Of a stretch of DNA of 64,000 nucleotides, positions 1 to 64,000 are shown piece after piece. Numbering within the stretch: position 1 is the stretch's first letter; every line of letters begins with the position of its first letter. The stretch covers positions 1 to 64,000 of the forward strand of contig JARFNK010000020.1 of NCBI GenBank assembly GCA_029167225.1, read 5' to 3'. The translations under genes and the position numbers were made by a program. The DNA is from Sphingobium arseniciresistens. Its GTDB lineage: Bacteria > Pseudomonadota > Alphaproteobacteria > Sphingomonadales > Sphingomonadaceae. The notes beneath the pieces are model-generated. The model was given only the letters and a program-made list of their open reading frames with translations. It did no database searches and was not told the origin of the DNA.

Positions 1-114
1 ATCGACAGCCCCTATGAGGCACCGGAGAAGCCCGAGATCCGCGTCAACACGGTCGAGATGACGCCCGAACAGGCGGCCGAGCACATCATCCGCCAGATCA
101 TGCCGCTGAAATGA
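1..114 (+). CDS. cysC: Adenylylsulfate (APS) kinase, C-terminal end only
   Basis: Only the last 37 codons are in the window; the gene starts upstream. The visible residues begin IDSPYEAPEKPEI, which matches the conserved end of APS kinase, either stand-alone CysC or the kinase part of a CysNC fusion. APS kinase phosphorylates adenylylsulfate to PAPS, the activated sulfate used for reduction or sulfotransfer. The stop overlaps the first ATG of the next gene (ATGA), and that gene hydrolyses PAP/PAPS, so an operon for activated sulfate is well supported. CysC and CysNC cannot be told apart from this fragment. Confidence 0.8.
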   Translation: MDSPYEAPEKPEIRVNTVEMTPEQAAEHIIRQIMPLK

Positions 115-887
115 GGGATGCCATGGTCTCCGAAACGATGAAGGACGCCGATCTCGCGGCCCATCTCGCCGATGTCGCCGGGCGCATCCTCAAGGATGTG
201 CGCGCTTCCAGCCTGTTCTCCCCCAAGGCGCTGGGCAAGGCGGGCGACCAGACCGCCAACCAGTTCCTCTGCCATGCCCTGCGGGAGCAGCGCCCGGACG
301 ACGGGCTGCTCTCCGAGGAGGAGAAGGACAATCCCGAACGGCTCGCCAAGGGGCGCGTCTGGATCATCGATCCGGTCGACGGCACCCGCGAATATGGCGA
401 GGAACGCGCCGACTGGGCCGTCCATGTCGCGCTGGCGATCGACGGCGTGCCGGCCATCGGGGCGGTCGCGCTGCCCGGCCTCGACGATGGCGTGATCCTG
501 CGGACCGACCAGCCCCGCCCGCTGCCGGCAGCACCCGCGAGGCTGCGCATGGTCGTTTCGCGCACCCGCCCTGCCGCCGAAGCGGTCGCAGTGGCCGACG
601 CACTGGACGCCGAACTGGTGCCCATGGGATCGGCCGGTGCCAAGGCCATGGCCATCATCCTCGGCCAGGCGGACATCTACCTCCACTCCGGCGGCCAATA
701 TGAATGGGACAGCTGCGCGCCGGCGGCGGTCGCCATCGCCCACGGCCTCCACGCCTCGCGGATCGATGGCTCGCCGCTCATCTACAATCAGGGCGACGTC
801 TATATGCCGGACCTGCTGATCTGCCGGAAAGAGCATGCGCAGGCCGTGATCGACGCGCTCAAGGTCATGCCGCAGGCCGCCGCCTGA
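111..887 (+). CDS. cysQ: 3'(2'),5'-bisphosphate nucleotidase CysQ
   Basis: 258 residues, inositol-monophosphatase superfamily. Family role: Mg-dependent removal of the 3'-phosphate from PAP (or PAPS), clearing the inhibitory by-product of sulfate transfer. Visible metal and phosphate motifs are the acidic LLSEEE at about residues 66-71, WIIDPVDGTREY at 84-95 and YEWDSCAP near residue 200, the usual three metal-ligand blocks. The 111 start overlaps the APS-kinase stop by four bases, which suggests translational coupling; an in-frame ATG at 123 is an alternative. The downstream sulfotransferase makes the PAP this enzyme would recycle. Confidence 0.88.
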   Translation: MRDAMVSETMKDADLAAHLADVAGRILKDVRASSLFSPKALGKAGDQTANQFLCHALREQRPDDGLLSEEEKDNPERLAKGRVWIIDPVDGTREYGEERADWAVHVALAIDGVPAIGAVALPGLDDGVILRTDQPRPLPAAPARLRMVVSRTRPAAEAVAVADALDAELVPMGSAGAKAMAIILGQADIYLHSGGQYEWDSCAPAAVAIAHGLHASRIDGSPLIYNQGDVYMPDLLICRKEHAQAVIDALKVMPQAAA

Positions 888-950
888 CTGCGGGCGACGC
901 CAACAGAAGAACAGGCGCACCACGGGGGCGCACATGATGGAGAGACAATA

Positions 951-2120
951 ATGGCAACCGCACTGGCCGCCGATCATATCGACGTCGCATTCCTTCTCGC
1001 CGCGGCCCGCGAGCAGACGGGCCTTTCGGACTTGGGCGACGACGCCATCCTTGAAGGGCTGGACGTGCTTGTCGACAGCATCAACCGGGAAGCGAAGCTG
1101 ACTGACGCGGGGCGCCAGCGCTGGACGACGACGCTCGTGGGCACGCTCGCCAATCGCCTGCGCGTGGAGGATTGGCTCGCAAAGCATCCAGAACTGCTCG
1201 AACGGCCCATCGAGAAGCCGCTGTTCGTCTTCGGCTTGCCGCGCACGGGCACGACCCTGACGATCAACCTGCTGAATGCAGACCCGGCCCGCCGCAGCCT
1301 GCTGCGCTGGGAGGCCTTCAACTCCGTTCCTCCAGCGAAGGCGGGCGAACTCAGCTCCGATCCGCGCTACTTTGCGGAGCAGGAACGGCTCGACATGTCG
1401 ATGAAATATGTGCCCCATATTTCGGCGATCCATCATGAGGATGCCGACAGCCCGACCGAATGCCAATTTGCGATGTCGCCTTCATTCTGCGCCCAATATT
1501 ATGACTCGGTGCTGCGCATCCCGAGCTACCGGAAATGGTTCTTCAACACGAGCTATCTGCCCGCCTTCCGCTATCACAAGCGGCTGCTCCAACTGTTGCA
1601 GGCGGAAAATGGCGGCCGCTGGTCGCTGAAGAACCCCTGGCACCCGCTCTATCTGGACGACCTGACCACCATCTATCCCGATGCGCAGCTGGTCATGACC
1701 CATCGCGACCCCGCCGACGTGGTCGCCTCCGCCTGCAGCCTCGTCAAGAATGTCCGGGTGATGTTCAGCGACGCGGTGAACCCGGTGGAGATCGGCCAGG
1801 CGTTGCTACAGACCTTCGACCTGATGATCGAGCGCATGCTCGCCTATCGCGAGAAACATGGCTGGGATTCGATCCACGACATCCAATATGCCGACCAGCT
1901 GCGTGATCCGATCGGCGAGATGCGCAGGCTCTACGCCTCTCTGGGAGAGCCGCTGACACAAGAGGCCGAAACCGCGATGCAGGCGATGCTCGACAGCAAC
2001 CCGCAGGGCAAGCATGGCAAGCACAGCTATGCGCTGGAAGACTATGGCCTGAGCCGTGCGCAGGTCCACGCGCATTTCAAGGATTATTGCGACCGCTTCT
2101 CCATCCCCTGCAAGACCTGA
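951..2120 (+). CDS. PAPS-dependent sulfotransferase family protein
   Basis: 389 residues. The N-terminal third carries the 5'-phosphosulfate-binding P-loop GLPRTGTT at residues 95-102, preceded by a beta strand (LFVF). A second block, MTHRDPADVVASA, fits the 3'-phosphate-binding region. This is the Sulfotransfer_3-type family, which moves sulfate from PAPS to hydroxyl or amine acceptors. No signal peptide is seen, so it is probably cytoplasmic. The ATG has a GGAGAGA Shine-Dalgarno 7 bases upstream. Position after cysC and cysQ supports use of PAPS. The acceptor (lipid, sugar or small metabolite) cannot be told from the sequence. Confidence 0.85.
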   Translation: MATALAADHIDVAFLLAAAREQTGLSDLGDDAILEGLDVLVDSINREAKLTDAGRQRWTTTLVGTLANRLRVEDWLAKHPELLERPIEKPLFVFGLPRTGTTLTINLLNADPARRSLLRWEAFNSVPPAKAGELSSDPRYFAEQERLDMSMKYVPHISAIHHEDADSPTECQFAMSPSFCAQYYDSVLRIPSYRKWFFNTSYLPAFRYHKRLLQLLQAENGGRWSLKNPWHPLYLDDLTTIYPDAQLVMTHRDPADVVASACSLVKNVRVMFSDAVNPVEIGQALLQTFDLMIERMLAYREKHGWDSIHDIQYADQLRDPIGEMRRLYASLGEPLTQEAETAMQAMLDSNPQGKHGKHSYALEDYGLSRAQVHAHFKDYCDRFSIPCKT

Positions 2121-2133
2121 TCCCGCCGATCGG

Positions 2134-2169
2134 AAGGGCGTGGCGACGGTTGGCAGTCGCCACGCCCTT
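2134..2169. terminator. Bidirectional hairpin terminator candidate
   Basis: A perfect 14-bp stem (AAGGGCGTGGCGAC pairing with its complement) with an 8-base loop, placed between the convergent ends of the sulfotransferase and the dipeptidase. There is no strong T-run on either side, so Rho-independent activity is likely but not certain. Confidence 0.6.
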
Positions 2170-2192
2170 CTTCGGCAGGGGGAGGCAGGACC

Positions 2193-3464
2193 TTATCGCG
2201 TGAACGGAACCGCCGGGATCGCGGCGGGATCGGCAAGGGCCTGCGCTTCGCGGACCACCCGCAGCGCATTGCCGCCCCAGATCTTGGCGATGTCGGCGGG
2301 CGTATAGCCGGCCTTGAGCAGCGCCGCCGACAGTTTCGGATAATCGGTCACATCCTCGAACCCGTCGATGCCGCCTCCGCCATCGAAATCGCCGCTGACG
2401 CCGACATGATCGACGCCCACCAGCTTGATGGCGTGGAGCATGTGCTTTATGAAATCGTCGAAATTGGCGCGTGGCGCGGGCCATCGCGCATCGATCGCCT
2501 TGCGCTCGGCCATCAGCGCGGCACGCTGTTCCGCCGTCGGCTTGCCCATGGCCTCGAATTTTTCCATCAGCGCCTTCATCGCCGCGTCACGCTCGGGGAT
2601 CTTGGGCTGGGCGATCATGTAGTTGCTGAAGGCATTGAGCTGGATCACGCCGCCCTTCGCCGCGACCAGCTTCGCATCGGCGTCGCTCACATTGCGCGGA
2701 TGGTTGAAGATGGCGCGCATGCCCGAATGCGAAAGGATGATCGGCGCTTTCGACAGTTCCACCATCTGCCGCAGGGATTCGTCGGAGGAATGCGACGCAT
2801 CGACGACGATGCCCAGGCGGTTGGCCTCCGCGACGTATTCCTTGCCCCGGGGCGAGAGGCCATGCCATTCCGCGCCCTTGGGATCGGTGGCGCTGTCCGC
2901 CAGGTCGTTGTTCAGGAAATGCGCTGGGCTCGCCATCGTCACGCCCAGCGCCCGGAACGTCCGCATCAGGCTGAGGTCCGCTTCGAACGGATAGCCATTT
3001 TCCATGCTGAGGAAGACGAAGCGCTTGCCTGCCGCCACGATGCGGGTCGCGTCGTCCGCCGTCAGCGCCAGTTCGAACACGTCGGCATGCTTGGCGATCA
3101 TTTCGCGGATCTGCACGGCACGGACCAGCGCATTGTCGCGCGCCAGCCTGTCACCCTCCGGCGTGCGCGGCCCCTGCCCGATGTAGATGGCGAAGAACCC
3201 GCCATCCACGCCGCCCTCGACCATCCGGGGATAATCGACCTGATCGCCATCCTGCTCATAGCTGTGGCGATCCATGATGCTCCACCCCGGCCGCCCCAGA
3301 TTGGCGGGCGTGTCGAAATGGGTATCGAGCACGATCGCCTTGTCATGCGCAGCGCGGGCCGCATCGCTGATCTGGGCCGGAGCAGAAGCCTGTGCCGAAG
3401 CCGAAACCGGCATCTGCAAGGCGATGAGGGCCGCGCCGAGCGGCAGGAGGTGAAGGAGTTTCAT
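2193..3464 (-). CDS. Membrane dipeptidase (renal dipeptidase, peptidase M19 family), exported
   Basis: 423 residues when started at the ATG at 3464, which directly begins a signal peptide (MKLLHLLPLG, cleavage near residue 24); a longer frame to 3611 exists but would bury the signal. M19 enzymes are zinc dipeptidases that cleave dipeptides, including some with a D-residue. Visible family blocks are THFDT with the H49xD51 metal pair, GGVDGGFFAIYIGQGP, the metal-ligand region FLSMENGYP, VVDASHSSDE with ILSHSGMRAI, and DHVGVSGDFDGGG. It lies 13 bp after the acylase, so the two probably share an mRNA. PvdM, in pyoverdine maturation, is a family relative, which is suggestive only. Confidence 0.88.
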   Translation of the reverse strand: MKLLHLLPLGAALIALQMPVSASAQASAPAQISDAARAAHDKAIVLDTHFDTPANLGRPGWSIMDRHSYEQDGDQVDYPRMVEGGVDGGFFAIYIGQGPRTPEGDRLARDNALVRAVQIREMIAKHADVFELALTADDATRIVAAGKRFVFLSMENGYPFEADLSLMRTFRALGVTMASPAHFLNNDLADSATDPKGAEWHGLSPRGKEYVAEANRLGIVVDASHSSDESLRQMVELSKAPIILSHSGMRAIFNHPRNVSDADAKLVAAKGGVIQLNAFSNYMIAQPKIPERDAAMKALMEKFEAMGKPTAEQRAALMAERKAIDARWPAPRANFDDFIKHMLHAIKLVGVDHVGVSGDFDGGGGIDGFEDVTDYPKLSAALLKAGYTPADIAKIWGGNALRVVREAQALADPAAIPAVPFTR

Positions 3465-3477
3465 TATCACCGACCTT

Positions 3478-5577
3478 TCAGAATTTCGTCGTTTCCTCAA
3501 GGTTCTTCTCCACGTCAGCCCGGTTGATCCAGAGCGTGCGGAAAGTCTTGGAGGCAAGGAAGCGCAGCTGGTCGCTGTTATGCTTCGATCCGGGCTGGCT
3601 GCTGTTGCCATAGCTCATCATGCCCACGGCCTTCATCGGCGTACCGAACTCGACCATTGAAACCCAGGTCTCGCCATGGACGGGCAGCCGCTCTCCATTT
3701 TTCATCGGGCCCCAAGTGATCGTGCGGAAGACGCCGGTGTTCCCGAAGCCGCCATTGGCCGGCAGGCTGACGTCACCCAGATGATAGCGCGACACGTCGC
3801 CATAGGGGCGGTCGACCGCGCCATAGAGGGACTTCGTCTTCGCCACCGCCTGTTTCAGCATGGCGACGGAGGCCGCGGGATCCTTCAGGCCGCGCGGAGT
3901 CTCCAGCGGGTCGTCGAGCGTCCACTTCACCGCATAGTTGGACTGGTCGACGAAGTTTCTTGGCGCAAAGATCGCCGCCCATGTCTCGAACAGTAGCGCG
4001 CCGCGCGCATCGGGCTCGAAGCGATGGTCCCATTCGCCGAGCAGCTTCACGGCCTGCACAATCTCGGGATCGCTATTGCCCTGCGCCGCCTTGATAAGCT
4101 CCGGGATGAGCCGGTCGGCCATCAGCGACCGCGTTTCGGTCTTGCGCGCGACGAAATCCTCGAAGCTCATCTTCGGCGTCTTGTCGAGCAGCTTGACCGA
4201 CATCTGCGCGCGCTGGCTCACCGGCCCGACGGGCGCGACATAGGCCGGGAACGCCTTGGGATCGAGCACGCGCGGCCAGGCGGCGAGCCATGGCGGATCA
4301 TTGGCATTCTGAACGAAGCCGCTCGCGGGATCGAGTACCTTGGGCATCTCGTCATAGCTGTGGACGTCCTTCCACAGCGTGGCCGAGGTATCGCCCGCCA
4401 CCGGCTTCGACCAGCTGGACAGGTCGCCATCGGGATGCTTGGGCAGGATGCCGTTGTCGAGATAGAGGATATGCCCGGCGCGGTCGGCATAGACGATATT
4501 GAACATCGGCACCTGCATCGTGCGCAGCGCCTTTTCGAACTGCGCCCAGCTCTTCGACTTGCCCATGTCGAGATATTGCTGGAGGACGCCGGGCCGATCG
4601 AGCCCGGCGACCTTGACGGCAACCGTCGTCTTGCCATCGGGCAGGCTGAATACCGGTCCCTGTATGGCAATCTTCTGGGTGAAGCTGACGGTTTTTTGCG
4701 ACCCGTCGGGTTGGCGAACCTTGTAGCTTTTTTCTTCCGTCTTGAAGGGCAGCACCTTGCCGTCGAAGACATAGCCGTCACCAGACAGGGTCAGCTTGTA
4801 CGTCGTGTAGCCCTGCATGGTGTTGACGGTGTTGGTGAAGCCCAGGTCATTGTTGAAGCCGAAGCGCAGCACCGGCAGCCCGACCTGCGTCGCGCCGTAG
4901 AGGCTGAGGCCCGGCGCGTTCAACTGCGCCTCGAAATAGGTGAGCTGGCTCGGCGCCCAGGGGAGATGCGGGTTGGCGAGCAGCATCGCCTTGCCGGTGG
5001 CCGAGCGCGAGGGCGCGACCGCCCAGGCGTTGGAACCTCCCGCCTCATTGGTCGTCGGATCGGCCAGAGCCTTCTGTTCCGACGCGATATAGACATAGTT
5101 CATTAGGCGATGGGCATGGGCCATCACGTCGACCCCCGTCACCGGCAGTACCTGAAGCACCTCCGGGTCCAGCTTGGCGCGGTGCGCGGCGGCATAGGCG
5201 TTGATGCCTGCGGCGAAGGCATCAAGGTCCGCGCGCATCTGCGGCGTCTGCGCCTTGTACCAAGTCAGCGACCGCTCCGGCACGTCATTGCCGATCAGCC
5301 ACTTGTCCTGCTTCTCGAATTTCTCGCCCCAATATTCGGCGGCCTTCGCGCGGGCCTCACCGAACAGGTGGATGACGAGATTGCCGTGGTTCTGCGCCTG
5401 CGCATAGCCGAAGCCGTAGAAGGACCCCGCCTCGGTCTTGGCATAGACATGGGGCACGCCAAAACTGTCCCACAGGATTTCCCCATCGCCCCAGGCGCTG
5501 CCCTGCTTGGGAGCGGTGGCAGCCGGCATGGCGACCGTCGCGAGCGCGAGGGCCATCCAGATTTTCGATGCACGCAT
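3478..5577 (-). CDS. Penicillin/AHL-type acylase (Ntn-hydrolase, peptidase S45), periplasmic
   Basis: 699 residues from the ATG at 5577, chosen over the ATG at 5583 because AGGGG lies 8 bases from it. A signal peptide (KIWMALALATVAMPAATA) precedes the mature protein. The self-cleavage site GSNAW puts the catalytic N-terminal serine of the beta chain at residue 182, giving an alpha chain of roughly 160 residues. The family hydrolyses the amide between an acyl or aryl group and an amine: beta-lactams, acyl-homoserine lactones, aculeacin-type lipopeptides or pyoverdine precursors. It sits 14 bp after the TonB receptor and just before a dipeptidase, which suggests import and deacylation of an acylated peptide-like compound. 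The true substrate is unknown. Confidence 0.88.
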   Translation of the reverse strand: MRASKIWMALALATVAMPAATAPKQGSAWGDGEILWDSFGVPHVYAKTEAGSFYGFGYAQAQNHGNLVIHLFGEARAKAAEYWGEKFEKQDKWLIGNDVPERSLTWYKAQTPQMRADLDAFAAGINAYAAAHRAKLDPEVLQVLPVTGVDVMAHAHRLMNYVYIASEQKALADPTTNEAGGSNAWAVAPSRSATGKAMLLANPHLPWAPSQLTYFEAQLNAPGLSLYGATQVGLPVLRFGFNNDLGFTNTVNTMQGYTTYKLTLSGDGYVFDGKVLPFKTEEKSYKVRQPDGSQKTVSFTQKIAIQGPVFSLPDGKTTVAVKVAGLDRPGVLQQYLDMGKSKSWAQFEKALRTMQVPMFNIVYADRAGHILYLDNGILPKHPDGDLSSWSKPVAGDTSATLWKDVHSYDEMPKVLDPASGFVQNANDPPWLAAWPRVLDPKAFPAYVAPVGPVSQRAQMSVKLLDKTPKMSFEDFVARKTETRSLMADRLIPELIKAAQGNSDPEIVQAVKLLGEWDHRFEPDARGALLFETWAAIFAPRNFVDQSNYAVKWTLDDPLETPRGLKDPAASVAMLKQAVAKTKSLYGAVDRPYGDVSRYHLGDVSLPANGGFGNTGVFRTITWGPMKNGERLPVHGETWVSMVEFGTPMKAVGMMSYGNSSQPGSKHNSDQLRFLASKTFRTLWINRADVEKNLEETTKF

Positions 5578-5591
5578 GTCCATTGCCCCTT

Positions 5592-8387
5592 TTAGAAGTT
5601 CACCGTGACGCGGCCGTAATAATAGCCGCCGGTAAAGCCATAGGCTCCGCTGGTGGCGTAGAAGCCTGCGCCGGTGTTGACGTTAGTCAGCGCATCATTG
5701 CGATCCGGGTAGACGTTGAACAGATTGTTCGCGCCCACCGCGACATTGAGCAGCTTGGTGGCCTGCCAGGAGAGTTCGGCGTCCGTAATCCACTTCGCGC
5801 CAAATTCGCGATCATTGTCGACGGCATTGCCATAGCTCTTGAACGTGCCGTAGCGAACGACGCGGGTGCTGAGCGAGAAGTCGCCGATCGTCGAAACATT
5901 GCCCAGGAACAGCTTGGTCTTGGGCAGGTTGACGGTGATGTTGCTCTGAGACAGGCGATCGAACAACACATAGCCTGCGCCAAGCGCCGCCAGTTCAGCC
6001 GGGTTTTCCTTGACGCCGGTGATGATCGTCTTGTTGTAGTTGTAGCCCAAATTCCACGACATGTTGACGAGATCGCCGATCTTGTGGCGATAGGTGGCGA
6101 CCACGTCGATGCCGCGCGTCCGGGTGTCGATGGCGTTGGTATAATATTGGGCGCTGATGTCCGGCGAGAGGCCGTTGGCAACGAGAATATTGGAGACTGC
6201 GGTTCCCGTCAGCGTGCTTGTCAGGGTGATGCGGTCCTTCACCTTGATCTGGTAGCCATCAACCGTGATGTTGAGGCCAGGGAGCGGCGTTAGCACGAAG
6301 CCGGCGGAGAAATTGGTGGATTTCTCCGGCGTCAGCGGCTCGGCACCTAGGGCAATGGCGGCGGCTGAGCCGACGGGCAGCGTCTTGATCTGCAGCAGGT
6401 TCAGCGTCGGCGGGGTGCCGATGGTGCGGAACTGACCGGTGGTGGAGGCATAGATCTGCTGCGCCAGCGCCGGGGCTCGGAAGCCCGTGCTCACAGCGCC
6501 GCGGAAGGACAGCCATGGGGTGACGGCATAGCGGGCATTGAATTTGCCGATCAGCGTGTCGCCACTGGCATCGTCATAATGTTCGTAGCGCAGCGCGCCG
6601 CCCAGGGTGATGTCCTTGGTGGGATCATAAGCGAGGTCGAGATAGGCCGCGATGTTGTTGCGGCTCCCCACGCCGGCATCGTCAGGCGTGAAACCCGCTG
6701 CGCCCGAAGCACCCGGCGTCGGACGGCCAAGGCTGGAGGTGTAGGTGCCCGCCGCATAGCTCGCCTCGTCGCCCTGAAGCACCGCATAGCGCTCGTAGCG
6801 ATGCTGGAGGCCGCCGGAAACCTGCAGGTTGCCGCCGCCGATCTCATAAGCGCGCGTCAGGTCGAGCGAGGTCACGATTTCCTTGGAAATCAGCGTGCCG
6901 ACATAGAATTCGGTCGGGCTCGTCGGCCCGAGCGAGGCGTTCAGCGTATTGTCCGCCTCCTGCCGGGCACGGTTGCGGCCCAGCGTGGTGCTGAGGTCGG
7001 CGTCCCACCCGGCCAGCGTCGTCTTCAGGCCAACGGCGAATTCATAATCCTGCTCGCTGATAAGCACGCGGGGGCGGAAGCCGTTGGGGAAGACCTGCGG
7101 CAGCGAGTTCGCATTATTGGGCGCACGATAGGTATAGTTGAGGTCGGAACGGCGCTCGGAATAGGTACCGAAGGAATAAAATTGGACGGCGCCGAAATCA
7201 TAGCCGGCATTGTAGCTCGTGTTGATGCTCCGCTGCGGCATCGCGCCATAGTTTGACGTGACCATCCGGTCGATGGTCGCTTCGCGCGGGTCAAGCTGAC
7301 CGCCGACCAGCGGATAGAGGCGGATGCTGGACGCGATGGGTTCTGCGCGGTTCGACGCTTCCTGCTTCTTGGCGCTCGCGGACAGGTTGAGGAAGCCGCT
7401 CTCGCCCAGCTTCGTCCCGATATTGAGGTCGGCACGATACAGCTCGCCATCGCTGCGATCCATGTTCTGGCCGGCCGAAGCCGAGGCCGATCCGCCGCTA
7501 TTGTCATCCTTCAGGATGATGTTGATGACGCCCGCAATGGCATCGGAGCCATATTGCGCGGCGGCGCCGTCGCGCAGCACCTCGATATGATCCACGGCCG
7601 AGGTCGGGATCATGTCCATGTCGGCCGGGACCGAGCCGTTATAATAGGAGGACACGGCGTTGATAAGCGAGGTTTTATGGCGGCGCTTGCCGTTGACGAG
7701 GATCAGCGTTTGGTCCGGGTTGAGCCCGCGCAGGCCGCCGGTCGCGATGACGGTGGAGGTGCCTCCGCCGGCGCGGGTCGGCAGGTTGAAGGACGGGACC
7801 AGCGTGTTGAGCGCGGCGAGGACGCCGGCCTTTCCGGTCTTCTCCAGTTCCGCTGCGCTGATGACGTCGATCGGCGTCGGGCTGTCGACCACGGTGCGAG
7901 GCTGGCCGCGCGATCCGGTGACGACGATCTCGCTACCGGCGGTTTCGCCTTCGTCGCTGCCCGCCTGCGGCGCGGCGCCGGCGATGCTGGCGGCCTGAAC
8001 GGAGGCATGGATGGCGGCGGGCAGGCTGGCAGTGTCGAGGCTGGCGACCTGTACGCCGCGGCGTGCGGCGATGGCGCGGTTCTGCATGGAGAGCGCAATG
8101 ACCTTGCCGGAGGACAGGTTGATGCTGAGCCCGGTGCCCGCAATCATCCGCTCGAGCGCCGCCTGCGGGGTCATCGTGCCGCTGATCGTGCGGGTGCGCA
8201 GCCCGTCCACCTGGTCATAGGGGAACAGCACCTGAAGCCCGGACTGACGTGCGAACATCGGCATCGCTGTCTTTACCGATTGCGAGGGGATGTTGAACTT
8301 CGCCTTCGTTTCGCCCGCCATTGCCGGTGAAGCCGCCGCGATCGCGGCCATGCTGACGACAAACCCCAGACCATGCATTTTTGTCAT
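5592..8387 (-). CDS. TonB-dependent receptor with N-terminal STN signalling domain
   Basis: 931 residues from the ATG at 8387, directly before a signal peptide ending ASPAMA. Residues about 25-110 form a secretin/TonB short N-terminal (STN) domain of the kind that contacts a FecR anti-sigma factor. A plug follows (DIEVL-type text HIEVLRDGAAAQYGSDAIAG) and then a 22-strand-type barrel ending YYGRVTVNF with a terminal phenylalanine. It imports an unknown substrate across the outer membrane and should report its presence to the divergent FecR/FecI pair. It is first in an operon with acylase and dipeptidase genes. A predicted ECF promoter lies at 8420-8453. Iron-siderophore and peptide-like substrates are both possible. 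Confidence 0.9.
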   Translation of the reverse strand: MTKMHGLGFVVSMAAIAAASPAMAGETKAKFNIPSQSVKTAMPMFARQSGLQVLFPYDQVDGLRTRTISGTMTPQAALERMIAGTGLSINLSSGKVIALSMQNRAIAARRGVQVASLDTASLPAAIHASVQAASIAGAAPQAGSDEGETAGSEIVVTGSRGQPRTVVDSPTPIDVISAAELEKTGKAGVLAALNTLVPSFNLPTRAGGGTSTVIATGGLRGLNPDQTLILVNGKRRHKTSLINAVSSYYNGSVPADMDMIPTSAVDHIEVLRDGAAAQYGSDAIAGVINIILKDDNSGGSASASAGQNMDRSDGELYRADLNIGTKLGESGFLNLSASAKKQEASNRAEPIASSIRLYPLVGGQLDPREATIDRMVTSNYGAMPQRSINTSYNAGYDFGAVQFYSFGTYSERRSDLNYTYRAPNNANSLPQVFPNGFRPRVLISEQDYEFAVGLKTTLAGWDADLSTTLGRNRARQEADNTLNASLGPTSPTEFYVGTLISKEIVTSLDLTRAYEIGGGNLQVSGGLQHRYERYAVLQGDEASYAAGTYTSSLGRPTPGASGAAGFTPDDAGVGSRNNIAAYLDLAYDPTKDITLGGALRYEHYDDASGDTLIGKFNARYAVTPWLSFRGAVSTGFRAPALAQQIYASTTGQFRTIGTPPTLNLLQIKTLPVGSAAAIALGAEPLTPEKSTNFSAGFVLTPLPGLNITVDGYQIKVKDRITLTSTLTGTAVSNILVANGLSPDISAQYYTNAIDTRTRGIDVVATYRHKIGDLVNMSWNLGYNYNKTIITGVKENPAELAALGAGYVLFDRLSQSNITVNLPKTKLFLGNVSTIGDFSLSTRVVRYGTFKSYGNAVDNDREFGAKWITDAELSWQATKLLNVAVGANNLFNVYPDRNDALTNVNTGAGFYATSGAYGFTGGYYYGRVTVNF

Positions 8388-8419
8388 GTGCGGAACCCCC
8401 GATTGAAACCTTGTTGCTG

Positions 8420-8453
8420 GCCGATACGAGGGGGCAGCCACTTTCTGCTAACC
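8420..8453 (-). promoter_or_regulatory. Predicted ECF-sigma promoter of the STN receptor operon
   Basis: Read on the minus strand: GGTTAGCAGAA (8453-8443), 14 bases, then CGTATCGGC (8428-8420), about 33 bases before the receptor ATG. The same two blocks with the same 14-base gap occur before the transporter gene at 10182-10215. CGTAT-type -10 boxes are typical of ECF sigma factors. The adjacent FecI-like sigma factor is the obvious reader; that link is inference. Confidence 0.7.
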
Positions 8454-8546
8454 TGGATGACGATTTTATTAAAAACTCTTGATGGTTGTTGGCGCGTGCT
8501 TCGTTCAAGCAAGCGCAGGCCGGCATGTCCGGCTTCTTCGAACGAC

Positions 8547-9185
8547 ATGCACATGCATGTCCAAGGGCGCAGCAACGGGAATTTGAAGGTGATCGCTTTG
8601 CATCCTGTCAGGATCAGGCTGGATTGGTACAAGCAGGCGATCCTGCCGCACGAGGGCGCATTGCGCGCCCGGCTGCGGCGGATGCTTCCTCCCGGCTTCG
8701 ATGTCGATGACATGGTCGCCGAGGCGATGACCCGCGCCTATGCGTCCGGCGATCCCGAGCGGCCCGGCAGCGGCCGCGCCTATCTGTTCCAGATCGCGCG
8801 CAACCTGCTGATCGACGAAGTTCGACGCAACAGGATCGTCTCGCTGGAACTGGTCGCCGATCTCGAACTGTTGCAAGTGGACAATTCGACCGAGGAAGCC
8901 CTGCATGCCCGCGACGAGTTGCGCCATCTTCAGGCCATCCTCGACACCCTGCCACCGCAATGCCGGCGCGCATTCATCTTGCGCCGTGTCTTTGATAAAT
9001 CGGTGATTGACATAGCAGAGGAGATGGGTCTGTCCGTATCTACCGTAGACAAGCATCTTATGCGCGCGTCGGTGAAGATCATGGACGCCATCGGCCAATT
9101 TGAGGATTCCGGGTTTGGATGGTCGCTACACAAGCGTCGAAGCACGAAAGGCCCTGGAGGCCGAAGCGGCACGGCGCTTTCATAG
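8547..9185 (+). CDS. FecI-like ECF RNA polymerase sigma factor
   Basis: Region 2 is seen in DDMVAEAMTRAYAS and GRAYLFQIARNLLIDE, and region 4 in LDTLPPQCRRAFILRRV with VSTVDKHLMRA, as in FecI-type sigma factors. With the ATG at 8547 it has 212 residues; no good ribosome site precedes that ATG. A GTG at 8589 has GGGA 8 bases upstream and gives a protein nearer the usual FecI length, so the start is uncertain. The gene is divergent from the STN receptor and overlaps fecR by 86 bp. Role: directs transcription of the receptor operon, and probably of the transporter operon, when FecR signals substrate. Confidence 0.85.
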   Translation: MHMHVQGRSNGNLKVIALHPVRIRLDWYKQAILPHEGALRARLRRMLPPGFDVDDMVAEAMTRAYASGDPERPGSGRAYLFQIARNLLIDEVRRNRIVSLELVADLELLQVDNSTEEALHARDELRHLQAILDTLPPQCRRAFILRRVFDKSVIDIAEEMGLSVSTVDKHLMRASVKIMDAIGQFEDSGFGWSLHKRRSTKGPGGRSGTALS

Positions 9186-10158
9186 GGCACGTGCGAGCGA
9201 CAATGAGCAGCAGTGGGAAGACGTTTATCGCTGGGTCGCGGAGCATCCGGCCCATGGCGCCGCTTTCGCCAAGGCCGAGGCAAGCTGGGAGATTTCCGAG
9301 CGTCTGCGCGAGGTTCCCCACATGCTGGGTTGCGACCCCACGTCCTTGGGCGCACTGAGCGACGCGGACGACGATCTCGACGACGAAGTGGACGACGATG
9401 CCAAGGACGCCGCCTTTCGGCCGTTCCGGCGCCTGCCATTCTCCCGCCATATGATGGTGGGGCTGGTTGCGGCCTTCTTCATCGGCATCATCTGCACCGT
9501 CGCCATCCAGTTCGAAAGCGCGGTCGATCGTTACCGCACCGCGATCGGGGAGGAAAAGGTGGTTCATCTGGCGGATGGATCGGTCGTCCACCTCAACACC
9601 GGCACGTCGATAGAGGTTGCCCTGCGCGACGACAGGCGGCTGATCCGGCTGTTGCAGGGCGAGGCACGCTTCGATGTCGCGCACGACAGGAAACGCCCCT
9701 TCCTGGTGACTGCCGGTAGTACGACGGTGCGCGCGGTCGGCACAGCCTTCAACGTGCGCCTGCGTTCCGAACTTACCGAACTGACGATGATCGAGGGCAT
9801 CGTCGCCGTCAGCGACGGGCGCAGCTTCACCCGCCGCGTGCTCGCGGGACAGGCGGCCGCCATTCGCGGCGGCGCGGTCGCCATCACCCCGGTCCAGCCC
9901 AATGTCGTCAACCAGCGCATGGCCTGGCAGGACGGCCATATCGAATTTGAAGGCGACACGCTTGCGCAGGCGGTGGAAGAGTTCAATCGCTACCGCACCG
10001 TCCCGCTGGTGATCGGCGACCCGGCGATCGCGGGCCTGCGCATCGGCGGCACCTTCCGCAACGACGGATCGGAGGATTTCGTCGCGGCGCTGGAGCTGAC
10101 CCTTGGCGTGAAGGCGGTGGCAGGCGACGATTCCGTGCTGCTGGTCGCCGCCAAATAA
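9100..10158 (+). CDS. FecR-like transmembrane anti-sigma regulator
   Basis: 352 residues from a TTG at 9100; no ATG or GTG fits before the conserved N-terminal region (QQWEDVYRWVAEHPAHGAAF), and a TTG at 9115 is an alternative. There is a cytoplasmic N-terminal domain of about 120 residues with an acidic stretch, one membrane segment (MMVGLVAAFFIGIICTVAI), a periplasmic FecR domain (HLADGSVVHLNTGTS, LLQGEARFDVAHD, VGTAFNVR) and a C-terminal STN-like region (GTFRNDGSEDFVAALELTLG). Family role: holds FecI and relays the signal from the receptor's STN domain. It overlaps the sigma gene, consistent with coupled synthesis. Confidence 0.9.
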   Translation: MRIPGLDGRYTSVEARKALEAEAARRFHRARASDNEQQWEDVYRWVAEHPAHGAAFAKAEASWEISERLREVPHMLGCDPTSLGALSDADDDLDDEVDDDAKDAAFRPFRRLPFSRHMMVGLVAAFFIGIICTVAIQFESAVDRYRTAIGEEKVVHLADGSVVHLNTGTSIEVALRDDRRLIRLLQGEARFDVAHDRKRPFLVTAGSTTVRAVGTAFNVRLRSELTELTMIEGIVAVSDGRSFTRRVLAGQAAAIRGGAVAITPVQPNVVNQRMAWQDGHIEFEGDTLAQAVEEFNRYRTVPLVIGDPAIAGLRIGGTFRNDGSEDFVAALELTLGVKAVAGDDSVLLVAAK

Positions 10159-10181
10159 CCCCGCCATATTCTGAACACCCA

Positions 10182-10215
10182 GGTTAGCAGAACCGTCCCG
10201 CCCGTCCGTATCGGC
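10182..10215 (+). promoter_or_regulatory. Predicted ECF-sigma promoter of the MHS transporter
   Basis: GGTTAGCAGAA at 10182-10192, 14 bases, CGTATCGGC at 10207-10215. Both blocks and the spacing match the promoter of the STN receptor exactly. The expected transcript start falls at about 10220-10223, almost on the annotated ATG. Confidence 0.65.
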
Positions 10216-10219
10216 GCAT

Positions 10220-11551
10220 ATGGACATGCAAAGACTGACCGTTTCGACCGACACACGCCAGCGCGCGAGGGGCGACGGGCGCATCCGCTCCATCATCGGC
10301 GGATCGCTGGGCAATCTGGTCGAATGGTATGACTGGTATGTCTATTCCGCCTTCACTCTCTATTTCGCGCCGGTCTTCTTCCCCTCGGACGACAGCACCG
10401 CGCAGCTTCTGAATGCCGCCGCGATCTTTGCCGTGGGCTTCCTCATGCGGCCGCTGGGCGCGTGGATGATGGGGATCTATGCCGATCGCAAGGGACGCAA
10501 GGCAGGACTGACCCTTTCCGTGATGCTGATGGGCAGCGGGTCGATGATGATCGCACTGATCCCCAGCTATGGCAGCATCGGCATGGCGGCGCCGCTGCTC
10601 CTGCTGCTCGCCCGCCTGATGCAGGGTCTGTCGGTGGGCGGCGAATATGGCGCAAGCGCGACCTATCTCTCCGAAATGGCCTCGCCAGGGCATCGCGGCT
10701 TCTTCTCCAGCTTTCAATATGTGACGCTGATCGCCGGCCAACTGCTCGCGCTGTGCGTGCTGTTGCTGCTGCAATCAGTGTTGAGCGAAGACCAGCTCGA
10801 CCTGTGGGGCTGGCGTATCCCCTTTGCGGTCGGCGGGCTGATGGCCGTCACCGTCTTCTATCTGCGCCGTGGGCTGCGCGAGACCGAAGCCTTCGAGGAA
10901 AGCGCGGCGAAGCCAGACCAGGAGAAATCCTCCGGCTGGACGCTTCTGCGTCGTCACCCCAAGCAGGTGCTGATGGTGATGGCGATGACCGCCGGCGGCA
11001 CCCTCGCCTTCTACGCCTATTCCACCTACATGCAGAAATTCCTCGTCAACAGCGCGGGCTTCGGCCGGCAGACATCGACCGCGATCATGGCGTCCGCGCT
11101 GTTCATCTACATGCTGGCCCAGCCGGTGTTCGGCGCGCTTTCCGACCGCATCGGGCGCAAGCCGCTGCTCGTCGGCTTCGGCCTTCTGGGGACGATTTGC
11201 ACCGTGCCGATCTTCACCCGGTTGGAGATCGTCACATCATCCTTCGGCGCCTTCCTGCTCATCATGGCCGGGCTGCTGATCGTCAGCGGCTACACCTCGA
11301 TCAACGCGGTGGTGAAGGCAGAGATGTTCCCCGCCAGCATCCGCGCGCTGGGCGTCGCCCTGCCCTATGCGCTGGCGAACACGCTGTTCGGCGGCACGGC
11401 GGAATATGCCGCGCTGTGGATGAAGCAATCCGGCATGGAGGACGGCTTTTACTGGTACGTCTCCGCCATGATCGGCCTGTCGCTCATCGTCTATCTGTTC
11501 ATGCCGGAAACCCGCACCCATGGCCGCCTGTCGAACAGGGCGCGGCCATGA
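10220..11551 (+). CDS. MFS transporter, metabolite:H+ symporter (MHS) family
   Basis: 443 residues, about 12 membrane helices. The N-terminal block GNLVEWYDWYVYSAF, the loop 2-3 motif IYADRKGRKAG, and MQGLSVGGEYGASATYL are typical of MHS symporters such as KgtP, ProP and ShiA, which import small acids or zwitterions with protons across the inner membrane. Because the predicted promoter places the transcript start near this ATG, the message may be leaderless, or start at the second ATG (10226). Its stop overlaps an ATG in the next reading frame. It probably moves the product of the upstream acylase/dipeptidase steps; the substrate is not identifiable. Confidence 0.88.
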   Translation: MDMQRLTVSTDTRQRARGDGRIRSIIGGSLGNLVEWYDWYVYSAFTLYFAPVFFPSDDSTAQLLNAAAIFAVGFLMRPLGAWMMGIYADRKGRKAGLTLSVMLMGSGSMMIALIPSYGSIGMAAPLLLLLARLMQGLSVGGEYGASATYLSEMASPGHRGFFSSFQYVTLIAGQLLALCVLLLLQSVLSEDQLDLWGWRIPFAVGGLMAVTVFYLRRGLRETEAFEESAAKPDQEKSSGWTLLRRHPKQVLMVMAMTAGGTLAFYAYSTYMQKFLVNSAGFGRQTSTAIMASALFIYMLAQPVFGALSDRIGRKPLLVGFGLLGTICTVPIFTRLEIVTSSFGAFLLIMAGLLIVSGYTSINAVVKAEMFPASIRALGVALPYALANTLFGGTAEYAALWMKQSGMEDGFYWYVSAMIGLSLIVYLFMPETRTHGRLSNRARP

Positions 11552-11601
11552 TTCCCTTCTTCCGTCCTCTCCCGTCCACCCAAGAACAGGAAGCCCACAT
11601 C

Positions 11602-13122
11602 ATGCGTCGTCTTGCCCTCATGCTCAGCTGCGCGCTCGCTCCCTTCGCCGCGATGGCGCAGGACCACCATGGCGCGCCCGAGCCCTCCCCCTCGGCCAAG
11701 CCCCTGCCCTTCACCTCGATGCAGCCCGATCTGTTCGGCGTGGTGGGGTCGCTCTCAAACGCCTGGGGCGATTTCGACAATGACGGCGACCTGGACCTGG
11801 CCGTATCGCTCAAGAGCGGCGAGTTGCGCCTGTATCGCAACGACAATGGTGTCTTCACCAGTATCGGCGCGCAATTGGGCCTGCCGACATCCGGCCGCGA
11901 ACTGCGCGGGCTGAGCTGGGGGGACTATGACGGCGACGGCTGGCTGGACCTGCATGGCGGCGCAACGAGTCCCAAGGAACTGAGCTTCGTATTTCACAAT
12001 GAAGGCGGCAAGGCCTTCAAGGAGATTGCGGCGGAGATCGGCCTGACCGTACCCGGTCGTTCCGCCCGCCAGACGAGCTGGGTCGATTATGACAATGACG
12101 GCGATCTCGACCTCTACGCCACCGATCGCATCGGCGAGAACAAGCTGTTCCGCAACGATGGCGGCAAGTTCACCCAGGTCTTCGTCGGCGCAGGACCGAC
12201 CGACGCCCGACCGACCGTCGGCGCCTGCTGGTTCGACTATGATCGCGACGGCGACCTTGACCTGTTTCTCGCCAACCAGTCCGGCGCGACCGACGCGCTC
12301 TGGCGTAATGACGGCACGTCCTTCACCGATGTCGCGCCGCAGCTGGGCATGGACAGCCCAGGCCGCACCAAGGAAGAGGGCGGCGTCGGCTGCGCTGTCG
12401 GCGACTATGACAATGACGGTTATCTCGACCTGTTCGTACCCAATTACGGCAAGAACGTGCTCTATCACAACAGCCGCGACGGCACCTTCACGAACGTCGC
12501 GCATGAGATGGGCGTGGACTTCGAGAACCACGCCGTCGGCGCGGCATGGGGCGATTATGACAATGACGGCTTCATCGACCTGTCGATCATGTCCTATGAA
12601 GGCCCGGTCGGCCAGCAGGAGCCCAAGAACACGCTGTTGCACAATGAAGGCGGCAAGCGGTTCGTCAACGTGCTGCCGCATGCCAGCCCGCTCAATGCCG
12701 GCGACCACAGCACGCAATGGGTCGACTATAACCGCGACGGCGCGCTCGACCTGTCGATCACCGATGGCTACGGCCCGAAGGGCGGCCACTTCCTGTTCCG
12801 CAACGACCTGCCGAAGAAGTATGCCCGCCGCAGCCTGAGCGTGCTGGTGCTCGACGCCAAGGGGCATTTTACCCGCGCCGGTGCCGAAGTCCGCCTGCTG
12901 GACGCCAAGGGCGCCGTGATCGCCACGCGCCAGCTGAGCACGGGCGACGGCTATAATACCCAAAGCGCCATCCCCGTCACCTTCGGTCTCAAGAGCATGG
13001 CGCCCGTCACCGTCGAAGTGACATTCATGGCCAAGGGCGGACGAAAGATCCAGAAAGTCGCGAAGGTCAGTCCGCAGAGCTATTCCGGCAAATCCCTGAT
13101 CGTAAAGCAGCTCGCCGACTAA
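11602..13122 (+). CDS. Exported FG-GAP/VCBS-repeat protein with ASPIC/UnbV-like C-terminus (CRTAC1-like)
   Basis: 506 residues from the ATG at 11602, which starts a signal peptide (RRLALMLSCALAPFAAMA) and has AGGAAG upstream; an ATG at 11548 overlaps the transporter stop and is a possible coupled start. At least six calcium-type repeats of the form DYDNDGDLDL follow, making an integrin-alpha-like beta-propeller. The last ~90 residues (GAEVRLLDAKG, LSTGDGYNTQSA, FGLKS) resemble the ASPIC/UnbV domain. Likely periplasmic or surface ligand-binding. It is co-transcribed with the transporter. No enzymatic motif was seen, and the biological role is unknown. Confidence 0.82.
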   Translation: MRRLALMLSCALAPFAAMAQDHHGAPEPSPSAKPLPFTSMQPDLFGVVGSLSNAWGDFDNDGDLDLAVSLKSGELRLYRNDNGVFTSIGAQLGLPTSGRELRGLSWGDYDGDGWLDLHGGATSPKELSFVFHNEGGKAFKEIAAEIGLTVPGRSARQTSWVDYDNDGDLDLYATDRIGENKLFRNDGGKFTQVFVGAGPTDARPTVGACWFDYDRDGDLDLFLANQSGATDALWRNDGTSFTDVAPQLGMDSPGRTKEEGGVGCAVGDYDNDGYLDLFVPNYGKNVLYHNSRDGTFTNVAHEMGVDFENHAVGAAWGDYDNDGFIDLSIMSYEGPVGQQEPKNTLLHNEGGKRFVNVLPHASPLNAGDHSTQWVDYNRDGALDLSITDGYGPKGGHFLFRNDLPKKYARRSLSVLVLDAKGHFTRAGAEVRLLDAKGAVIATRQLSTGDGYNTQSAIPVTFGLKSMAPVTVEVTFMAKGGRKIQKVAKVSPQSYSGKSLIVKQLAD

Positions 13123-13150
13123 GAGTCCCCAAGGCACCCGAACAAGATGA

Positions 13151-13183
13151 TGTATCCGGTCCACCATTGACGGACCGGATACA
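13151..13183 (+). terminator. Hairpin terminator after the VCBS gene
   Basis: Perfect 12-bp stem TGTATCCGGTCC with its complement, 9-base loop, 28 bp after the stop. There is no clear T-run. Confidence 0.55.
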
Positions 13184-13191
13184 TAACGGGC

Positions 13192-13220
13192 TTGCACATT
13201 GTCACATCCCTACCTATCCA
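13192..13220 (+). promoter_or_regulatory. Possible sigma-70 promoter of the riboswitch transcript
   Basis: TTGCAC, 17-base spacer, TATCCA. The start would lie near 13227, about 40 bases before the cobalamin aptamer. Position and spacing are good; the -10 match is partial. Confidence 0.4.
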
Positions 13221-13266
13221 GCATTCGCCTGCTACGTAACGTTCCGTTGCGACGCTGGCGAATGAT

Positions 13267-13491
13267 CGCGTCGGTTCCCCGAAAGGGGATTAAAACGGGA
13301 ATGCGGTGCGGATGGCGCAATCCACCCTAGTCCGCAGCTGTCCCTGCAACTGTAAGTGGCGAGCGCGATGTACAGGTACGGCCGGGAAAGTGCCCGAGCC
13401 GTCAGCCACTGGGCCGGACGCTAAATCCTGCGAGGCCTGGGAAGGCCGTGCATCAAGCGATGACCCGCGAGCCAGGAGACCTGCCGGCGTC
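13267..13491 (+). promoter_or_regulatory. Cobalamin (AdoCbl-type) riboswitch
   Basis: The classical landmarks appear in order: an opening strand near CGCGTCGGTTCC, GGGAATGCGGTGCGGAT with the complementary ATCC, CTGTCCCTGCAACTGTAA, the B12 box GCCACTG at 13405-13411, and the closing GAGCCAGGAGACCTGCC followed by GGCGTC that can pair with the start. The family shuts off expression when cobalamin is plentiful. About 180 bases separate the aptamer from the receptor ATG; there CGGCAGGGGC (13559-13568) can pair with GCCCCTGCCG (13637-13646), just before the ribosome site. It controls the TonB receptor that follows. Confidence 0.92.
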
Positions 13492-13674
13492 TGGTCGCTC
13501 TTGCCCTGGCCCAGGGGATGGCCGAGGCACGGTGAATTCCGTCTGAGCGACGAAGGAGCGGCAGGGGCCGCATCGGTTCGTGTGACGGGCGCTGCTGGCG
13601 TGCGCCCGTTCGCGCGCCGACCGTTCGTGGCGGCACGCCCCTGCCGGCAGTCGCTTGACGCCGGGGGAAAAGAC

Positions 13675-15726
13675 ATGACCACATTGAAGACCGCACGTTT
13701 CATGCTGCTAGGCCTCACGGCCGGATGGACCATTGGCCTCCATGGCATCGCACAGGCGCAGGAGGCAGACGCCGTTACCGTTGAAACGGGACCGGAAGCC
13801 GAACCGAATAGCGATATCGTCATCTTCGGGCGCGGCGAGGCCAAGATCGGCATCGCCCATGCCGCAAGCGAGGGCACGGTGGCCGGCGCCGACCTGCTAG
13901 TGCGTCCGCTACTACGCGTCGCCGAACTGCTGGAGGCCGTGCCGGGCATGATTGCCGCCCAGCATTCGGGCAGTGGCAAGGCCAATCAATATTTCCTGCG
14001 GGGCTTCAATCTCGATCACGGATCGGACTTCACCACCTATATCGACGGCGTGCAGATGAACCTGCGCACCCATGGCCATGGCCAGGGCTATCTCGACCTC
14101 AACGGCCTGATCCCGGAGATCGTCGCGCGGGAGGATTATCGCAAGGGCCCCTATCGCGCCGATGGCGGCGACTTCGCCCTCGCAGGTGCCGCCTACATGA
14201 CCACGATCGACCGGTTCGACCGGCCGTGGGCCTCGATCGAGGCCGGTTCCTATGGCTGGCGGCGGGCCGCGGCGGGCGGCACCGTCCCGGCCGGCGGCGG
14301 CGAACTGACGCTCGTGGCGCAGGCCAAGGCCTATGACGGGCCATGGGAGCAGCCGGAGCATCTGCGCCATCTTTCGGGCTTCGGCAAATATCGGGTGGAA
14401 ACCGGCGCGGGCCTGCTCAACGTCAGCGTGCACGGCTATCGCGGCACCTGGCGGCCGACCGAGCAAATTCCCGAACGGATCATCGGATCGGACATCTGCA
14501 AGGATCGCTTCTGCTCGCCCGATCCCTCCGCGCGCGGCGAGACGACCCGGCTGATCGCCAATATCGGGCTGGATGGCACGGACTGGCGCGGCAACATCTA
14601 TGGCCAATATTATGACTGGTCGATGTATTCCAACCCGACCTATGCCAATGCCGACGGCACCAGCGCCCAGATCCGCCAGTTCGATCGCCGCGCGATCTTC
14701 GGCGCGAAGGGCGAGAAGAACTGGGCCATTTCCCCTGCCCTGCAGATCACCCTCGGAACGGACAACCGTTATGACGATATCGCCAATGTCGGCGTGTACC
14801 GCACGGCGAACCGCGCCTTCGTAGATTCTCTCGGCGCCTTCAAGGTGCAGGAACTCTCGACATCCCTTTATGGCGAGGCGACGTGGAAGCCGGTCGACGG
14901 CCTGCGGTTGATCGGCGGCGTGCGCGGCGACTATTATCATTATGACGTGAGCGCGAAGGACGCAGCGGCGGCAGCGCTGGGGGAAGGCAGCGGCAATGAC
15001 GCCATCTTCTCGCCAAAAGCGTCCCTCGCCTACACGCCGACACCACAGCTCGAGCTATATGCGAGCTGGGGACGCGGCTTTCATTCCAATGATGTACGTG
15101 GCGCGGTTAACGTCGATTCTCCGGTGCCGACGCTTGTGCGGGGCACCGGCAAGGAACTGGGCGCGCGCTTCCAGCTTCCCCACCTCTCCTTCACCGCCAC
15201 CTATTGGTGGCTGAATGTCGGCAGCGAATTGCGCTTCGTCGGGGATTCCAACGCGGTCGAGCCATCGGGTGCCAGCCGTCGGCATGGCTATGAGCTGGTC
15301 GCGTTCTGGCGGCCGGCCACATGGCTTGCGATCGACGGCAACTACACCGCCAGCCATGCCCGCTACGACAATGGCGATCATATCCCCAACGCCTTCGAGA
15401 ATGCCGCGTCGGTCGGCGCGGCCGTGATCCTCGATCACTGGGAAGCGAGCGCGCGCATGCGTCACCTTGGTCCCTATCCGCTGATCGAGGACAACAGCGC
15501 CCGCGACAAGGGCAGCACCGTCATCAACGTGCGCGGCGCCTGGAAAGGCACGCGGCTGGAAATCTATGGCGAGGTGCTGAACCTCTTCGACAGCCGCGAC
15601 CGGGACATCGCCTATTATTATGAATCCTACATCCCTGCGTTCGACACCAATGGTCCGGTCGAAGGACGGCTGAGCCGCGTGGTGGAACCGCGCACCTTCA
15701 GGATCGGCACCAAGCTTCGGTTCTGA
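13675..15726 (+). CDS. TonB-dependent receptor under cobalamin riboswitch control (cobalamin/cobalt uptake candidate)
   Basis: 683 residues from the ATG at 13675, with GGGGGAAA upstream and a signal peptide (LLGLTAGWTIGLHGIAQA). There is a plug domain of about 130 residues (RVAELLEAVPGMIAAQ, FLRGFNLDHGSDFTTYIDG, with the unusual LRTHGHGQGYLDLNG) and a barrel ending TFRIGTKLRF. No STN domain. The riboswitch argues for cobalamin or a cobalt compound as cargo, but the plug is not obviously BtuB-like and its histidine-rich block could bind a metal. The gene converges on a heavy-metal efflux operon, which fits cobalt or nickel homeostasis. Cargo remains an inference. Confidence 0.85.
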   Translation: MTTLKTARFMLLGLTAGWTIGLHGIAQAQEADAVTVETGPEAEPNSDIVIFGRGEAKIGIAHAASEGTVAGADLLVRPLLRVAELLEAVPGMIAAQHSGSGKANQYFLRGFNLDHGSDFTTYIDGVQMNLRTHGHGQGYLDLNGLIPEIVAREDYRKGPYRADGGDFALAGAAYMTTIDRFDRPWASIEAGSYGWRRAAAGGTVPAGGGELTLVAQAKAYDGPWEQPEHLRHLSGFGKYRVETGAGLLNVSVHGYRGTWRPTEQIPERIIGSDICKDRFCSPDPSARGETTRLIANIGLDGTDWRGNIYGQYYDWSMYSNPTYANADGTSAQIRQFDRRAIFGAKGEKNWAISPALQITLGTDNRYDDIANVGVYRTANRAFVDSLGAFKVQELSTSLYGEATWKPVDGLRLIGGVRGDYYHYDVSAKDAAAAALGEGSGNDAIFSPKASLAYTPTPQLELYASWGRGFHSNDVRGAVNVDSPVPTLVRGTGKELGARFQLPHLSFTATYWWLNVGSELRFVGDSNAVEPSGASRRHGYELVAFWRPATWLAIDGNYTASHARYDNGDHIPNAFENAASVGAAVILDHWEASARMRHLGPYPLIEDNSARDKGSTVINVRGAWKGTRLEIYGEVLNLFDSRDRDIAYYYESYIPAFDTNGPVEGRLSRVVEPRTFRIGTKLRF

Positions 15727-15737
15727 CGCCGGATGCA

Positions 15738-15763
15738 CGGGGCTGGCCTGCAGGTCAGCCCCG
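15738..15763. terminator. Hairpin terminator between convergent genes
   Basis: CGGGGCTGGCC pairs with GGTCAGCCCCG (one G-T pair) around a TGCA loop, just after the receptor stop and facing the efflux operon end. Confidence 0.55.
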
Positions 15764-15842
15764 GAATTACGCCTGAGGTCGTCACGAAAGGCCCGGCCAC
15801 AAAATGTTGAAAATGCACGCCAGCTGACACCGTTTCCGGCGA

Positions 15843-17105
15843 TCAGTCGGTATGATCCTCGCTCGCCGTCCAGATATCATGCGCGTCGATCCGCAGCTTC
15901 AGGATGGCGCGCAACAGGTCGCTGCGCGCCTCGATCTCCCGCCGCCGCGCCTCGGTCGCCTGGCGCTGCGCCAAAAGGCTGTCGGCTAGGTCGATCGCGC
16001 CCAGCGTATAGCCACGGTCGGTACGGGTCGCCGCCGCCGAGGCACTGGCGGCAGAGCGCTGCATGCTGGCCCACACGGCCTGACGGGCGCGGACGTTCGA
16101 CAAATCCGCTGCGGCAACCGCCTCCACCTCGCGCCGGATGCGCGCCATGTCCAGTTGTGCGGCCTGCGCCTCGGCACTGGCATGGTCGCTCGTGGCCTTG
16201 CGATTGCCGCCGCCCAGAGGGATGGAGGCCACGACACCAACACCACGCTCCATGCCGCCGCGCTCGCTGAACAGCCGGACGCCCAGCGAAGGATCGGGCA
16301 TCCTGTCCGCTCGCGCGCGCCGGGCAAGGACGGCCAGGCGCTCCGCCTCTCGCTCGGCCGCGCGGATTTCATGGCTGCGCCCGATCACATGGTCGCGCAG
16401 TCCCTCGACATCTTCCACCGGCATCACCGGATCGGCCATGTCCGGCGCCTCCTGAGGCAATGGCACGTCGGGGAAGATCATTATGAGCTTCGCCCGTGCC
16501 TCTTCCCGCTGGGCGCGTGAGACCTCTGCCTGCGCCTGCGCCATGGCGAGCGCGCTCTCCGCCTGATCGACATCCAGCATCGCCGCGTCGCGCAGTTGCG
16601 CCCGCCGGCTGACCGCGTGCAGCGATCGCTCCAGGCTCTCGGCCGTGAGCAAGTCATTGCGGTGGAGCGCACTCGCGGTCAACCAGTCATGCCACAGGTC
16701 GGAGAAGGTCAGCGCGGTCTGGTGCCGGACGTCCTCCATCATGTTGTGCGCCACCGCTACGCCCAGCGCGCCTGCCTGCCGATCCATGCTTGCCTTCCCC
16801 GGCAGCCGGATCTGGCGGGTGATGTTCGCGTCGAACTCGCCATAGTCGCCCTCGCGATCGACCGAGCGGCGCGATACCGTGCCCTGCAGGGTGAATTCAT
16901 GGCTGCCCCGGCGCAGCATCTGTTCCTGCGCGCGGGCGGACTGGACCCGCGCCTGCGCGGCGGACACGGCAGGATGATTGTCCAGCGCCTGGATGACGAC
17001 CTCATCGGGAGGGAGGTCCGGGCGCTGCGCCGATACCGGCAGGCACGGCAAAAGGATCACGGGCAGCGCGATGCTGGCGAGCAGCAGGATCTTGCGAAGG
17101 CTCAT
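15843..17105 (-). CDS. czcC: TolC-family outer-membrane factor of a heavy-metal efflux pump (CzcC-like)
   Basis: 420 residues from the ATG at 17105, which overlaps the DUF3240 stop (ATGA) and begins a signal peptide (SLRKILLLASIALPVILLPCLPVSAQ). A longer upstream frame lacks sense and is rejected. Two outer-membrane-efflux repeats rich in alanine, arginine and glutamate (long helices) are visible, with LPGKASMDRQAG and SIPLGGGNRKATSDHASAEAQ typical of CzcC/CusC relatives. It forms the exit duct for the RND pump encoded upstream in the same operon. It is last in the operon and ends against a convergent riboswitch-controlled receptor. Confidence 0.85.
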   Translation of the reverse strand: MSLRKILLLASIALPVILLPCLPVSAQRPDLPPDEVVIQALDNHPAVSAAQARVQSARAQEQMLRRGSHEFTLQGTVSRRSVDREGDYGEFDANITRQIRLPGKASMDRQAGALGVAVAHNMMEDVRHQTALTFSDLWHDWLTASALHRNDLLTAESLERSLHAVSRRAQLRDAAMLDVDQAESALAMAQAQAEVSRAQREEARAKLIMIFPDVPLPQEAPDMADPVMPVEDVEGLRDHVIGRSHEIRAAEREAERLAVLARRARADRMPDPSLGVRLFSERGGMERGVGVVASIPLGGGNRKATSDHASAEAQAAQLDMARIRREVEAVAAADLSNVRARQAVWASMQRSAASASAAATRTDRGYTLGAIDLADSLLAQRQATEARRREIEARSDLLRAILKLRIDAHDIWTASEDHTD

Positions 17106-17401
17106 CCGATCCGCCCCCGCCGCGCGATGGCGACCGTCTGCCAGCGGACCGGGAAGCCACGCCGTGACGCTTCCACCGCCGCGACGAGCCCATCCACCGC
17201 ATCTTCCCGCGCGACGAGGTCGATCGCCGAGCGCCGCAGGGCGCCGCGCACCTGTTCTCCCGCGCCGGCATCGCCGAAGTCGCGGCCATGCACCTCTTCG
17301 TCGCGCAGGTGGATCGGCTCGGTCGTGGCCGAGCGCAGTGCTTCCGCCAGGATCTGGCGATCGGCGGCGGCGCAATAGAAGGTAAGCAGCATTTCAGGCA
17401 T
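17102..17401 (-). CDS. DUF3240 small protein of the metal efflux operon
   Basis: 99 residues if started at the ATG at 17401; ATGs at 17416 and 17392 are alternatives, all overlapping or abutting the czcA stop. The start MLLTFYCAAADRQILAEAL, and VHGRDFGDAGAGEQVRG, match the DUF3240 family found between czcA and czcC genes in proteobacteria. The fold resembles P-II-like small regulatory proteins (inference). It is probably cytoplasmic and might modulate the pump; no function is established that I can cite. It is translationally coupled on both sides. Confidence 0.7.
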   Translation of the reverse strand: MPEMLLTFYCAAADRQILAEALRSATTEPIHLRDEEVHGRDFGDAGAGEQVRGALRRSAIDLVAREDAVDGLVAAVEASRRGFPVRWQTVAIARRGRIG

Positions 17402-20400
17402 CTGTATCTCTGGCATCAACGGCTTCCGTGGCGCTTTCGCCAAAGCGCTCGAACAAGATCGGGAGGAGGATCAGGGTCAGCAGCGTCGAGGTGACGAGCC
17501 CGCCGATAACCACGATGGCCAGCGGCTTCTGGATCTCCGATCCCGGCCCCGTCGCGAACAGCAGCGGCACGAGCCCGAAAGCGGTGATGCTGGCGGTCAT
17601 CAGCACTGGCCGCAGCCGCCGCTCCGCGCCCAGCCGCACCGCCTGCGCCATCGCGAGCCCCTCGTCACGCAGTTGGCGGAAATAGGAAACGAGGACGAGG
17701 CCGTTGAGCACCGCGATGCCGAGCAGCGCGATGAAACCGACCGACGCCGGCACCGACAGATATTCGCCGGATATCCAGAGGGAAATCACGCCCCCGACCA
17801 TGGCGAAGGGGATGTTGGCGAGGATGATGACCGCCGCACGGATAGAGTGCAGGGTCGTCAGCAGCACCAGCAGGATCAGCACCAGCGCCGCCGGGATCAC
17901 CAGCATCAGGCGGGAGGATGCGCGCTGCTGGTTTTCGAACTGCCCGCCCCACACCATGCGATAACCGGCGGGCAAGGCGATCTGCTTGTCCACCGCTGCC
18001 TTGGCCTCATCGACATAGCCCACAAGGTCGCGGCCAGAAACGAACGCCTGCACGAGCGCATAGCGCGAGCCGTTCTCGTGGTCGACCTTCACCGGCCCCT
18101 GCGTTCGTTCCACCCGCGCCATGTCGCTGACCCGCGCCAGCGTCCCGTCCGGCGTGCGCAGCGGCAGGTCAGCGAAGCGCGCGACATCGCTGCGGATGGC
18201 ATCGTCGCCCTTGATAAGGATGGGGATGCGGCGCTGCCCTTCGGCGACCACGCCGGCATGCATGCCCTCCACCTGCGCGCGCAGCATGTCCTGCATCTGG
18301 TCGATCGGCATGCCGAAGCGTCCCGCCGCGCTGCGGTCTATGTCCAGTTGCAGATAGTCGACCTGATCGTTGGCGACGGTCATCACTTCGGACGCGCCGC
18401 GCACCTTCGACAGGACGGACTGAACCCGCCCGGCCAGATCGGAGAGCGTCGCGAGATCAGGCCCGAACACCTTGACCGCCAGGTCACCGCGCGATCCGGT
18501 AAGCATTTCGGAGACGCGCATCTCGATCGGCTGGGTAAAGGTCGGCTCGATGCCGGGCAGGCGCTCGATCGCCTTGCGGATCTCCTCCACCACGAAATCC
18601 TTGTCGCCGCGCCATTGCGCCTGTGGCTTCAGCACCACGAAGCTGTCGGTCTCGTTCGGGCTCATCGGGTCGAGCCCGATCTCGTCGGTGCCGACGCGGG
18701 CGATGATCTGCTTGATCTCCGGCACATCGGCCATCAGCGATTTCTGGACGGCGGTGTCGATCACCACGGACTGGTCGAGGTTGATCGTCGGCAGCTTGGC
18801 GACCTGGACGATGACGGAGCCCTCATCCATCGAGGGCATGAAGGTCTTGCCCACTGCGCCATAGGCGATGCCGGCCAGCACCAGCCCTAGGGCGGAAATG
18901 CCATAGACCAGCCGCTTGCGCGCGAAGGCGCCGTTCAGCAGCACATGATAACCCGGATTGAGCCGGCGCATGATCCACGGCTCGCCATGCGCGCCACCCT
19001 TGAGGCCGAGCGAGGACAGCACCGGCACCAAGGTCAGCGCGATCAGCAGCGATCCGGCGAGCGCGAAGATGATGGTGAGCGCGACCGGCGCGAACAGCTT
19101 GCCCTCCAGCCCCTCCAGCGACAGCAGCGGCAGGAAGACGAGCGCGATGATGAGGATGCCCGCCGATACCGGCACGATCACTTCGCTCGTCGCCCGGAAC
19201 ACCAGGTTGAGGCGCGGCGGGCCATCGGCCTTCTGGTGATTGAGCCGCTCGACGACATTCTCGACGACGACCACGGCGCCGTCCACCAGCATGCCGATGG
19301 CGATGGCGAGCCCGCCCAGGCTCATGAGGTTGGCTGACAGCCCCATGCCGCGCATCATCAGGAAAGTGACAAGCGCAGCCATCGGCAGCGTCACCGCGAC
19401 GATCGCCGCCGCCCGCCAGTCGCCCAGGAACAGGATCAGCAGCACGACGACCAGTACCGTCGCCTCCAGCAAGGCCTTCTCGACCGTACCGACCGCCCGG
19501 CCGATCAGGTCGGATCGATCGTAGAAGACGTCGATGGTCGTGCCCTTGGGCAGCGTCTTTTCCAGTTCGGCGATGCGCGCCTTCACGCCATCCACCACCG
19601 CGCGGGCATCGGCACCGCGCAGTGCCATGACCAGGCCCTGCACTGCTTCGCCTTTGCCGTTGGCGGTCACGGCGCCGTAGCGGGTCAGGCTGCCGGTGCC
19701 GACGGTCGCGACATCGCCCATATGGACGATGCGGCCATTGCGGGCGGCGATGACCAGCGATTGCAGGTCGGCCTCGGACCGGATGGCGCCCACCGCGCGG
19801 ACGATCAGCGATTCCTCGCCGCTGGACAGCCGCCCCGCCCCGTCATTGCGATTGCCGCGCTCGATCACTTCGCTGAGGTCGGTGATCGACAGTCCCGCAC
19901 TCGCCAGCGCGATCGGATCGGGGCGCACCTCGAACGTCCGCACATAACCGCCCAGCGCATTGACGTCCGCCACCCCCGGCACCGTGCGCAGCGCCGGGCG
20001 CAGTGTCCAGTCGAGCAGGGTGCGCTTTTCCTCAAGGCTCATCGGCCCTTCGATGGTGAACATGAAAATGTCCGACAGCGGCGTGGAGATCGGCGCCATC
20101 CCGCCGCTGATCCCCTCCGGCAGGTCGCCCATCACCCCCGACAAGCGCTCAGCCACTTGGCTGCGCGCCCAGTAGATATCTGTGCCGTCGACGAAATCGA
20201 TGGTGATGTCGGCAATCGCATATTTGGCCGAGGAGCGCAGGATCGCCTGCCCCGGTATGCCCAGCATCTCCATCTCGATCGGGGTGATGACCCGGCTTTC
20301 CACCTCTTCCGGGGTCATGCCCGGCGCCTTCAGGATGATCTTCACCTGCGTCTGTGCGATATTGGGATAGGCATCGACCGGCAGGTTGACGAATGCCCAT

Positions 20401-20483
20401 GCACCCAGCCCCGCCGTCACCAGCGCCATGGCGACGACGATCAGGCGATAGGACAGCGCCCATGCGGCAAGCGACCTCAGCAT
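17394..20483 (-). CDS. czcA: Heavy-metal efflux RND pump (CzcA/CusA family)
   Basis: 1029 residues, the usual family length. The N-terminal helix with VNLPVDAYPNIAQTQV, the TM4 block AIGMLVDGAVVVVEN, and the C-terminal helices around LGIAVLNGLVLVSYFRQL are diagnostic of heavy-metal RND proteins. The TM4 motif reads AIG-x3-DGA-x3-VEN. This differs from classical CzcA (DFG-x3-DGA) and from CusA (DAA); as I recall the published HME scheme, it falls in the HME5 class that includes a cyanobacterial nickel pump. It exports metal from the periplasm or cytoplasm using the proton gradient. It lies 6 bp after the adaptor gene. Metal: Ni, Co or Zn, not resolved. Confidence 0.92.
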   Translation of the reverse strand: MLRSLAAWALSYRLIVVAMALVTAGLGAWAFVNLPVDAYPNIAQTQVKIILKAPGMTPEEVESRVITPIEMEMLGIPGQAILRSSAKYAIADITIDFVDGTDIYWARSQVAERLSGVMGDLPEGISGGMAPISTPLSDIFMFTIEGPMSLEEKRTLLDWTLRPALRTVPGVADVNALGGYVRTFEVRPDPIALASAGLSITDLSEVIERGNRNDGAGRLSSGEESLIVRAVGAIRSEADLQSLVIAARNGRIVHMGDVATVGTGSLTRYGAVTANGKGEAVQGLVMALRGADARAVVDGVKARIAELEKTLPKGTTIDVFYDRSDLIGRAVGTVEKALLEATVLVVVLLILFLGDWRAAAIVAVTLPMAALVTFLMMRGMGLSANLMSLGGLAIAIGMLVDGAVVVVENVVERLNHQKADGPPRLNLVFRATSEVIVPVSAGILIIALVFLPLLSLEGLEGKLFAPVALTIIFALAGSLLIALTLVPVLSSLGLKGGAHGEPWIMRRLNPGYHVLLNGAFARKRLVYGISALGLVLAGIAYGAVGKTFMPSMDEGSVIVQVAKLPTINLDQSVVIDTAVQKSLMADVPEIKQIIARVGTDEIGLDPMSPNETDSFVVLKPQAQWRGDKDFVVEEIRKAIERLPGIEPTFTQPIEMRVSEMLTGSRGDLAVKVFGPDLATLSDLAGRVQSVLSKVRGASEVMTVANDQVDYLQLDIDRSAAGRFGMPIDQMQDMLRAQVEGMHAGVVAEGQRRIPILIKGDDAIRSDVARFADLPLRTPDGTLARVSDMARVERTQGPVKVDHENGSRYALVQAFVSGRDLVGYVDEAKAAVDKQIALPAGYRMVWGGQFENQQRASSRLMLVIPAALVLILLVLLTTLHSIRAAVIILANIPFAMVGGVISLWISGEYLSVPASVGFIALLGIAVLNGLVLVSYFRQLRDEGLAMAQAVRLGAERRLRPVLMTASITAFGLVPLLFATGPGSEIQKPLAIVVIGGLVTSTLLTLILLPILFERFGESATEAVDARDTDA

Positions 20484-20489
20484 TGCCGC

Positions 20490-21602
20490 TTACTCGCCCA
20501 TCGCCATCGGCTTGAGCGCGCTGGTGCCCGCCACGACGATCTGCTCGCCTACTTTCAGGCCGGAGAGAATGAGGACGCGGTCGCCATCCTTGCCGCCGGC
20601 CTTCACCCGGCGCATCGACACGCCGCCGGGTGTGCGGACGAACACAATGTCGTCCGCGCCGATGGTGCTGACCGCCGCCTGCGGCACGCTCACCGCACCG
20701 CTCGGGGCAGGGCCGAAGATCGTCAGGCTCGTCGCCCTGCCCGACAGCGCACCGGGGCCGGTGGGCAGCTTTGCCTTCAGCGTGACCGATCGCGTGGCGG
20801 GGTCGATGGTCGATCCCACCGCCGTCACGCTTCCACGCAGCCCGCCATCCAGCATCACTGCCATGCCCGGCCGCACCTGTCCGGCGAGCCGCTCGGGCAG
20901 CTGTGCCTGCGCTTCATATTGGCCGTGGGCGTCAATGACATAGGGGGCGGTCGATCCATCGACGACCGTGCCGGCATGGGCCTGCGCGCTCGTCACCTTG
21001 CCGGCGATTGGCGCCGTCAGCTTATAGGTGCCGCTGCCGCCCGATGCGTTGACCATGTGCAGGATTCGGCTCTTCTCGGACACGTCGGCACGCGCTTCGC
21101 CCAATGCCGCCCGCGCTTCCTCCGCACGGGCACCGGCGATCACGCCTTCCCGGTCGAGCTGCGACAGGCGGCTGGCATTCGACTGGGCGACGCCGAGCCG
21201 AGCCTGCGCCCGGTTGAGGTCCGCCCCCATCACCAGCACGTCCCGGCTCGATACTACCGCCAGCGCCTGTCCCCTGCGCACCGTTTCGCCCTCAACGACC
21301 AGCGTGCGAGTCACCACGCCGGGGAAGGTCGCGGCGACCGCGACGCGCGCATTGGGCGGCGGCGCGATGACCGCCGGCACGACAGCGATCGGCGCCTCGT
21401 TCGCTGCCGCAGCGGCCTCGAACCGCAGGCCGAGCCGGCGTATATTGTCGGCCGACAGGGCGATCTCGCCCGGCTTTGCCGCCTCTGCTTCCGCCATGGC
21501 GGCAGTGTCCGCCTGCTCCCCGCCCTCACAGGCAGACAGCGACGAAAGAAGCATAAGACTACCCAGCAATGCCGGCGCGGAACGGAAACCTGAATAAGCC
21601 AT
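20490..21602 (-). CDS. czcB: Membrane-fusion adaptor lipoprotein of the metal efflux pump (CzcB-like)
   Basis: 370 residues. The signal peptide ends in a lipobox LSAC with cysteine at residue 25, so a lipid-anchored periplasmic adaptor is likely. Barrel-sandwich (FPGVVTRTLVVEGETVRRGQALAVVSS), alpha-hairpin (heptads around residues 120-200), second half-barrel (GTYKLTAPIAGKVTSAQAHAGT) and C-terminal beta domains follow in HlyD order. It links the RND pump to the TolC-type duct. It is first of the structural genes, 42 bp after the sensor-kinase gene, and that gap contains tandem CTGACG repeats that may bind the operon's response regulator. Confidence 0.88.
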   Translation of the reverse strand: MAYSGFRSAPALLGSLMLLSSLSACEGGEQADTAAMAEAEAAKPGEIALSADNIRRLGLRFEAAAAANEAPIAVVPAVIAPPPNARVAVAATFPGVVTRTLVVEGETVRRGQALAVVSSRDVLVMGADLNRAQARLGVAQSNASRLSQLDREGVIAGARAEEARAALGEARADVSEKSRILHMVNASGGSGTYKLTAPIAGKVTSAQAHAGTVVDGSTAPYVIDAHGQYEAQAQLPERLAGQVRPGMAVMLDGGLRGSVTAVGSTIDPATRSVTLKAKLPTGPGALSGRATSLTIFGPAPSGAVSVPQAAVSTIGADDIVFVRTPGGVSMRRVKAGGKDGDRVLILSGLKVGEQIVVAGTSALKPMAMGE

Positions 21603-21624
21603 CCATCCCGCCTAGACCCTCTAG

Positions 21625-21648
21625 CTGACGGAAGCCTGACGGCGTCAG
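21625..21648 (-). promoter_or_regulatory. Tandem CTGACG repeats upstream of czcB (possible response-regulator site)
   Basis: CTGACG at 21625-21630 and again at 21636-21641, 11 bp apart, followed by the inverted copy CGTCAG at 21643-21648. Direct repeats about one helical turn apart are the usual target of OmpR-type regulators. The site straddles the end of the kinase gene. Its use by the local regulator is inference. Confidence 0.4.
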
Positions 21649-22664
21649 GATGAGGTAGCGAAATCCAGCACCAGCTCGCGATGATCGGGGACCGTAGTGA
21701 GCGCGCCGCCATAGGCCGCCATGATCCGCGCGACGATGGAGAGGCCCAGCCCTGCGCCATCCTTGCTCGCATAGTCCGCGCGGCGATGCCGCTGCACGAG
21801 TTGAGCCAGTCGGGCAGCAGAAAGTCCCGAACCACCATCCTTGACGCGCAGGCGCGGTCCAGGACCGGCAAAGACCGTAATGGCGCCCCCCGCCGGCGTC
21901 ACGCGCAGCGCATTTTCGACAAGATTGCGCAAGGCCGCCGCGATCGTCTCCCTGCGTGCCCGGACCACCGCGACGTCGCCGATGCGCACCAGCGAGATCG
22001 TCTTCCCCGCCGCGATCACGCTGGGCGCGAGCAGGCTGATGACATCGGCGCTCACATCCTCCAGCGACACCTCGTCAGGCAGGGACTGCGCCAGCGCCTG
22101 CGCATCCGCCTGCGCCAGCAGCATAAGCTGGTCGATCAACCGGCGCATCGAGAGTACGTCATCCTTCAATCGAAGCGCGCCGGGATGATCCATCCCGTCC
22201 AGTTCCAGCGCCAGCACCGCAAGCGGCGTGCGCAGTTCGTGCGCGACATCCGCGGCGAACGCCTCATGATGGCGGGCGGCCTCGTCGAGCCGCCTTAGCA
22301 GCATGTTGACGGCCTCCGCGAAGGGCACGGCCTCGGCCGGAAAATCGCCATGGTCGACCAGCACCCCGCGCTCATGCGCCTTCGCCAGCTGCAGCTTTGC
22401 CGCGGCCTCGGCGAGAGGCGCGAGCGCCCGGCGGATCACCATCAGGCTGGCCACGCCCATGGGCACGATCAGGACGAGGATGGGGACGAGCACATGCTCC
22501 GTCAGTTCCCGAAAGGCATGCCGGGCGGCCACGGGATTGCCGAGCGCCTGAAAGGATTGCTGATGCTCGCGAACGATGAACACCAACAGCAACAGCGCGC
22601 CGATGACCCCCACGGTGGACAGTCCGACGATCAGTCGCCGCGCGATGGAGCGATGCAGGTTCAT
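21645..22664 (-). CDS. Two-component sensor histidine kinase (metal-responsive candidate)
   Basis: 339 residues with two membrane helices (about 12-30 and 58-77) enclosing a short periplasmic loop of roughly 30 residues that contains several histidines (REHQQSF, ARHAFRELTEHV). Then come a HAMP-like stretch, the H-box FAADVAHELRTPLAV, the N-box NLVENALRVTPAGG, DGGSG and GAGLGLSI. This architecture is typical of CzcS/CusS/IrlS-like kinases. A histidine-bearing loop in a metal efflux operon suggests direct sensing of periplasmic metal. The ATG overlaps the regulator stop (ATGA). It phosphorylates the response regulator encoded just upstream. Confidence 0.88.
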   Translation of the reverse strand: MNLHRSIARRLIVGLSTVGVIGALLLLVFIVREHQQSFQALGNPVAARHAFRELTEHVLVPILVLIVPMGVASLMVIRRALAPLAEAAAKLQLAKAHERGVLVDHGDFPAEAVPFAEAVNMLLRRLDEAARHHEAFAADVAHELRTPLAVLALELDGMDHPGALRLKDDVLSMRRLIDQLMLLAQADAQALAQSLPDEVSLEDVSADVISLLAPSVIAAGKTISLVRIGDVAVVRARRETIAAALRNLVENALRVTPAGGAITVFAGPGPRLRVKDGGSGLSAARLAQLVQRHRRADYASKDGAGLGLSIVARIMAAYGGALTTVPDHRELVLDFATSS

Positions 22665-23332
22665 GGCAGCCGGACCATATAGCCGACGCCCCTCACCGTA
22701 TGCAGCATGTCAAGCGCGCCGGCCTCCTCCAGCTTGCGGCGCAGGCGCGAGACATTCGCTTCGACCGCATTGGGCGTCACCGGCTCGGCAAAGGAATAGA
22801 GCGCACTTTCGATCGCATTGCGGCGCACCACCGTCCCAGCCTTGCGCATCAGCGCTTCCAGCAGGTCGCATTCGCGGCGGGACAGGTCGATCAGCCGCCC
22901 GGCATGATGCGCTTCCCTGCGGGCTGCGTCGAAGCTCAAATCTCCGCATGTCAGCAGCGTCTCGGCGCGCGGGCCGGGCCGGCGCAGCAGAGCGCGGATG
23001 CGGGCCGCCAGTTCATCGACCTCGGCCGGCTTCACGACATAGTCGTCAGCGCCGGCATCCAACCCCGACACGCGATCTTCCAGCGCATCGCGCGCCGTCA
23101 GGATCAGGGCCGGCTCCATCCGGCCCAATGCGCGCTGCCGTTTCAGCCAGGCCATGCCGTCGCCATCGGGCAAGCCCAGATCGAGGATCATCGCGTCATA
23201 GCGGGTGGCTTCGATCGCGGTTTCGGCGGTCGCCAGATCGCTCACCTCGTCGCAGGCGAACCCGCGCCGCGCCAGCCCGGCCACCATCAGGGCGGCAAGG
23301 CGCGCATTATCTTCGATCAGGAGTATCCGCAT
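22661..23332 (-). CDS. OmpR/PhoB-family response regulator of the metal efflux operon
   Basis: 223 residues. Receiver domain: acidic pair IEDN at residues 6-9, phospho-acceptor in LDLGLPDGDG at about residue 51, conserved lysine in VVKPAEVDEL. The C-terminal winged helix carries LSRRECDLLEALM and VEANVSRLRRKLEEAG. Family relatives (CzcR, CusR, IrlR) turn on metal efflux genes. First gene of a six-gene minus-strand operon, 82 bp downstream of the last eCIS gene and in the same direction; no strong terminator was seen between them, so some read-through is possible. Confidence 0.9.
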   Translation of the reverse strand: MRILLIEDNARLAALMVAGLARRGFACDEVSDLATAETAIEATRYDAMILDLGLPDGDGMAWLKRQRALGRMEPALILTARDALEDRVSGLDAGADDYVVKPAEVDELAARIRALLRRPGPRAETLLTCGDLSFDAARREAHHAGRLIDLSRRECDLLEALMRKAGTVVRRNAIESALYSFAEPVTPNAVEANVSRLRRKLEEAGALDMLHTVRGVGYMVRLP

Positions 23333-23413
23333 GGGCGGGTTCTAGACGTCAAACGACCGCCTTCCAAGCGGGTCGAAGGCTGGATTTCGCGCGATGACCG
23401 TCAGCGCGGGAAG

Positions 23414-23839
23414 CTATGATCCCTTGGCGGGTTTCTTCCGCGTCGTTCCCGTCACCTTGGCCGCAGACCGGGCCTTTGCCTTCACCGGCTTCGCCACCTC
23501 GATCCCCGTCGGCCTGGGCGCAGTCGTGCCGCCCGCCGAAACCACCGGCGGCTTGCCGGCGTCGAGGATCGGCTGCAACGTCTTGCGGGTCGATTCAAGC
23601 ACCGTCTCGGCCTGTTTCCGGTCTGCCTTCAGCGCGACGATCTGGGCGTCGATGCGCGCGTTCTGATCGGCGCGCAAGGTTTCCAGCGCGGTGATCCGCG
23701 CGCCGATGCTGTCGACATGCGACTGCTGCAGCGCCAGCGGGCGGGACAGCATCTGCGCATCGATCTTGGTGCCGGAAAGCAGCTTGTCGACCTCCTTCGT
23801 GAGTTCTTCCCTGCCTTTCAGCAGACTGTCGATCGTCAT
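23414..23839 (-). CDS. Coiled-coil protein at the end of the eCIS operon
   Basis: 141 residues. Residues 1-90 are hydrophilic with heptad patterns (VDSIGARITALETLRADQNARIDAQIV is a long helix), and the last 45 are lysine/alanine-rich and probably disordered (KPVKAKARSAAKVTGTTRKKPAKGS). No known domain was recognised. It lies 11 bp after the beta-helix gene, so it belongs to the injection-system operon. It could be a chaperone for the fibre, a trimerising stalk or a DNA-/membrane-adhering accessory. All of these are guesses. Confidence 0.6.
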   Translation of the reverse strand: MTIDSLLKGREELTKEVDKLLSGTKIDAQMLSRPLALQQSHVDSIGARITALETLRADQNARIDAQIVALKADRKQAETVLESTRKTLQPILDAGKPPVVSAGGTTAPRPTGIEVAKPVKAKARSAAKVTGTTRKKPAKGS

Positions 23840-23850
23840 AATTCCCTCCT

Positions 23851-26800
23851 TCAGGCAATCTGGTTGAATGCGTTTTCGGGCGCCGGAAATGGCGCGGGCC
23901 TGCCGATGTTCGGGCCGAACGACACATTACCGATGAACGGCCCGGGCATCCCGTGGAAATGATAGGAAGGCAGTGCCCGCGTGTTCGCCTTCACATGGTT
24001 GCCCGACACGGTGCATCGGCGGCCCACCAGGGAGACGGTGGCGTCCTGCCGCTGGTCGTTCACCGGCCCGCTGATGTGCATGCAGTAATTGTCGTCGAAC
24101 TGGACCCGCTCGAAGCGCATGCGGATCGTGTCGGTCAGGTCCGTCTGCAACAGCTCGACAAGCGCGCTGGCGCCCGCGCCGATGAACTTGTTGTGCGCGA
24201 TCTGCGTCCCGAATCCGAAGACGATGGCCTCCGCGCCCAGATTGATCTGCATCTCCAGCAGGCCACGCATCCGAAGCGCCCGGTCCTCTGCCGTGACGGG
24301 CCTGGACGCGGGATCGGTATAGGTGACAAGGTTGCCCTCGACCCGCGCCTCCAGCACGAACTCCGCTACGATGCCGCGCGCGACAGGGGCCGCACCCTGT
24401 CCGCCGGGCGGCGGCAGGCCGATGTCGACGACCTCGTTGCCCTGCACATGCAGCTCACCATAGACGAACAGCGCGCCGATGCCGATCGCGACGGGCAGCG
24501 TCCAGCCGCAGCGGTTGATCCTGTTGTCGACCAGCTCGGTACGCCCCGTCGATCCCAGGATGATGACGGCATAGCTGGACATCTCCCTCAGGCGGTTGCC
24601 CGTCAGCTTGGGCTCGGCGGAATTGTTGACCATGATGCCGACCTGTCCGCTCTCGATCCGGTTGCCGGTGAGGCTCGCCCGGTCGCAGTCATTGCAATAG
24701 AGGGCGGCCACGGGGCCGATCAGATGATTGTCGGCGATCACGCAGTCATTGGCATTCCCGGCGATGATGCCGATGCCCATTGTTTCACCGATGGCACCCA
24801 GCATGTTGCCGGCGATGCGCGCATGGCTGACGCCGAGCAGGCCGATGCCGTTCACCCGCCCGGAGATGATGTTGTTGGCGATGATGATCCGTTCAAGCGG
24901 CAGGAACTGGCCATCCTGCTCATTGCCCGCGAAGATCGCGCTGTTGATGCCGCCCTCGCCCGCGACGGTGATGATATTGCCTTCCACCACACTGCCGCTG
25001 CCGCACGCGCGGATGCCCACGACATTGCCACCCGGAAGGGCGATGCGGTTGCCCTCTATGATGGCGGATTCGGCGGCGACGTCGATCGCGCGGCCGATAA
25101 TGCCCTCCGCTTCGGTCAGGCCGACCAGATTGCCGCGCACGACCGATCCAGCCGCCAGCGACGCCGGCACGTCATCGGGCCGGTCGTTGATGAGGATGCC
25201 CCGCACGGCGCGCCTGATCTCATTATTCTCGATCAGGACGCCGCGCACAGTCTGTTCCACCAAAATGCCGATCGTCGCGGGGGTGTTCCCGCCCGGACGG
25301 CCCATGGCGAACTGGCTGTTGGTGATCCGTCCCTCGATGCAGCGCTCCGACAGCCACACGCCGTTTGCGAAGCCGGAGAACACGCAATCGTCCACGGTCA
25401 GATCCCGCGCGCCGCGCGCCAGGATGGCGATGCCGGCGCTGATGTCGCGCTCCTCCGCCTCGAACACGCAGTGGGAAATGACCGGGCGGTCGGCAAGGCC
25501 GACGGTGATAAGCGGCGCCGCCCCTCTTTGCTGGCGCAAGCGGACATCATGGATGCGGACGCCCTCGATACCGCCATTGCCGATCACGAATGCGCCGCCG
25601 GCCAGTGCGACGACCGTTGCGCCAAGGCTTTCGCCATGAATTTCCACATTATCCCGCCCGATCTCGACCGGATCGCGCAGCGTGTGGATACCGGACTTGA
25701 GGCATATGCAGCCGCCCGCATCGGGCAGCGCATCGACCGCCGCCTGGATATCGTCGCCGGGCCGCACGATAATCGTGCAGCAGCTTTCCGCCACGACCGG
25801 GCGCGGCCGGCAATCCTCGACGATGGGCGCCACCCACCCGGCCGCATTGGCGTCGACCACGGCGAGGCGGCAATAATGATGGTGGATGCCGAAGGGCGCC
25901 GCCTGCACCAGTTCCTCGACCTGCCGGCCCGCCGTGCGCGCGGTGAAGATCCAATAGTCGCCGAGGCGGAAGGTACCGCCGGCAAGCTGATCGAAGCTGA
26001 CCTCGACGCCATCGCCCAATTGCACCCATGTCCCCGCTGCCGGCACCGGGACCACGCCGGGAGAAGCGGCGGCGGTCAGGTCGGTCAGCACATTGCCGGC
26101 GCTGTCGCGGACAAGCCCGGCCTGATCCCATTTGCGCACGCGGGGGTGAAATTGCGGGTCGGCGGCATTGCCTCCACCGCCGAGCAATGCGACGGTGCCC
26201 GCCGGCAACGGCGCCGTCAGCGTGACCGTCTGCTGCGCGTCGTTCACCGCCTGGACCTGCGCCATGACGCCGGGCTGGCCCTCCAGTTCGCGCCGATCGT
26301 CGGTGATCTCCACCCAGTCGCCCGGATTGAACCGCATCACGTCGTCGCGCGCGACCCGCGCAACCCGCAGGATGTTCGCCGCCGGCACCGCCAGCACGGG
26401 ACTTGCGACGGTGGCGTTATACATCGCCCATTTGAAGCGAAAGGCCCCCGCGGCCGACTGATCGTGGATCTCGACCCGGTAGGTCCGGTTCTCAAGGCCG
26501 GTATAGCCGCTGCCCGGCGGCAGCAGGCAGGGGTCGGTCTGGGGCGGGCCGATATGTGCGCGGCTCGACAGGCGCCCGGTGGACGGGGCGGTCAGCGCAT
26601 TCCATCCGGGCAGTTCGCCATCGGGGGTGCTGCAATCGGCATTGCCGACATTGGGCAGCGTGCGGACCTGCCAGACCGTCTGGACGCGGCCGGTGGTGTC
26701 CACGCCGATGGCGGGCTCGATCAACGAGGGGTCTTCGATCGGCGTGACCGTCCGTTGCCAGACGTCGAGCAGCACGACATGCCGGCCGGCCGCCGGCGCA

Positions 26801-27171
26801 CCGGGCGCAAAACCCGGCCGATAGGGCTGCTGGTCGAAGCGAATGGCTGCCGTACCGGTGGTCTCCGCCAGCACCGGATCGAAGGCATTCGGCGCGCCGC
26901 CATGATTTTCCGCCTGCAGGCCGTCGACATAGAGGCGGCCCGGATTGATCACCAGCTGGCCGGCCACCACATCGATCAGGAAGCTGTCCGGTAATGTGAC
27001 GGGCACATGGACACGGCCCGATTGATCCAGCGTGCCGCTGCGCCAGCGGCGATCCTGAATGGCCCAGCCTTCGGTCCCGTCTGCGTCAAGCGCGACCCGG
27101 CCTTGCTGCTCGATGGGCGCGGAGTAGTTCTTGCGGGGAACGAAGCTGACGCGGCTGATATCGACCGTCAT
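23851..27171 (-). CDS. Right-handed beta-helix protein with DUF6519-like N-terminus (putative eCIS fibre/adhesin)
   Basis: 1106 residues. The start MTVDISRVSFVPRKNYSAPI and QQGRVALDADGTE matches a family seen in phage-tail-like clusters (DUF6519, named from memory). After about residue 450, more than twenty short repeats of beta-helix type occur (for example VIENNEIRRAVRGILI, IIANNIISGRVNGIGLLG, IADNHLIGPVAALYC), like NosD/pectate-lyase-type helices. No lyase catalytic set was identified. Such helices in tail-like particles often form fibres or bind or cleave glycans. It is encoded after the gpI-like baseplate gene, where tail fibres usually are. A best guess is the target-recognition part of the particle. 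Confidence 0.7.
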   Translation of the reverse strand: MTVDISRVSFVPRKNYSAPIEQQGRVALDADGTEGWAIQDRRWRSGTLDQSGRVHVPVTLPDSFLIDVVAGQLVINPGRLYVDGLQAENHGGAPNAFDPVLAETTGTAAIRFDQQPYRPGFAPGAPAAGRHVVLLDVWQRTVTPIEDPSLIEPAIGVDTTGRVQTVWQVRTLPNVGNADCSTPDGELPGWNALTAPSTGRLSSRAHIGPPQTDPCLLPPGSGYTGLENRTYRVEIHDQSAAGAFRFKWAMYNATVASPVLAVPAANILRVARVARDDVMRFNPGDWVEITDDRRELEGQPGVMAQVQAVNDAQQTVTLTAPLPAGTVALLGGGGNAADPQFHPRVRKWDQAGLVRDSAGNVLTDLTAAASPGVVPVPAAGTWVQLGDGVEVSFDQLAGGTFRLGDYWIFTARTAGRQVEELVQAAPFGIHHHYCRLAVVDANAAGWVAPIVEDCRPRPVVAESCCTIIVRPGDDIQAAVDALPDAGGCICLKSGIHTLRDPVEIGRDNVEIHGESLGATVVALAGGAFVIGNGGIEGVRIHDVRLRQQRGAAPLITVGLADRPVISHCVFEAEERDISAGIAILARGARDLTVDDCVFSGFANGVWLSERCIEGRITNSQFAMGRPGGNTPATIGILVEQTVRGVLIENNEIRRAVRGILINDRPDDVPASLAAGSVVRGNLVGLTEAEGIIGRAIDVAAESAIIEGNRIALPGGNVVGIRACGSGSVVEGNIITVAGEGGINSAIFAGNEQDGQFLPLERIIIANNIISGRVNGIGLLGVSHARIAGNMLGAIGETMGIGIIAGNANDCVIADNHLIGPVAALYCNDCDRASLTGNRIESGQVGIMVNNSAEPKLTGNRLREMSSYAVIILGSTGRTELVDNRINRCGWTLPVAIGIGALFVYGELHVQGNEVVDIGLPPPGGQGAAPVARGIVAEFVLEARVEGNLVTYTDPASRPVTAEDRALRMRGLLEMQINLGAEAIVFGFGTQIAHNKFIGAGASALVELLQTDLTDTIRMRFERVQFDDNYCMHISGPVNDQRQDATVSLVGRRCTVSGNHVKANTRALPSYHFHGMPGPFIGNVSFGPNIGRPAPFPAPENAFNQIA

Positions 27172-27183
27172 TGCGGTTACTCC

Positions 27184-29268
27184 TCAAGTCTCGAAAATCA
27201 GGCCCGCCTCGAGCCCGACGCCCAGATATTCGTCCAGCCGGATGCGCAGGTTCGCCTCGCGCTGGGGCTGAAACAGCAGGTGGGTCATGCCCATTTCGCT
27301 TTCGTCGTCGGCGCCCGTGCGGATCTCGCGAGGGGCCGCGTGCAACAGCTGGCCATAGCCGGGGTCGCCATAGCGCAGGCTCGTCCAGCTGGGCACGACG
27401 CGGTCGATGGCGGCCATGGCGATGGCATCCAGCTCCGGTTGCGAAACGAGCGGATTGATCTGTTTTCGGGCATTCTGCGCCTCGGCGATGGCGAGGCTGG
27501 GCTGGCAGCGATAGCGGCGCGGCGCGCGCGATCCGCTGGGCACGAAGCTGAAGCGGACGCAGCCGATCTGCCGGCGCTCCGCCCGCACCGGCGCCGTCCA
27601 TGCATCGCCCGCCGCCAGCGCGCTGCTGAAGATACTGTTGGAGACGAGCATCATGGCGGCGGCATGGACCTTTCCCACGAAGGTCGTGGCGATCGCGCGG
27701 AGCACCGGGCCCTCGCCCGTGCCCGCAGGCCCGGCGAACGCGACATTCTCCGGTGCGTTCGCATCGACGATGGAATCGATGATGCTCAGCTGCACCGAGG
27801 GGTGGGCATGAATCGCGCCGAGAATGCAGCGCTCGATCTCCACCGTGACATCGCGCTGCTCGATGACGAGCGCCGGCGCGGCCGGTTGGGCCGGGCTTCC
27901 ATCCGCGTTCAGGCTGCGCCCCGGCACGATCGTACAATGGCGCAGCCTCAGCATCCGCAGCGCATTGCCGGCCGCCGGGATGCGGATGGCGCCGCCCGAC
28001 ACGACAAGGCCGTTCAGCGTCACTTCCGACCCATCGCCGCCGGTGATGACAAGGTCTCCGGGCAGGCTAACCAGCGGGCGCTGGCCATTGTCCGCCCGCA
28101 GTTCGATCCGCCGGCCGGGATCGGGGTTGATCGCGACGGCGCCCGCATAGGTCAGGCTGTCGCTGATCTCCACGATCCCGCCAGCCTCGACCTGATCGAG
28201 TTCAAGCTGCAGTGCGGCGCCGGCTGCCACCTGCCGCACCGGGCCGAGATCGGCGAGGAAGCTGTCCGCCCGCTCATAATTTCCGCCGCCAAGATCGGCG
28301 CAGAAGCCATAGTGGAAATCCACGATGACCGATCGCGGCGCCGGCAGGTTGGGCGGGAAGTTGATGCGGCCGAGCACCGGGTCGATCGCCACCACATTCT
28401 GGGGCGCATGCGCCCATGCTCCGCCGCCCGCATCGGCCAGATTGCAGCCACGCACATTCGCAACCGGCACCTCGACACCGTCCGCGACGATCCGCAGCGC
28501 GCGCGGGTAATAATCTCCGATAAAGGCCGCCAGCCGCCGCCGGCCGATCGGTTCCGGCACGTTGAGCGGCCCGGCCAGCGACGCGATCTCGGTTTCGGGC
28601 ACCGGCGGATTGAACAGCTGGCAATTGGCACCGAGCGGACTGAAGAACCAGCGGCGCGGATCGCCCGCAAGCGGCGCCGCCGTCGCGCCCCGGATCGGAT
28701 AGGCGGTGAGGCGCCACAGGAACAGGCCGATATTGCGGATATTGTGCCGCCCCTCGCCGATCGGGATGCGCCCGACCTCTGGATGATGCGCGATCGTGTC
28801 GAAGGCGCCGTTCAGTCGTTCCAGCGGCTCCCAGTGGCGCAGGTCCGGGCTGCGCCGGTTGAACAGGCGGGCATGGTCCATATGCTGATTGGTCGCCAGG
28901 ATCTGGAAGAACTCCTTCGCATGGGCGACCCAGCCGGTGACGTCGCGCGCCAGCTGTTCCAGCATGACGACCGTGCCCTTGCGGCGGCGCAGGGCAATGG
29001 TGTTGGCGATCTCGGCGCGGCGATTGGCGACCGTTCCCGCACCATGGATGGTGCGATAACCGACCAGATCACCGATATAGGGCAGCACCCAATCAGCGCA
29101 GGTCTCGACAAAGCCATTGTCGTAGAGCTGCTCGACATCCTCCTCAAGCACGCGCGCCTGCTCGGCCAGCACGGCAAGGAACTGGCGCAGCGGATAGCCC
29201 TGTTCGGCATCGCGCACGCGGTGGACGGACGGGAGCAGGTCGTAGAGGGCGGGCGCGTTCCAGCTCAT
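27184..29268 (-). CDS. Phage tail protein I-like baseplate protein of the eCIS
   Basis: 694 residues, far longer than phage P2 gpI. The first ~250 residues (LYDLLPSVHRVRDAEQGYPLRQ, LAEQARVLEEDVEQLYDN, WVLPYIGDLVGY) match the gpI/Afp12-like baseplate arm seen in contractile injection systems. The rest is beta-rich with several IEIS/ITGGDGSEVTLNGLVVSGG-type strands, possibly another small beta-helix. It would attach fibres to the wedge. It starts with a 4-bp overlap on the preceding gpJ-like gene, and the beta-helix gene follows 12 bp later. Confidence 0.75.
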   Translation of the reverse strand: MSWNAPALYDLLPSVHRVRDAEQGYPLRQFLAVLAEQARVLEEDVEQLYDNGFVETCADWVLPYIGDLVGYRTIHGAGTVANRRAEIANTIALRRRKGTVVMLEQLARDVTGWVAHAKEFFQILATNQHMDHARLFNRRSPDLRHWEPLERLNGAFDTIAHHPEVGRIPIGEGRHNIRNIGLFLWRLTAYPIRGATAAPLAGDPRRWFFSPLGANCQLFNPPVPETEIASLAGPLNVPEPIGRRRLAAFIGDYYPRALRIVADGVEVPVANVRGCNLADAGGGAWAHAPQNVVAIDPVLGRINFPPNLPAPRSVIVDFHYGFCADLGGGNYERADSFLADLGPVRQVAAGAALQLELDQVEAGGIVEISDSLTYAGAVAINPDPGRRIELRADNGQRPLVSLPGDLVITGGDGSEVTLNGLVVSGGAIRIPAAGNALRMLRLRHCTIVPGRSLNADGSPAQPAAPALVIEQRDVTVEIERCILGAIHAHPSVQLSIIDSIVDANAPENVAFAGPAGTGEGPVLRAIATTFVGKVHAAAMMLVSNSIFSSALAAGDAWTAPVRAERRQIGCVRFSFVPSGSRAPRRYRCQPSLAIAEAQNARKQINPLVSQPELDAIAMAAIDRVVPSWTSLRYGDPGYGQLLHAAPREIRTGADDESEMGMTHLLFQPQREANLRIRLDEYLGVGLEAGLIFET

Positions 29269-31985
29269 GACATCAGCTCCAGTGCATCGAGTGGGCCGGG
29301 ATCGAGGATCAGCAGTTCAGCCGGAATCAGCGTGCCGTTCGCGGCGCGCACGGGCGGATCTGCGGGCAGCCGGGGCGCGTAGCCTGGCGTCGCACCCCGA
29401 TAGAGGCGGTTGATACGGACGGCGTCCACCCCGGCGACGGCATGGACGCAGGCGAGGATCGCACTGGCCGACACTGGATCGACCAGCGCCCGTGCATCGA
29501 AGGAGAAGGCCTTGCGCACCGCTGCCTCGACGGCGGGCAGCACGACCTCCGGCAGATGCGCGGCATTGACCTTGATCGCGAGGCCGAGCCGGAACAGCGC
29601 CTTGCGATAATTACCGATGGCAAAGCGGCTATAGGGATCGCCCGCATCGCGCACCGCACCCACGAGCGCCTCGTGCAGCGCGCCGGTATCCGGCACGGAC
29701 GCGCCACCCTCGCCGGCGACCGTCACGAAGATCAGCTCCCCGCCCACATCCCACAACGGCAGCGCCATGGCCTTGGCGATGCCGGCATAGGCCCGCGCGA
29801 AATCCTCATAGTCGAGCAGCGACACCGTGCGATCGAGCGTCCGCACCGTCAGCGCGACATTCGCGCGAACGCTGTCGGCCGGCTGCGGATCGGCGCCCCC
29901 ATCCGAAGGTAACGGATTGTCGACCCCGGCAAGCCCCAGCGGACGGGTCATCGCCTGATTGAGCTGACGTGCGCCGACCCGGCCGACAAGCCCCAGCCCC
30001 CGGCGATAGCGCGCCCGGACATTGTCCGATCCGGTCGGCAGCCGCGCGCCGTTGACGCCGTCGCCAAAGGTAACGATCATATGCCCCTCGGCATCGGTGC
30101 GCGTCACATAGACACGGTCGAACGGCCGCGCGTCGAGAAAGTCCGGCACGAGGCGCCAGAGCACATCGTTCACGCGGACCTCCAGCGTGGGCGCTGCGCC
30201 GCCGGGCACCGCCGCGCTCAAATGGGTCTGCGGCGCCTGCTTGGTGACGAAGCTCTGGTTGGCGATGCGGCTGTCACCGCTGCCCAGCACCTCGGCCACG
30301 GTCTCGCCATGCGTCGCCTGCGCCACATTGGCATTGATCCGCACCGACCCGCGCACATAGCGATCGGCCAGATCGGCATCGAGGCGGATGCGCGTCCCGC
30401 CCGAGGGCGTGAAGACATGCTCGACGGCGGCGATCTTGCGCGCTTCCGAGACCGCGCCCGCGCCCCTGCCCCGCGCCCGGCCGGTCAGGATGATCGGCTG
30501 TCCGGTCTGCAGGCCGGGGAACCAGCCGTCCAGCGGGATGAACGCAGCGCCGCCATCTTCCACCAGGCTCGTCACCGGCGTCGGCGCCAGTGGCAGGATC
30601 TCGCTGTCGCAATAGACGATCGCCCGGCGGATCGAGAAATTCGCGAAGCCCGCAGACGTGCCGAGCGTCAGCACCGTCGTCTTGCCCGAGATGGTGAAGG
30701 CGTTCTTCGTTTCCTCGCTGACGCCGCTTACCGAATAGAAGCTCCAGCCCGCGCCATCGCGCAGGACGGCGTAACCGGAAGACCTCGCGCCCTCCACGAC
30801 CGTATCGAGATAGACCTTGTTGGAGCCGTCGGCGAGCAGGCTGAGGGTGCCCTGGTCCGCCCAACTGGTCGCCGCAGTGCCGAAGAACGGCCCGTTCTTG
30901 ACGCCATTGGCCTTCACCACGCCATTGTCGACGGTGTAGGTGACGATCTGGCCGGTCAGCGATTCCGGCAGGGTGTTGAGTGCCGGCGCCGTGTTGCCGA
31001 ACGTCCCCGCCCTGCGCCGGAACACCAGCACCTGCCGGGGGATCGGCAAGGCGGCGGCTTGCCATGGCGCAAACACCTGATCCTCCTCCACGTCATGCTC
31101 GGCATAGAGGCGGGTCATGTCCTCGGCGCTCAGCGTATCGCCCGACACGAGCTGCGCGGCGGGCGAAAAACTGTTCACGCCGATGGGAAAGGCGGGGATG
31201 AACGCGGGCAACGGATTGGGCGCGCCGCCGACCCGCTCGATCGTCGCCTCGGTCAGGTCGAAGGCGTCGGGGTCCAGCACCTTGTTGGCCGTGACCGGCT
31301 TTACGGCGCGGATCACCGCGAAGACATTCTGCCCGTCATCCGCCGTGAACCACACGCCGTCGCCCGGCTTGAGCCCGGTATTGACGCCCATGAACGAAAG
31401 CAGTGTTGCGGATGCCGGTAGCGGGTGCCGCTCCCGCTGGCGCGGGCGGATGCCGTTCCACGCCAGCCGCGCGGTGATGCTCTTGCCGGTTTCATAGGTC
31501 GCGGGCAGCTGGTCCTGCTCCGGCGTGCTCATCACCTTGGCGCCGGCCGGGATCACCGCACTCTTGGGCGATCCGGGCGCATCGCTCATCATGAAGGCCA
31601 GCATCGCGCTCGCGGCGACCCCGGGCCCTGGCCGATAGCCGACCAGCCGGGCCATCTCGCGGATCGATAGCGGATCGCGCGCGGTGGCGAGATAGGCCTC
31701 GTTCGCGAGCCGGTCGGTATAGAAGGACACCACCTCGCCCGCCGCCGCCCATGCGTCGATCAGCGCGATCGAGAAATCATCGGTGTTGCGCGTCCGCAAT
31801 TCGGAGAGCTTGCCCAGTGCCGAGGAGGACAGCATGGCCAGCTGCGTGCGACGGAAGGCGGCGCCATTGCCGAGCCGCGCCGATATTTCCGGCAGTCCGG
31901 GCCGATTCGCGGGCGCGCGGGGCACACCCTGGGTCGTGCCGGCACAGCCTGAACAGACGTCCATGTTCATGTCGCTCATGGCCAT
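29265..31985 (-). CDS. Baseplate wedge protein, gpJ-like (second copy), eCIS
   Basis: 906 residues. It has the hallmarks of putative baseplate assembly proteins (gpJ family): FSIALIDAWAAAGEVVSFYTDRLANEAYLATA near the N-terminus, GDGVNGARLPTGSDNVRARYRRGLGLVGRVG in the centre, and TVSLLDYEDFARAYAGIAKAMAL near the C-terminus. The extreme N-terminus carries a CSGC pair. In T4 and Afp terms it corresponds to gp6/Afp11, the wedge ring around the spike. It lies 8 bp after the other gpJ-like gene. Two different gpJ-like proteins in one cluster imply a heteromeric wedge. Confidence 0.8.
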   Translation of the reverse strand: MAMSDMNMDVCSGCAGTTQGVPRAPANRPGLPEISARLGNGAAFRRTQLAMLSSSALGKLSELRTRNTDDFSIALIDAWAAAGEVVSFYTDRLANEAYLATARDPLSIREMARLVGYRPGPGVAASAMLAFMMSDAPGSPKSAVIPAGAKVMSTPEQDQLPATYETGKSITARLAWNGIRPRQRERHPLPASATLLSFMGVNTGLKPGDGVWFTADDGQNVFAVIRAVKPVTANKVLDPDAFDLTEATIERVGGAPNPLPAFIPAFPIGVNSFSPAAQLVSGDTLSAEDMTRLYAEHDVEEDQVFAPWQAAALPIPRQVLVFRRRAGTFGNTAPALNTLPESLTGQIVTYTVDNGVVKANGVKNGPFFGTAATSWADQGTLSLLADGSNKVYLDTVVEGARSSGYAVLRDGAGWSFYSVSGVSEETKNAFTISGKTTVLTLGTSAGFANFSIRRAIVYCDSEILPLAPTPVTSLVEDGGAAFIPLDGWFPGLQTGQPIILTGRARGRGAGAVSEARKIAAVEHVFTPSGGTRIRLDADLADRYVRGSVRINANVAQATHGETVAEVLGSGDSRIANQSFVTKQAPQTHLSAAVPGGAAPTLEVRVNDVLWRLVPDFLDARPFDRVYVTRTDAEGHMIVTFGDGVNGARLPTGSDNVRARYRRGLGLVGRVGARQLNQAMTRPLGLAGVDNPLPSDGGADPQPADSVRANVALTVRTLDRTVSLLDYEDFARAYAGIAKAMALPLWDVGGELIFVTVAGEGGASVPDTGALHEALVGAVRDAGDPYSRFAIGNYRKALFRLGLAIKVNAAHLPEVVLPAVEAAVRKAFSFDARALVDPVSASAILACVHAVAGVDAVRINRLYRGATPGYAPRLPADPPVRAANGTLIPAELLILDPGPLDALELMS

Positions 31986-31993
31986 GCCCTCCC

Positions 31994-34474
31994 CTATTTC
32001 CCGCCGCGCATGACAAGCCGGAAGCTGCCGCGCTCGGGAAAGTTCGGATCATTGTCGAGCCGGGCAATCTCTATCCGTCCCAGCCGCAGAAAGCCGTCCT
32101 GAAGGCCTCCCGTCGAGGGGTCGCCAAGCCGCCCGAACACGCTCGCCTCGACCGATGCCACGCCGGGCACGGCCTGCGCGGCGGCGATCAGCGGGCTCAG
32201 ATAGACGACCTCCCCGAAAGTGAAGCGATCGGGATGGAACAGGCCGAGTTCGCCCGAAGGTTGCCGCCGGTTGGAGAACAGGTCCGTCAGCGCGCGCGCG
32301 ACATCCGACCGGAAGCTGCCCGGCAGCACGCACACGATCAGCTCCAGTTCCAGCGGCGCGTCGCGCGGCTGATCCACGGCCAGATCACGCCCGGCAAGGC
32401 GATAGACCTCAAGGAAATCCCGGACATCCTGCGCAAAGGGCGCATCGACTGGCACGCCACCCTGCCGGTCGGGAGTGACAAAGACGGTATGCCAGCTGCC
32501 GGTATGCTTCCACGTCCCGCGCGAGCCCTGCAGGCCGCCCATGCGCAAGGGGATCTCGCTATAGTCCTGCCGCGTGACCGCCCGTTCCTGCCGGCGGAAG
32601 GCGAAGGGCGCGCGTTGGCGCACCTGCTCGATCGTCTCGGGATCTTCTCCCCCCCGCGCAGCCAGCGGATTGCGCAGCGAGAGGATCTCGGGATGGGGCA
32701 GCGCGACATGGACCAGGCTGTCGCGGCCGATATTGCCGGCCGTGCCATTCCCGATCCGATAGGTGGCGGTGAAAACATCACCGTCATCGGGCCTCATGCC
32801 ATTTTCATCGTCGCCGAAACGCAGTCTGGTACTGCCGTCCAGTTCCGTCTCCGCCACGAACAGCGTGTCGAATGGACCGGCGTCGAGCAGATCGAAGGCC
32901 GGGCGCCACGGCGTCGGCGCGACGCTGGTGAGCGCCATGTTCGAGGGCAACGCCGGTCCGGCGGGCGCCAGCACCCGCCGCGCCGAACGCCCTGTCAGCA
33001 GGCGCCGCGCCTGCGTGAGCGGCCCCCGCCCCAGACGCGGGCGGAAGCGGGGCGGCAGGATATCGGCCGTATCCCGCGCGCACGGATCGCCGCCGCATGG
33101 GCCCGCCCATTCCAGATCGGCGATCGGCACCGCACCCAGATCTTCCTCGTCGATCGTGCGGCCATGATCGACGAGCACGATATTGCCACGCGCAACGCTG
33201 ACCTCCGGGATTTCCGCCGCGCCCAGTGCCTCATCGGCGATCGCGGACAGGCAGAGCGGGAATGGCAGCGCATCCTCCGCCTCCCAGACGATTTCCGTCA
33301 CCTCGTCACCCGTCACCGGATCAGTGAGCGGATTGGCGCCAACAAAGGCATCGACGCTGGTTAGCCGCACGGGATGGCGCTTGGCGGCATCGGCGTCGGC
33401 GGGATTGCCCGTCCGTGGCCCGACCACTTCCTCCAGGATGATCACCTGCCCGGCGGCGAGATCAGGGAAATGTCCCGCCAGCGTGGCCTGTGTCGCGCCT
33501 TTCGGCAGGATGCAGCGCGCATCGCTCCAGCTGTAGAAGGGCATGCGGTTGTGCAGCGCGAACAGGCCGGGCACGTCCTCCATCGCCTCGAACACTGCGG
33601 CCGCAGCGTCCAGTTGCGCCGCCGATCCGGCGATCGTCGCCCCCGCGCCCGCGATCACGCTGGTAAAGGCCGTACCCTGCGGCACGGCGGGGGGATCGCC
33701 GGGGTTGAGCGGCACGACATCGGCGCTGACCGCGATGTGAACGAGCGTGCGCGCATTGGCGCCGTCGCTCATCCGGTAATCCACCAGCCGCGCCAGACGG
33801 CGCACGGATGCGCGACGCCGCGCCCGGCCCAGATAGGCCTCGCTATTGGCATCGTCCTGCCGCCAGCTGATGTCGTCGCCGACATAGGCCAGCATCTCCA
33901 CCAGCGTCACGCCAAGGTCGGCGGGGTTGCGCTCCGTCCAGGCCGGCACGCTCGTCGCCATCCGGTCCAGCATGAAGCCGCGCAGGCTGTCATAATCGCG
34001 CGCGAGATAGTCGCTGACGTTGATGTCGTCTGGCGGGCATTCGCACACCCAGCGCGGACGGCAGTCGAAGCTGGACGGGCATTCGACCTTGAAGGAGAAA
34101 TCGACACTGGCGAGCTGCGGATCGAACCCGGCCGGCGGCGAGGCGTCCACCGCGCTGGTGACGAGGCGCAGCCGATAGCCGGAAAAGTCGCCCGCCTCGT
34201 CCACCTCGACCTCGATGACATTGGCCTGCCCGGCAACGCCCATGGTGACGTTGGTCACCGCAATGTCGCGGATGCGCACGCCCCCCTCGATCCGCACATT
34301 GTTCACCGTGAAGACTGTCGGCGCCGGGTCTTTGAGCAGATGGAGGTGCAGGATGCGCTGGCGCAACGCCTGGCTCGGCGCATCGAGATCGACCACCTCG
34401 ATGAAGTCGATGCCGTTGAGCGGGCTGGCAGCGGTCGCACTGCGCCGCAGATTGTCGCAGCAGAAGTAGATCAT
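31994..34474 (-). CDS. Baseplate wedge protein, gpJ-like (first copy), eCIS
   Basis: 826 residues. The N-terminal domain (NGIDFIEVVDLDAPSQALRQRILHLHLLK) is followed by the gpJ-type block DYDSLRGFMLDRMATSVPAWTERN, then LVEMLAYVGDDISWRQDDANSEAYLGRARRRASVRRL. Later come RFGDDENGMRPDDGDVFTATYRIGNG and VTRQDYSEIPLRM, matching Afp11-like baseplate proteins. A CxC-rich stretch (VECPSSFDCRPRWVCECPP) at about residue 130 could hold metal. The start overlaps the gp25 stop by 4 bp. Wedge component; it probably pairs with the next gene's product. Confidence 0.82.
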   Translation of the reverse strand: MIYFCCDNLRRSATAASPLNGIDFIEVVDLDAPSQALRQRILHLHLLKDPAPTVFTVNNVRIEGGVRIRDIAVTNVTMGVAGQANVIEVEVDEAGDFSGYRLRLVTSAVDASPPAGFDPQLASVDFSFKVECPSSFDCRPRWVCECPPDDINVSDYLARDYDSLRGFMLDRMATSVPAWTERNPADLGVTLVEMLAYVGDDISWRQDDANSEAYLGRARRRASVRRLARLVDYRMSDGANARTLVHIAVSADVVPLNPGDPPAVPQGTAFTSVIAGAGATIAGSAAQLDAAAAVFEAMEDVPGLFALHNRMPFYSWSDARCILPKGATQATLAGHFPDLAAGQVIILEEVVGPRTGNPADADAAKRHPVRLTSVDAFVGANPLTDPVTGDEVTEIVWEAEDALPFPLCLSAIADEALGAAEIPEVSVARGNIVLVDHGRTIDEEDLGAVPIADLEWAGPCGGDPCARDTADILPPRFRPRLGRGPLTQARRLLTGRSARRVLAPAGPALPSNMALTSVAPTPWRPAFDLLDAGPFDTLFVAETELDGSTRLRFGDDENGMRPDDGDVFTATYRIGNGTAGNIGRDSLVHVALPHPEILSLRNPLAARGGEDPETIEQVRQRAPFAFRRQERAVTRQDYSEIPLRMGGLQGSRGTWKHTGSWHTVFVTPDRQGGVPVDAPFAQDVRDFLEVYRLAGRDLAVDQPRDAPLELELIVCVLPGSFRSDVARALTDLFSNRRQPSGELGLFHPDRFTFGEVVYLSPLIAAAQAVPGVASVEASVFGRLGDPSTGGLQDGFLRLGRIEIARLDNDPNFPERGSFRLVMRGGK

Positions 34475-34839
34475 GCGCCCGTCTCCCGCCTAAAGACATC
34501 GCTGCGCAGTTCGCCAGTCGATCGCAGCGCGTAGCTGACCAGCACCTCGATCGCGCTGTCATTGGCGGTCACGCGCACCTCCCGCGCCTCGATCCGGTCG
34601 CCCAGCCATTGCTGGAGCGCGCCCTGCACGAGCATCTGCGTCGCCGCCGCAAGATCCGGGCTGGCCGGGCCGAACAGCAGCTGCGGCAGGCCGGTGCCGA
34701 AATCGGGCCGCATCACCCGCTCGCCCGGCGCGGTGAAGAGCAGCTGCATGATGAGGTCGCGCACATGCTCCGCCTCCGTCTCCGGGGCAGCCGTGCGGCC
34801 GAGCGCATTGAAGCGGTAGGGGAAGCTCACATCGGTCAT
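34471..34839 (-). CDS. GPW/gp25-family baseplate protein, eCIS
   Basis: 122 residues, the normal gp25 length. It shows FPYRFNALGRTA, VRDLIMQLLFTAPGERVMRPDFGTGLPQLLF and IEVLVSYALRSTGE. gp25/Afp9 is the conserved wedge protein that ties the sheath's first ring to the baseplate in T4 phage, T6SS (TssE) and eCIS. The ATG at 34839 overlaps the PAAR-like stop. It is one of the firmest markers that this cluster is a contractile machine. Confidence 0.9.
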   Translation of the reverse strand: MTDVSFPYRFNALGRTAAPETEAEHVRDLIMQLLFTAPGERVMRPDFGTGLPQLLFGPASPDLAAATQMLVQGALQQWLGDRIEAREVRVTANDSAIEVLVSYALRSTGELRSDVFRRETGA

Positions 34840-35159
34840 GTCGCAATCGCCCTTGGTTGCGCCATCACCGGCATCAGCGGCGTACCGGTGGGCGCGCAGA
34901 TCGACATGCTGTCCATCAGCAGCAGCGGCTGGCCCATTGCGAGGACGCGCATGGCGCTGGTGACGAACTGCCCGGTCACGCACGGGCCGTTGGCGCCCGG
35001 AGGCGGCGGCAGCGCGCATCCCGCGACCAGCCATGGCGCGGGGAGCGTCGCCACCGGCTGGCCGCTGACCAGAACGCGCGGCACCGGCGCGCTGGGCGTC
35101 GCCTGCCCGCCATGGGAACAGAGCACCGTGGCGCCCAGATGGAGGATCGGTCCCGGCAT
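34836..35159 (-). CDS. PAAR-like spike-tip protein, eCIS
   Basis: 107 residues. MPGPILHLGATVLCSHGGQA and GQPLLLMDSMSICAPTGTPL are typical of the DUF4280/PAAR-like family, small cysteine/histidine proteins that cap the central spike (Afp10-like) and can bind a metal. The ATG overlaps the stop of the gpV-like gene by one base. The role follows from position between the spike OB-fold gene and gp25, and from the motif. Confidence 0.78.
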   Translation of the reverse strand: MPGPILHLGATVLCSHGGQATPSAPVPRVLVSGQPVATLPAPWLVAGCALPPPPGANGPCVTGQFVTSAMRVLAMGQPLLLMDSMSICAPTGTPLMPVMAQPRAIAT

Positions 35160-35677
35160 CACGTCACCGTCAGCGCGCCGAGATTGATGTCCACCGTCGG
35201 CCCGACCATGGAGATCTGCGCGCCCTTGCCATTGTTGATGATGATGCCGACGTCGCTGACCGAGATGGTCGCACCGGTGGTACTCTGCAGCACGATACCA
35301 CCGACGCCCATCGGCCCCAGCCCGTCGGAAACCACGATGCCGTTCTTGAGCGGGGTCGAGATGGCGAAAGCGGGCGTGGGCGGCGGCGCGGTCAGCGCCA
35401 GCGCGGGCACCTCCGCCGCCGTGCCCCAGAAGCCGCCGACCCAGATGGGATAATCGGGATCGCCCTGTTCGAACTCGACCCATACGCCCGATCCGGGAAT
35501 CGGCACCGTGAAGAAGCCCGTCTGGATGCCCGTCACCGGCAGGCACGGCATCGCCCAGCTCGACAGCATCACGCCGGAGACCGCGGGCACCAACACCTGG
35601 ATGCGCCCGATCATCATCGGGTCAATATTGTTGACAACCGTTCCGCGGAACTTGCCATAATAGGGGCCGGTACTCAT
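35159..35677 (-). CDS. gpV/gp5-like spike protein with OB-fold, eCIS
   Basis: 172 residues. The OB-fold region KFRGTVVNNIDPMMIGRIQV, MPCLPVTG and PGSGVWVEFEQGDPDYPIWVG is diagnostic for the phage baseplate assembly protein V/VgrG gp5 family. The C-terminal 60 residues have the valine/glycine alternation of a short beta-prism needle (GIVLQSTTGATISVSDVGI, GPTVDINLGALTV). It forms the trimeric central spike below the tube. In Afp8 this part is fused to the gp27-like hub; here it is a separate gene. Confidence 0.85.
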   Translation of the reverse strand: MSTGPYYGKFRGTVVNNIDPMMIGRIQVLVPAVSGVMLSSWAMPCLPVTGIQTGFFTVPIPGSGVWVEFEQGDPDYPIWVGGFWGTAAEVPALALTAPPPTPAFAISTPLKNGIVVSDGLGPMGVGGIVLQSTTGATISVSDVGIIINNGKGAQISMVGPTVDINLGALTVT

Positions 35678-36804
35678 GCCGCGATCCTGTTCGTCGTGGG
35701 CAGCAGCCCGTTGCGGCTCAGCTCGAAATCCTGCTTGAAGTCCCCCCGCACGATCCGGCTGGTGACGGAATCGACATAATAGAGCCCATCAAAGGCATGG
35801 CCCGCGCCGCGCACGCCAACGAGCTTGCGCGGCTCCAGCAACCGGCCATAGGCGCGCACGTCCAGCGTGCCCTTGCCCTTCACGACCTTGCCGGAGGACT
35901 GCGCGGCCTTCGCCATGCCGATCAGGATGCCCTGGATGGGATTGTATTTCGCCGTCTCCGTGATCGGCTCGATCTTCATTGGGATCGCCGGGATCGCGCC
36001 CAGCGGTGGGCTGAGCGGGGTGATGTCCGGCACCGGAATGGGGATCGGCACCTTGGTCTGCTGGTTGTGGATATAGACGATCGGCAGCACGGCCTGCGCG
36101 CTGTCATAGGTGAAGCTGATGTCCTCGATCGTCTTGGCCGCATCAAAGTCGAGGCTGAGCGCGGGCTGCTCCCGGCCGACCTTGATCTCCGGCCCCCAGT
36201 AACCGAAGGAGGTGCCCACCGTCGGGCCGGGCTCCATGTAGAAGACATAGCCCACGCGGTCCGCCAGCGACTTGATATAGGCCAGGTCCTTGCCCTTGTG
36301 CCGGGGAATGCTCTCGATCGGGATAGGCACGTCCAGCAGCACGCTGGGGATCACTTTGGGGATGATGCCGAGGAAGGCGTATTTCGCTAGGATCAGCATG
36401 ACGCGGGCGAAATCCGGCATGGCGGGATAGGGAATGCCGCTGAAGTCGATGAGGTCGAGCACCCGCGACAGATCCTCGCCGATCACCGTCAGCGAGGATG
36501 TGCCGGGCCGTGAGCCACGCCCAACCTCGTGATGCGTCATCACCCCGTCGATCAGGATCTGCCGCTGCGCCCCGATGCGGACCGCGATGACGACCCGGAC
36601 GATCGGGATCGGCGCGCCGGCGCTGACGAGGAACAGCGTATGCAGCGGCGAGCGCGTCGAGACGTCGAAGCTCAACTGGAACACGCTCGCGCCGCCGGCC
36701 GCCGTCGTGACGCTGACGGACACCAGCGCGTCGAGGATATCCTGCGACACCGCGATCGGCACGACCGGGCCAACGTAAAGTTCGAGCTGAACGGAATCAC
36801 GCAC
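35674..36804 (-). CDS. gpD/gp27-like hub protein, eCIS
   Basis: 376 residues from a GTG at 36804. This start is chosen because GGAAGGAG lies 8 bases upstream and the frame before it is nonsense. Motifs include YVGPVVPIAVSQDILDALVSV, DGVMTHHEVGRG, GEDLSRVLDLIDFSG and KDLAYIKSLADRVGYVFYMEPG, the phage late-control gpD pattern. It corresponds to the gp27-like half of VgrG/Afp8, the ring between tube and spike. It overlaps the LysM-like gene by 8 bp and the gpV-like gene by 4 bp. Confidence 0.82.
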   Translation of the reverse strand: MRDSVQLELYVGPVVPIAVSQDILDALVSVSVTTAAGGASVFQLSFDVSTRSPLHTLFLVSAGAPIPIVRVVIAVRIGAQRQILIDGVMTHHEVGRGSRPGTSSLTVIGEDLSRVLDLIDFSGIPYPAMPDFARVMLILAKYAFLGIIPKVIPSVLLDVPIPIESIPRHKGKDLAYIKSLADRVGYVFYMEPGPTVGTSFGYWGPEIKVGREQPALSLDFDAAKTIEDISFTYDSAQAVLPIVYIHNQQTKVPIPIPVPDITPLSPPLGAIPAIPMKIEPITETAKYNPIQGILIGMAKAAQSSGKVVKGKGTLDVRAYGRLLEPRKLVGVRGAGHAFDGLYYVDSVTSRIVRGDFKQDFELSRNGLLPTTNRIAA

Positions 36805-37153
36805 CGGCGCTGCTCCTTCCCGCCTTGCCAATGGCAATCTTAAGCCCGCGCCCCACCGGCTCCACCAGCGACTGGAACCCCTCGCCATTGGCATCGCACA
36901 GCCGCCAGGCCTGGGTGGAGTCGCCAAAATTATCGGCCGCGATGATGTCGATCCGCTCGCCCTGGCGCACGGCATGGACCCCAATCTGCTGCAGGTCATC
37001 GGCCTGCGGGATGAAGCGCCGTTGCAGATAGGTGCGCTGGCTCCCGTCCGGCAGGGTGATCTGCTGCAGGCCGAGGCCATGATAGCGGCTGGTGGGCGGA
37101 TAGGTGGTGGCCTCCAGCCCCGGCGCGGCCAGCAGGGTGGCGATGTCGGTCAT
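36797..37153 (-). CDS. LysM/gpX-like small baseplate protein, eCIS
   Basis: 118 residues. The second half (IGVHAVRQGERIDIIAADNFGDSTQAWRLCDAN) has the LysM-like pattern seen in phage tail protein X and in the C-terminal part of Afp7. It probably clamps the hub to the tube initiator rather than binding peptidoglycan. It overlaps both neighbours by 4-8 bp. In Afp7-like proteins the tube and LysM parts are often joined; here they are separate ORFs. Confidence 0.65.
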   Translation of the reverse strand: MTDIATLLAAPGLEATTYPPTSRYHGLGLQQITLPDGSQRTYLQRRFIPQADDLQQIGVHAVRQGERIDIIAADNFGDSTQAWRLCDANGEGFQSLVEPVGRGLKIAIGKAGRSSAGA

Positions 37154-37794
37154 GCGATTCCTCCGATGCCGAGCGTGTCGAGGCCGAACGCCGGCAGCTT
37201 GCGGGCGAGTTGTTCCTTGACGACGAGGTGATTGAGGAAGATCTGGCCGCCGCGCGCCGCAAAGCCGAGATCATCGACGGTCAGCACCCGCATCCCCAGC
37301 GTCACCGTGGCGCGGATCGGGTTGAGCGCGGGGTCGAACGCTTCCTCCGTCACCGAATAATCGGTGATGCGGACCGGCACGATCCGGTTCTTGCCCCACA
37401 CGAACAGCGTCATCGGCTGTTCCATGGGCAGGATCTCCAGCACGCCCTGCTGCGCCAGCCGATCGGACGACAGAAGTTGGTTGCTGCCCGGCGAGGTCAG
37501 CAGTTCCAGCGCGGCGAGATGCGGCCCGATGCCGCTCCGGGCCGTCTCCGCGTCGCCTTTTTCCAGCGCATCGGCGCCGTCGATCGCGGCCTCAATGGTG
37601 ATCGTCTCCACTGGCGGTCCGGTGAGCCGCAGCGCCTCCGACCTGTCGGCTTGCTCGCCCAGCGCCTTGGCCTTGAGCGAGCGGCTGAGGCGGGTGGGAT
37701 TATACTGCATCGGGATGACGCGGATGACGGTCGCCTTCACGGGATCGGCGACGACGATGCCGGCTTTGGCGAGGCGGGGGGAATTGTTCAGCAT
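37150..37794 (-). CDS. CIS tube-initiator protein (Afp7-like N-terminal part)
   Basis: 214 residues. The block VIPMQYNPTRLSRSLKAKAL is the marker of the CIS tube / contractile-injection N-terminal family, and PMEQPMTLFVWGKNRIVPVRITDYSVTEEAFDPALNPIRATVTLGMRVL matches the later conserved stretch. The family connects the hub hexamer and the inner tube. It lies 7 bp after the DUF4157 gene and overlaps the LysM-like gene by 4 bp. Confidence 0.78.
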   Translation of the reverse strand: MLNNSPRLAKAGIVVADPVKATVIRVIPMQYNPTRLSRSLKAKALGEQADRSEALRLTGPPVETITIEAAIDGADALEKGDAETARSGIGPHLAALELLTSPGSNQLLSSDRLAQQGVLEILPMEQPMTLFVWGKNRIVPVRITDYSVTEEAFDPALNPIRATVTLGMRVLTVDDLGFAARGGQIFLNHLVVKEQLARKLPAFGLDTLGIGGIA

Positions 37795-37801
37795 CGCGCC
37801 C

Positions 37802-39976
37802 TCACATCACCTTGAAACTGAGCGTGGCCTTTTCGACCACCGCGATGAACACCTTGCGATTGACGTCCTTGCCCTTCATGTCCTCGCGGCCGGTCTCGCT
37901 ATAATCCTCCGAGCCCTTGGTCGCGGAGGTGGCATCCCTCGTGCCCTGCTTCTTGCCGGCGGTCGTGGCGCGCTTCTCGCCCTTTTCTACGCCTGTGCTC
38001 TTCTTCACCGCATCCTGTTCCTCCACGCTCTTGCGGTCGGCCTCGGAGCGACCGGCGCTCTGGGAACTGCCCTTCTTGCTGCCCTTGATGTCGGTCTCGC
38101 CCTTGGAGGACGACGAGCCCTCGGTCTTGGAGCTGAATTTCTTCCAGCCCTCGATGGAGGTCTTGGCGTGGAACTTCCCCTTCACCGTCACCTTGCCGTC
38201 AAGGTCGAATTCGATTTCCATGTCGTCCTCGCCGGGCTTGAACAGGTCGAGGATCTTCTCGCCGATCGGCCCCAAGGCCTTCAGGATCGGGCGATATTGC
38301 TTCGGCGCGATCGACGGCCCGATCTTGAGCACCCAGCGCAGCCCCTTTTTGATCAGCCCTTCCTCGGCCTTCTTGAGCTCGCCGGTCAGCTTCGCGTCGA
38401 CCTTGCCAGTCAGGTCGAAATTACCGTCGGTCGTCTCGGTGCCGCCGGACTTCTCATTGCCCTCGGTCTTTTCCTTGAACTCGCTTTCGTCCTTGCGGTC
38501 CTGATGCTCTTCATTCTCCTCCTCATAGACCGTGGAGCCCTTCTGCTGCGCCTTCTCGCGCTCATGCTTCTTGGCGAGGCGTTTCTCTCGGTCCACCTGC
38601 CGGCGCTCCAGGATGCTCTGCTCGTCCATCACCTCGACAGAATCCTCGCTGAAATCCTCATGGGTGTCGGTCTTGGAGGCGACATCCTTGTGGCCTTTTT
38701 TCTTCGTGTCGCGCCCCTCGGTCTTGTCGGTATCCGCGCCGATCTCGGCCGCGCGGACGGTCACGTCGAGTTCGGCCAGCACGCTGGACTTGAGCGGATC
38801 GATCTTGGGATAGTTGATCGGGTCGGTGGGCGTGTGGAGGTCCGTGGGCGGCGCGATGATCCCATCCTTGTCGATCGGGCCGACCTGAAGCGAGGCGAAG
38901 CCCTGCCCGCCGGTATCGCGCGGATGGTTGACCGGCGCCTTGCCCAGTGGCTGCGTCTGGCCGGGCTTGAGCGCCAGATCCTCGTCGCTCGCCACCGTCT
39001 GCGCCTGCGCCGCGCCATCCGGGCGGAAGGAGAGGCTGCGCAGCAGCACCGCCTGCTCGCCCTGCGTCACCCGCGGATCGCCCCGCAGCGTGTAGCCCGC
39101 CGACCAGCTCAGCGGCACATCCGCATCCTTGGCATCATAGGCGTCGCTCAGCAGCGTCATGAGCTGCTTATATTCCTCGCCGTGGAAATTATCCTTCAGC
39201 TCGTCGCGGCCGACCTGCTTCACCAGCCACTGCCGCTCGGGCATCGTCGCATCGCGCAGGATGGTGAGGATCGCCTGTTCGTCCTCGTCCAGGGTTGCGC
39301 CGGAGATCATCTCGTCGATCAGCAGCTTGCGCATCTCGAGCGAGGTCATCTTCTTGGGTGAGAGCTTCTTGTGGCGGCCGGTGCTGACCACCTGCCGCGC
39401 CTTGTCGTCGCCTTCCATCCCGCCTTCGGTGGTGCCGCGTTCCTCAAGGCCCGCCAGATAATCGTCCAGTTCCGTCTTGTCGTAGCTCCCCTCGCCCACC
39501 AGCCGCGCGAACCATTCGCCAACGCCGATCCGCCGGACGACGCCCGAGCCATCCTGCCCCCTGTCCTGCGCGACCACATGGGCGAGTTCATGCGTGAGCA
39601 GGCCAGGCTCCGCCTCCGGCATGGCGATGTGATGATCGACGGCAAAGGCCCGCGCGCCGATGCTGTTTGCGGCCACAGCGGCGTCGGCGCCCCGATGCAT
39701 CCGCACATGGGAGAAATCATGATCGAAGGCAGCGCCATAGCGGCGCTGGTCCCTCTCGGACAGCGGCTCGCCATCGCCGCGCAGGGCCGATGAAACGATC
39801 CGGGGTGCCGGACTCGTCTCGACATCGCTCTTGCTCGTCGCCTCGACCGCTGGCCGACCACCAAGCCCCAGCCGCCGTTCCGCCTGCCGGGCATGGACGT
39901 CCGCGCTGCGTTCAGCCTCGGCATGGGCATGGCCAACGCCGAGTTCGCCCGTCACCACCTCACGCGCGCCGCTCAT
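37802..39976 (-). CDS. DUF4157 (eCIS-core) protein with HELAH motif and long charged tail; putative cargo or tape measure
   Basis: 724 residues. Residues about 58-140 are the DUF4157 domain common in eCIS-associated proteins (FDHDFSHVRMH, ARAFAVDHHIAM, LLTHELAHVVAQ), with a zincin-like HExxH at 129-133. The rest is unlike any family I know: a helical region, then about 420-720 extremely rich in K, E, D, S and T with little hydrophobicity, broken by a short fold near 555-640. It overlaps the tiny ORF upstream and the tube-initiator follows 7 bp later. DUF4157 has been linked to effectors loaded in eCIS, so cargo is the first guess; a ruler role is possible because no other long helical gene exists here. 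Confidence 0.72.
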   Translation of the reverse strand: MSGAREVVTGELGVGHAHAEAERSADVHARQAERRLGLGGRPAVEATSKSDVETSPAPRIVSSALRGDGEPLSERDQRRYGAAFDHDFSHVRMHRGADAAVAANSIGARAFAVDHHIAMPEAEPGLLTHELAHVVAQDRGQDGSGVVRRIGVGEWFARLVGEGSYDKTELDDYLAGLEERGTTEGGMEGDDKARQVVSTGRHKKLSPKKMTSLEMRKLLIDEMISGATLDEDEQAILTILRDATMPERQWLVKQVGRDELKDNFHGEEYKQLMTLLSDAYDAKDADVPLSWSAGYTLRGDPRVTQGEQAVLLRSLSFRPDGAAQAQTVASDEDLALKPGQTQPLGKAPVNHPRDTGGQGFASLQVGPIDKDGIIAPPTDLHTPTDPINYPKIDPLKSSVLAELDVTVRAAEIGADTDKTEGRDTKKKGHKDVASKTDTHEDFSEDSVEVMDEQSILERRQVDREKRLAKKHEREKAQQKGSTVYEEENEEHQDRKDESEFKEKTEGNEKSGGTETTDGNFDLTGKVDAKLTGELKKAEEGLIKKGLRWVLKIGPSIAPKQYRPILKALGPIGEKILDLFKPGEDDMEIEFDLDGKVTVKGKFHAKTSIEGWKKFSSKTEGSSSSKGETDIKGSKKGSSQSAGRSEADRKSVEEQDAVKKSTGVEKGEKRATTAGKKQGTRDATSATKGSEDYSETGREDMKGKDVNRKVFIAVVEKATLSFKVM

Positions 39977-40161
39977 GGCCTGTCTCCCCGTACAGAATCC
40001 CGCACGGCACCGCGCACGGCATCGTCCACCGCCATCCGGTCGGGCGTGCCCTCATAGGCACCCAGCCGCTCGGCAAGGCGTTCGCGGAAGCCGGCCTCGT
40101 CAAAGCCGCGCCCGACGAGGCGGATGGCGTCGATCCGCACGATGGTCCGCCGCCGGCTCAT
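39973..40161 (-). CDS. Small basic hypothetical protein in the eCIS operon
   Basis: 62 residues, starting at the ATG at 40161, which overlaps the ATPase stop (ATGA), and ending with a stop that overlaps the DUF4157 ATG (ATGA). The sequence is arginine-rich (SRRRTIVRIDAIRLVGRGFD) with a predicted helix (GFRERLAERLGAYEG). The double ATGA overlap argues strongly that it is translated. It might be a loading adaptor or chaperone for the DUF4157 protein; no family was recognised. Confidence 0.6.
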   Translation of the reverse strand: MSRRRTIVRIDAIRLVGRGFDEAGFRERLAERLGAYEGTPDRMAVDDAVRGAVRDSVRGDRP

Positions 40162-42026
40162 GCCTGGCCCTTCGCAAGCTGGAGGTGCATGGGCATCTGC
40201 TCGGTCTTCGCGCTTTCGGTCGCGATCGCGCGCAGCAGGTGGGCAGAACCGATCTTGCCGCCCTCGGCCGCCGCCAGGAAGGCAGCATTGAGCGCGATGT
40301 TGCGGATGCTGCCGCCCGCGACGGAGAGCCGGCCCAGCTCGTCCCAATTGGGCGCATCGACCAGTTGGTCGCTCGGCAACGCCCGGCGCCACAGCTCCGC
40401 GCGCAGTTGCCGGTCCGGGAAAGGGAAGTGGATGATATAGCGGATGCGCCGGAGGAAGGCGTCGTCCAGCCCGCCCTTCTGGTTGGTGGTCAGGATAGCG
40501 AGGCCGCGATAGCGCTCCATCCGCTGGAGCAGGTAGCTCACCTCCATATTGGCGTAGCGATCATGGCTGTCGCGTACTTCGCTGCGCTTGCCGAAGATCG
40601 CGTCCGCCTCGTCGAACAACAGCACGCTGCCGCCCGCCTCGGCACCGGCAAAGACCCTGTCGAGATTCTTGCTGGTCTCGCCGATATATTTGCTGACTAC
40701 CTGAGAGAGGTCGACATGCAGCAGGTCCAGCCTCAGCGCGCCCGCCAGCGCCTCGGCCGCCGTCGTCTTCCCCGCGCCGCTCGGTCCGGAGAACAGGGCA
40801 GTAATGCCAAGGCCCCGCCCGCTGGCGCCCTCCATCCCCCAGCGGCCATAGACGGTCGCCTGATGCACGACCTGATCCTCCAGTGCGTCCAGCGACGCGC
40901 GCTGCGCGGGGGGCAGGACGAGATCGTCGAGCCCCAGTTTCGGCATGATCCGTGTGACATTGCCGCCAAGGTCGCGACGCGCGCGGATCCGTGCCTCGTT
41001 CCAGGCGGCCTCGATCCGGCGAGGGCCTTCCGCAAGCGAGCGCGCTTCGGCAGCAGCATGGAGCAGGTCGGCGGGATCGAGGGAGAACTGGTAGGCGAGC
41101 CGGGCGATCCCCTCTCCCTCTTCCGGTACTTCCAACGCGCGCGCCCAAAGCGACTGCCGGGCCGCATAGCTGAGCGCAGGCAATTCGAAGAGCGCGACGG
41201 GCCGGGAGAGGTCGGCGGTTCCCCCGGTCAGGACTAATGGCGGCTCGAACTGTTCGGCAAAGCCCTCGACCGGAGCGAAAGCCATGTCCGGCCCGGCACC
41301 CGTCACGGGCAGGTCGATCACCGGAAGCGCGCCGCAGAGCAGGGTTTCACGCTCCCACAGCCGCGCCAGTGCGCGCTGCTTCTCGCCTCCGGGGGGGATG
41401 TCACCGGCATTGACGAGCCAGGGTGACAGACCAAGAGCGAGCGCCGCGCGGCGCGCGACCATAAGGCGGCCCATGCGATCGACGCCGCGCAGCAGGATCA
41501 CGGGCGCGTCCCGTGCGCCGCGCAGGCGGCTGGCGATCCCCTGCGCGATCTCCTCCCAGCTTGCGGGCAACATGTCCGGCGTGGTGAGCGGCTTGGCCCC
41601 GCGCGCCGCGCTGCTGCAGCTGTCAGACAGGCCGGCGAGCCAGTCACACAGCCAGGGGTCGATCGACAGCGGCGCTGCGAGCCAGCTCCCGGCGCTCGAC
41701 CAGTTGAGCAGCGACCAGCGCTGGAGCGCTGCGTCTGGGGCAAAGGCATCCCAACTGCCCCCCTCGATCCGCGCCATCGCCAGGGCCGGGGTAAGCCCAC
41801 CTTCCGCGCCCAGCGCGACCGCAATCCGGGGGTCGAGGACAACCGCAGCCGCCATCAGCACAAGATCTATCTCGAAGGGGCTGAGCGAGAAGCGCTGCTG
41901 CAGGATGGCGATGCGCGTGCCAGCTTCCGGTTCGTTAGCGGCCGGCGCAGCCTCTCCACGCCAGCGATGCGCTGCACTGGCAATCGCCCCGATCAGGGCG
42001 GCGCGGCTGTCTGCACGCCCGCTCAC
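40158..42026 (-). CDS. AAA+ ATPase of the eCIS (Afp15-like)
   Basis: 622 residues from a GTG at 42026 that overlaps the terminator gene's stop (GTGA); the longer frame up to 42416 is a shadow of that gene and is rejected. The N-terminal 400 residues form a degenerate ATPase-like/winged part. The C-terminal AAA+ module has Walker A GPSGAGKT at 414-421, Walker B VLLFDEAD at about 468-475, sensor TTN near 513 and arginine finger RRIR near 526. An Afp15-like ATPase is a hallmark of eCIS and is absent from phages and T6SS bodies. It is thought to help assembly or cargo loading. Confidence 0.9.
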   Translation of the reverse strand: MSGRADSRAALIGAIASAAHRWRGEAAPAANEPEAGTRIAILQQRFSLSPFEIDLVLMAAAVVLDPRIAVALGAEGGLTPALAMARIEGGSWDAFAPDAALQRWSLLNWSSAGSWLAAPLSIDPWLCDWLAGLSDSCSSAARGAKPLTTPDMLPASWEEIAQGIASRLRGARDAPVILLRGVDRMGRLMVARRAALALGLSPWLVNAGDIPPGGEKQRALARLWERETLLCGALPVIDLPVTGAGPDMAFAPVEGFAEQFEPPLVLTGGTADLSRPVALFELPALSYAARQSLWARALEVPEEGEGIARLAYQFSLDPADLLHAAAEARSLAEGPRRIEAAWNEARIRARRDLGGNVTRIMPKLGLDDLVLPPAQRASLDALEDQVVHQATVYGRWGMEGASGRGLGITALFSGPSGAGKTTAAEALAGALRLDLLHVDLSQVVSKYIGETSKNLDRVFAGAEAGGSVLLFDEADAIFGKRSEVRDSHDRYANMEVSYLLQRMERYRGLAILTTNQKGGLDDAFLRRIRYIIHFPFPDRQLRAELWRRALPSDQLVDAPNWDELGRLSVAGGSIRNIALNAAFLAAAEGGKIGSAHLLRAIATESAKTEQMPMHLQLAKGQA

Positions 42027-43318
42027 GCCGGCACCGTGATGAATTGCGTGGGATCGAACACCGGCGGGACGGCGAGCCGGTCGATCAGCCAGCTGTCTAC
42101 GCCGTCGATGCGCAGCCGCGCGGCCTGGCTGCCCGGCTGCAGCCGCTCGAAGCGGAAGCGCAACTGGTTGCCAGCCACCGCCAGGTCGAGCGCCGTCGCC
42201 TCGCGCCCGCCAATGGTGAGCGTCGCGAACTGGCCGGGGCGGACATTGGGGACGAGTTGAAGATCGATCGTCACGCTCTGGTCTCCCGCGCGGGCCATGG
42301 CGGCAGGCGGCAAGGTCATGCGCGGCGCGATCGCGACGCCCAGCCCGTTGGTGCGGCGCGGCGAAGGCTCTCCGGCACGCTGCACGTCCAGCTCGACCGT
42401 GAACGGCCCGGCACACCAGGCGGCGGGCGCATTGGGGATGGTCACGCGCACCCGGTCATGCGCGACATCGGCTGCCGCGACCGGTACCACGATGGGCGCG
42501 GCAAGCCGGGCGCTGGTGAAGCGCGCCGTCACCGGATTGCCATCCAGATGATGGCCGCGCAGGGTGATCGCCTCGCCCAGCCGCACGCTCGGCTGCTCGG
42601 CCGGCAGGATGACGGCAGTGATCCCCGGATAGGGCGGCACGAGATCGGGCTGGACGTCGACGCCGCGATTGTCCGGGCCGAGGGTCAGCACCGGCAGCGG
42701 CCTGACGGCGGGATCGCGCCGCTCGATAATGACGACGCTCGCCATATAGGTCGCCGCGCTACGCAGGTTCGTCTGGCAGGCCGTCCACAGGCGGGATTGT
42801 TCGTCCAGCGACATGTAGACCGGCGTGATCCGCACCTGCTCGAGCTGGTCGGCCAGGAAGGTCTGCCCCAGCGACTGGAGTGAAGGCGGCAGGTCGCCGC
42901 CGATCGCGGGCATCGCGTCGAGCGCCGTGCGGATCTCGGCCCGGCTGATGACGGGATGCTCATGCAGGATCTGCATCGCATAGCCGAGCAGGATCTCGCC
43001 ATGCAGGTCGGCGCTGCCATGGGCGCTGATCAGATAATGGAGATCCAGCGCCAGCGGCGTGTTGGCGACCCGTCGGCCGGCCGGATCACGCGTCGGCAGG
43101 AATTCGTTGACCAGCCCCAAATTGGGGCTGACGCCGTGGAGGAAGATGTTGAGGGTCGAGTCCGCCTCGGCGCGCAGCCCCTCGGTAATGTCCGGCGGCC
43201 GCGCCCGCACGTTGACATTGCCGCCCAACGTGCCGGAGACGTCGGCATCGACGAGCCCGTCGTTCAGGATATCGCGCAGGATCTGCGTCACCCCGGCAAT
43301 GGCAAGCGCGCTGCTCAT
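42023..43318 (-). CDS. DUF4255 (Pvc16/Afp16-like) tail terminator, eCIS
   Basis: 431 residues. The first 190 match DUF4255: LAIAGVTQILRDILND, TLNIFLHGVSPNLGLVN, LALDLHYLISAHG and LLGYAMQILHEHPVISR. The Afp16/Pvc16 family caps the end of tube and sheath and fixes particle length. The remaining ~240 residues form two or three beta-sandwich-like segments (VRLGEAITLRGHHLDGNPVT looks Ig/IPT-like), longer than the minimal family and possibly surface exposed. It overlaps both neighbours by 4 bp. Confidence 0.85.
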   Translation of the reverse strand: MSSALAIAGVTQILRDILNDGLVDADVSGTLGGNVNVRARPPDITEGLRAEADSTLNIFLHGVSPNLGLVNEFLPTRDPAGRRVANTPLALDLHYLISAHGSADLHGEILLGYAMQILHEHPVISRAEIRTALDAMPAIGGDLPPSLQSLGQTFLADQLEQVRITPVYMSLDEQSRLWTACQTNLRSAATYMASVVIIERRDPAVRPLPVLTLGPDNRGVDVQPDLVPPYPGITAVILPAEQPSVRLGEAITLRGHHLDGNPVTARFTSARLAAPIVVPVAAADVAHDRVRVTIPNAPAAWCAGPFTVELDVQRAGEPSPRRTNGLGVAIAPRMTLPPAAMARAGDQSVTIDLQLVPNVRPGQFATLTIGGREATALDLAVAGNQLRFRFERLQPGSQAARLRIDGVDSWLIDRLAVPPVFDPTQFITVPA

Positions 43319-44025
43319 CGCCGCCCTGCCCTGCGATCGGCGAGATAGGAGGACAGGGTTACGGTCCGCTCGCGCCGCATCGGCGCCGGCCCCGCTCCAG
43401 GCTGCATCGGGGGCACGAGTTCGATACGGCCGATTTCGATGATGAGGGTTTCACTTTCGTCCTCACCGCTGTCTGGATCGGCGGAGGCGGGATTTGGCCG
43501 AGAGGGTGTTGACGAGCCAGCCTGTTGAGATTGAGAAGGCTCCCCTTCGCCCTGAATGGGCGCGGACGGGAATGTCGGCGCGGCAGGCACGGGCCTCATC
43601 GCTACGGTGGCTTCGACCTTTGGTCCGTTCAACCCTTGGATCGGAGTTTCGCCAAGGGAGGCGGGCTTCAGCGGCTTTATGGGATGGTCCTCCCCCCGTC
43701 CCGATGGCTCCCCCCCTGTCGCGAGGAAGGCAGGCGATTGCAGCTCAGGCGTCTGACGGAGCATGGCAGGCTGCTGCGACACGGCGACCTGCGCCGAAGG
43801 ACTGGCGCGTGCCGGCGTGGGGCCATGTTCATCCACATCTGCCGAGATTGCGCGGCGGGCCTGCACCGGGCGATCTTCCACCAGATGCTCCTCCACCACC
43901 TCGCCGGCCCAGTCGGAATCCTCGCCAGCCGCCACCGCCGCGGGCTGCGCCGGCGCACGCAGGCCCGGTTCGCCCGAGGCATCGCCGGCGACGCGCGCGA
44001 TCAGCCTGTCGAGCACGCCGCTCAT
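43315..44025 (-). CDS. Mostly disordered hypothetical protein in the eCIS operon
   Basis: 236 residues from the ATG at 44025, overlapping the zinc-ribbon gene's stop. It opens with a short amphipathic helix (SGVLDRLIARVAG), then about 160 residues rich in P, A, S, E and Q with no fold visible, then a beta/acidic block (DESETLIIEIGRIELVPPM) and a basic end (RTVTLSSYLADRRAGRR). The ordered ends with a flexible middle suggest a linker between two particle parts. No family was recognised. Its place between the zinc-ribbon and terminator genes is the only functional clue. Confidence 0.6.
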   Translation of the reverse strand: MSGVLDRLIARVAGDASGEPGLRAPAQPAAVAAGEDSDWAGEVVEEHLVEDRPVQARRAISADVDEHGPTPARASPSAQVAVSQQPAMLRQTPELQSPAFLATGGEPSGRGEDHPIKPLKPASLGETPIQGLNGPKVEATVAMRPVPAAPTFPSAPIQGEGEPSQSQQAGSSTPSRPNPASADPDSGEDESETLIIEIGRIELVPPMQPGAGPAPMRRERTVTLSSYLADRRAGRR

Positions 44026-44714
44026 CCCATCACCATGTCGACATAGGAGGCGCGGCGGCGCTCCGGCAGGGCAAGGATCGCGTCCTCGCTCCATCCATAG
44101 GCGCGGGCGAGCAGATGCACCTGCGTCAGCAAATTGCGTGCGCGCGTCGCCATCCGATCCCACAGAAATGCGGCGGCGTCGAAGCTGACCTGCTGGTCGG
44201 TCCCGCATTCCGGGCAGGACGTGGCGATCACGGGATCGAGCAGCGGATCGGCGGCGACCAGCGCCTGCCCGACCCGCTCGACATCGCCGGGTGTCAGCGG
44301 TGCGCCTGCCTGATGCGCAAGGCAGGATTGCGCCAGCGCCCCAGCCGGGTCGCCGGCCTGCTGGCTGGCAATGATGTCACGGGTCGTCGGCAAGCGGAGA
44401 TTGTGCGTGTCCCCGCTCGCCAGCGTGACACTTGCCTCACCCACCGGACCACAGGCCTCGGCGAATGCGAGAGCGTCGAAGCCGATCTCGATAATCGCGC
44501 CGCAAGCAGCGCAATCCGCTACTGCCTCGACATCCCGCCCGAAGCCTTCTGCCAGCACCGCGATGAACCGCCGGTCGCGTTCGCCGACCGACATGTTTTC
44601 GGCCGCATCGGCGTCACCCAGCAGGGCGAGCAGCAGCCGTGCCCGCTCCGGCGCGGTCGCGGTTCGGCCACCCTCCCAGGCGGCGATGACGTGCTGGTCG
44701 GACAGGAACGACAT
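44022..44714 (-). CDS. Zinc-ribbon-like baseplate/assembly protein, eCIS
   Basis: 230 residues. Two CxxC pairs (CAACG near residue 69 and CPECG near 168) form a likely split zinc ribbon around an alpha-helical centre. The overall shape resembles gp26/T4-baseplate-like proteins encoded next to tube genes in phage-tail-like clusters, but I could not confirm the family by eye. It starts 19 bp after the tube gene and overlaps the disordered-protein gene by 4 bp. An assembly-chaperone role is a guess. Confidence 0.6.
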   Translation of the reverse strand: MSFLSDQHVIAAWEGGRTATAPERARLLLALLGDADAAENMSVGERDRRFIAVLAEGFGRDVEAVADCAACGAIIEIGFDALAFAEACGPVGEASVTLASGDTHNLRLPTTRDIIASQQAGDPAGALAQSCLAHQAGAPLTPGDVERVGQALVAADPLLDPVIATSCPECGTDQQVSFDAAAFLWDRMATRARNLLTQVHLLARAYGWSEDAILALPERRRASYVDMVMG

Positions 44715-44733
44715 GGGACGGCAGTCCTTTGGT

Positions 44734-45261
44734 TCAGCGCGGCTCGGTGTAGCTGGGCTCGGCTGGTTCCTTCACATCGACATCACGCTCCCAGCCCTCA
44801 TTTTCGAGCTTCAGCGTCTGGATGGCGATGGCGCTGCCCTTCGCGTCCAGTTCCGGCAGGGCCTGGAATTCGGACACCCAGCAGCGGAACAGGCGGTAGG
44901 CGATGGCAAGCTGCCCGGCCTCGTTATACACTTCCAGCACGAGATCCTTGCGGAAGTCCTTAAGCGACACTTCCGCGCCCAGGCCGGAACCGAAGTTCCA
45001 CACCTTGTTCGCCCATTGCTCGAAATGCTTGTCATGGGTAACGCCGCGTTCCAGCGTGACCGCCTCGAACTTGCTCTGCCCCGGCGAACGCCGCACGCTG
45101 CTCGGGTCGCCGCCCTCGCGATGCTCGACGACTTCGGTGGTGCGCTTGAGTGCGCTGACCTTGGACACGCCGGCGATATAAGTGCCGCCGACCTCCTTCA
45201 CCCGGAATTTATAGCTTTTATAGGGATCGTAGCGTTGCGCGTTGACCGTGAACTGAGCCAT
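44734..45261 (-). CDS. Inner tube protein (gp19/Afp1-like), eCIS
   Basis: 175 residues. YKSYKFRVKEVGGTYIAGVSKVSALKRTTEVVEHREGG, ERGVTHDKHFEQWANKVW and FRKDLVLEVYNEAGQLAIAYRLFRCWVSEFQAL are typical of T4-like tail tube proteins, including Afp1/Afp5 and Hcp-related tubes. Hexameric rings of it stack into the channel inside the sheath. It is the only tube gene in the cluster, whereas Afp carries two. It lies 12 bp after the sheath gene. Confidence 0.88.
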   Translation of the reverse strand: MAQFTVNAQRYDPYKSYKFRVKEVGGTYIAGVSKVSALKRTTEVVEHREGGDPSSVRRSPGQSKFEAVTLERGVTHDKHFEQWANKVWNFGSGLGAEVSLKDFRKDLVLEVYNEAGQLAIAYRLFRCWVSEFQALPELDAKGSAIAIQTLKLENEGWERDVDVKEPAEPSYTEPR

Positions 45262-45273
45262 GTCGCCTTCCCT

Positions 45274-47247
45274 TTATGCCTGCGCCTGGCCAGCGAGAAG
45301 CTGGAGGCTGATGATGACGAATTCGGCGGGCTTGAGCGGGGCGAAGCCGATGAACACATTGACGATGCCCGCATTGATGTCGTCCTGCGTCGTCGTCTCA
45401 GCGTCGCACTTGACCAGATAGGCCTGCCGCGGGGAGGCACCCTGGAAGGCGCCCTGCCGGAAGAGCTGCTGCATGAAGGAGCCCGCCGCCGCGCGGATCT
45501 GTGCCCAGAGCGGCTCGTCATTGGGTTCGAACACCACCCATTGCAATCCCCGGAACAGCGATTCCTCCACGAACAGCGCGAGCCGTCGCACCGGCGTATA
45601 TTTCCAGTCGGATGCGAGGATATCCGCCCCGTCGAGCGTGCGCGCCCCCCATACCACGCTGCCGACCACGTCGAAGTTGCGCAGGGCATTGAGGCCGAGC
45701 GGATTGAGCTGGCCATGCTCGGGATCGGTCAGGGTATATTCGAGACCTGACACGCCGGAGAGCGTCGCCTCTATCCCGGCGGGTGCCTTCCAAACGCCGC
45801 GCGCGCCGTCGGTCCGGGCGTAGATGCCCGCCACGGTGCCGCTCGACCCGATCGTCCGCAGGCGGTTGCCGTTCAGCGGATCGGGCACCTGCACGCGGGG
45901 GAAATAGGCCGCCGCGTTGCGGCTGCGCAGGCCGTTGCTCGCGACCTCGCCCAGCCAGGTCTGTGCCGCGTCGAGGCTGGCGGTGTTGGGCGCGACGTCG
46001 ATCAGGGCGAAGGCCCTGCGCTCGACGCAATAGGCGATCGCGCCGCTCATCACCGCCGCCAGATCCGTCACGTCGCCCAATGTCGCCGCCTCGGGGATCA
46101 TCAGGATGTTGAAGAGGTTGACGTCCTCCAGCGCGAACAGCCCGGTCTTGTTCCCGCGCACGCCCAGCAGGGCGGCGGAGGTCAGCGCGCCGGCATCGGT
46201 GCCGGCCGTTGCCGCGCTCAGGAAACCGGCGGGCGCCGCAGTGCTGCCCAGAGCATATTGCTGGACATTCTCCACCGCATTGTCACCGGCCCGCAGTGAC
46301 AATGTCGCGGCAAGATCACCCACATTGTCGTCGAACGTCATGATGAGGTCGGGCGCGTAATTGGGGCCGGAGCGACCGGCGAGTACCCGCAGCCGCCCGT
46401 CGCCCGTCACCTGCACGGTCGCCCCGGCGAAGAGGGGGTCGGCGGGACGACCGGCACGCAGCGCGCCTTCCAGCACGCCGCGCGCCTCGGGCAGAGAGGT
46501 GAGCGCGGCCGCGAGCACGGGCACCACGATCTGGGATGTCGTGCCGTCGATCGTGACATCGAGCGTATTGGTCAGCTGCATGCCGGCGAAACCGCCGACA
46601 TTCACGACATCGCTGACGGTGCCGGTGGCGACCGGCCGCGCGCGGGTCCATCCGGCATCGCGCGACAGCTGGATCATCCGTGATCCCGCGTTCACGATGT
46701 CGATCGCAAAGCTCGGGCCGTCGTCCATCAGCAGGTTGCGGAAGGTTTCCGACCGCACCACGATTTCTCGCCCATTTTCGGCGCGCACCTCGTTGACCGT
46801 CAGGTTGAAACCATTGGCGGCGTCGCTCGCCTCATGATCGACATCGATGCGGATATTGTCACCCCAGCTGCCGGGATCACCAACGCTCGTGCCGCGCACC
46901 TGCCGGCCTGCGGTGGCCAGCAACGCCTCCGCCGCGCCGCCGGCGTCATTGTGGTTGAGCGTGGCATCGGCCGGCGCGCCGCCCGGCGCGACCCGCACCA
47001 CCACCAGTTGCGATCCGCCGTTCAGGAAGAATTGCTTCACCTGATAGCTCGCCTCAGAGGCGGCGCTGAGCCCCCCGAAATCGCGTTCGAACTCACCGGG
47101 GTTGAACACGGTCAAGGCGGTGTCCGAGGGACCACGCGCAAAGCCGCCGACGATCGCCCCGATGGACGTCGCGACGCCTATGATGGTGCGGATGCCGCTG
47201 GGAAGTTCCTGGACGTAGACACCGGGATAGGTCGGGGAAACGGGCAT
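45274..47247 (-). CDS. Contractile tail sheath protein, eCIS
   Basis: 657 residues from the ATG at 47247 (GGAG 8 bases upstream). It begins PVSPTYPGVYVQELPSGIRTI, the conserved sheath N-terminus, and has GARTLDGADILASDWKYTPVRRLALFVEESLFRGLQWVVFEPND and LWAQIRAAAGSFMQQLFRQGAFQG at the C-terminus, the interlocking region. The middle ~300 residues are a variable beta-rich insertion, larger than in minimal sheaths. It is the only sheath gene, against three in Afp and PVC. It contracts to drive the tube into a target. Confidence 0.92.
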   Translation of the reverse strand: MPVSPTYPGVYVQELPSGIRTIIGVATSIGAIVGGFARGPSDTALTVFNPGEFERDFGGLSAASEASYQVKQFFLNGGSQLVVVRVAPGGAPADATLNHNDAGGAAEALLATAGRQVRGTSVGDPGSWGDNIRIDVDHEASDAANGFNLTVNEVRAENGREIVVRSETFRNLLMDDGPSFAIDIVNAGSRMIQLSRDAGWTRARPVATGTVSDVVNVGGFAGMQLTNTLDVTIDGTTSQIVVPVLAAALTSLPEARGVLEGALRAGRPADPLFAGATVQVTGDGRLRVLAGRSGPNYAPDLIMTFDDNVGDLAATLSLRAGDNAVENVQQYALGSTAAPAGFLSAATAGTDAGALTSAALLGVRGNKTGLFALEDVNLFNILMIPEAATLGDVTDLAAVMSGAIAYCVERRAFALIDVAPNTASLDAAQTWLGEVASNGLRSRNAAAYFPRVQVPDPLNGNRLRTIGSSGTVAGIYARTDGARGVWKAPAGIEATLSGVSGLEYTLTDPEHGQLNPLGLNALRNFDVVGSVVWGARTLDGADILASDWKYTPVRRLALFVEESLFRGLQWVVFEPNDEPLWAQIRAAAGSFMQQLFRQGAFQGASPRQAYLVKCDAETTTQDDINAGIVNVFIGFAPLKPAEFVIISLQLLAGQAQA

Positions 47248-47263
47248 GGCGATAGCTCCGTCA

Positions 47264-47416
47264 TTAGCGAGAAGAAGGGGGATCGATGTGCGGGTTGCGG
47301 AAGGGCAGCCAGCCGCCGAGCGCCTGGCGCGGCGGGGCATGATCGGCACGGAAAACCCGGTGTGACCGGCGGAAGGAAATCAGCTTTCCTCCAAAGTGGA
47401 TCTGCGTTCTGGGCAT
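47264..47416 (-). CDS. Possible small leader ORF before the sheath gene
   Basis: 50 codons, starting at the ATG at 47416 with a GGGGGG run 4-9 bases upstream and ending 16 bp before the sheath ATG. The product is basic (PRTQIHFGGKLISFRRSHRVFR) and resembles nothing I know. Another frame from 47420 overlaps it. The strong ribosome site and tight spacing support translation; coding status is not proven. Confidence 0.35.
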   Translation of the reverse strand: MPRTQIHFGGKLISFRRSHRVFRADHAPPRQALGGWLPFRNPHIDPPSSR

Positions 47417-47461
47417 ACACCCCCCTGTTATTTTGTTCTTTATCAGGCGCAGCAAAGCCTG

Positions 47462-47485
47462 CCTTTGGATCATATAATCCAAAGG
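47462..47485. repeat. Perfect 9-bp inverted repeat upstream of the eCIS operon
   Basis: CCTTTGGAT, six bases, ATCCAAAGG. On the minus strand it encloses TATGAT, a good -10 box, and on the plus strand TATAAT. Its place 215 bp before the sheath ATG suggests a dimeric regulator's operator on the eCIS promoter. No T-run follows, so a terminator is less likely. Confidence 0.45.
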
Positions 47486-47958
47486 ATTACGACACATCAT
47501 CCGCGCAAATACGGACAATGAAGAAAACATTTCTCAATATGTGGCTATAAATTCGCCCAATGAACCAAGACGAATTTCGCTCTTTTTTAGCGCGACCCTG
47601 TCATCGACTGTCAGGACATTTTCCTTTCGGTAGACCTGACTTAAAGCGAACTTGATTTTGCGTAGGAAAATGATCGGACTCAACCCGCGCAACTGTCAAG
47701 ATCAATCTGCATTAACCTCATATCGGGCGACCAGCGGTTGCATAATCGGGGTCGATGACATGCTGCATCGCAACGACTGTGCCGTTTTGGAACAGGTTTC
47801 AGCGGCGGATTGATGTCACAAACCCGTGTGCGGTCATCCAGCAATTATTGAGGTGAGTCGCCCCGGCTGTGGTGATTTTTCATCGGGTCGATCCGGCTTT
47901 CGATCGACATGGCTTACCCAAAATCCGATCGACACATCCCCCTTGCTTCAATTCCATA
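47486..47958. other. A+T-richer intergenic stretch, no gene seen
   Basis: Between the divergent eCIS operon and GH53 operon. It is clearly richer in A and T than its surroundings. Short ORFs here lack ribosome sites and family features. It probably holds regulatory DNA for both operons. No terminator or RNA gene was seen. Confidence 0.4.
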
Positions 47959-47986
47959 TTGCGATAGCATATCCCACATATAGAAT
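47959..47986 (+). promoter_or_regulatory. Possible sigma-70 promoter of the GH53 operon
   Basis: TTGCGA at 47959-47964, 16-base spacer, TAGAAT at 47981-47986. The expected start is near 47993, giving a ~95-base leader that contains the short ORF at 48037. Confidence 0.5.
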
Positions 47987-48036
47987 AACCATGGACAACT
48001 CTCTGTACGGGACACGTCATATTTGGGGGAGAGACT

Positions 48037-48093
48037 ATGCTGCTGCACGGTTCACGGCTCCGCGCCATGTTTCTTGTGGTGAGGCAGAAATGA
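48037..48093 (+). CDS. Short leader ORF coupled to the GH53 gene
   Basis: 18 codons (MLLHGSRLRAMFLVVRQK) preceded by a very strong ribosome site GGGGGAGAG at 48027-48035. Its TGA overlaps the ATG of the galactanase gene (ATGA), whose own ribosome site GAGGCAG lies inside this ORF. The arrangement suggests translational coupling or a regulatory leader peptide. It was found by eye and is unproven. Confidence 0.45.
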   Translation: MLLHGSRLRAMFLVVRQK

Positions 48094-49316
48094 CGGAGAT
48101 CGATCGACGCGCGGCCCTGGGCCTGCTCGCGCTTCCCCTTCTCCCCGTGCCAGCCCTTGCCGCGACCAATCCATCCGGCGCCCGCCCCGGCCCCTATATG
48201 ATCGGTGCGGACATTTCCTGGATCCCCGAGGACGCAGCCGCCGGCGCGCGCTATTTCGTGAACGACAAGCAGCAGGATCCCATTGGCCTGCTGCGTGACG
48301 CGGGCTTCAACTATATCCGCCTGCGCATATTCGTCGATCCGGCCAGGGGCTATTCGGCGCGGGAACCGGACAAGGCATGGGCCGGGCTGGCGCAAACGAT
48401 AAAGCTTGGCCGACGAATCAAGCTGGCGGGCATGGGGCTGGCGCTGAGCTTCCACTATTCCGACACATGGGCCGACCCCGAACATCAGAATGTGCCGGCC
48501 GCATGGGCCGGGCTCGATCTTCCTGGCCTTGCCCGCGCCGTGGAAGCCCATACCCACGACACGCTGGTCGCGATGCGAGCCGGCGGCGCCCCGGTCGACA
48601 TGGCCGTGATCGGCAATGAGATCACTTTCGGCATGTTGTGGCCATATGGCCGCGTGCGCCTGTCCACGCCCACGGGCAATCCGGTGACGGACGCCAATCA
48701 TCGCGATGTCGGCGCGGTCGGCGGATTCGACGGTCTCGCCGCGTTCTTGCGCGCAGGTATTACGGGGGCACGCGCGGCGGAACCTGCAGTCCACATCCAG
48801 TTGCACAATCATCTGGGCAGGCACTGGCCGGTGGTCCGCGAATGGACCGACGAACTGCTCGCGCGGGACGTGAATTTCGACGTCATCGGCTTCTCCTGCT
48901 ACCAGCAGCGCGCGCAGGGCGACTGGGCCGAGACCTTCGCGAACTTCCTGTCGCGCTATCCCGGCAAGGGCCTGCTCGCCGCGGAATATTCCAGCCGGAA
49001 GCGCTATCTCAACGATCTGGTACACGGCTTGCCCGACAATCGCGGCTGGGGCACGTTCATCTGGGAACCGACCCGCCATCAGGAAGCGATCTTCGACATG
49101 AACGGCAAGAATGCCGGCGAAGGGCCGAAGCCCGACCTGCTTTCGCAGGGGTTGAACAGTGCAGAGGCGCCGGGCGGCATCGCGGCAACCGGAAACGCGC
49201 CAAAACCGCCTGCCCCAAAGCCGGAACCGGGCAAGGCCATGGGCCATGGCGGCGACTATATCGCCAATGAGCTGATCGACGAGTATCGCAAGATGGCCAG
49301 GGATTATCTGCGTTGA
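48090..49316 (+). CDS. Arabinogalactan endo-beta-1,4-galactanase (GH53), exported
   Basis: 408 residues from the ATG at 48090. The N-terminus (TEIDRRAALGLLALPLLPVPALA) has a twin-arginine-like signal. GH53 motifs are GADISWIPE at 39-47, FNYIRLRIFVDPARGYS at 73-89, the acid/base VIGNEITFG with E177, and the nucleophile LLAAEYSS with E299. The family cuts beta-1,4-galactan, the side chain of rhamnogalacturonan I in pectin. Translation is probably coupled to the upstream 18-codon ORF. The next gene encodes a GH43-like lipoprotein, and a TonB receptor, esterase and oligogalacturonate lyase lie nearby, making a pectin-use locus. Confidence 0.88.
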   Translation: MTEIDRRAALGLLALPLLPVPALAATNPSGARPGPYMIGADISWIPEDAAAGARYFVNDKQQDPIGLLRDAGFNYIRLRIFVDPARGYSAREPDKAWAGLAQTIKLGRRIKLAGMGLALSFHYSDTWADPEHQNVPAAWAGLDLPGLARAVEAHTHDTLVAMRAGGAPVDMAVIGNEITFGMLWPYGRVRLSTPTGNPVTDANHRDVGAVGGFDGLAAFLRAGITGARAAEPAVHIQLHNHLGRHWPVVREWTDELLARDVNFDVIGFSCYQQRAQGDWAETFANFLSRYPGKGLLAAEYSSRKRYLNDLVHGLPDNRGWGTFIWEPTRHQEAIFDMNGKNAGEGPKPDLLSQGLNSAEAPGGIAATGNAPKPPAPKPEPGKAMGHGGDYIANELIDEYRKMARDYLR

Positions 49317-49345
49317 GCGACCTGCGGGAAACGTCGGGGTTGTCG

Positions 49346-50332
49346 ATGGATCGCCGGACCTTCGGCGCCAGTCTTGCCAGCATGGTCCTGCTGGGCGGCG
49401 CGCTGGGCGGCTGTGCCCTGCGCAATTCGGCAGGCGCCCGCGCGGCGCACAACGAAGACATCCTCCTCTTCGCCTATTTCGCGACCGGCAAGGGCGAGGC
49501 GGACGGCCTGAAATTCGCTGCCAGCGAAGATGGCTTCAGCTTTCGCCCCCTTGCGCAGGGGCGAAGCCTGCTCGTACCGCAAGTGGGCGAGAAGAAGCTG
49601 ATGCGCGACCCCTTCCTGTTTCGCGGCGATGGCCCGGATGCCCCCTGGCACCTGCTGTGGACGACAGCGTGGGACGGCGTGACCATCGGCCATGCGAGCA
49701 GCCGCGACCTGCGCAACTGGTCGCCGCAGCGCGCATTGCCGGTGATGGCGACAGTGCCCGGCACGCGCAACTGCTGGGCGCCCGAAGCGATCTTCGATGC
49801 TGCGACGGGGCGCTATCAGATCTTCTGGTCGAGCACTGTCACCGGACGCTTCACCGAAACGGAAGGAACGTCGGAATCAGGCTACAACCACCGCCTGTGG
49901 AAAACCACGACAGCCGACTTCGAGACGTTCGATCCCCCTTCCCTGCTCTATGATCCGGGGTTCAGCGTCATCGACGGCACCTTCGCGCGCGGCCCGGACG
50001 GCAGCCTGCACCTGATCGTCAAGGACGAGACACGCTATCCTCCACGCAAGATGCTGCAGACCGCAGCGGCCCGGTCTCCTGCAGGGCCCTTTGGCCCGCT
50101 TTCCGCGCCCTTCTCTCCCGCATGGGTCGAGGGCCCGATGACGGCGCAGGTGGGCGAGCGGATCATCTGCTATTACGATGTCTATCGCGATGGCCGCTGG
50201 GGTGCCGCGGCCACGCGCGACTTCACCACATGGGAAGATGTGAGCGCCCAGCTCACCATGCCGCCGGGCGCGCGCCATGGATCACTGCTGCGCGTGCCCC
50301 GCAGGATCGTCGACGCCATCGAGGCGGCCTAA
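49346..50332 (+). CDS. GH43-like beta-propeller glycosidase, lipoprotein
   Basis: 328 residues from the ATG at 49346. A TTG at 49313 would overlap the GH53 stop and is an alternative start. The signal peptide (DRRTFGASLASMVLLGG) ends in a lipobox LGGC, so the protein is probably lipid anchored. Repeated aspartate/tryptophan blade motifs (MRDPFLFRGDGPDAPWHLLWTTAW, CWAPEAIFDAATGRYQIFWSS, SVIDGTFARGPDGSLHLIVKDE) are typical of five-bladed GH43/GH117-type propellers. Likely removes arabinose or galactose from pectin side chains. The catalytic set was not fully verified, so a carbohydrate-binding role cannot be excluded. Confidence 0.75.
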   Translation: MDRRTFGASLASMVLLGGALGGCALRNSAGARAAHNEDILLFAYFATGKGEADGLKFAASEDGFSFRPLAQGRSLLVPQVGEKKLMRDPFLFRGDGPDAPWHLLWTTAWDGVTIGHASSRDLRNWSPQRALPVMATVPGTRNCWAPEAIFDAATGRYQIFWSSTVTGRFTETEGTSESGYNHRLWKTTTADFETFDPPSLLYDPGFSVIDGTFARGPDGSLHLIVKDETRYPPRKMLQTAAARSPAGPFGPLSAPFSPAWVEGPMTAQVGERIICYYDVYRDGRWGAAATRDFTTWEDVSAQLTMPPGARHGSLLRVPRRIVDAIEAA

Positions 50333-50358
50333 CCCCTGCCGTGTCTCCCCGCAAGAAA

Positions 50359-50391
50359 GAGTGGCCGATCCGGGGTTCGGATCGGCCACTC
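50359..50391. terminator. Strong bidirectional hairpin terminator
   Basis: Perfect 13-bp stem GAGTGGCCGATCC with its complement and a 7-base loop, between the convergent GH43-like and TonB-receptor genes. There is no long T-run. Confidence 0.6.
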
Positions 50392-50395
50392 AGGC

Positions 50396-50439
50396 AATGG
50401 TTCGTTCAGGCGATTTACCCGAGGGGAAGACGAACCATT
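50396..50439. repeat. 10-bp inverted repeat with 24-base loop
   Basis: AATGGTTCGT at 50396-50405 and ACGAACCATT at 50430-50439, directly after the terminator. It could form a second hairpin in the receptor mRNA tail or be a binding site. Its function is not evident. Confidence 0.4.
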
Positions 50440-50513
50440 GAGAGAAATGATAACTGCATGGCCTGCAGGGAGACCGGCCGATGGGCGCCTCGCCATCTGC
50501 CGGTCCATCCCGA

Positions 50514-53492
50514 CTACATGCGGAAGTTGACACCCACCGTCACTGTTCGGCCGATGCGTGTCTGGAACAGCGTATCCTGGCGCTGGCTGTCGATGTAGAG
50601 GCGATTTTCCTCGTCGGTGAGGTTGGTGGCCTCGACGATGATCTTGAGCCGGTCCGTGATGTTGTACGAGGCCGACGCGTCGACATAGAGCGTCGAGTCA
50701 TTGCCCTGAAGGTCGCTGCCGGGCGACGCGGGAATGCCGCGAATGAAATTGTCGCGCCAGTTCGCCGTGCCACGGATGCTGAATTTCTCATCCTCATAAT
50801 AGAGCGTGCCGGACGCCGTATTCTTCGACAGGCCGACAAGGTCCGCCGTCGTCGTCACGGTCGGGACACCGCCGACACTGGCAAGGACATATTGGATCTT
50901 CGACGTCACATGGGTGTAGTTGGCCAGCGCGCCGAGATTGCCCAGGAAGCCGTCGATGAAGTCGAAGGGCACCTGCGCGTTGACCTCGATCCCCTTGAGC
51001 GGACCGCCCGGCGTGTTGAATGGCTGCGACACCGTGAACAGTTCGGTCGGCAGGGTGTTGCTGTTTTCCAGCAGCGCGTCCGGCAGGCCCAGTTGGTTGA
51101 ACGGCATCTGCGTGCTCACCGTCTGGATATAGGTGCCGATATCCTTGTAGAAATAGGCGGCCGAGAGCAGCGAGCCCGGACGGAAATACCATTCGACCGC
51201 CGCGTCGAAGGTCTTGGCGCGGATCGGCTGCAGGAACGGGTTGTTGACATTGCCGACACGGGTCACGGGATTGACGCCGCTGGTCGGGGTGAGCAGGCCC
51301 AGTTCCGGCCGTGCCATCACCTTGGCACCGGAGAAGCGCAGCAGGACATTGGTGATCGGCTCGATCACGATGTTGGCCGACGGCAGCCAATCGTCATAGT
51401 GACGGTTCGTCACCGCATATTGCCCGACCAGATTGGTGGGCGAGGTCGTGCCAGCCGGCGGTGCGACGGCGATATAGCCCGACGCCATCTGGTCCGTCCG
51501 CACATAACGCACGCCTGCGTCGCCGCGCACCTCGACACCCAGCAGCTGGCCGAAGTCAAACGTGCCCATGATATAGGCGCTCTTCACATCCTCGCGGACG
51601 CGGCCACGGCCGCCGCCGCATTCGGTGCCGCAATAGCGGACATCGTCGAAGCCGAAGGTATCGGCCCATTTGTCAGGGTCGATCGCCGCCCAGCTGGCCG
51701 GCGCACCATTGCCCCACAGCTTGTCGACACCAGTGATCTGGCGGGTGATCGAGGCCAGCGTCGTGCCGGCCGGGAGCGCCCGCACGACGGTATCCGCATT
51801 ATAAGGCCGCAGGAATGTCGTCGTGAAATCGCTCTGGCGGAACTGCGTGCCCGCCTTCAGCACGATGCCATCCGACACCGTCCAGGCGAAATTGACCTCG
51901 CCGGTGAAGTTCTTGGTCACGTTCTTGGACGGCTTGCCCTGATAGCTGAAGCCGCCCAGCACGGTGCCGTCGGCAAGCCCCGGCGCGTAAGTGAAGTTCG
52001 CCGGGTTCGACACGTCGAAACCGAAGCCGATCCTGGGCGTGCTGCCACCGTCGCGGAAGTCGATGGAGAAGCCGTCGGCGTCGATCACGTCCATGAAAGT
52101 CTGCAGACGCTTCTTGCCGTCCCAGATCGACCGGTTCATGCCGACCAGCGCCGTCACCTCCAGATTGTCGGTAAAGCGGTGCTTGAAGTTGAAGTTCGCC
52201 TGCTTGAAGGTCGAAACGAAATGGTCGACCAGCCCTTCCGAGCGCACGTCGACGCCATCGAACAGGCCATAGACCAGCGAGCCGTTTTCATCGAATTCCA
52301 CGTCGCGCACGGACACCATCGGCTGGCCGTTGTTCGCCACCGAGCGCGCGAAGGAGAGGCCCGCGATATAATTATCGCGCCGCGTCACGTCGAACCGGGA
52401 ATAGAGCATGTCGAGCGAGATGTCGGTGTCGTCATCGGGCTGGAACTGCAGCGTCAGCGATCCGCCGATACGCTCCTGATCCTGCTCCGAATTCAGGTAG
52501 CGGGGGATGCGCGGGAAGAAGGCGCCGCTGCCCGGTGTGTTCGGCAGGTCGTCCCTGCGCAGGGCGGCAATGGCCTGATAGGCTGCCAGCGATCCGGTGC
52601 GAGGATTGCCGGTGCTGCAGTTCGCGGCGTCCGTTCCCTTCACGGCACTGACAGCCGGGTTGACCGGCGCGTAGCCGAGCGGCGAGCAGAACAGGCCGTT
52701 GGTATTCGCCGACAGGATATCGACGCCCGAATAGCCGACCTCGCGAATGTTGCGCTTCTGATAGGCGAGCGAGGCAAGGATGCCGAAACGGCCATCGCCG
52801 AACTTCTTCGAGATCAGCATCGACGCACGCGGATCGACCTTCTTGGACAGTTCGTTCCACACGCCACGCGCCGTCGTGGTGAAGACGAAATCCTCCTTCT
52901 GGCTGAGCGGCTTGGGCGCACTCAGATCCACGGTCGCGCCCAGCGAGCCCTCCTCGACATCGGCAGAGGGCGTCTTGCGCACGGCCAGGGCGGAAAAGAT
53001 TTCCGTCGGGAAGACGTTGAAGTCGAAGCTGCGGCCGTTGTTGCCTGCGCCATAGATGTCCGAAGAACCTGTCTGCGCACTGCCTTCCATGCCGTTGATG
53101 CGAACACGGGTGAAGCCGGCGCCAAGGCCGCGAACGGAGATATTGCGTCCTTCGCCGCCGTCGCCGCGTGCCAGCGCGACACCGGGAATGCGCTGCATGG
53201 ATTCCGCCAGGTTGGAATCGGGGAACTTGCCGATGTCCTCGGCAACGATGCTGTCGATCGCCGCGGCTTCAAGGCGCTTCTGGTTGAGCGCGCTGCTCAG
53301 CGAGGCGCGAAAGCCGGTGACGACGATATCCTGCTCGTCGGCGGGTGTTTCTGCCGAGGCCTGCGTCGGCGGCGCGGAAGTGGGAGATGCTGGTGCCTGT
53401 GCGGTCGCCGATGTCGCGATACTCATCGCGGAAATCATTGCGAGCGACGAAACTCCGTAAAAAGCGCACGGAATCATTCTGTGTCGAAGCAT
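50514..53492 (-). CDS. TonB-dependent receptor, pectin-locus (oligosaccharide uptake candidate)
   Basis: 992 residues; the ATG at 53492 follows GGGAGGGTGAG. The signal peptide (LAMISAMSIATSATAQ) precedes VVTGFRASLSSALNQKRLEAAAIDSIVAEDIGKFPDSNLAESMQRIPGV, a plug form common in large sphingomonad/Caulobacter sugar receptors. The barrel ends TVTVGVNFRM. There is no STN domain, so regulation differs from the receptor at 5592. It sits between galactanase and esterase genes, suggesting uptake of galactan or oligogalacturonide fragments. Cargo is inferred from neighbours only. Confidence 0.88.
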   Translation of the reverse strand: MLRHRMIPCAFYGVSSLAMISAMSIATSATAQAPASPTSAPPTQASAETPADEQDIVVTGFRASLSSALNQKRLEAAAIDSIVAEDIGKFPDSNLAESMQRIPGVALARGDGGEGRNISVRGLGAGFTRVRINGMEGSAQTGSSDIYGAGNNGRSFDFNVFPTEIFSALAVRKTPSADVEEGSLGATVDLSAPKPLSQKEDFVFTTTARGVWNELSKKVDPRASMLISKKFGDGRFGILASLAYQKRNIREVGYSGVDILSANTNGLFCSPLGYAPVNPAVSAVKGTDAANCSTGNPRTGSLAAYQAIAALRRDDLPNTPGSGAFFPRIPRYLNSEQDQERIGGSLTLQFQPDDDTDISLDMLYSRFDVTRRDNYIAGLSFARSVANNGQPMVSVRDVEFDENGSLVYGLFDGVDVRSEGLVDHFVSTFKQANFNFKHRFTDNLEVTALVGMNRSIWDGKKRLQTFMDVIDADGFSIDFRDGGSTPRIGFGFDVSNPANFTYAPGLADGTVLGGFSYQGKPSKNVTKNFTGEVNFAWTVSDGIVLKAGTQFRQSDFTTTFLRPYNADTVVRALPAGTTLASITRQITGVDKLWGNGAPASWAAIDPDKWADTFGFDDVRYCGTECGGGRGRVREDVKSAYIMGTFDFGQLLGVEVRGDAGVRYVRTDQMASGYIAVAPPAGTTSPTNLVGQYAVTNRHYDDWLPSANIVIEPITNVLLRFSGAKVMARPELGLLTPTSGVNPVTRVGNVNNPFLQPIRAKTFDAAVEWYFRPGSLLSAAYFYKDIGTYIQTVSTQMPFNQLGLPDALLENSNTLPTELFTVSQPFNTPGGPLKGIEVNAQVPFDFIDGFLGNLGALANYTHVTSKIQYVLASVGGVPTVTTTADLVGLSKNTASGTLYYEDEKFSIRGTANWRDNFIRGIPASPGSDLQGNDSTLYVDASASYNITDRLKIIVEATNLTDEENRLYIDSQRQDTLFQTRIGRTVTVGVNFRM

Positions 53493-53538
53493 GAACTCAC
53501 CCTCCCCTATATTCGCCGCCCTGCACGGCGATGACCAT

Positions 53539-53555
53539 GTTTCATTATGTGAAAC
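53539..53555. promoter_or_regulatory. Possible operator upstream of the pectin-locus TonB receptor
   Basis: GTTTCA, five bases, TGAAAC, 47 bp before the receptor ATG in an A+T-rich stretch. It may be the target of a sugar-responsive regulator, which is not in this window. A degenerate relative (TTTCTCACATTGTGTAAT) lies before the oligogalacturonate lyase gene. Confidence 0.3.
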
Positions 53556-53763
53556 TATATGTCAGAATATAGCAGCTGTTCACTAGGAGGGCTAGAGCCC
53601 AATTCGCTTAAGTATGACAAACAGCCGATCATAAGCCAAAGCTCTGTAATCGTCCTGATTTTCTCCCTCAGGCGTCCGAAAATGGCGTGTCCCGGCGATT
53701 TTCAGGGTGAGGCCGCCATTCGCCCGTTCCAGACTTTCAGGCGGCCTTGTTCTTGGATTCGGA

Positions 53764-55011
53764 CTATCGCAGCGCCCTGAGCGGAACGGCGTCGCTCATC
53801 ACCGTGAAGCCAGCATCATTGGGGTGGAGATGGTCGCCGCAGTCATAGGCCGCAGCCATGCGAGCGGGATCATTTTTATCAGCGATCGCAGCGTCGAAAT
53901 CTGCAACGCCGTCCGCTTCCCCGCTTTCCTTGATCCATTTGTTGACGCCCTGTCGCGTCACTTCCCCTTCCGCGCTCCAGTAACCGGCGCCCTTATAGGG
54001 CAATATGGTCGCGAGGATGACTTTCAGCCCCCGCTGATGCCCGCGCGCGATCATCTGGCGATAGGCGGCGACGATTGTGCCGACAGTGGGCGGCGCGTTG
54101 TCCTTATCCCTTGCCGCGGCGCCAATGTCGTTCACGCCTTCGAGAATGATGACATGTGTGGCACCCGGCACCGACAGCACGTCCCGGTCGAAACGGGCAA
54201 GCGCATTGGGACCGGTGCCATCCTTGAGCAGGCGATTGCCGCTGATCCCCATGTTCGCGACGCTCACCGCCTTCCCCGCCTTGACCAGGCGGGCGGCCAG
54301 CTGATCAGGCCAGCGGGTATCGGCGTCCGTCGTCGCACGCACGCCATCGGTGATGGAATCGCCAAATGCCACGACGGTCGGCTGCGCCTGCGGGCTCTCG
54401 ACATCCACGCCCTTCAAGATCAGCCGCTGGTCGAAATGTGTCACCCCCGTCAGCACGGGCGAGGCAGCCTGATCGCCGGCAGCAAGCCAGCCGGTCGCCG
54501 CAGAATAGCTATGGACCGTCGGCTGTACCACGGGCGCGGCAAAATACATGCTGACAGCCAGCCGTGTAAGCGGCGTCACTTTCATGGCGATGGGATCGCT
54601 CAGCATCGGTGCATGGTCAGGAATGGTAACCTCCGCCTGTCCACCAAAAGGCACCGGGCGGTCGCTGCCGGGTACGATCCGGCCTTCCTTGTCGGCAAGG
54701 GCGACACGGACGGCAGCGATGCGCAATGGCGCATCCGACATTTCATTGGAGAGGTTCAGTCGGATCGCCTTGCCGCCACTGCTCAGTCGCACGACCTGCC
54801 GCAGGGTTTTGCCCGCAAGCTCCGGGGCGGGACGAGTGGTGGATGTTTCAAGCGCACCCTGCGGCGCCACGGCCCAGCTGCGCGACCAATGCTGTGCCAA
54901 GGCAGGCTGCGCCGTGGCAGCCGCGAAAGCCAGACAGACGAAAAGGCGCGCGCCGCCGCTTCCTAATGCCTTGAAGGCAATCATCTTGTTCAAAACAGGA
55001 AATTCTCTCAC
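53764..55011 (-). CDS. SGNH/GDSL-family esterase, exported
   Basis: 415 residues from a GTG at 55011 that overlaps the lyase stop and has GGAAGGGG upstream; an ATG at 54984 is the alternative. The signal peptide ends AQPALAQ. An N-terminal beta-domain of about 170 residues precedes the SGNH core: VVAFGDSITDG with the catalytic serine, GISGNRLL, ILEGVNDIG and the catalytic D/H in GDHLHPND. Such enzymes remove acetyl groups from plant polysaccharides, including pectin. It is in an operon with oligogalacturonate lyase. Rhamnogalacturonan or pectin acetylesterase is the likely role, not proven. Confidence 0.85.
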   Translation of the reverse strand: MREFPVLNKMIAFKALGSGGARLFVCLAFAAATAQPALAQHWSRSWAVAPQGALETSTTRPAPELAGKTLRQVVRLSSGGKAIRLNLSNEMSDAPLRIAAVRVALADKEGRIVPGSDRPVPFGGQAEVTIPDHAPMLSDPIAMKVTPLTRLAVSMYFAAPVVQPTVHSYSAATGWLAAGDQAASPVLTGVTHFDQRLILKGVDVESPQAQPTVVAFGDSITDGVRATTDADTRWPDQLAARLVKAGKAVSVANMGISGNRLLKDGTGPNALARFDRDVLSVPGATHVIILEGVNDIGAAARDKDNAPPTVGTIVAAYRQMIARGHQRGLKVILATILPYKGAGYWSAEGEVTRQGVNKWIKESGEADGVADFDAAIADKNDPARMAAAYDCGDHLHPNDAGFTVMSDAVPLRALR

Positions 55012-56264
55012 TTACCAACCCCTTCCGATGCGATCTGAACGGCATAAATCGCCGTTCGCCCTTCCATATTGCCACGGAATATCAGCCATTTGCCGTCCGG
55101 TGTATAATGAAGATTGGGCTCGAGCGTGTAATCCTGATGCGCCATGTCCACCAGTCGCTCCGTCTTGAGCTGGCCGGGCACGATCAGTCCGGGCCTGGGC
55201 GCCTCGGTCAGAACCGGCTTGAACAGGCTGATCCATCGCGACGAATAGGTGCCATCCCCGGCGAAGGTGGCAAGACCGGGCGCGATGTTGAAGTGGACCG
55301 ACAACTGGTCGGGCCGCACTTCATATTGCCGACGCTCGCCACTCAGCACGTCATAGCTGGCGAGCCAGAAAATCCGGTTCCTGGGCGTCTGCAGATCATA
55401 CCAGATCGTCTTCCCGTCCGGGCTCCAGAACTCGTGCCCCGCAATTTCGCCCACCATGCTGCGCTGGTGTACCTTGCGCAGGGCCGAGCCATCGGTTCGG
55501 ATCGTCCAGATGCGATCGACCTTATCCCATGGCCCCTCGTGGCAGAACATCAACAGTCCTGGATCCCTGGGCGAAAACTGCAGATGGTTGAGCCAATCGG
55601 TCGCGCGATGAACGGTGCGCCGTTCGCCGGTCCGGATATCGATGGTGAACATTTCCATCGGCACGCGCGCCGCCAGCCGCGCTTCCATCCACTGCGCCTT
55701 CGCGTCGGCAAAGGACAGCGGCTTGCCGTCCGGGCCGGTGCCCGCATAAGAGGGCGATCCGGTCTTGGGATCGCGGCGCCCCTGACGTGCGATCTCGGGC
55801 GGCGGCGGCTCCAGTTCGCGCTGGCCGGCAAGCAAAGTCTCGTCTGCGTTGATCGTCTCGATCCGGCCGCCCGGCACGTCTGCGATCCTGCGGGTCTTGC
55901 CGGTATCGAGGCTGACCGCCCACAGCGTGACCGGCCCGCCATCGTCAACATTGGCCGCCTTTGTCGTGTAATAGGCAGTGTTGCTGCGCGTACCTGCGAA
56001 CAGCAACCTGTCCACCTTCGTCCGCAGCACCAGCCTGGTACGCCAGTCATGCAGGTTGACCGTCCTGATGCCCTCCGCCGTCAGATAGACCATCCGGTCG
56101 CCCTTTGGCGTGAAGGCGTTATAGTTGAAATAGAGCGCGTAATTGCCCGGGCTGTCATCGATCCGCACGATGCGATGACCGGTTTGCGGATCCTTCCAGG
56201 AGGCTGGACTGACCATGGCAGCGGCCGCAGCCACCAAAGATGTCATCCACCAGCCAACCGACAT
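55008..56264 (-). CDS. Oligogalacturonate lyase (PL22-like)
   Basis: 418 residues from the ATG at 56264 (GGAG 7 bases upstream); a TTG at 56279 is a weaker alternative. WKDPQTGHRIVRI at the N-terminus, LNHLQFSPRDPGLLMFCHEGPWDKVDRIW and AGHEFWSPDGKTIWYDL are the conserved histidine-rich blocks of oligogalacturonate lyase. The family is a beta-propeller, Mn-dependent, that breaks short pectin oligomers to unsaturated monomers. It has a hydrophobic N-terminus (VGWWMTSLVAAAAAM), so it may be exported to the periplasm, unlike the cytoplasmic Erwinia enzyme. It is first in an operon with the SGNH esterase. Confidence 0.85.
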   Translation of the reverse strand: MSVGWWMTSLVAAAAAMVSPASWKDPQTGHRIVRIDDSPGNYALYFNYNAFTPKGDRMVYLTAEGIRTVNLHDWRTRLVLRTKVDRLLFAGTRSNTAYYTTKAANVDDGGPVTLWAVSLDTGKTRRIADVPGGRIETINADETLLAGQRELEPPPPEIARQGRRDPKTGSPSYAGTGPDGKPLSFADAKAQWMEARLAARVPMEMFTIDIRTGERRTVHRATDWLNHLQFSPRDPGLLMFCHEGPWDKVDRIWTIRTDGSALRKVHQRSMVGEIAGHEFWSPDGKTIWYDLQTPRNRIFWLASYDVLSGERRQYEVRPDQLSVHFNIAPGLATFAGDGTYSSRWISLFKPVLTEAPRPGLIVPGQLKTERLVDMAHQDYTLEPNLHYTPDGKWLIFRGNMEGRTAIYAVQIASEGVGK

Positions 56265-56445
56265 ATCGCTCTCCAGCAATCATTTCTCACATTGTGTAAT
56301 CATGACCCATAATTTGCAATGCGAGGGACGGAAAATCTTGCCGGCGGCGAGGGCAAGCATGCGATCTTCCCGGCGATGGGAACAGATTGTCATTCGCCTC
56401 CCCCATGCCTAGCATCGCGCGCTACCATCATCAGGAGCGATCATC

Positions 56446-57366
56446 ATGGTTGAACGGAAGGCCCCGGAGGAAATATCAGCGTCCTCGCACCCCGCCCTGT
56501 CGCGCGAAGTGCTCGACCTGTTCGACAAATATGTCCATGGCGCAATCAGCCGGCGCGGGTTCCTGGACCAATGCGCACTCTATGCCGGCAGCACTGCAGC
56601 CGCAGGCACCCTCCTCGCGTTTCTCAGCCCCGATTTCGCCCGCGCCCAGGTGATCGCCCCGAGTGACCGCCGCATTGCCATATCCAGCGTGGACATCGCC
56701 TCGCCGCAGGGCTCCGGCACCATCCGCGCCTATGTCGCCAAGCCGGCCGGCACGTCGACCAGCAAGCGCAAGCCGGTGGTGCTTGTCATCCATGAAAATC
56801 GCGGATTGAACCCGCATATCGAGGATATCACGCGCCGGCTGGCCGTCGATGGCTTTATCGCCGTCGCACCCGACGCGCTGACCGCGCTTGGCGGCTATCC
56901 CGGCGACGAGGACAGCGCGCGCACCCTGTTCGGCAAGCTGGACCAGACGAAGATCACCGAGGATTTCGTGGCTGCGGCGCATTATGCGCAAGCGCTGCCT
57001 GACGGGAACGGGAAGCTGGGTGCCGTCGGCTTCTGCTACGGTGGCGGCATGGTGAATATGCTGGCCACCCGCATCCCTACGCTTCGTGCCGGCGTTCCCT
57101 TTTACGGCGCGCCCGCGCCTCTGGCGGGCGTCCCGGCGATCAAGGCCGAACTGCTGATACAATTTGCCGGCAATGACACGCGAATCAATGGCATGTGGCC
57201 CGATTATGAGACCGCATTGAAGAAGGTCGGTGTCCGTTTCCAGGCCCATATTTATGAAAATGTCGAACATGGGTTCAACAACGACACGACGCCGCGCTTC
57301 AACAAGGACGCGGCTACGCTCGCCTGGAAAAGGACTTTGGCCTTGTTCAAGCGGACGCTGGCATGA
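56446..57366 (+). CDS. Dienelactone-hydrolase-family protein, Tat-exported
   Basis: 306 residues. A twin-arginine signal (SRRGFLDQCALYAGS, residues 35-49) sits after a 34-residue N-terminal extension, a layout seen in other Tat-exported family members. The alpha/beta-hydrolase core has HENRGLN at 116-122, the cysteine nucleophile in GFCYGGG (C197), D244 in FAGNDTRINGM and H275 in VEHGFNND. The family hydrolyses lactones or esters; the exported branch has no firm substrate. It is divergent from the lyase gene and may be independent of it. Confidence 0.85.
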   Translation: MVERKAPEEISASSHPALSREVLDLFDKYVHGAISRRGFLDQCALYAGSTAAAGTLLAFLSPDFARAQVIAPSDRRIAISSVDIASPQGSGTIRAYVAKPAGTSTSKRKPVVLVIHENRGLNPHIEDITRRLAVDGFIAVAPDALTALGGYPGDEDSARTLFGKLDQTKITEDFVAAAHYAQALPDGNGKLGAVGFCYGGGMVNMLATRIPTLRAGVPFYGAPAPLAGVPAIKAELLIQFAGNDTRINGMWPDYETALKKVGVRFQAHIYENVEHGFNNDTTPRFNKDAATLAWKRTLALFKRTLA

Positions 57367-57504
57367 GGCCAGGCGTGATCCGCCGGCGCGCCATTCGGAT
57401 GGGATCGTCGCGTCAGGGCAGCTTGCCAACACGGCCGAAAATCAGCTGAAACAGCAAGAAATCCGGCAAAACATCTGCAGATCGACCTCCACATAATTCC
57501 GTAT

Positions 57505-57522
57505 GCGTGACGATGGTCACGC
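57505..57522. promoter_or_regulatory. CRP/FNR-like palindrome
   Basis: GCGTGAC, four bases, GTCACGC. It contains GTGA-N6-TCAC, the core of CRP-type sites (TGTGA-N6-TCACA). Its centre (57513.5) is exactly 41.5 bases before the start expected from the -10-like TTAATG at 57542-57547, a classical class-II activator position. The Crp/Fnr gene 200 bp downstream is a candidate binder. Confidence 0.5.
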
Positions 57523-57554
57523 GCTCGCCCGGCCGAATCAGTTAATGTGTCTGT

Positions 57555-57635
57555 GCGACCCGAGGGGAATCAGACACTCCTGATTTCCTTTTTCCTTGGC
57601 CCAGCAGCTTTCGAGTTGCTGGGCCATTTTGTTTT
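57555..57635 (+). ncRNA. Candidate small RNA with intrinsic terminator
   Basis: About 80 nt between a CRP-like site with -10-like box and a strong terminator. It contains a 6-bp hairpin (AATCAG / CTGATT, 57568-57585), a pyrimidine-rich single-stranded stretch (TTCCTTTTTCCTT) and the terminator hairpin. There is no ORF of note. It could instead be the tail of a long dienelactone-hydrolase mRNA, whose stop is 188 bp upstream. Confidence 0.4.
57597..57635 (+). terminator. Rho-independent terminator
   Basis: Perfect 10-bp stem TGGCCCAGCA with its complement and a 10-base loop, then TTTTGTTTT. It is the clearest intrinsic terminator in the window. Confidence 0.85.
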
Positions 57636-57721
57636 CAACGGCCTTTCCAGCGTCATGGTTCACTGTATGTAGCTGAGAATCAGTGTTGCAACGGGCACCT
57701 GATTGCCTTTGGGGGGCTAAC

Positions 57722-58375
57722 TTGCTGGAAGCGGAACGGCTGGCCGTTATCAAAACCGTTTTTTCCTGCGACCACGACAGTGCCGCGGCCCTTGGCGCCG
57801 TGGTGAAAGAAGTCGTCTTCCCCAACAAGAGCACGGTTGCCCATCAAGGCCACGCGACCCAGCATTGCTGGCTGGTCGTGGACGGAACCGCGCAGGCCCG
57901 GATCATCTCGACAGACGGCCAGGAAGCGCTGCTCGCGACCTATGGGCCGGGAGAGGTATTCGGCAGTTATCCAGAACCCTCGCTCCTGCGGGCCGGCATT
58001 GTGGCGATCGGCTCCCTCCGCCTGCTCGCCATCGAAACGGTGACGCTGGTCGAACTCGCGCGCCAGCATGCGGATATCGCGTGCGGCCTTTCCGTGCTGT
58101 TCGCGAGGCAACTCGACATCGTTCTCGATCGCATGGCCGCGCGCACGACCCTGACGGCGACCGGACGCATCTATGCCGAGTTGCTTCGAATGGCCGATGA
58201 GACCGGGACGATTTCCCCGCCACCGGTTCTGTCCGCCTTGGCTCTCAACGTACACACGACACGGGAAACGACATCGCGTGCCATCGCCCATCTCGTGCGA
58301 CGCGGCATCGTCCGTCGGTCCGACGCTGCGCTGGAAATCACCTCGCCCCGGTTATTGGCTGAACTGATCACCTGA
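57722..58375 (+). CDS. Crp/Fnr-family transcription regulator
   Basis: 217 residues from a TTG at 57722, chosen because GGGGGG lies about 5 bases upstream; a GTG at 57683 would add 13 residues. The N-terminal cyclic-nucleotide-binding-like barrel (VVFPNKSTVAHQGHATQHCWLVVDG, YGPGEVFGSYPE) leads to a long dimer helix and a C-terminal helix-turn-helix (LALNVHTTRETTSRAIAHLVRRG). No four-cysteine FNR cluster is present, so oxygen sensing by an Fe-S cluster is unlikely. The ligand is unknown. The last 24 bases overlap the end of the convergent TPR gene. Confidence 0.82.
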   Translation: MLEAERLAVIKTVFSCDHDSAAALGAVVKEVVFPNKSTVAHQGHATQHCWLVVDGTAQARIISTDGQEALLATYGPGEVFGSYPEPSLLRAGIVAIGSLRLLAIETVTLVELARQHADIACGLSVLFARQLDIVLDRMAARTTLTATGRIYAELLRMADETGTISPPPVLSALALNVHTTRETTSRAIAHLVRRGIVRRSDAALEITSPRLLAELIT

Positions 58376-59905
58376 GGTCACGTCCGCGAAAAGCCCGAAG
58401 ACGGGCATATCCCCGGCCGAGGTGCAGATATTGCCCATGGGCTGCACATTGGCCGCCGGCAGATGGAGCGCCATGGCGAGTGCCGCGCTTTCACTGACCG
58501 CGATGGCTCCGGCCAGACCGGCAGAAGCGATAAACCCCACCCGCTCCGCCTGGATATGCTGCTCGCTCGTCGAGGGAACGGCGCGGTAGTCGATACCCAG
58601 CCGCACACCGGGTTGCTTCGTCATGATCGCGGAGGCCGTGGCGGCGCAGTCCATCAGCGTCTCAAAGCCGAAAATAGCGCTGTTATCCTGCATCCCGAGC
58701 CATCGACCGGAACTTTCCTCCCCCATTCCATCCGACACTGCCTCGGGAACCGCGAGCAAGGCCAGCGGCTGCGTGGGAGGAGGCAGGGCGGAGCGCGCGT
58801 CGTTGCTCCTGCTGACCGGTACGCGTACCGTCTCGAACACCAGCCCATCCCAGATCGCATCACTGGAGGATGTTTCGGTTTCGCCCTCGCACGGGATGCG
58901 CAGGGCACAGGGGAAAGACTGGAGACGCCGGCTTTCCTGAATGGCAAGGCCCATCGCCGCTTCCCGGGCAACGACGACCGATGCTTCACTGAGCGGATGC
59001 CAGTCGTCAAGAATGAGCACCGACGCGGCTTGATCCATCAGGTCATGAAATTGCGTGACCCAGGCGTCACCGAAAGGCTGCACCGACAGCTCGCAAAACA
59101 ACTCCGCCGGGCACGGCAGGACGACATGGAGCTGCCCGCCCACCTGAACGGCAGCCTGCGCAATCAGGATGTCCGCTCCTGCAGCCAGCGCGCCGATCGC
59201 ATAGCTTGGACCGATCGCCCGAACCTGCGCGTCAATCACTGAGCCCGCCGCAGCATCGTCGATCGCGATCCCCATGATGCCTTCGAAATGCATGCAGGGC
59301 GGTGGACGATAGGCGGCCAGCCAATCCTTGGAACAGCCCTTTTCCTGAAGAACCAGCCCGAATTGCCGCAGCGTCGAAGCATGATCTTCCCACGCTTCTG
59401 GTTGGCAGCGAATAGCGACGCCGAGCGCGGCTTCCGCTTCGGTGATCCGGTCGAGCAGCAGCAATGCTTCCGCACGGGTCGCATGCAGCCAATAGTCCGT
59501 TTCCGGCGCATAATCGCCGCTGTCGAGAAGCGCCAATGTCTCTGTCGCGAGACTTCGCGACTGCTCCTCCCGCCCGGCGAGGAAGGCAAGGGTCGCGGCA
59601 TTGATGAGCGGATAGGTCGCACGCGAGAGTTCCGATGCGCGCGTATAGGCGGCAATGGCCTCGTTCAGCAGCTTTTCCCTGGCAGCGCCCGTCTCCTGCG
59701 CCGCACGATCCTTCAGCAGACGGCCATGGACGGTCAGGATGTCCGGGTCTTCCGACCCGGACAGAAAGCCCCCGCCATCGAACAGAGCCCAGGCGCGTTC
59801 CAGAGCACCAGCCCGCGCCAGACGTGTAATGTTATTCAACTGTGCTCTCGTCATCTTGGCACTCTGTTCGACATATCGACGCGTCACTCCAGAGAAATCA
59901 GCCAT
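58352..59905 (-). CDS. TPR protein with SLOG-like and degenerate nucleotide-cyclase-like domains
   Basis: 517 residues from the ATG at 59905, overlapping the upstream gene by 8 bp. Residues about 25-190 are TPR-type helices. Residues 205-300 form a Rossmann-like block (GIAIDDAAAGSVIDAQ, YAIGALAAGADILIAQAA, LHVVLPCPAELF) that recalls SLOG-type nucleotide-binding domains. Residues 410-510 (VRLGIDYRAV, QAERVGFIASAGLAGAIAVSE, MGNICTSAGDMPVFGLF) follow the ending of class III adenylate/guanylate cyclases, but the metal-binding aspartates are not evident, so it is probably inactive or regulatory. Encoded with a TIR protein; a signalling or conflict role is likely. Domain calls are by eye. Confidence 0.6.
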   Translation of the reverse strand: MADFSGVTRRYVEQSAKMTRAQLNNITRLARAGALERAWALFDGGGFLSGSEDPDILTVHGRLLKDRAAQETGAAREKLLNEAIAAYTRASELSRATYPLINAATLAFLAGREEQSRSLATETLALLDSGDYAPETDYWLHATRAEALLLLDRITEAEAALGVAIRCQPEAWEDHASTLRQFGLVLQEKGCSKDWLAAYRPPPCMHFEGIMGIAIDDAAAGSVIDAQVRAIGPSYAIGALAAGADILIAQAAVQVGGQLHVVLPCPAELFCELSVQPFGDAWVTQFHDLMDQAASVLILDDWHPLSEASVVVAREAAMGLAIQESRRLQSFPCALRIPCEGETETSSSDAIWDGLVFETVRVPVSRSNDARSALPPPTQPLALLAVPEAVSDGMGEESSGRWLGMQDNSAIFGFETLMDCAATASAIMTKQPGVRLGIDYRAVPSTSEQHIQAERVGFIASAGLAGAIAVSESAALAMALHLPAANVQPMGNICTSAGDMPVFGLFADVTSGDQFSQ

Positions 59906-60494
59906 CCGGCCCGGAATTCGTACCGTCCGGGTCGATCGCGAGCACGACTCCGCCCTTGACGCCATGTGCATAGGCCGCGCTGATATAAATGTTAAAGATG
60001 AATCCCTGCGTTTCGCCTTCCTTCAGCGGCGCGCCGGTTATGCCATTGCGCAGGTAATTGCGGCAACGCAGTGCGGGCAGGTCGCATACCACGACCTTTT
60101 CCAGGCCATAGAAGCTCTTGTTGGGGACGACCGGCGCGGGCGGCGGGGGCAAGGACGAGTTTTCCTTCTTTTCCAAAAACCAGATGGGGTCGGTGTCGGC
60201 GCCGTCGTGGAAGGAATAACCAGGAGAATCGAGGACAATGGTGAAGTAGCTCTTATATTTCGCGAAGGTGATACCCTCGAAGCCATAGCCCTGAAATTCA
60301 GGATACTGCTCCGGGTTGTCGGACTGAGCCAGCTTGAACAGCGCTTCTTCCGTCTGCTTCAGGCCCAGCTTCTCGATGCAGGAAAACCAGCGGCTGACGT
60401 TCCAGACGCCGTCCTTCACGCCGACATAGAGAAGGGTCACATAGTTGAATGCCGCATCCGGCCCGATTGTTTGAATGCTGTCTCCAAAGGGCAT
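59898..60494 (-). CDS. Hypothetical protein in the TIR operon
   Basis: 198 residues, no family recognised. Rich in aromatic residues, with an N-terminal globular part (FNYVTLLYVGVKDGVWNVSRW), a proline-rich hinge (SSLPPPPAPVVPNKS, about 113-127) and a C-terminal part ending VVLAIDPDGTNSGPDG. There is no signal peptide or membrane helix. It lies 22 bp after the TIR gene and overlaps the TPR/SLOG-like gene by 8 bp, so the three are almost certainly co-translated. It could be an effector or an adaptor between the two partners. Confidence 0.6.
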   Translation of the reverse strand: MPFGDSIQTIGPDAAFNYVTLLYVGVKDGVWNVSRWFSCIEKLGLKQTEEALFKLAQSDNPEQYPEFQGYGFEGITFAKYKSYFTIVLDSPGYSFHDGADTDPIWFLEKKENSSLPPPPAPVVPNKSFYGLEKVVVCDLPALRCRNYLRNGITGAPLKEGETQGFIFNIYISAAYAHGVKGGVVLAIDPDGTNSGPDG

Positions 60495-60516
60495 TAAATT
60501 CTCCTTAGAAAGATCG

Positions 60517-62211
60517 TCAGTTCAGATGAGCGATTGCGTCCAACCGTCGGATGGTTTCAGCCTGGAACCCCGGTTCTGCCGCGGATGTCGAACCTGCCTC
60601 TATCATCAGGCCGCGCGCCAGGCCGGAAAGCCTGACAACTTCGGCCTTGTGCCGTAGCTTGGCGGCCACTTCGGCCGCATCCACGACGACGCGCAGATTT
60701 TGTTCGAACCAGCGCTTATTGGCGGGATCCCGCCGTCGCAGCTGGGCAGCCTGTCCCTCCGCCGTCTTGAGCAAATCGGCAGCGACCGTGAAATCCTCGA
60801 CTTCATATGCAATTCTCGCCAAGGCCCTGGTCGCTACCAACCTATCATAGGCGAGATCTCCGTTATCCGGATCTTCTTTGCTCAAAGGTTCAAGTAATTT
60901 CAGTTGCATGAGCCGATGCCAGCGCGCGGCTCCATAATTGTGCAGGTCAAATTGCACATCGGAAATGCGGGCGTGACGTTCCGCAACTTCCATGCGGATA
61001 TTGAGTGAAGCAGGATCGACAGCCTGTGCTCGCTGGAACCAGTAGAGCGATCGCTCATAATCCTTTAGCGCGTCAGCATATTTCGCCTGAAATTTGCGTT
61101 TGACCGATCCCATGTTGCTGAGCGCATAACCCACCTCCACAAAGCTGCGGGCCTTGTGCGGCTGGATCTTGATCAGTTGGAGCGCCCAGTAGAGATAGCC
61201 CTGATAGTGTTTCAGCGCATCTTCGGGCCGCTCCACGAGTTGGTCGACATAGCCGATCCAGAATTCGCTCTGCGAGTGGACGAAGATCCGCTCGGCATCT
61301 TCTGGATCGATGTCCAGCAGGGTCGCCGTCGTGCGATGCGCTTCCCTGAACTTGCTGAGCGCACCCGACAGATCGCCCCGTGCAATGTCATCCTCGCCCA
61401 TGGCGTGCAGGATGCGCGCGCGTCGTTCCAGGCTGGGCACCGGCAGTCGCTCCAGGTCGCCCTGCGCACGGTAGTAATTCATGGCCTGCATGTTCGCCGC
61501 GGCGAGGGCATCGAGCCGCCCCACGCTGCGCAGCCTTTGTCGCAAATCGGTCAGCATGAATTCAACCAGTCCTTCAGCTTCAGAGCGTTGCTTCTCAGCT
61601 TCCCGCTGCGCTTGCCAGGCAAATACAGATAGCGTCAGGAGGCATAGCATGATGACCAGAGAGGCCACCGTGATAGCGGTCACGCGGCGTATCCGCCGCT
61701 GCGCATCGCGCTGTACCAGCCGGTCGAGACCCACGCCGGTCAGCCCGGCAACCAGCTTCAACACGCCAAGCCGGGGACCATCCCCCTTGGCCCGCAAGTC
61801 GGCCGCCAGCGGCTCTCGCCCATCCTTCAGGGCGGCCGGAAACGCATCTTCCGGTTCACCCTCGACCAGCGCCGCCAGCACCGGCCGGTCGGGATGGAGT
61901 TGACGGAAGAGACGGATTTCCTTGTCGACCCATGAGGACGCTGCGGCAGAGGGCGAACATAGCACGATCAGCGCCTGCGACCGGGAAATCCCTGCCCTCA
62001 CTGCCTCGGAAAGGTCGGCCGCCGCAGGCAGTTCATCCTGGTCACGAAAAATCGGCCCCAGCTTTCGGGAGCCTTGACCGTCGCTCAACCCTTTGGGCAG
62101 CCGATAGCCTTCCAGCTTGCGATGCAAGCGGCGCGCCTTGCCGACATCCTTGTGATTATAGCTGAGGAAGGCAGCATAGGGCGCCTCCGATTGCCTGTCG
62201 TCCGCCGTCAC
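60517..62211 (-). CDS. TIR-domain protein with membrane helix and TPR-like C-terminus
   Basis: 564 residues. N-terminal TIR domain 1-130: AAFLSYNHKDVGKARRLH (12-30), PIFRDQDELPAAADLSEA, LIVLCSPSAAASSWVDKEI with E98 at the position of the NADase glutamate of catalytic TIRs. One membrane helix at about 178-199, then roughly 360 residues of TPR-type helical repeats. Bacterial TIR domains either degrade NAD or make or sense cyclic-ADP-ribose signals; activity here is unknown. It is first gene of a three-gene minus-strand operon and divergent from a peptidoglycan-hydrolase-like gene. Confidence 0.82.
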   Translation of the reverse strand: MTADDRQSEAPYAAFLSYNHKDVGKARRLHRKLEGYRLPKGLSDGQGSRKLGPIFRDQDELPAAADLSEAVRAGISRSQALIVLCSPSAAASSWVDKEIRLFRQLHPDRPVLAALVEGEPEDAFPAALKDGREPLAADLRAKGDGPRLGVLKLVAGLTGVGLDRLVQRDAQRRIRRVTAITVASLVIMLCLLTLSVFAWQAQREAEKQRSEAEGLVEFMLTDLRQRLRSVGRLDALAAANMQAMNYYRAQGDLERLPVPSLERRARILHAMGEDDIARGDLSGALSKFREAHRTTATLLDIDPEDAERIFVHSQSEFWIGYVDQLVERPEDALKHYQGYLYWALQLIKIQPHKARSFVEVGYALSNMGSVKRKFQAKYADALKDYERSLYWFQRAQAVDPASLNIRMEVAERHARISDVQFDLHNYGAARWHRLMQLKLLEPLSKEDPDNGDLAYDRLVATRALARIAYEVEDFTVAADLLKTAEGQAAQLRRRDPANKRWFEQNLRVVVDAAEVAAKLRHKAEVVRLSGLARGLMIEAGSTSAAEPGFQAETIRRLDAIAHLN

Positions 62212-62468
62212 CCCAAAACTGCTCCCCGCGTCCCCAGCCCTTTCCTTAGCAAGCCAGCGCGCCTCCGCCTATCCGGGACTGCGGATCGGCAAACAGTTGG
62301 CATCCAGAAAGCCCGTCAATCACCGACGCATGTCTGTATCATACAATGCGATCCCGCATTCATGCCCTAGAGTGCGGCCAAACAAGACTGGCGTCGCACT
62401 TCGTCTTGCATGTCGGGTTCCGGCAATTTCACCGGAAGCCTGGCTGCATAACCGACCTGAGGGAAGGG
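62212..62468. other. Intergenic region between divergent TIR and small-ORF operons
   Basis: No RNA gene, hairpin or convincing promoter was recognised. It probably holds promoters for both directions. Confidence 0.35.
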
Positions 62469-62600
62469 ATGACCGTGACACCGGATTGGGCCGCAAATCC
62501 CGACATGTTCGTACGCAGTGCCGGAGCATTCTGCGTGATCACCGGCTTTCCGGACGCCCCTCATCACCCCCACCATCACGAGAGAGGTAAAACAGCATGA
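62469..62600 (+). CDS. Small ORF coupled to the peptidase/amidase gene
   Basis: 43 codons from the ATG at 62469, directly after GAGGGAAGGG, with a stop overlapping the next ATG (ATGA). The product (TVTPDWAANPDMFVRSAG start, histidine-rich PHHPHHHERGK end) has no known family. In-frame extension to 62346 is possible but lacks a ribosome site. The overlap and the strong ribosome site argue for real translation. It could be a small inhibitor or accessory of the enzyme that follows. Confidence 0.45.
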   Translation: MTVTPDWAANPDMFVRSAGAFCVITGFPDAPHHPHHHERGKTA

Positions 62601-63298
62601 CAATCCGTGAGATACAGCAGGCCCTGGCGAATGCGGGATTTGTGACCGGGCCGGTCGACGGCATCTGGGGACGCCAGACGCAGGCTGCGGTACGCGCCTT
62701 CCAGAGCAAGCATGGGCTCAACGCCGACGGCATCATCGGCCCACAGACGCTGGCCGCGCTCTTCCCCACGGCATCCGCTCCAACCAGCGGACTTGATGAC
62801 CCGCAACTGGTCTGGTTTCAGGAAGCCCGGCGGTTGCTGGGGACGCGCGAAAAGCCGGGCGTCGGCAACAACCCCACGATCCTGGATTGGGCGGACGATC
62901 AGGGTATCCAGTATAAGAGCGACGACATTCCCTGGTGCGGCCTGTTTGTCGGCCATTGCATTGCCGCGACCCTGAGCAACGAACCAACGCCTTCCGGCCT
63001 GCTGCGGGCACGGGCATGGGAACGGTTCGGCATCGCCAGCCCTGCGACGCCCGGCACGGTTCTGGTTTTCTGGCGCAAATCCATCGGCAGCGGCCTCGGC
63101 CATGTCGGCTTCTATGCCGGGGAGGACGATTCAGCCTATCGCGTGCTCGGCGGCAATCAGTCGGACAGCGTTTCGCTCGCATGGATCGCCAAGGATCGGC
63201 TGGTCGCGGCCCGCTGGCCAGCCACCGTCCCCCCTCACCCACCCAAGCCCGTAAAGCTCTCCAGCCGCACGGAAGGCCTGTCGTGGAATGAAGCCTGA
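62597..63298 (+). CDS. Peptidoglycan-binding, TIGR02594-type cysteine peptidase/amidase
   Basis: 233 residues. Residues 3-56 are a peptidoglycan-binding repeat (IREIQQALANAGFVTGPVDGIWG, LNADGIIGPQTLAAL). Residues 70-205 are a CHAP/NlpC-like domain of the TIGR02594 type, with C114 in DIPWCGLFVG and H169 in GLGHVGFYAGED as likely catalytic pair. There is no signal peptide, as in phage endolysins. It is translationally coupled to a 43-codon ORF and divergent from the TIR operon. It might serve in release of the eCIS particle, or as an effector; both are inference. Confidence 0.8.
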   Translation: MTIREIQQALANAGFVTGPVDGIWGRQTQAAVRAFQSKHGLNADGIIGPQTLAALFPTASAPTSGLDDPQLVWFQEARRLLGTREKPGVGNNPTILDWADDQGIQYKSDDIPWCGLFVGHCIAATLSNEPTPSGLLRARAWERFGIASPATPGTVLVFWRKSIGSGLGHVGFYAGEDDSAYRVLGGNQSDSVSLAWIAKDRLVAARWPATVPPHPPKPVKLSSRTEGLSWNEA

Positions 63299-63312
63299 AA
63301 GGGATGCTCCGG

Positions 63313-63342
63313 CGGAGCGGGGCCAACACAGGCCCCGCTCCG
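63313..63342 (+). terminator. Strong hairpin after the peptidase gene
   Basis: Perfect 12-bp stem CGGAGCGGGGCC with its complement and a 6-base loop, 14 bp after the stop. It lacks a T-run. Confidence 0.6.
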
Positions 63343-63678
63343 ACGAGCGATCGCCGCGCATCAAAACATGGCGAGGCGAGGCTGGGGAGAGGTTGAACCC
63401 GCCCCACAGCCACATCGATGGCTGGAGCGGTATTCGCGACCAGCATGGGTGCTGGCTGAATCAAAGGCAAGAGAGCTGACCTGCCCTGCGAATGTCAGCC
63501 GGGGCCACGCACAATTGCGCGATGCCATATGCGCCCGTCGAAACCGTACACGGGATTATATTCTACCTTTGACTGGCTCTCATCCAGCGGCTAGGTAAAT
63601 TGGGCAGCCCATTTCAAAAGGAAGCGACTGCAGGCAACGGGAGCCGCCGGATGCCGTAGGAGAAGGAGTAGAACCACG
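63343..63678. other. Intergenic region, no gene seen
   Basis: No ORF with a ribosome site, no RNA gene and no mobile element was recognised. AGGAG precedes the cytochrome gene near the right end. Confidence 0.35.
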
Positions 63679-64000
63679 ATGCGACTGTTGTTCCCTTTGG
63701 GTTTGGCGGTTTTGCTCCCGGTAGCAGCGGCAATGGCGGACGGCCCCGCCTCCCCTCCTCAAAGCGCCAGTGCGCTGAGCGCCCGCGGCGCTCAAGTCTT
63801 CCAGACACGGTGCGCCATGTGCCACGAAAATCCCGTAGGGCGCACGCCCAGCCGGGCCTTCTTGCGCCAGACCCGCTCTCCCGAGTTCATCTTGAGTGCC
63901 CTGACGACAGGTGTGATGCGCGAGAATGCGGAGGGGTTGAGCCTTGATGACAAACGCGCCGTCGCAACCTATCTGATCGGTTTCCCGCCGGGAAGTTCCG
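63679..64000 (+). CDS. Exported c-type cytochrome-domain protein, 3' end missing
   Basis: Only 107 codons are in the window. The ATG at 63679 follows AGAAGGAGTAG and starts a signal peptide (RLLFPLGLAVLLPVAAAMA). A heme c site CAMCH is followed by RTPSRAFLRQTRSPEFILSALTTGVM and LSLDDKRAVATYLIGFPPG, which resembles the cytochrome domain placed before a PQQ/beta-propeller domain in polyvinyl-alcohol-dehydrogenase-like quinohemoproteins. The rest is outside the window, so a small cytochrome cannot be excluded. Periplasmic electron transfer. Confidence 0.75.
   Translation, partial: MRLLFPLGLAVLLPVAAAMADGPASPPQSASALSARGAQVFQTRCAMCHENPVGRTPSRAFLRQTRSPEFILSALTTGVMRENAEGLSLDDKRAVATYLIGFPPGSS

Follow-up and report, generated by a model that had tools for sequence, protein, structure and literature searches.

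The 64,000-nucleotide stretch of Sphingobium arseniciresistens DNA analysed here (the window) carries 19 open frames, g1 to g19, all on the minus strand, which run from position 47247 down to 23414 and make this part of the window 99.9% coding. The preliminary description had placed nineteen genes on one strand, which is borne out, but its wording that nearly all of them overlap was too strong, as overlaps, of 1-8 bases, occur at 12 of the 18 junctions and gaps of 7-19 bases at the remaining six. About 215 bases upstream of g1 lies a perfect 9-base inverted repeat with a 6-base spacer (47462..47485), a candidate operator. It is the only such place in the genome when up to 3 mismatches are allowed, and it was not seen upstream of four related operons.

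Families were assigned by Pfam and NCBIfam profile searches with curated cut-offs. The first gene, g1 (45274..47247, 657 aa), encodes the contractile sheath, with PF17482 over the cut-off (1.3e-9) and PF04984 under it, and is followed by the only tube gene, g2 (44734..45261, 175 aa), which encodes the inner tube (PF06841, 4.7e-40; TIGR02241, 1.9e-38). The product of g3 (44022..44714, 230 aa) is T4_baseplate-like and possesses two CxxC pairs (PF12322 under the cut-off at 6.7e-4; weak DUF6760); it may be a tail assembly chaperone. A proline-rich, linker-like protein without a Pfam or NCBIfam family, g4 (43315..44025, 236 aa), ends in an SL..Y(L) motif. Next come the cap or tail terminator g5 (42023..43318, 431 aa; Pvc16_N, DUF4255; PF14065, 2.3e-40), the AAA+ ATPase g6 (40158..42026, 622 aa; PF00004, 2.5e-24; WHD, 4.5e-10), the small g7 (39973..40161, 62 aa), which is recognized by its position between ATPase and cargo and as a recurrent frame, and the probable cargo g8 (37802..39976, 724 aa), which carries an eCIS_core domain with the motif HELAH (PF13699, 2.2e-16).

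The baseplate region starts with g9 (37150..37794, 214 aa), a tube initiator or CIS_tube-like protein (PF19266 under the cut-off at 3.8e-5; profile match to a CIS_tube protein at 1.4e-4, probability 52). The small baseplate protein g10 (36797..37153, 118 aa) has no family over the cut-off but homologues at the same place, and is perhaps gpX/LysM-like. By its position, g11 (35674..36804, 376 aa) is the hub. Then follow the gpV/gp5-like spike g12 (35159..35677, 172 aa; PF04717, Phage_base_V, 1.2e-19), the weakly PAAR-like tip g13 (34836..35159, 107 aa; PF05488), the gp25 baseplate wedge g14 (34471..34839, 122 aa; PF04965, 5.9e-18), and two baseplate J proteins, g15 (31994..34474, 826 aa) and g16 (29265..31985, 906 aa), which match TIGR02243 at 2e-83 and 4.1e-55, respectively. 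A gpI/Tail_P2_I-like adaptor with a long C-terminal part is encoded by g17 (27184..29268, 694 aa; TIGR02242 under the cut-off at 1.8e-5), and a tail fibre by g18 (23851..27171, 1106 aa). The last gene, g19 (23414..23839, 141 aa), encodes a small coiled-coil-like protein without a family over the cut-off, which has a 32% match in a Paracoccus locus (L029; 5.8e-6). At the thresholds used, no solved relatives were found for g5, g9, g11 and g17, and g18 gave one doubtful match (0.015).

Most of the parts named in the preliminary description thus have family matches over the curated cut-off, namely sheath, tube, gp25, gpJ, gpV, the DUF4255 cap, the AAA+ ATPase and DUF4157. For the PAAR-like protein and gpI, matches are present but lie under it (PAAR, 0.0042; Tail_P2_I, 0.0043), and gpD was not upheld, as g11 has no library match and was aligned by hhalign to a Pfam-positive GPD at E = 0.15; the gpD identity of g11 is therefore putative. 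From the core-domain list of PMC8213781, tube, sheath, gp25, Baseplate_J, DUF4255 and AAA are present in the operon, as is DUF4157, in g8; of the spike parts on that list, PAAR stays under the cut-off and GPD has no match. Also in agreement with the earlier reading, capsid, terminase, integrase and lysis genes are absent from the Pfam and NCBIfam matches of the 19 proteins. Based on its families and gene order, the operon almost certainly encodes a contractile injection system (CIS) of the eCIS superfamily. The system is intact, looks complete and belongs to a kind already described in many other bacteria.

The cargo slot and the small genes

The place of a tape measure was compared across 89 loci (80 named, eight from other genomes, and the window), of which 58 with ATPase and g9 labels in order were kept and 31 were dropped. 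The counts come from an automatic gene pick, in which a BLAST label or an HExxH motif in a frame of at least 300 aa defined cargo. In 53 of the 58 loci, the interval from g7 to g9 holds one to three DUF4157/HExxH proteins of 299-2417 aa, and in the other five the slot holds none. Six slot proteins were checked in Pfam, and all except that of G441 have eCIS_core over the cut-off. The tape-measure position is thus a cargo slot, which offers a straightforward way to locate cargo genes in operons of this kind. Its variable content argues against a slot protein setting the particle length, and g8 is therefore unlikely to be a length ruler and is probably cargo.

In g8, the eCIS_core domain is followed by a helical domain at about residues 165-280, a beta region and a low-complexity tail. 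It is the only eCIS_core match in the genome, and it can be aligned end to end only with two Paracoccus proteins. No known toxin domain, nuclease family or tape-measure family was found in it by Pfam and NCBIfam. Its predicted structure is poor (mean pLDDT 44.3), with no confident fold outside one helical domain, and the fold search returned 0 matches at E <= 0.001, so that an assignment of cargo function by fold was dropped.

Two small unannotated genes, g4 and g7, recur among the related loci. A frame of 62-109 aa, picked by position and not by individual homology, occupies the g7 place in 53 of the 58 loci. The SL..Y(L) motif of g4 is present in 19 of 22 frames at its place, against a mean of 0.23 for shuffled sequences, a control that overstates the motif because it was chosen after the ends had been viewed and because the 22 sequences are related to one another (L171 and G383 are almost the same). 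For the S. coelicolor CIS, an identical particle length has been reported in the relevant part of PMC12237407 although a tape measure gene is absent. A far-reaching and rather improbable proposal would be that length is set without a tape measure, which would leave the slot free for zero to three DUF4157/HExxH proteins of 299-2417 aa, that the g4 linker with its SL..Y(L) motif and the chaperone-like g3 form a tube-assembly scaffold, that g7 hands the DUF4157 cargo to the ATPase, and that g8 is the type member of a new cargo family.

The tail fibre and the nearest described systems

The fibre g18 combines a DUF6519 anchor (PF20129, 2.1e-34) with a right-handed beta helix (Beta_helix, 1e-20), and its model (mean pLDDT 87.9) resembles polysaccharide lyases and phage tailspikes in fold. 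Across 37 relatives, mean identity falls from about 0.42 (residues 1-500) to about 0.17 (residues 501-1000). Among the named loci, 72 carry both J genes as well as gpI, and 68 of these have a fibre homologue. In the sections of PMC12923769 that define fibre classes, DUF6519 is the anchor of eBAP5, and the operon shares with this class the anchor and a beta-helix C-terminal part; for the Tail_P2_I-type adaptor of the class, g17 gives a weak match under the cut-off. The class is tied there to Actinobacteriota, unlike the sphingomonad operon of this study, and the main text of that paper contains no word beginning with 'sphingo'. The fibre argues for action on other cells.

The nearest described group is that of the tme-harbouring CIS with the system of Streptomyces davawensis (Nagakubo 2024; PMC11126660). 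As far as that paper's account of the group extends, S. davawensis has a DUF4157 effector at the place of g8, and the likeness comprises a protein with N-terminal DUF4157 just upstream of the tube initiator, spike and other baseplate genes, conserved synteny, a spread over distant phyla and a plasmid copy. Set against Tme by description, g8 differs in that it is short and not the largest frame (724 aa, against 826 for g15, 906 for g16 and 1106 for g18), in its low maximum 19-residue hydropathy of 0.73, which does not indicate transmembrane helices, and in that neither a tape-measure nor a nuclease family was found. Strict membership is not claimed, because g8 is too short for the group's definition, but the operon works like this group as PMC11126660 portrays it.

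Among solved structures, the S. coelicolor CIS provides the nearest sheath (8bky, 2.5e-68) and the nearest J protein (9gtp; 9.1e-17 for g15 and 5.3e-5 for g16). It also lacks a canonical tape measure gene, as here, but by the descriptions in PMC12237407 and PMC10066040 it has no fibre, possesses CisA instead and has two tube genes, in contrast to the fibre and single tube gene of this operon; in PMC11126660, the tme group belongs to a clade remote from the S. coelicolor CIS. Afp, PVC, AlgoCIS and the thylakoid CIS have the same types of sheath, cap and ATPase, but sheath E-values to them are at least 27 orders of magnitude weaker than to the S. coelicolor CIS, and no gpJ match to them was found at E <= 0.001.

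Mode of action

We think that the operon encodes a complete, phage-tail-derived CIS, a member of the eCIS superfamily whose action takes place outside its producer (probability roughly 0.6). Its synteny is that of the tme group, a DUF4157 protein stands where a tape measure would be expected, and the fibre is of the DUF6519/eBAP5 type. In such a system, the hub and spike proteins g9-g13 would assemble with gp25, the two J proteins and the gpI-like adaptor to form the baseplate. Through its eCIS_core part, the cargo g8 would be loaded into the tube lumen, a step in which the ATPase g6, and perhaps also the small g7, would assist, and tube and sheath would grow up to the cap g5. Particles would leave upon cell lysis, the fibre g18 may bind a surface glycan, and sheath contraction would then let the tube carry g8 into the target. 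The extracellular mode is plausible from the fibre, but as the nearest solved sheaths are those of the cytoplasmic S. coelicolor CIS and of a haloarchaeal T6SS, the mode cannot be read from the sequence.

Clearly less probable, but to be taken seriously, is a CIS of the cytoplasmic kind known from Streptomyces coelicolor and Roseiflexus, where the particle stays inside the cell, fires under stress and acts on its producer. Both the best solved sheath and the best solved J match belong to the S. coelicolor CIS, PMC10066040 and PMC12998442 describe the subtype IId systems that they study as cytoplasmic, and the lack of a lysis gene in the operon would fit as well. However, that system is fibre-less and uses the membrane protein CisA according to the relevant part of PMC12237407, and in this operon, as in the great majority of related loci, a DUF6519/beta-helix fibre is found at that place.

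Quite improbable is a CIS that is anchored in the membrane and depends on contact in the manner of a T6SS, like that of Halogeometricum. It would be in line with the second-best solved sheath for g1 (9ezm, 2.2e-67), an accession named in PMC11566945, and with a hydrophobic stretch in g11 (hydropathy 2.18), but a six-helix anchor such as the one named for that system should show several strong hydrophobic stretches, and by the measure of a maximum-hydropathy scan none of the 19 genes does. Five of the 19 proteins (g1, g6, g11, g12 and g16) exceed a hydropathy of 1.6 over 19 residues, and a membrane anchor among the 19 is possible on these values. Four of these five are known structural parts, and g11 is known by position alone.

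Some features could point to a remnant of a prophage or to an ordinary phage-type tailocin: the machine parts are related to phage tails, phage records match in part (320 for the sheath, 285 for gpJ, 45 for the ATPase), a PG-binding protein with matches to endolysin and tail-lysozyme families lies 15 kb away, and a tail-fibre family is among the matches of an esterase at 53764. This reading is scarcely credible and was rejected, since no place in 50,697 phage records covers 80% of sheath, gpJ or ATPase, eCIS_core, Pvc16_N, AAA and DUF6519 are all present, and the 30 of 54 flanking frames scanned include no capsid, terminase or integrase. The preliminary description had named complete-prophage best matches or a neighbouring capsid as the findings that would overturn it, and neither was seen in those phage records and the 30 scanned frames.

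Genomic setting and relatives

The assembly has a contamination value of 6.02%. Its size of 6.6 Mb exceeds that of all 93 other listed genomes of the genus, the largest of which has 6.2 Mb. Both flanks of the operon have long matches in congeners (at best 73-76% and 72-78% in two comparisons), so that a contaminant contig is unlikely, and this explanation was set aside. In five congeners (G398, G423, G457, G473 and G474) both flank matches lie on one contig but 1.1 to 3.1 Mb apart, and therefore no simple empty site is seen in these five.

The preliminary description had regarded such systems as sparse in alphaproteobacteria, so that host, target and cargo would be new, which is not supported. 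Of the 396 genomes of the order, 26 carry Pvc16_N, and a survey of single 20-kb stretches found the four markers of this operon type in eight, including the window. Close relatives occur in Paracoccus, and another lies on a plasmid of Novosphingobium resinovorum. The operon type is neither rare nor new in kind, and no papers on CIS in sphingomonads were found in the open-licence literature. With this operon, a widespread but little studied kind of CIS gains an intact example from the alphaproteobacteria.

In Ensifer, only gpJ matched. In Paracoccus siganidrum and P. chinensis (L029, L030), the operons have the same gene order from g4 on, in fetched stretches that stop short of the sheath and tube genes, with gpJ at 55-57% identity and a g8 that is alignable end to end at about 30% identity. 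In a quick J1 tree with some long branches, relied upon for this group only, the window joins the two Paracoccus loci with an SH-aLRT value of 100. The same gene order is further found from tube to fibre on the N. resinovorum plasmid pSA1, and a Streptomyces plasmid shows it too, judged by the annotated products and their positions.

Operon layout and solved relatives

The operon occupies the minus strand from 47247 to 23414 and comprises 19 frames (g1 to g19) at a coding density of 99.9%, with overlaps of 1-8 bases at 12 of the 18 frame junctions and gaps of 7-19 bases at the other six. It starts with the sheath (g1), the tube, a T4_baseplate-like protein (g3), a Pro-rich linker (g4), the DUF4255 cap and the AAA+ ATPase (g6), followed by a small protein (g7), the eCIS_core (DUF4157) protein g8, a CIS_tube-like protein (g9), a small baseplate protein (g10) and the presumed hub (g11). 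The gpV spike, the PAAR-like tip (g13), gp25 and two J proteins (g15, g16) come next, and a gpI-like adaptor (g17), the DUF6519/beta-helix fibre (g18) and a small coiled-coil-like protein (g19) complete the order. Four names derive from weak matches under the cut-off, namely T4_baseplate for g3 (6.7e-4), CIS_tube for g9 (3.8e-5), PAAR for g13 (0.0042) and Tail_P2_I for g17 (0.0043). A profile of g9 matched another CIS_tube protein at 1.4e-4 (probability 52), and profile searches found no family match for g11. g10 may be a protein of the “gpX/LysM” kind, and g3 may be a tail chaperone.

The GC content of the operon is 67.4%, as compared to 64.9% in the left and 61.7% in the right flank, and matches to PF17482 (sheath), TIGR02243 and eCIS_core are confined to the operon in the whole assembly. 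Upstream of the sheath gene, a perfect 9-base inverted repeat at 47462-47485, which occurs once in the 6.6 Mb assembly, is a candidate operator.

Among solved structures, the sheath is nearest to the contractile injection system (CIS) of S. coelicolor (8bky, 2.5e-68), 9ezm (2.2e-67) and 8bl4 (1.3e-65), followed by the 9qgl sheath (2.3e-47), Pvc2 (2.9e-41) and Afp3 (5.9e-41), while the thylakoid CIS (1.8e-36) and AlgoCIS (1.6e-34) are farther away. The accession 9ezm occurs in a paper on a haloarchaeal T6SS (PMC11566945). For gpJ (g15), the solved structures at E <= 0.001 comprised 9gtp from the S. coelicolor CIS (9.1e-17) and two phage gp6 proteins, and nothing beyond these.

Cargo slot and small recurring proteins

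The stretch between the ATPase and g9 is considered the cargo slot, and g8 the probable cargo. In g8, eCIS_core is followed by a helical domain (about residues 165-280), a beta region and a low-complexity tail, which is charged in g8 and Thr-rich in the Paracoccus counterparts; these align with g8 end to end at 30-31% identity. The helical domain is confident within an otherwise poor model and was matched in seven other loci. Pfam and NCBIfam searches found no toxin family in g8, these searches together with a hydropathy scan found no transmembrane or nuclease part, and a fold search gave no match at E 0.001.

Both landmarks of the slot were present in 58 of the 89 loci surveyed, and in 53 of these 58 the slot contained between one and three DUF4157/HExxH proteins (85 in total, 299 to 2417 aa), whereas five contained none by the counting rule. 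As number and size vary this widely and absence occurs, the slot protein is unlikely to be a length ruler. For the S. coelicolor CIS, particles of identical length and a gene cluster without a tape measure gene are described in excerpts of PMC12237407. Elsewhere in the sphingomonads, the cargo in this slot at L110:2785-6036 has, by eye, an HNH-like stretch after eCIS_core, for which a Pfam nuclease match was not found. The Novosphingobium-type loci L111 (genome G383) and L171 hold adjacent eCIS_core proteins of 2417 and 453 aa, the smaller with a weak OmpA-like stretch.

The tme-harbouring CIS group of Nagakubo 2024 is defined, in excerpts of PMC11126660, by the relative length of the tme-like frame, an N-terminal DUF4157 and conserved synteny; it comprises Proteobacteria, Chloroflexota and Actinobacteria and lies far from the S. 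coelicolor clade. The operon shares DUF4157 and synteny with this group as described there, but does not match it in length, as g8 has 724 aa. We therefore think that the operon works like the tme group and do not claim strict membership.

At the g7 place after the ATPase, 53 of 58 loci gave a frame of 62-109 aa, chosen by place and not by individual homology; most of these frames have an I.LHID.L.L-type start, which is missing in a few. Of 22 frames at the g4 place, 19 end with an SL..Y(L)-type motif, with 0.23 expected from shuffled ends, a significance that is overstated, as the pattern was defined after viewing the ends and the 22 sequences are related.

Fibre and mode of action

The structure model of g18 is good (mean pLDDT 87.9, 38 sequences). 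In the fold search its beta helix resembled alginate lyases, mannuronan epimerase and phage tailspikes, some matches being viral. As the alignments are long and loose, and TM-scores by query length reach 0.22 at most among the 50 PDB matches listed, the predicted beta-helix fold class is supported, and this support does not extend to the ligand. Compared with 37 relatives, residues 1-500 have a mean identity of about 0.42 and residues 501-1000 one of about 0.17, as would be expected for a fixed anchor and a variable binding part. The fibre fits eBAP5, the DUF6519 fibre-anchor class, in which beta-helix ends are frequent according to excerpts of PMC12923769.

Judged from their sequences, the parts support a model in which they would assemble into a particle, cargo would be loaded, the particle would bind a glycan and the cargo would be injected. 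The presence of a fibre speaks for release and surface binding; the sheath, by contrast, is kin to cytoplasmic and anchored systems. On account of this kinship the particle may act in the cytoplasm, or it may be anchored in the membrane. A membrane anchor may be present, as a simple scan of hydropathy puts g1, g6, g11, g12 and g16 above 1.6 (highest g11, 2.18), while g17, g18 and g19, at the expected anchor/fibre place, stay below this value (1.41, 1.52 and 0.39).

Distribution and flanking genes

The gpJ search yielded 116 relatives in named genomes, and the best 80 of these come from Proteobacteria, Cyanobacteria, Bacteroidota, Chloroflexota, archaea and others. Nearest among these 80 are Paracoccus siganidrum and P. 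chinensis (55-57%), which also group with the window in the gpJ tree (SH-aLRT 100) and have an identical order from g4 to g18. A Streptomyces plasmid carries, in the window's order, sheath, tube, DUF4255, ATP-binding, DUF4157, gpV, gp25, two J and DUF6519 products, and its remaining places are hypothetical proteins paired to the window's genes by position. The Novosphingobium resinovorum plasmid pSA1, typed as conjugative, contains the operon from tube to fibre within the compared stretch, and its gpJ is nearly identical to that of G383, a genome of the window's family; on this ground the host is regarded as a sphingomonad. For the Ensifer megaplasmids, the comparison covered gpJ, which matched. 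As operon copies occur on plasmids and in several phyla, horizontal transfer is suggested, for which the tree by itself is no proof.

The distribution is patchy. Pvc16_N was found in 26 of 396 genomes of the order, and 26 stretches from the other 25 genomes divide into seven with all four window-type markers, 15 with a sheath match but fewer than four markers, and four without a sheath match. TIGR02243 scores above its cut-off in 7 of 385 genomes of the class (15 at E <= 0.001) and in 3 of 94 of the genus (5 at E <= 0.001), which are the window's genome, G441, with a CIS of the window's type spread on short contigs, and G423. The latter possesses a CIS of another kind (G423:C1:135382-157212, L155-L156) with two sheaths, two tubes, CIS_tube, GPD, gpV, gp25, one J, Tail_P2_I and a short Pvc16_N-like gene; an AAA ATPase was absent from its BLAST labels and from the ten proteins scanned. 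This type may be among the 15 stretches with fewer than four markers.

Long flank matches exist in congeners (identity 73-76% in one flank comparison and 72-78% in the other), evidence that the contig belongs natively to the genus. In G398, G423, G457, G473 and G474 the matches of both flanks lie on one contig, separated by 1.1 to 3.1 Mb. Downstream, on the same strand, an apparent two-component pair and an RND efflux set were recognized by eye from translations, the outer-membrane part of the latter being supported by Pfam; upstream are a GH53 hydrolase, a GH43-like protein and a TonB receptor. No capsid, terminase or integrase family was matched in 30 of the contig's 54 flanking frames (10 scanned by Pfam, 20 by PHROGs). 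PHROGs matches were to lipase and tail-fibre families for the esterase at 53764, and to unknown-function families and weakly a replication initiator for the protein at 67471; a dehydrogenase and a transporter had PHROGs matches as well. The PG-binding/TIGR02594 protein at 62597-63298, about 15 kb from the operon, matched families of tail lysozymes and endolysins, one of which is assigned to head and packaging; conceivably, it might aid particle release. At 58352-62211, a TIR-domain protein lies close to a TPR-S/MAP3K_TRAF_bd protein, an arrangement that resembles a defence or signalling cassette.
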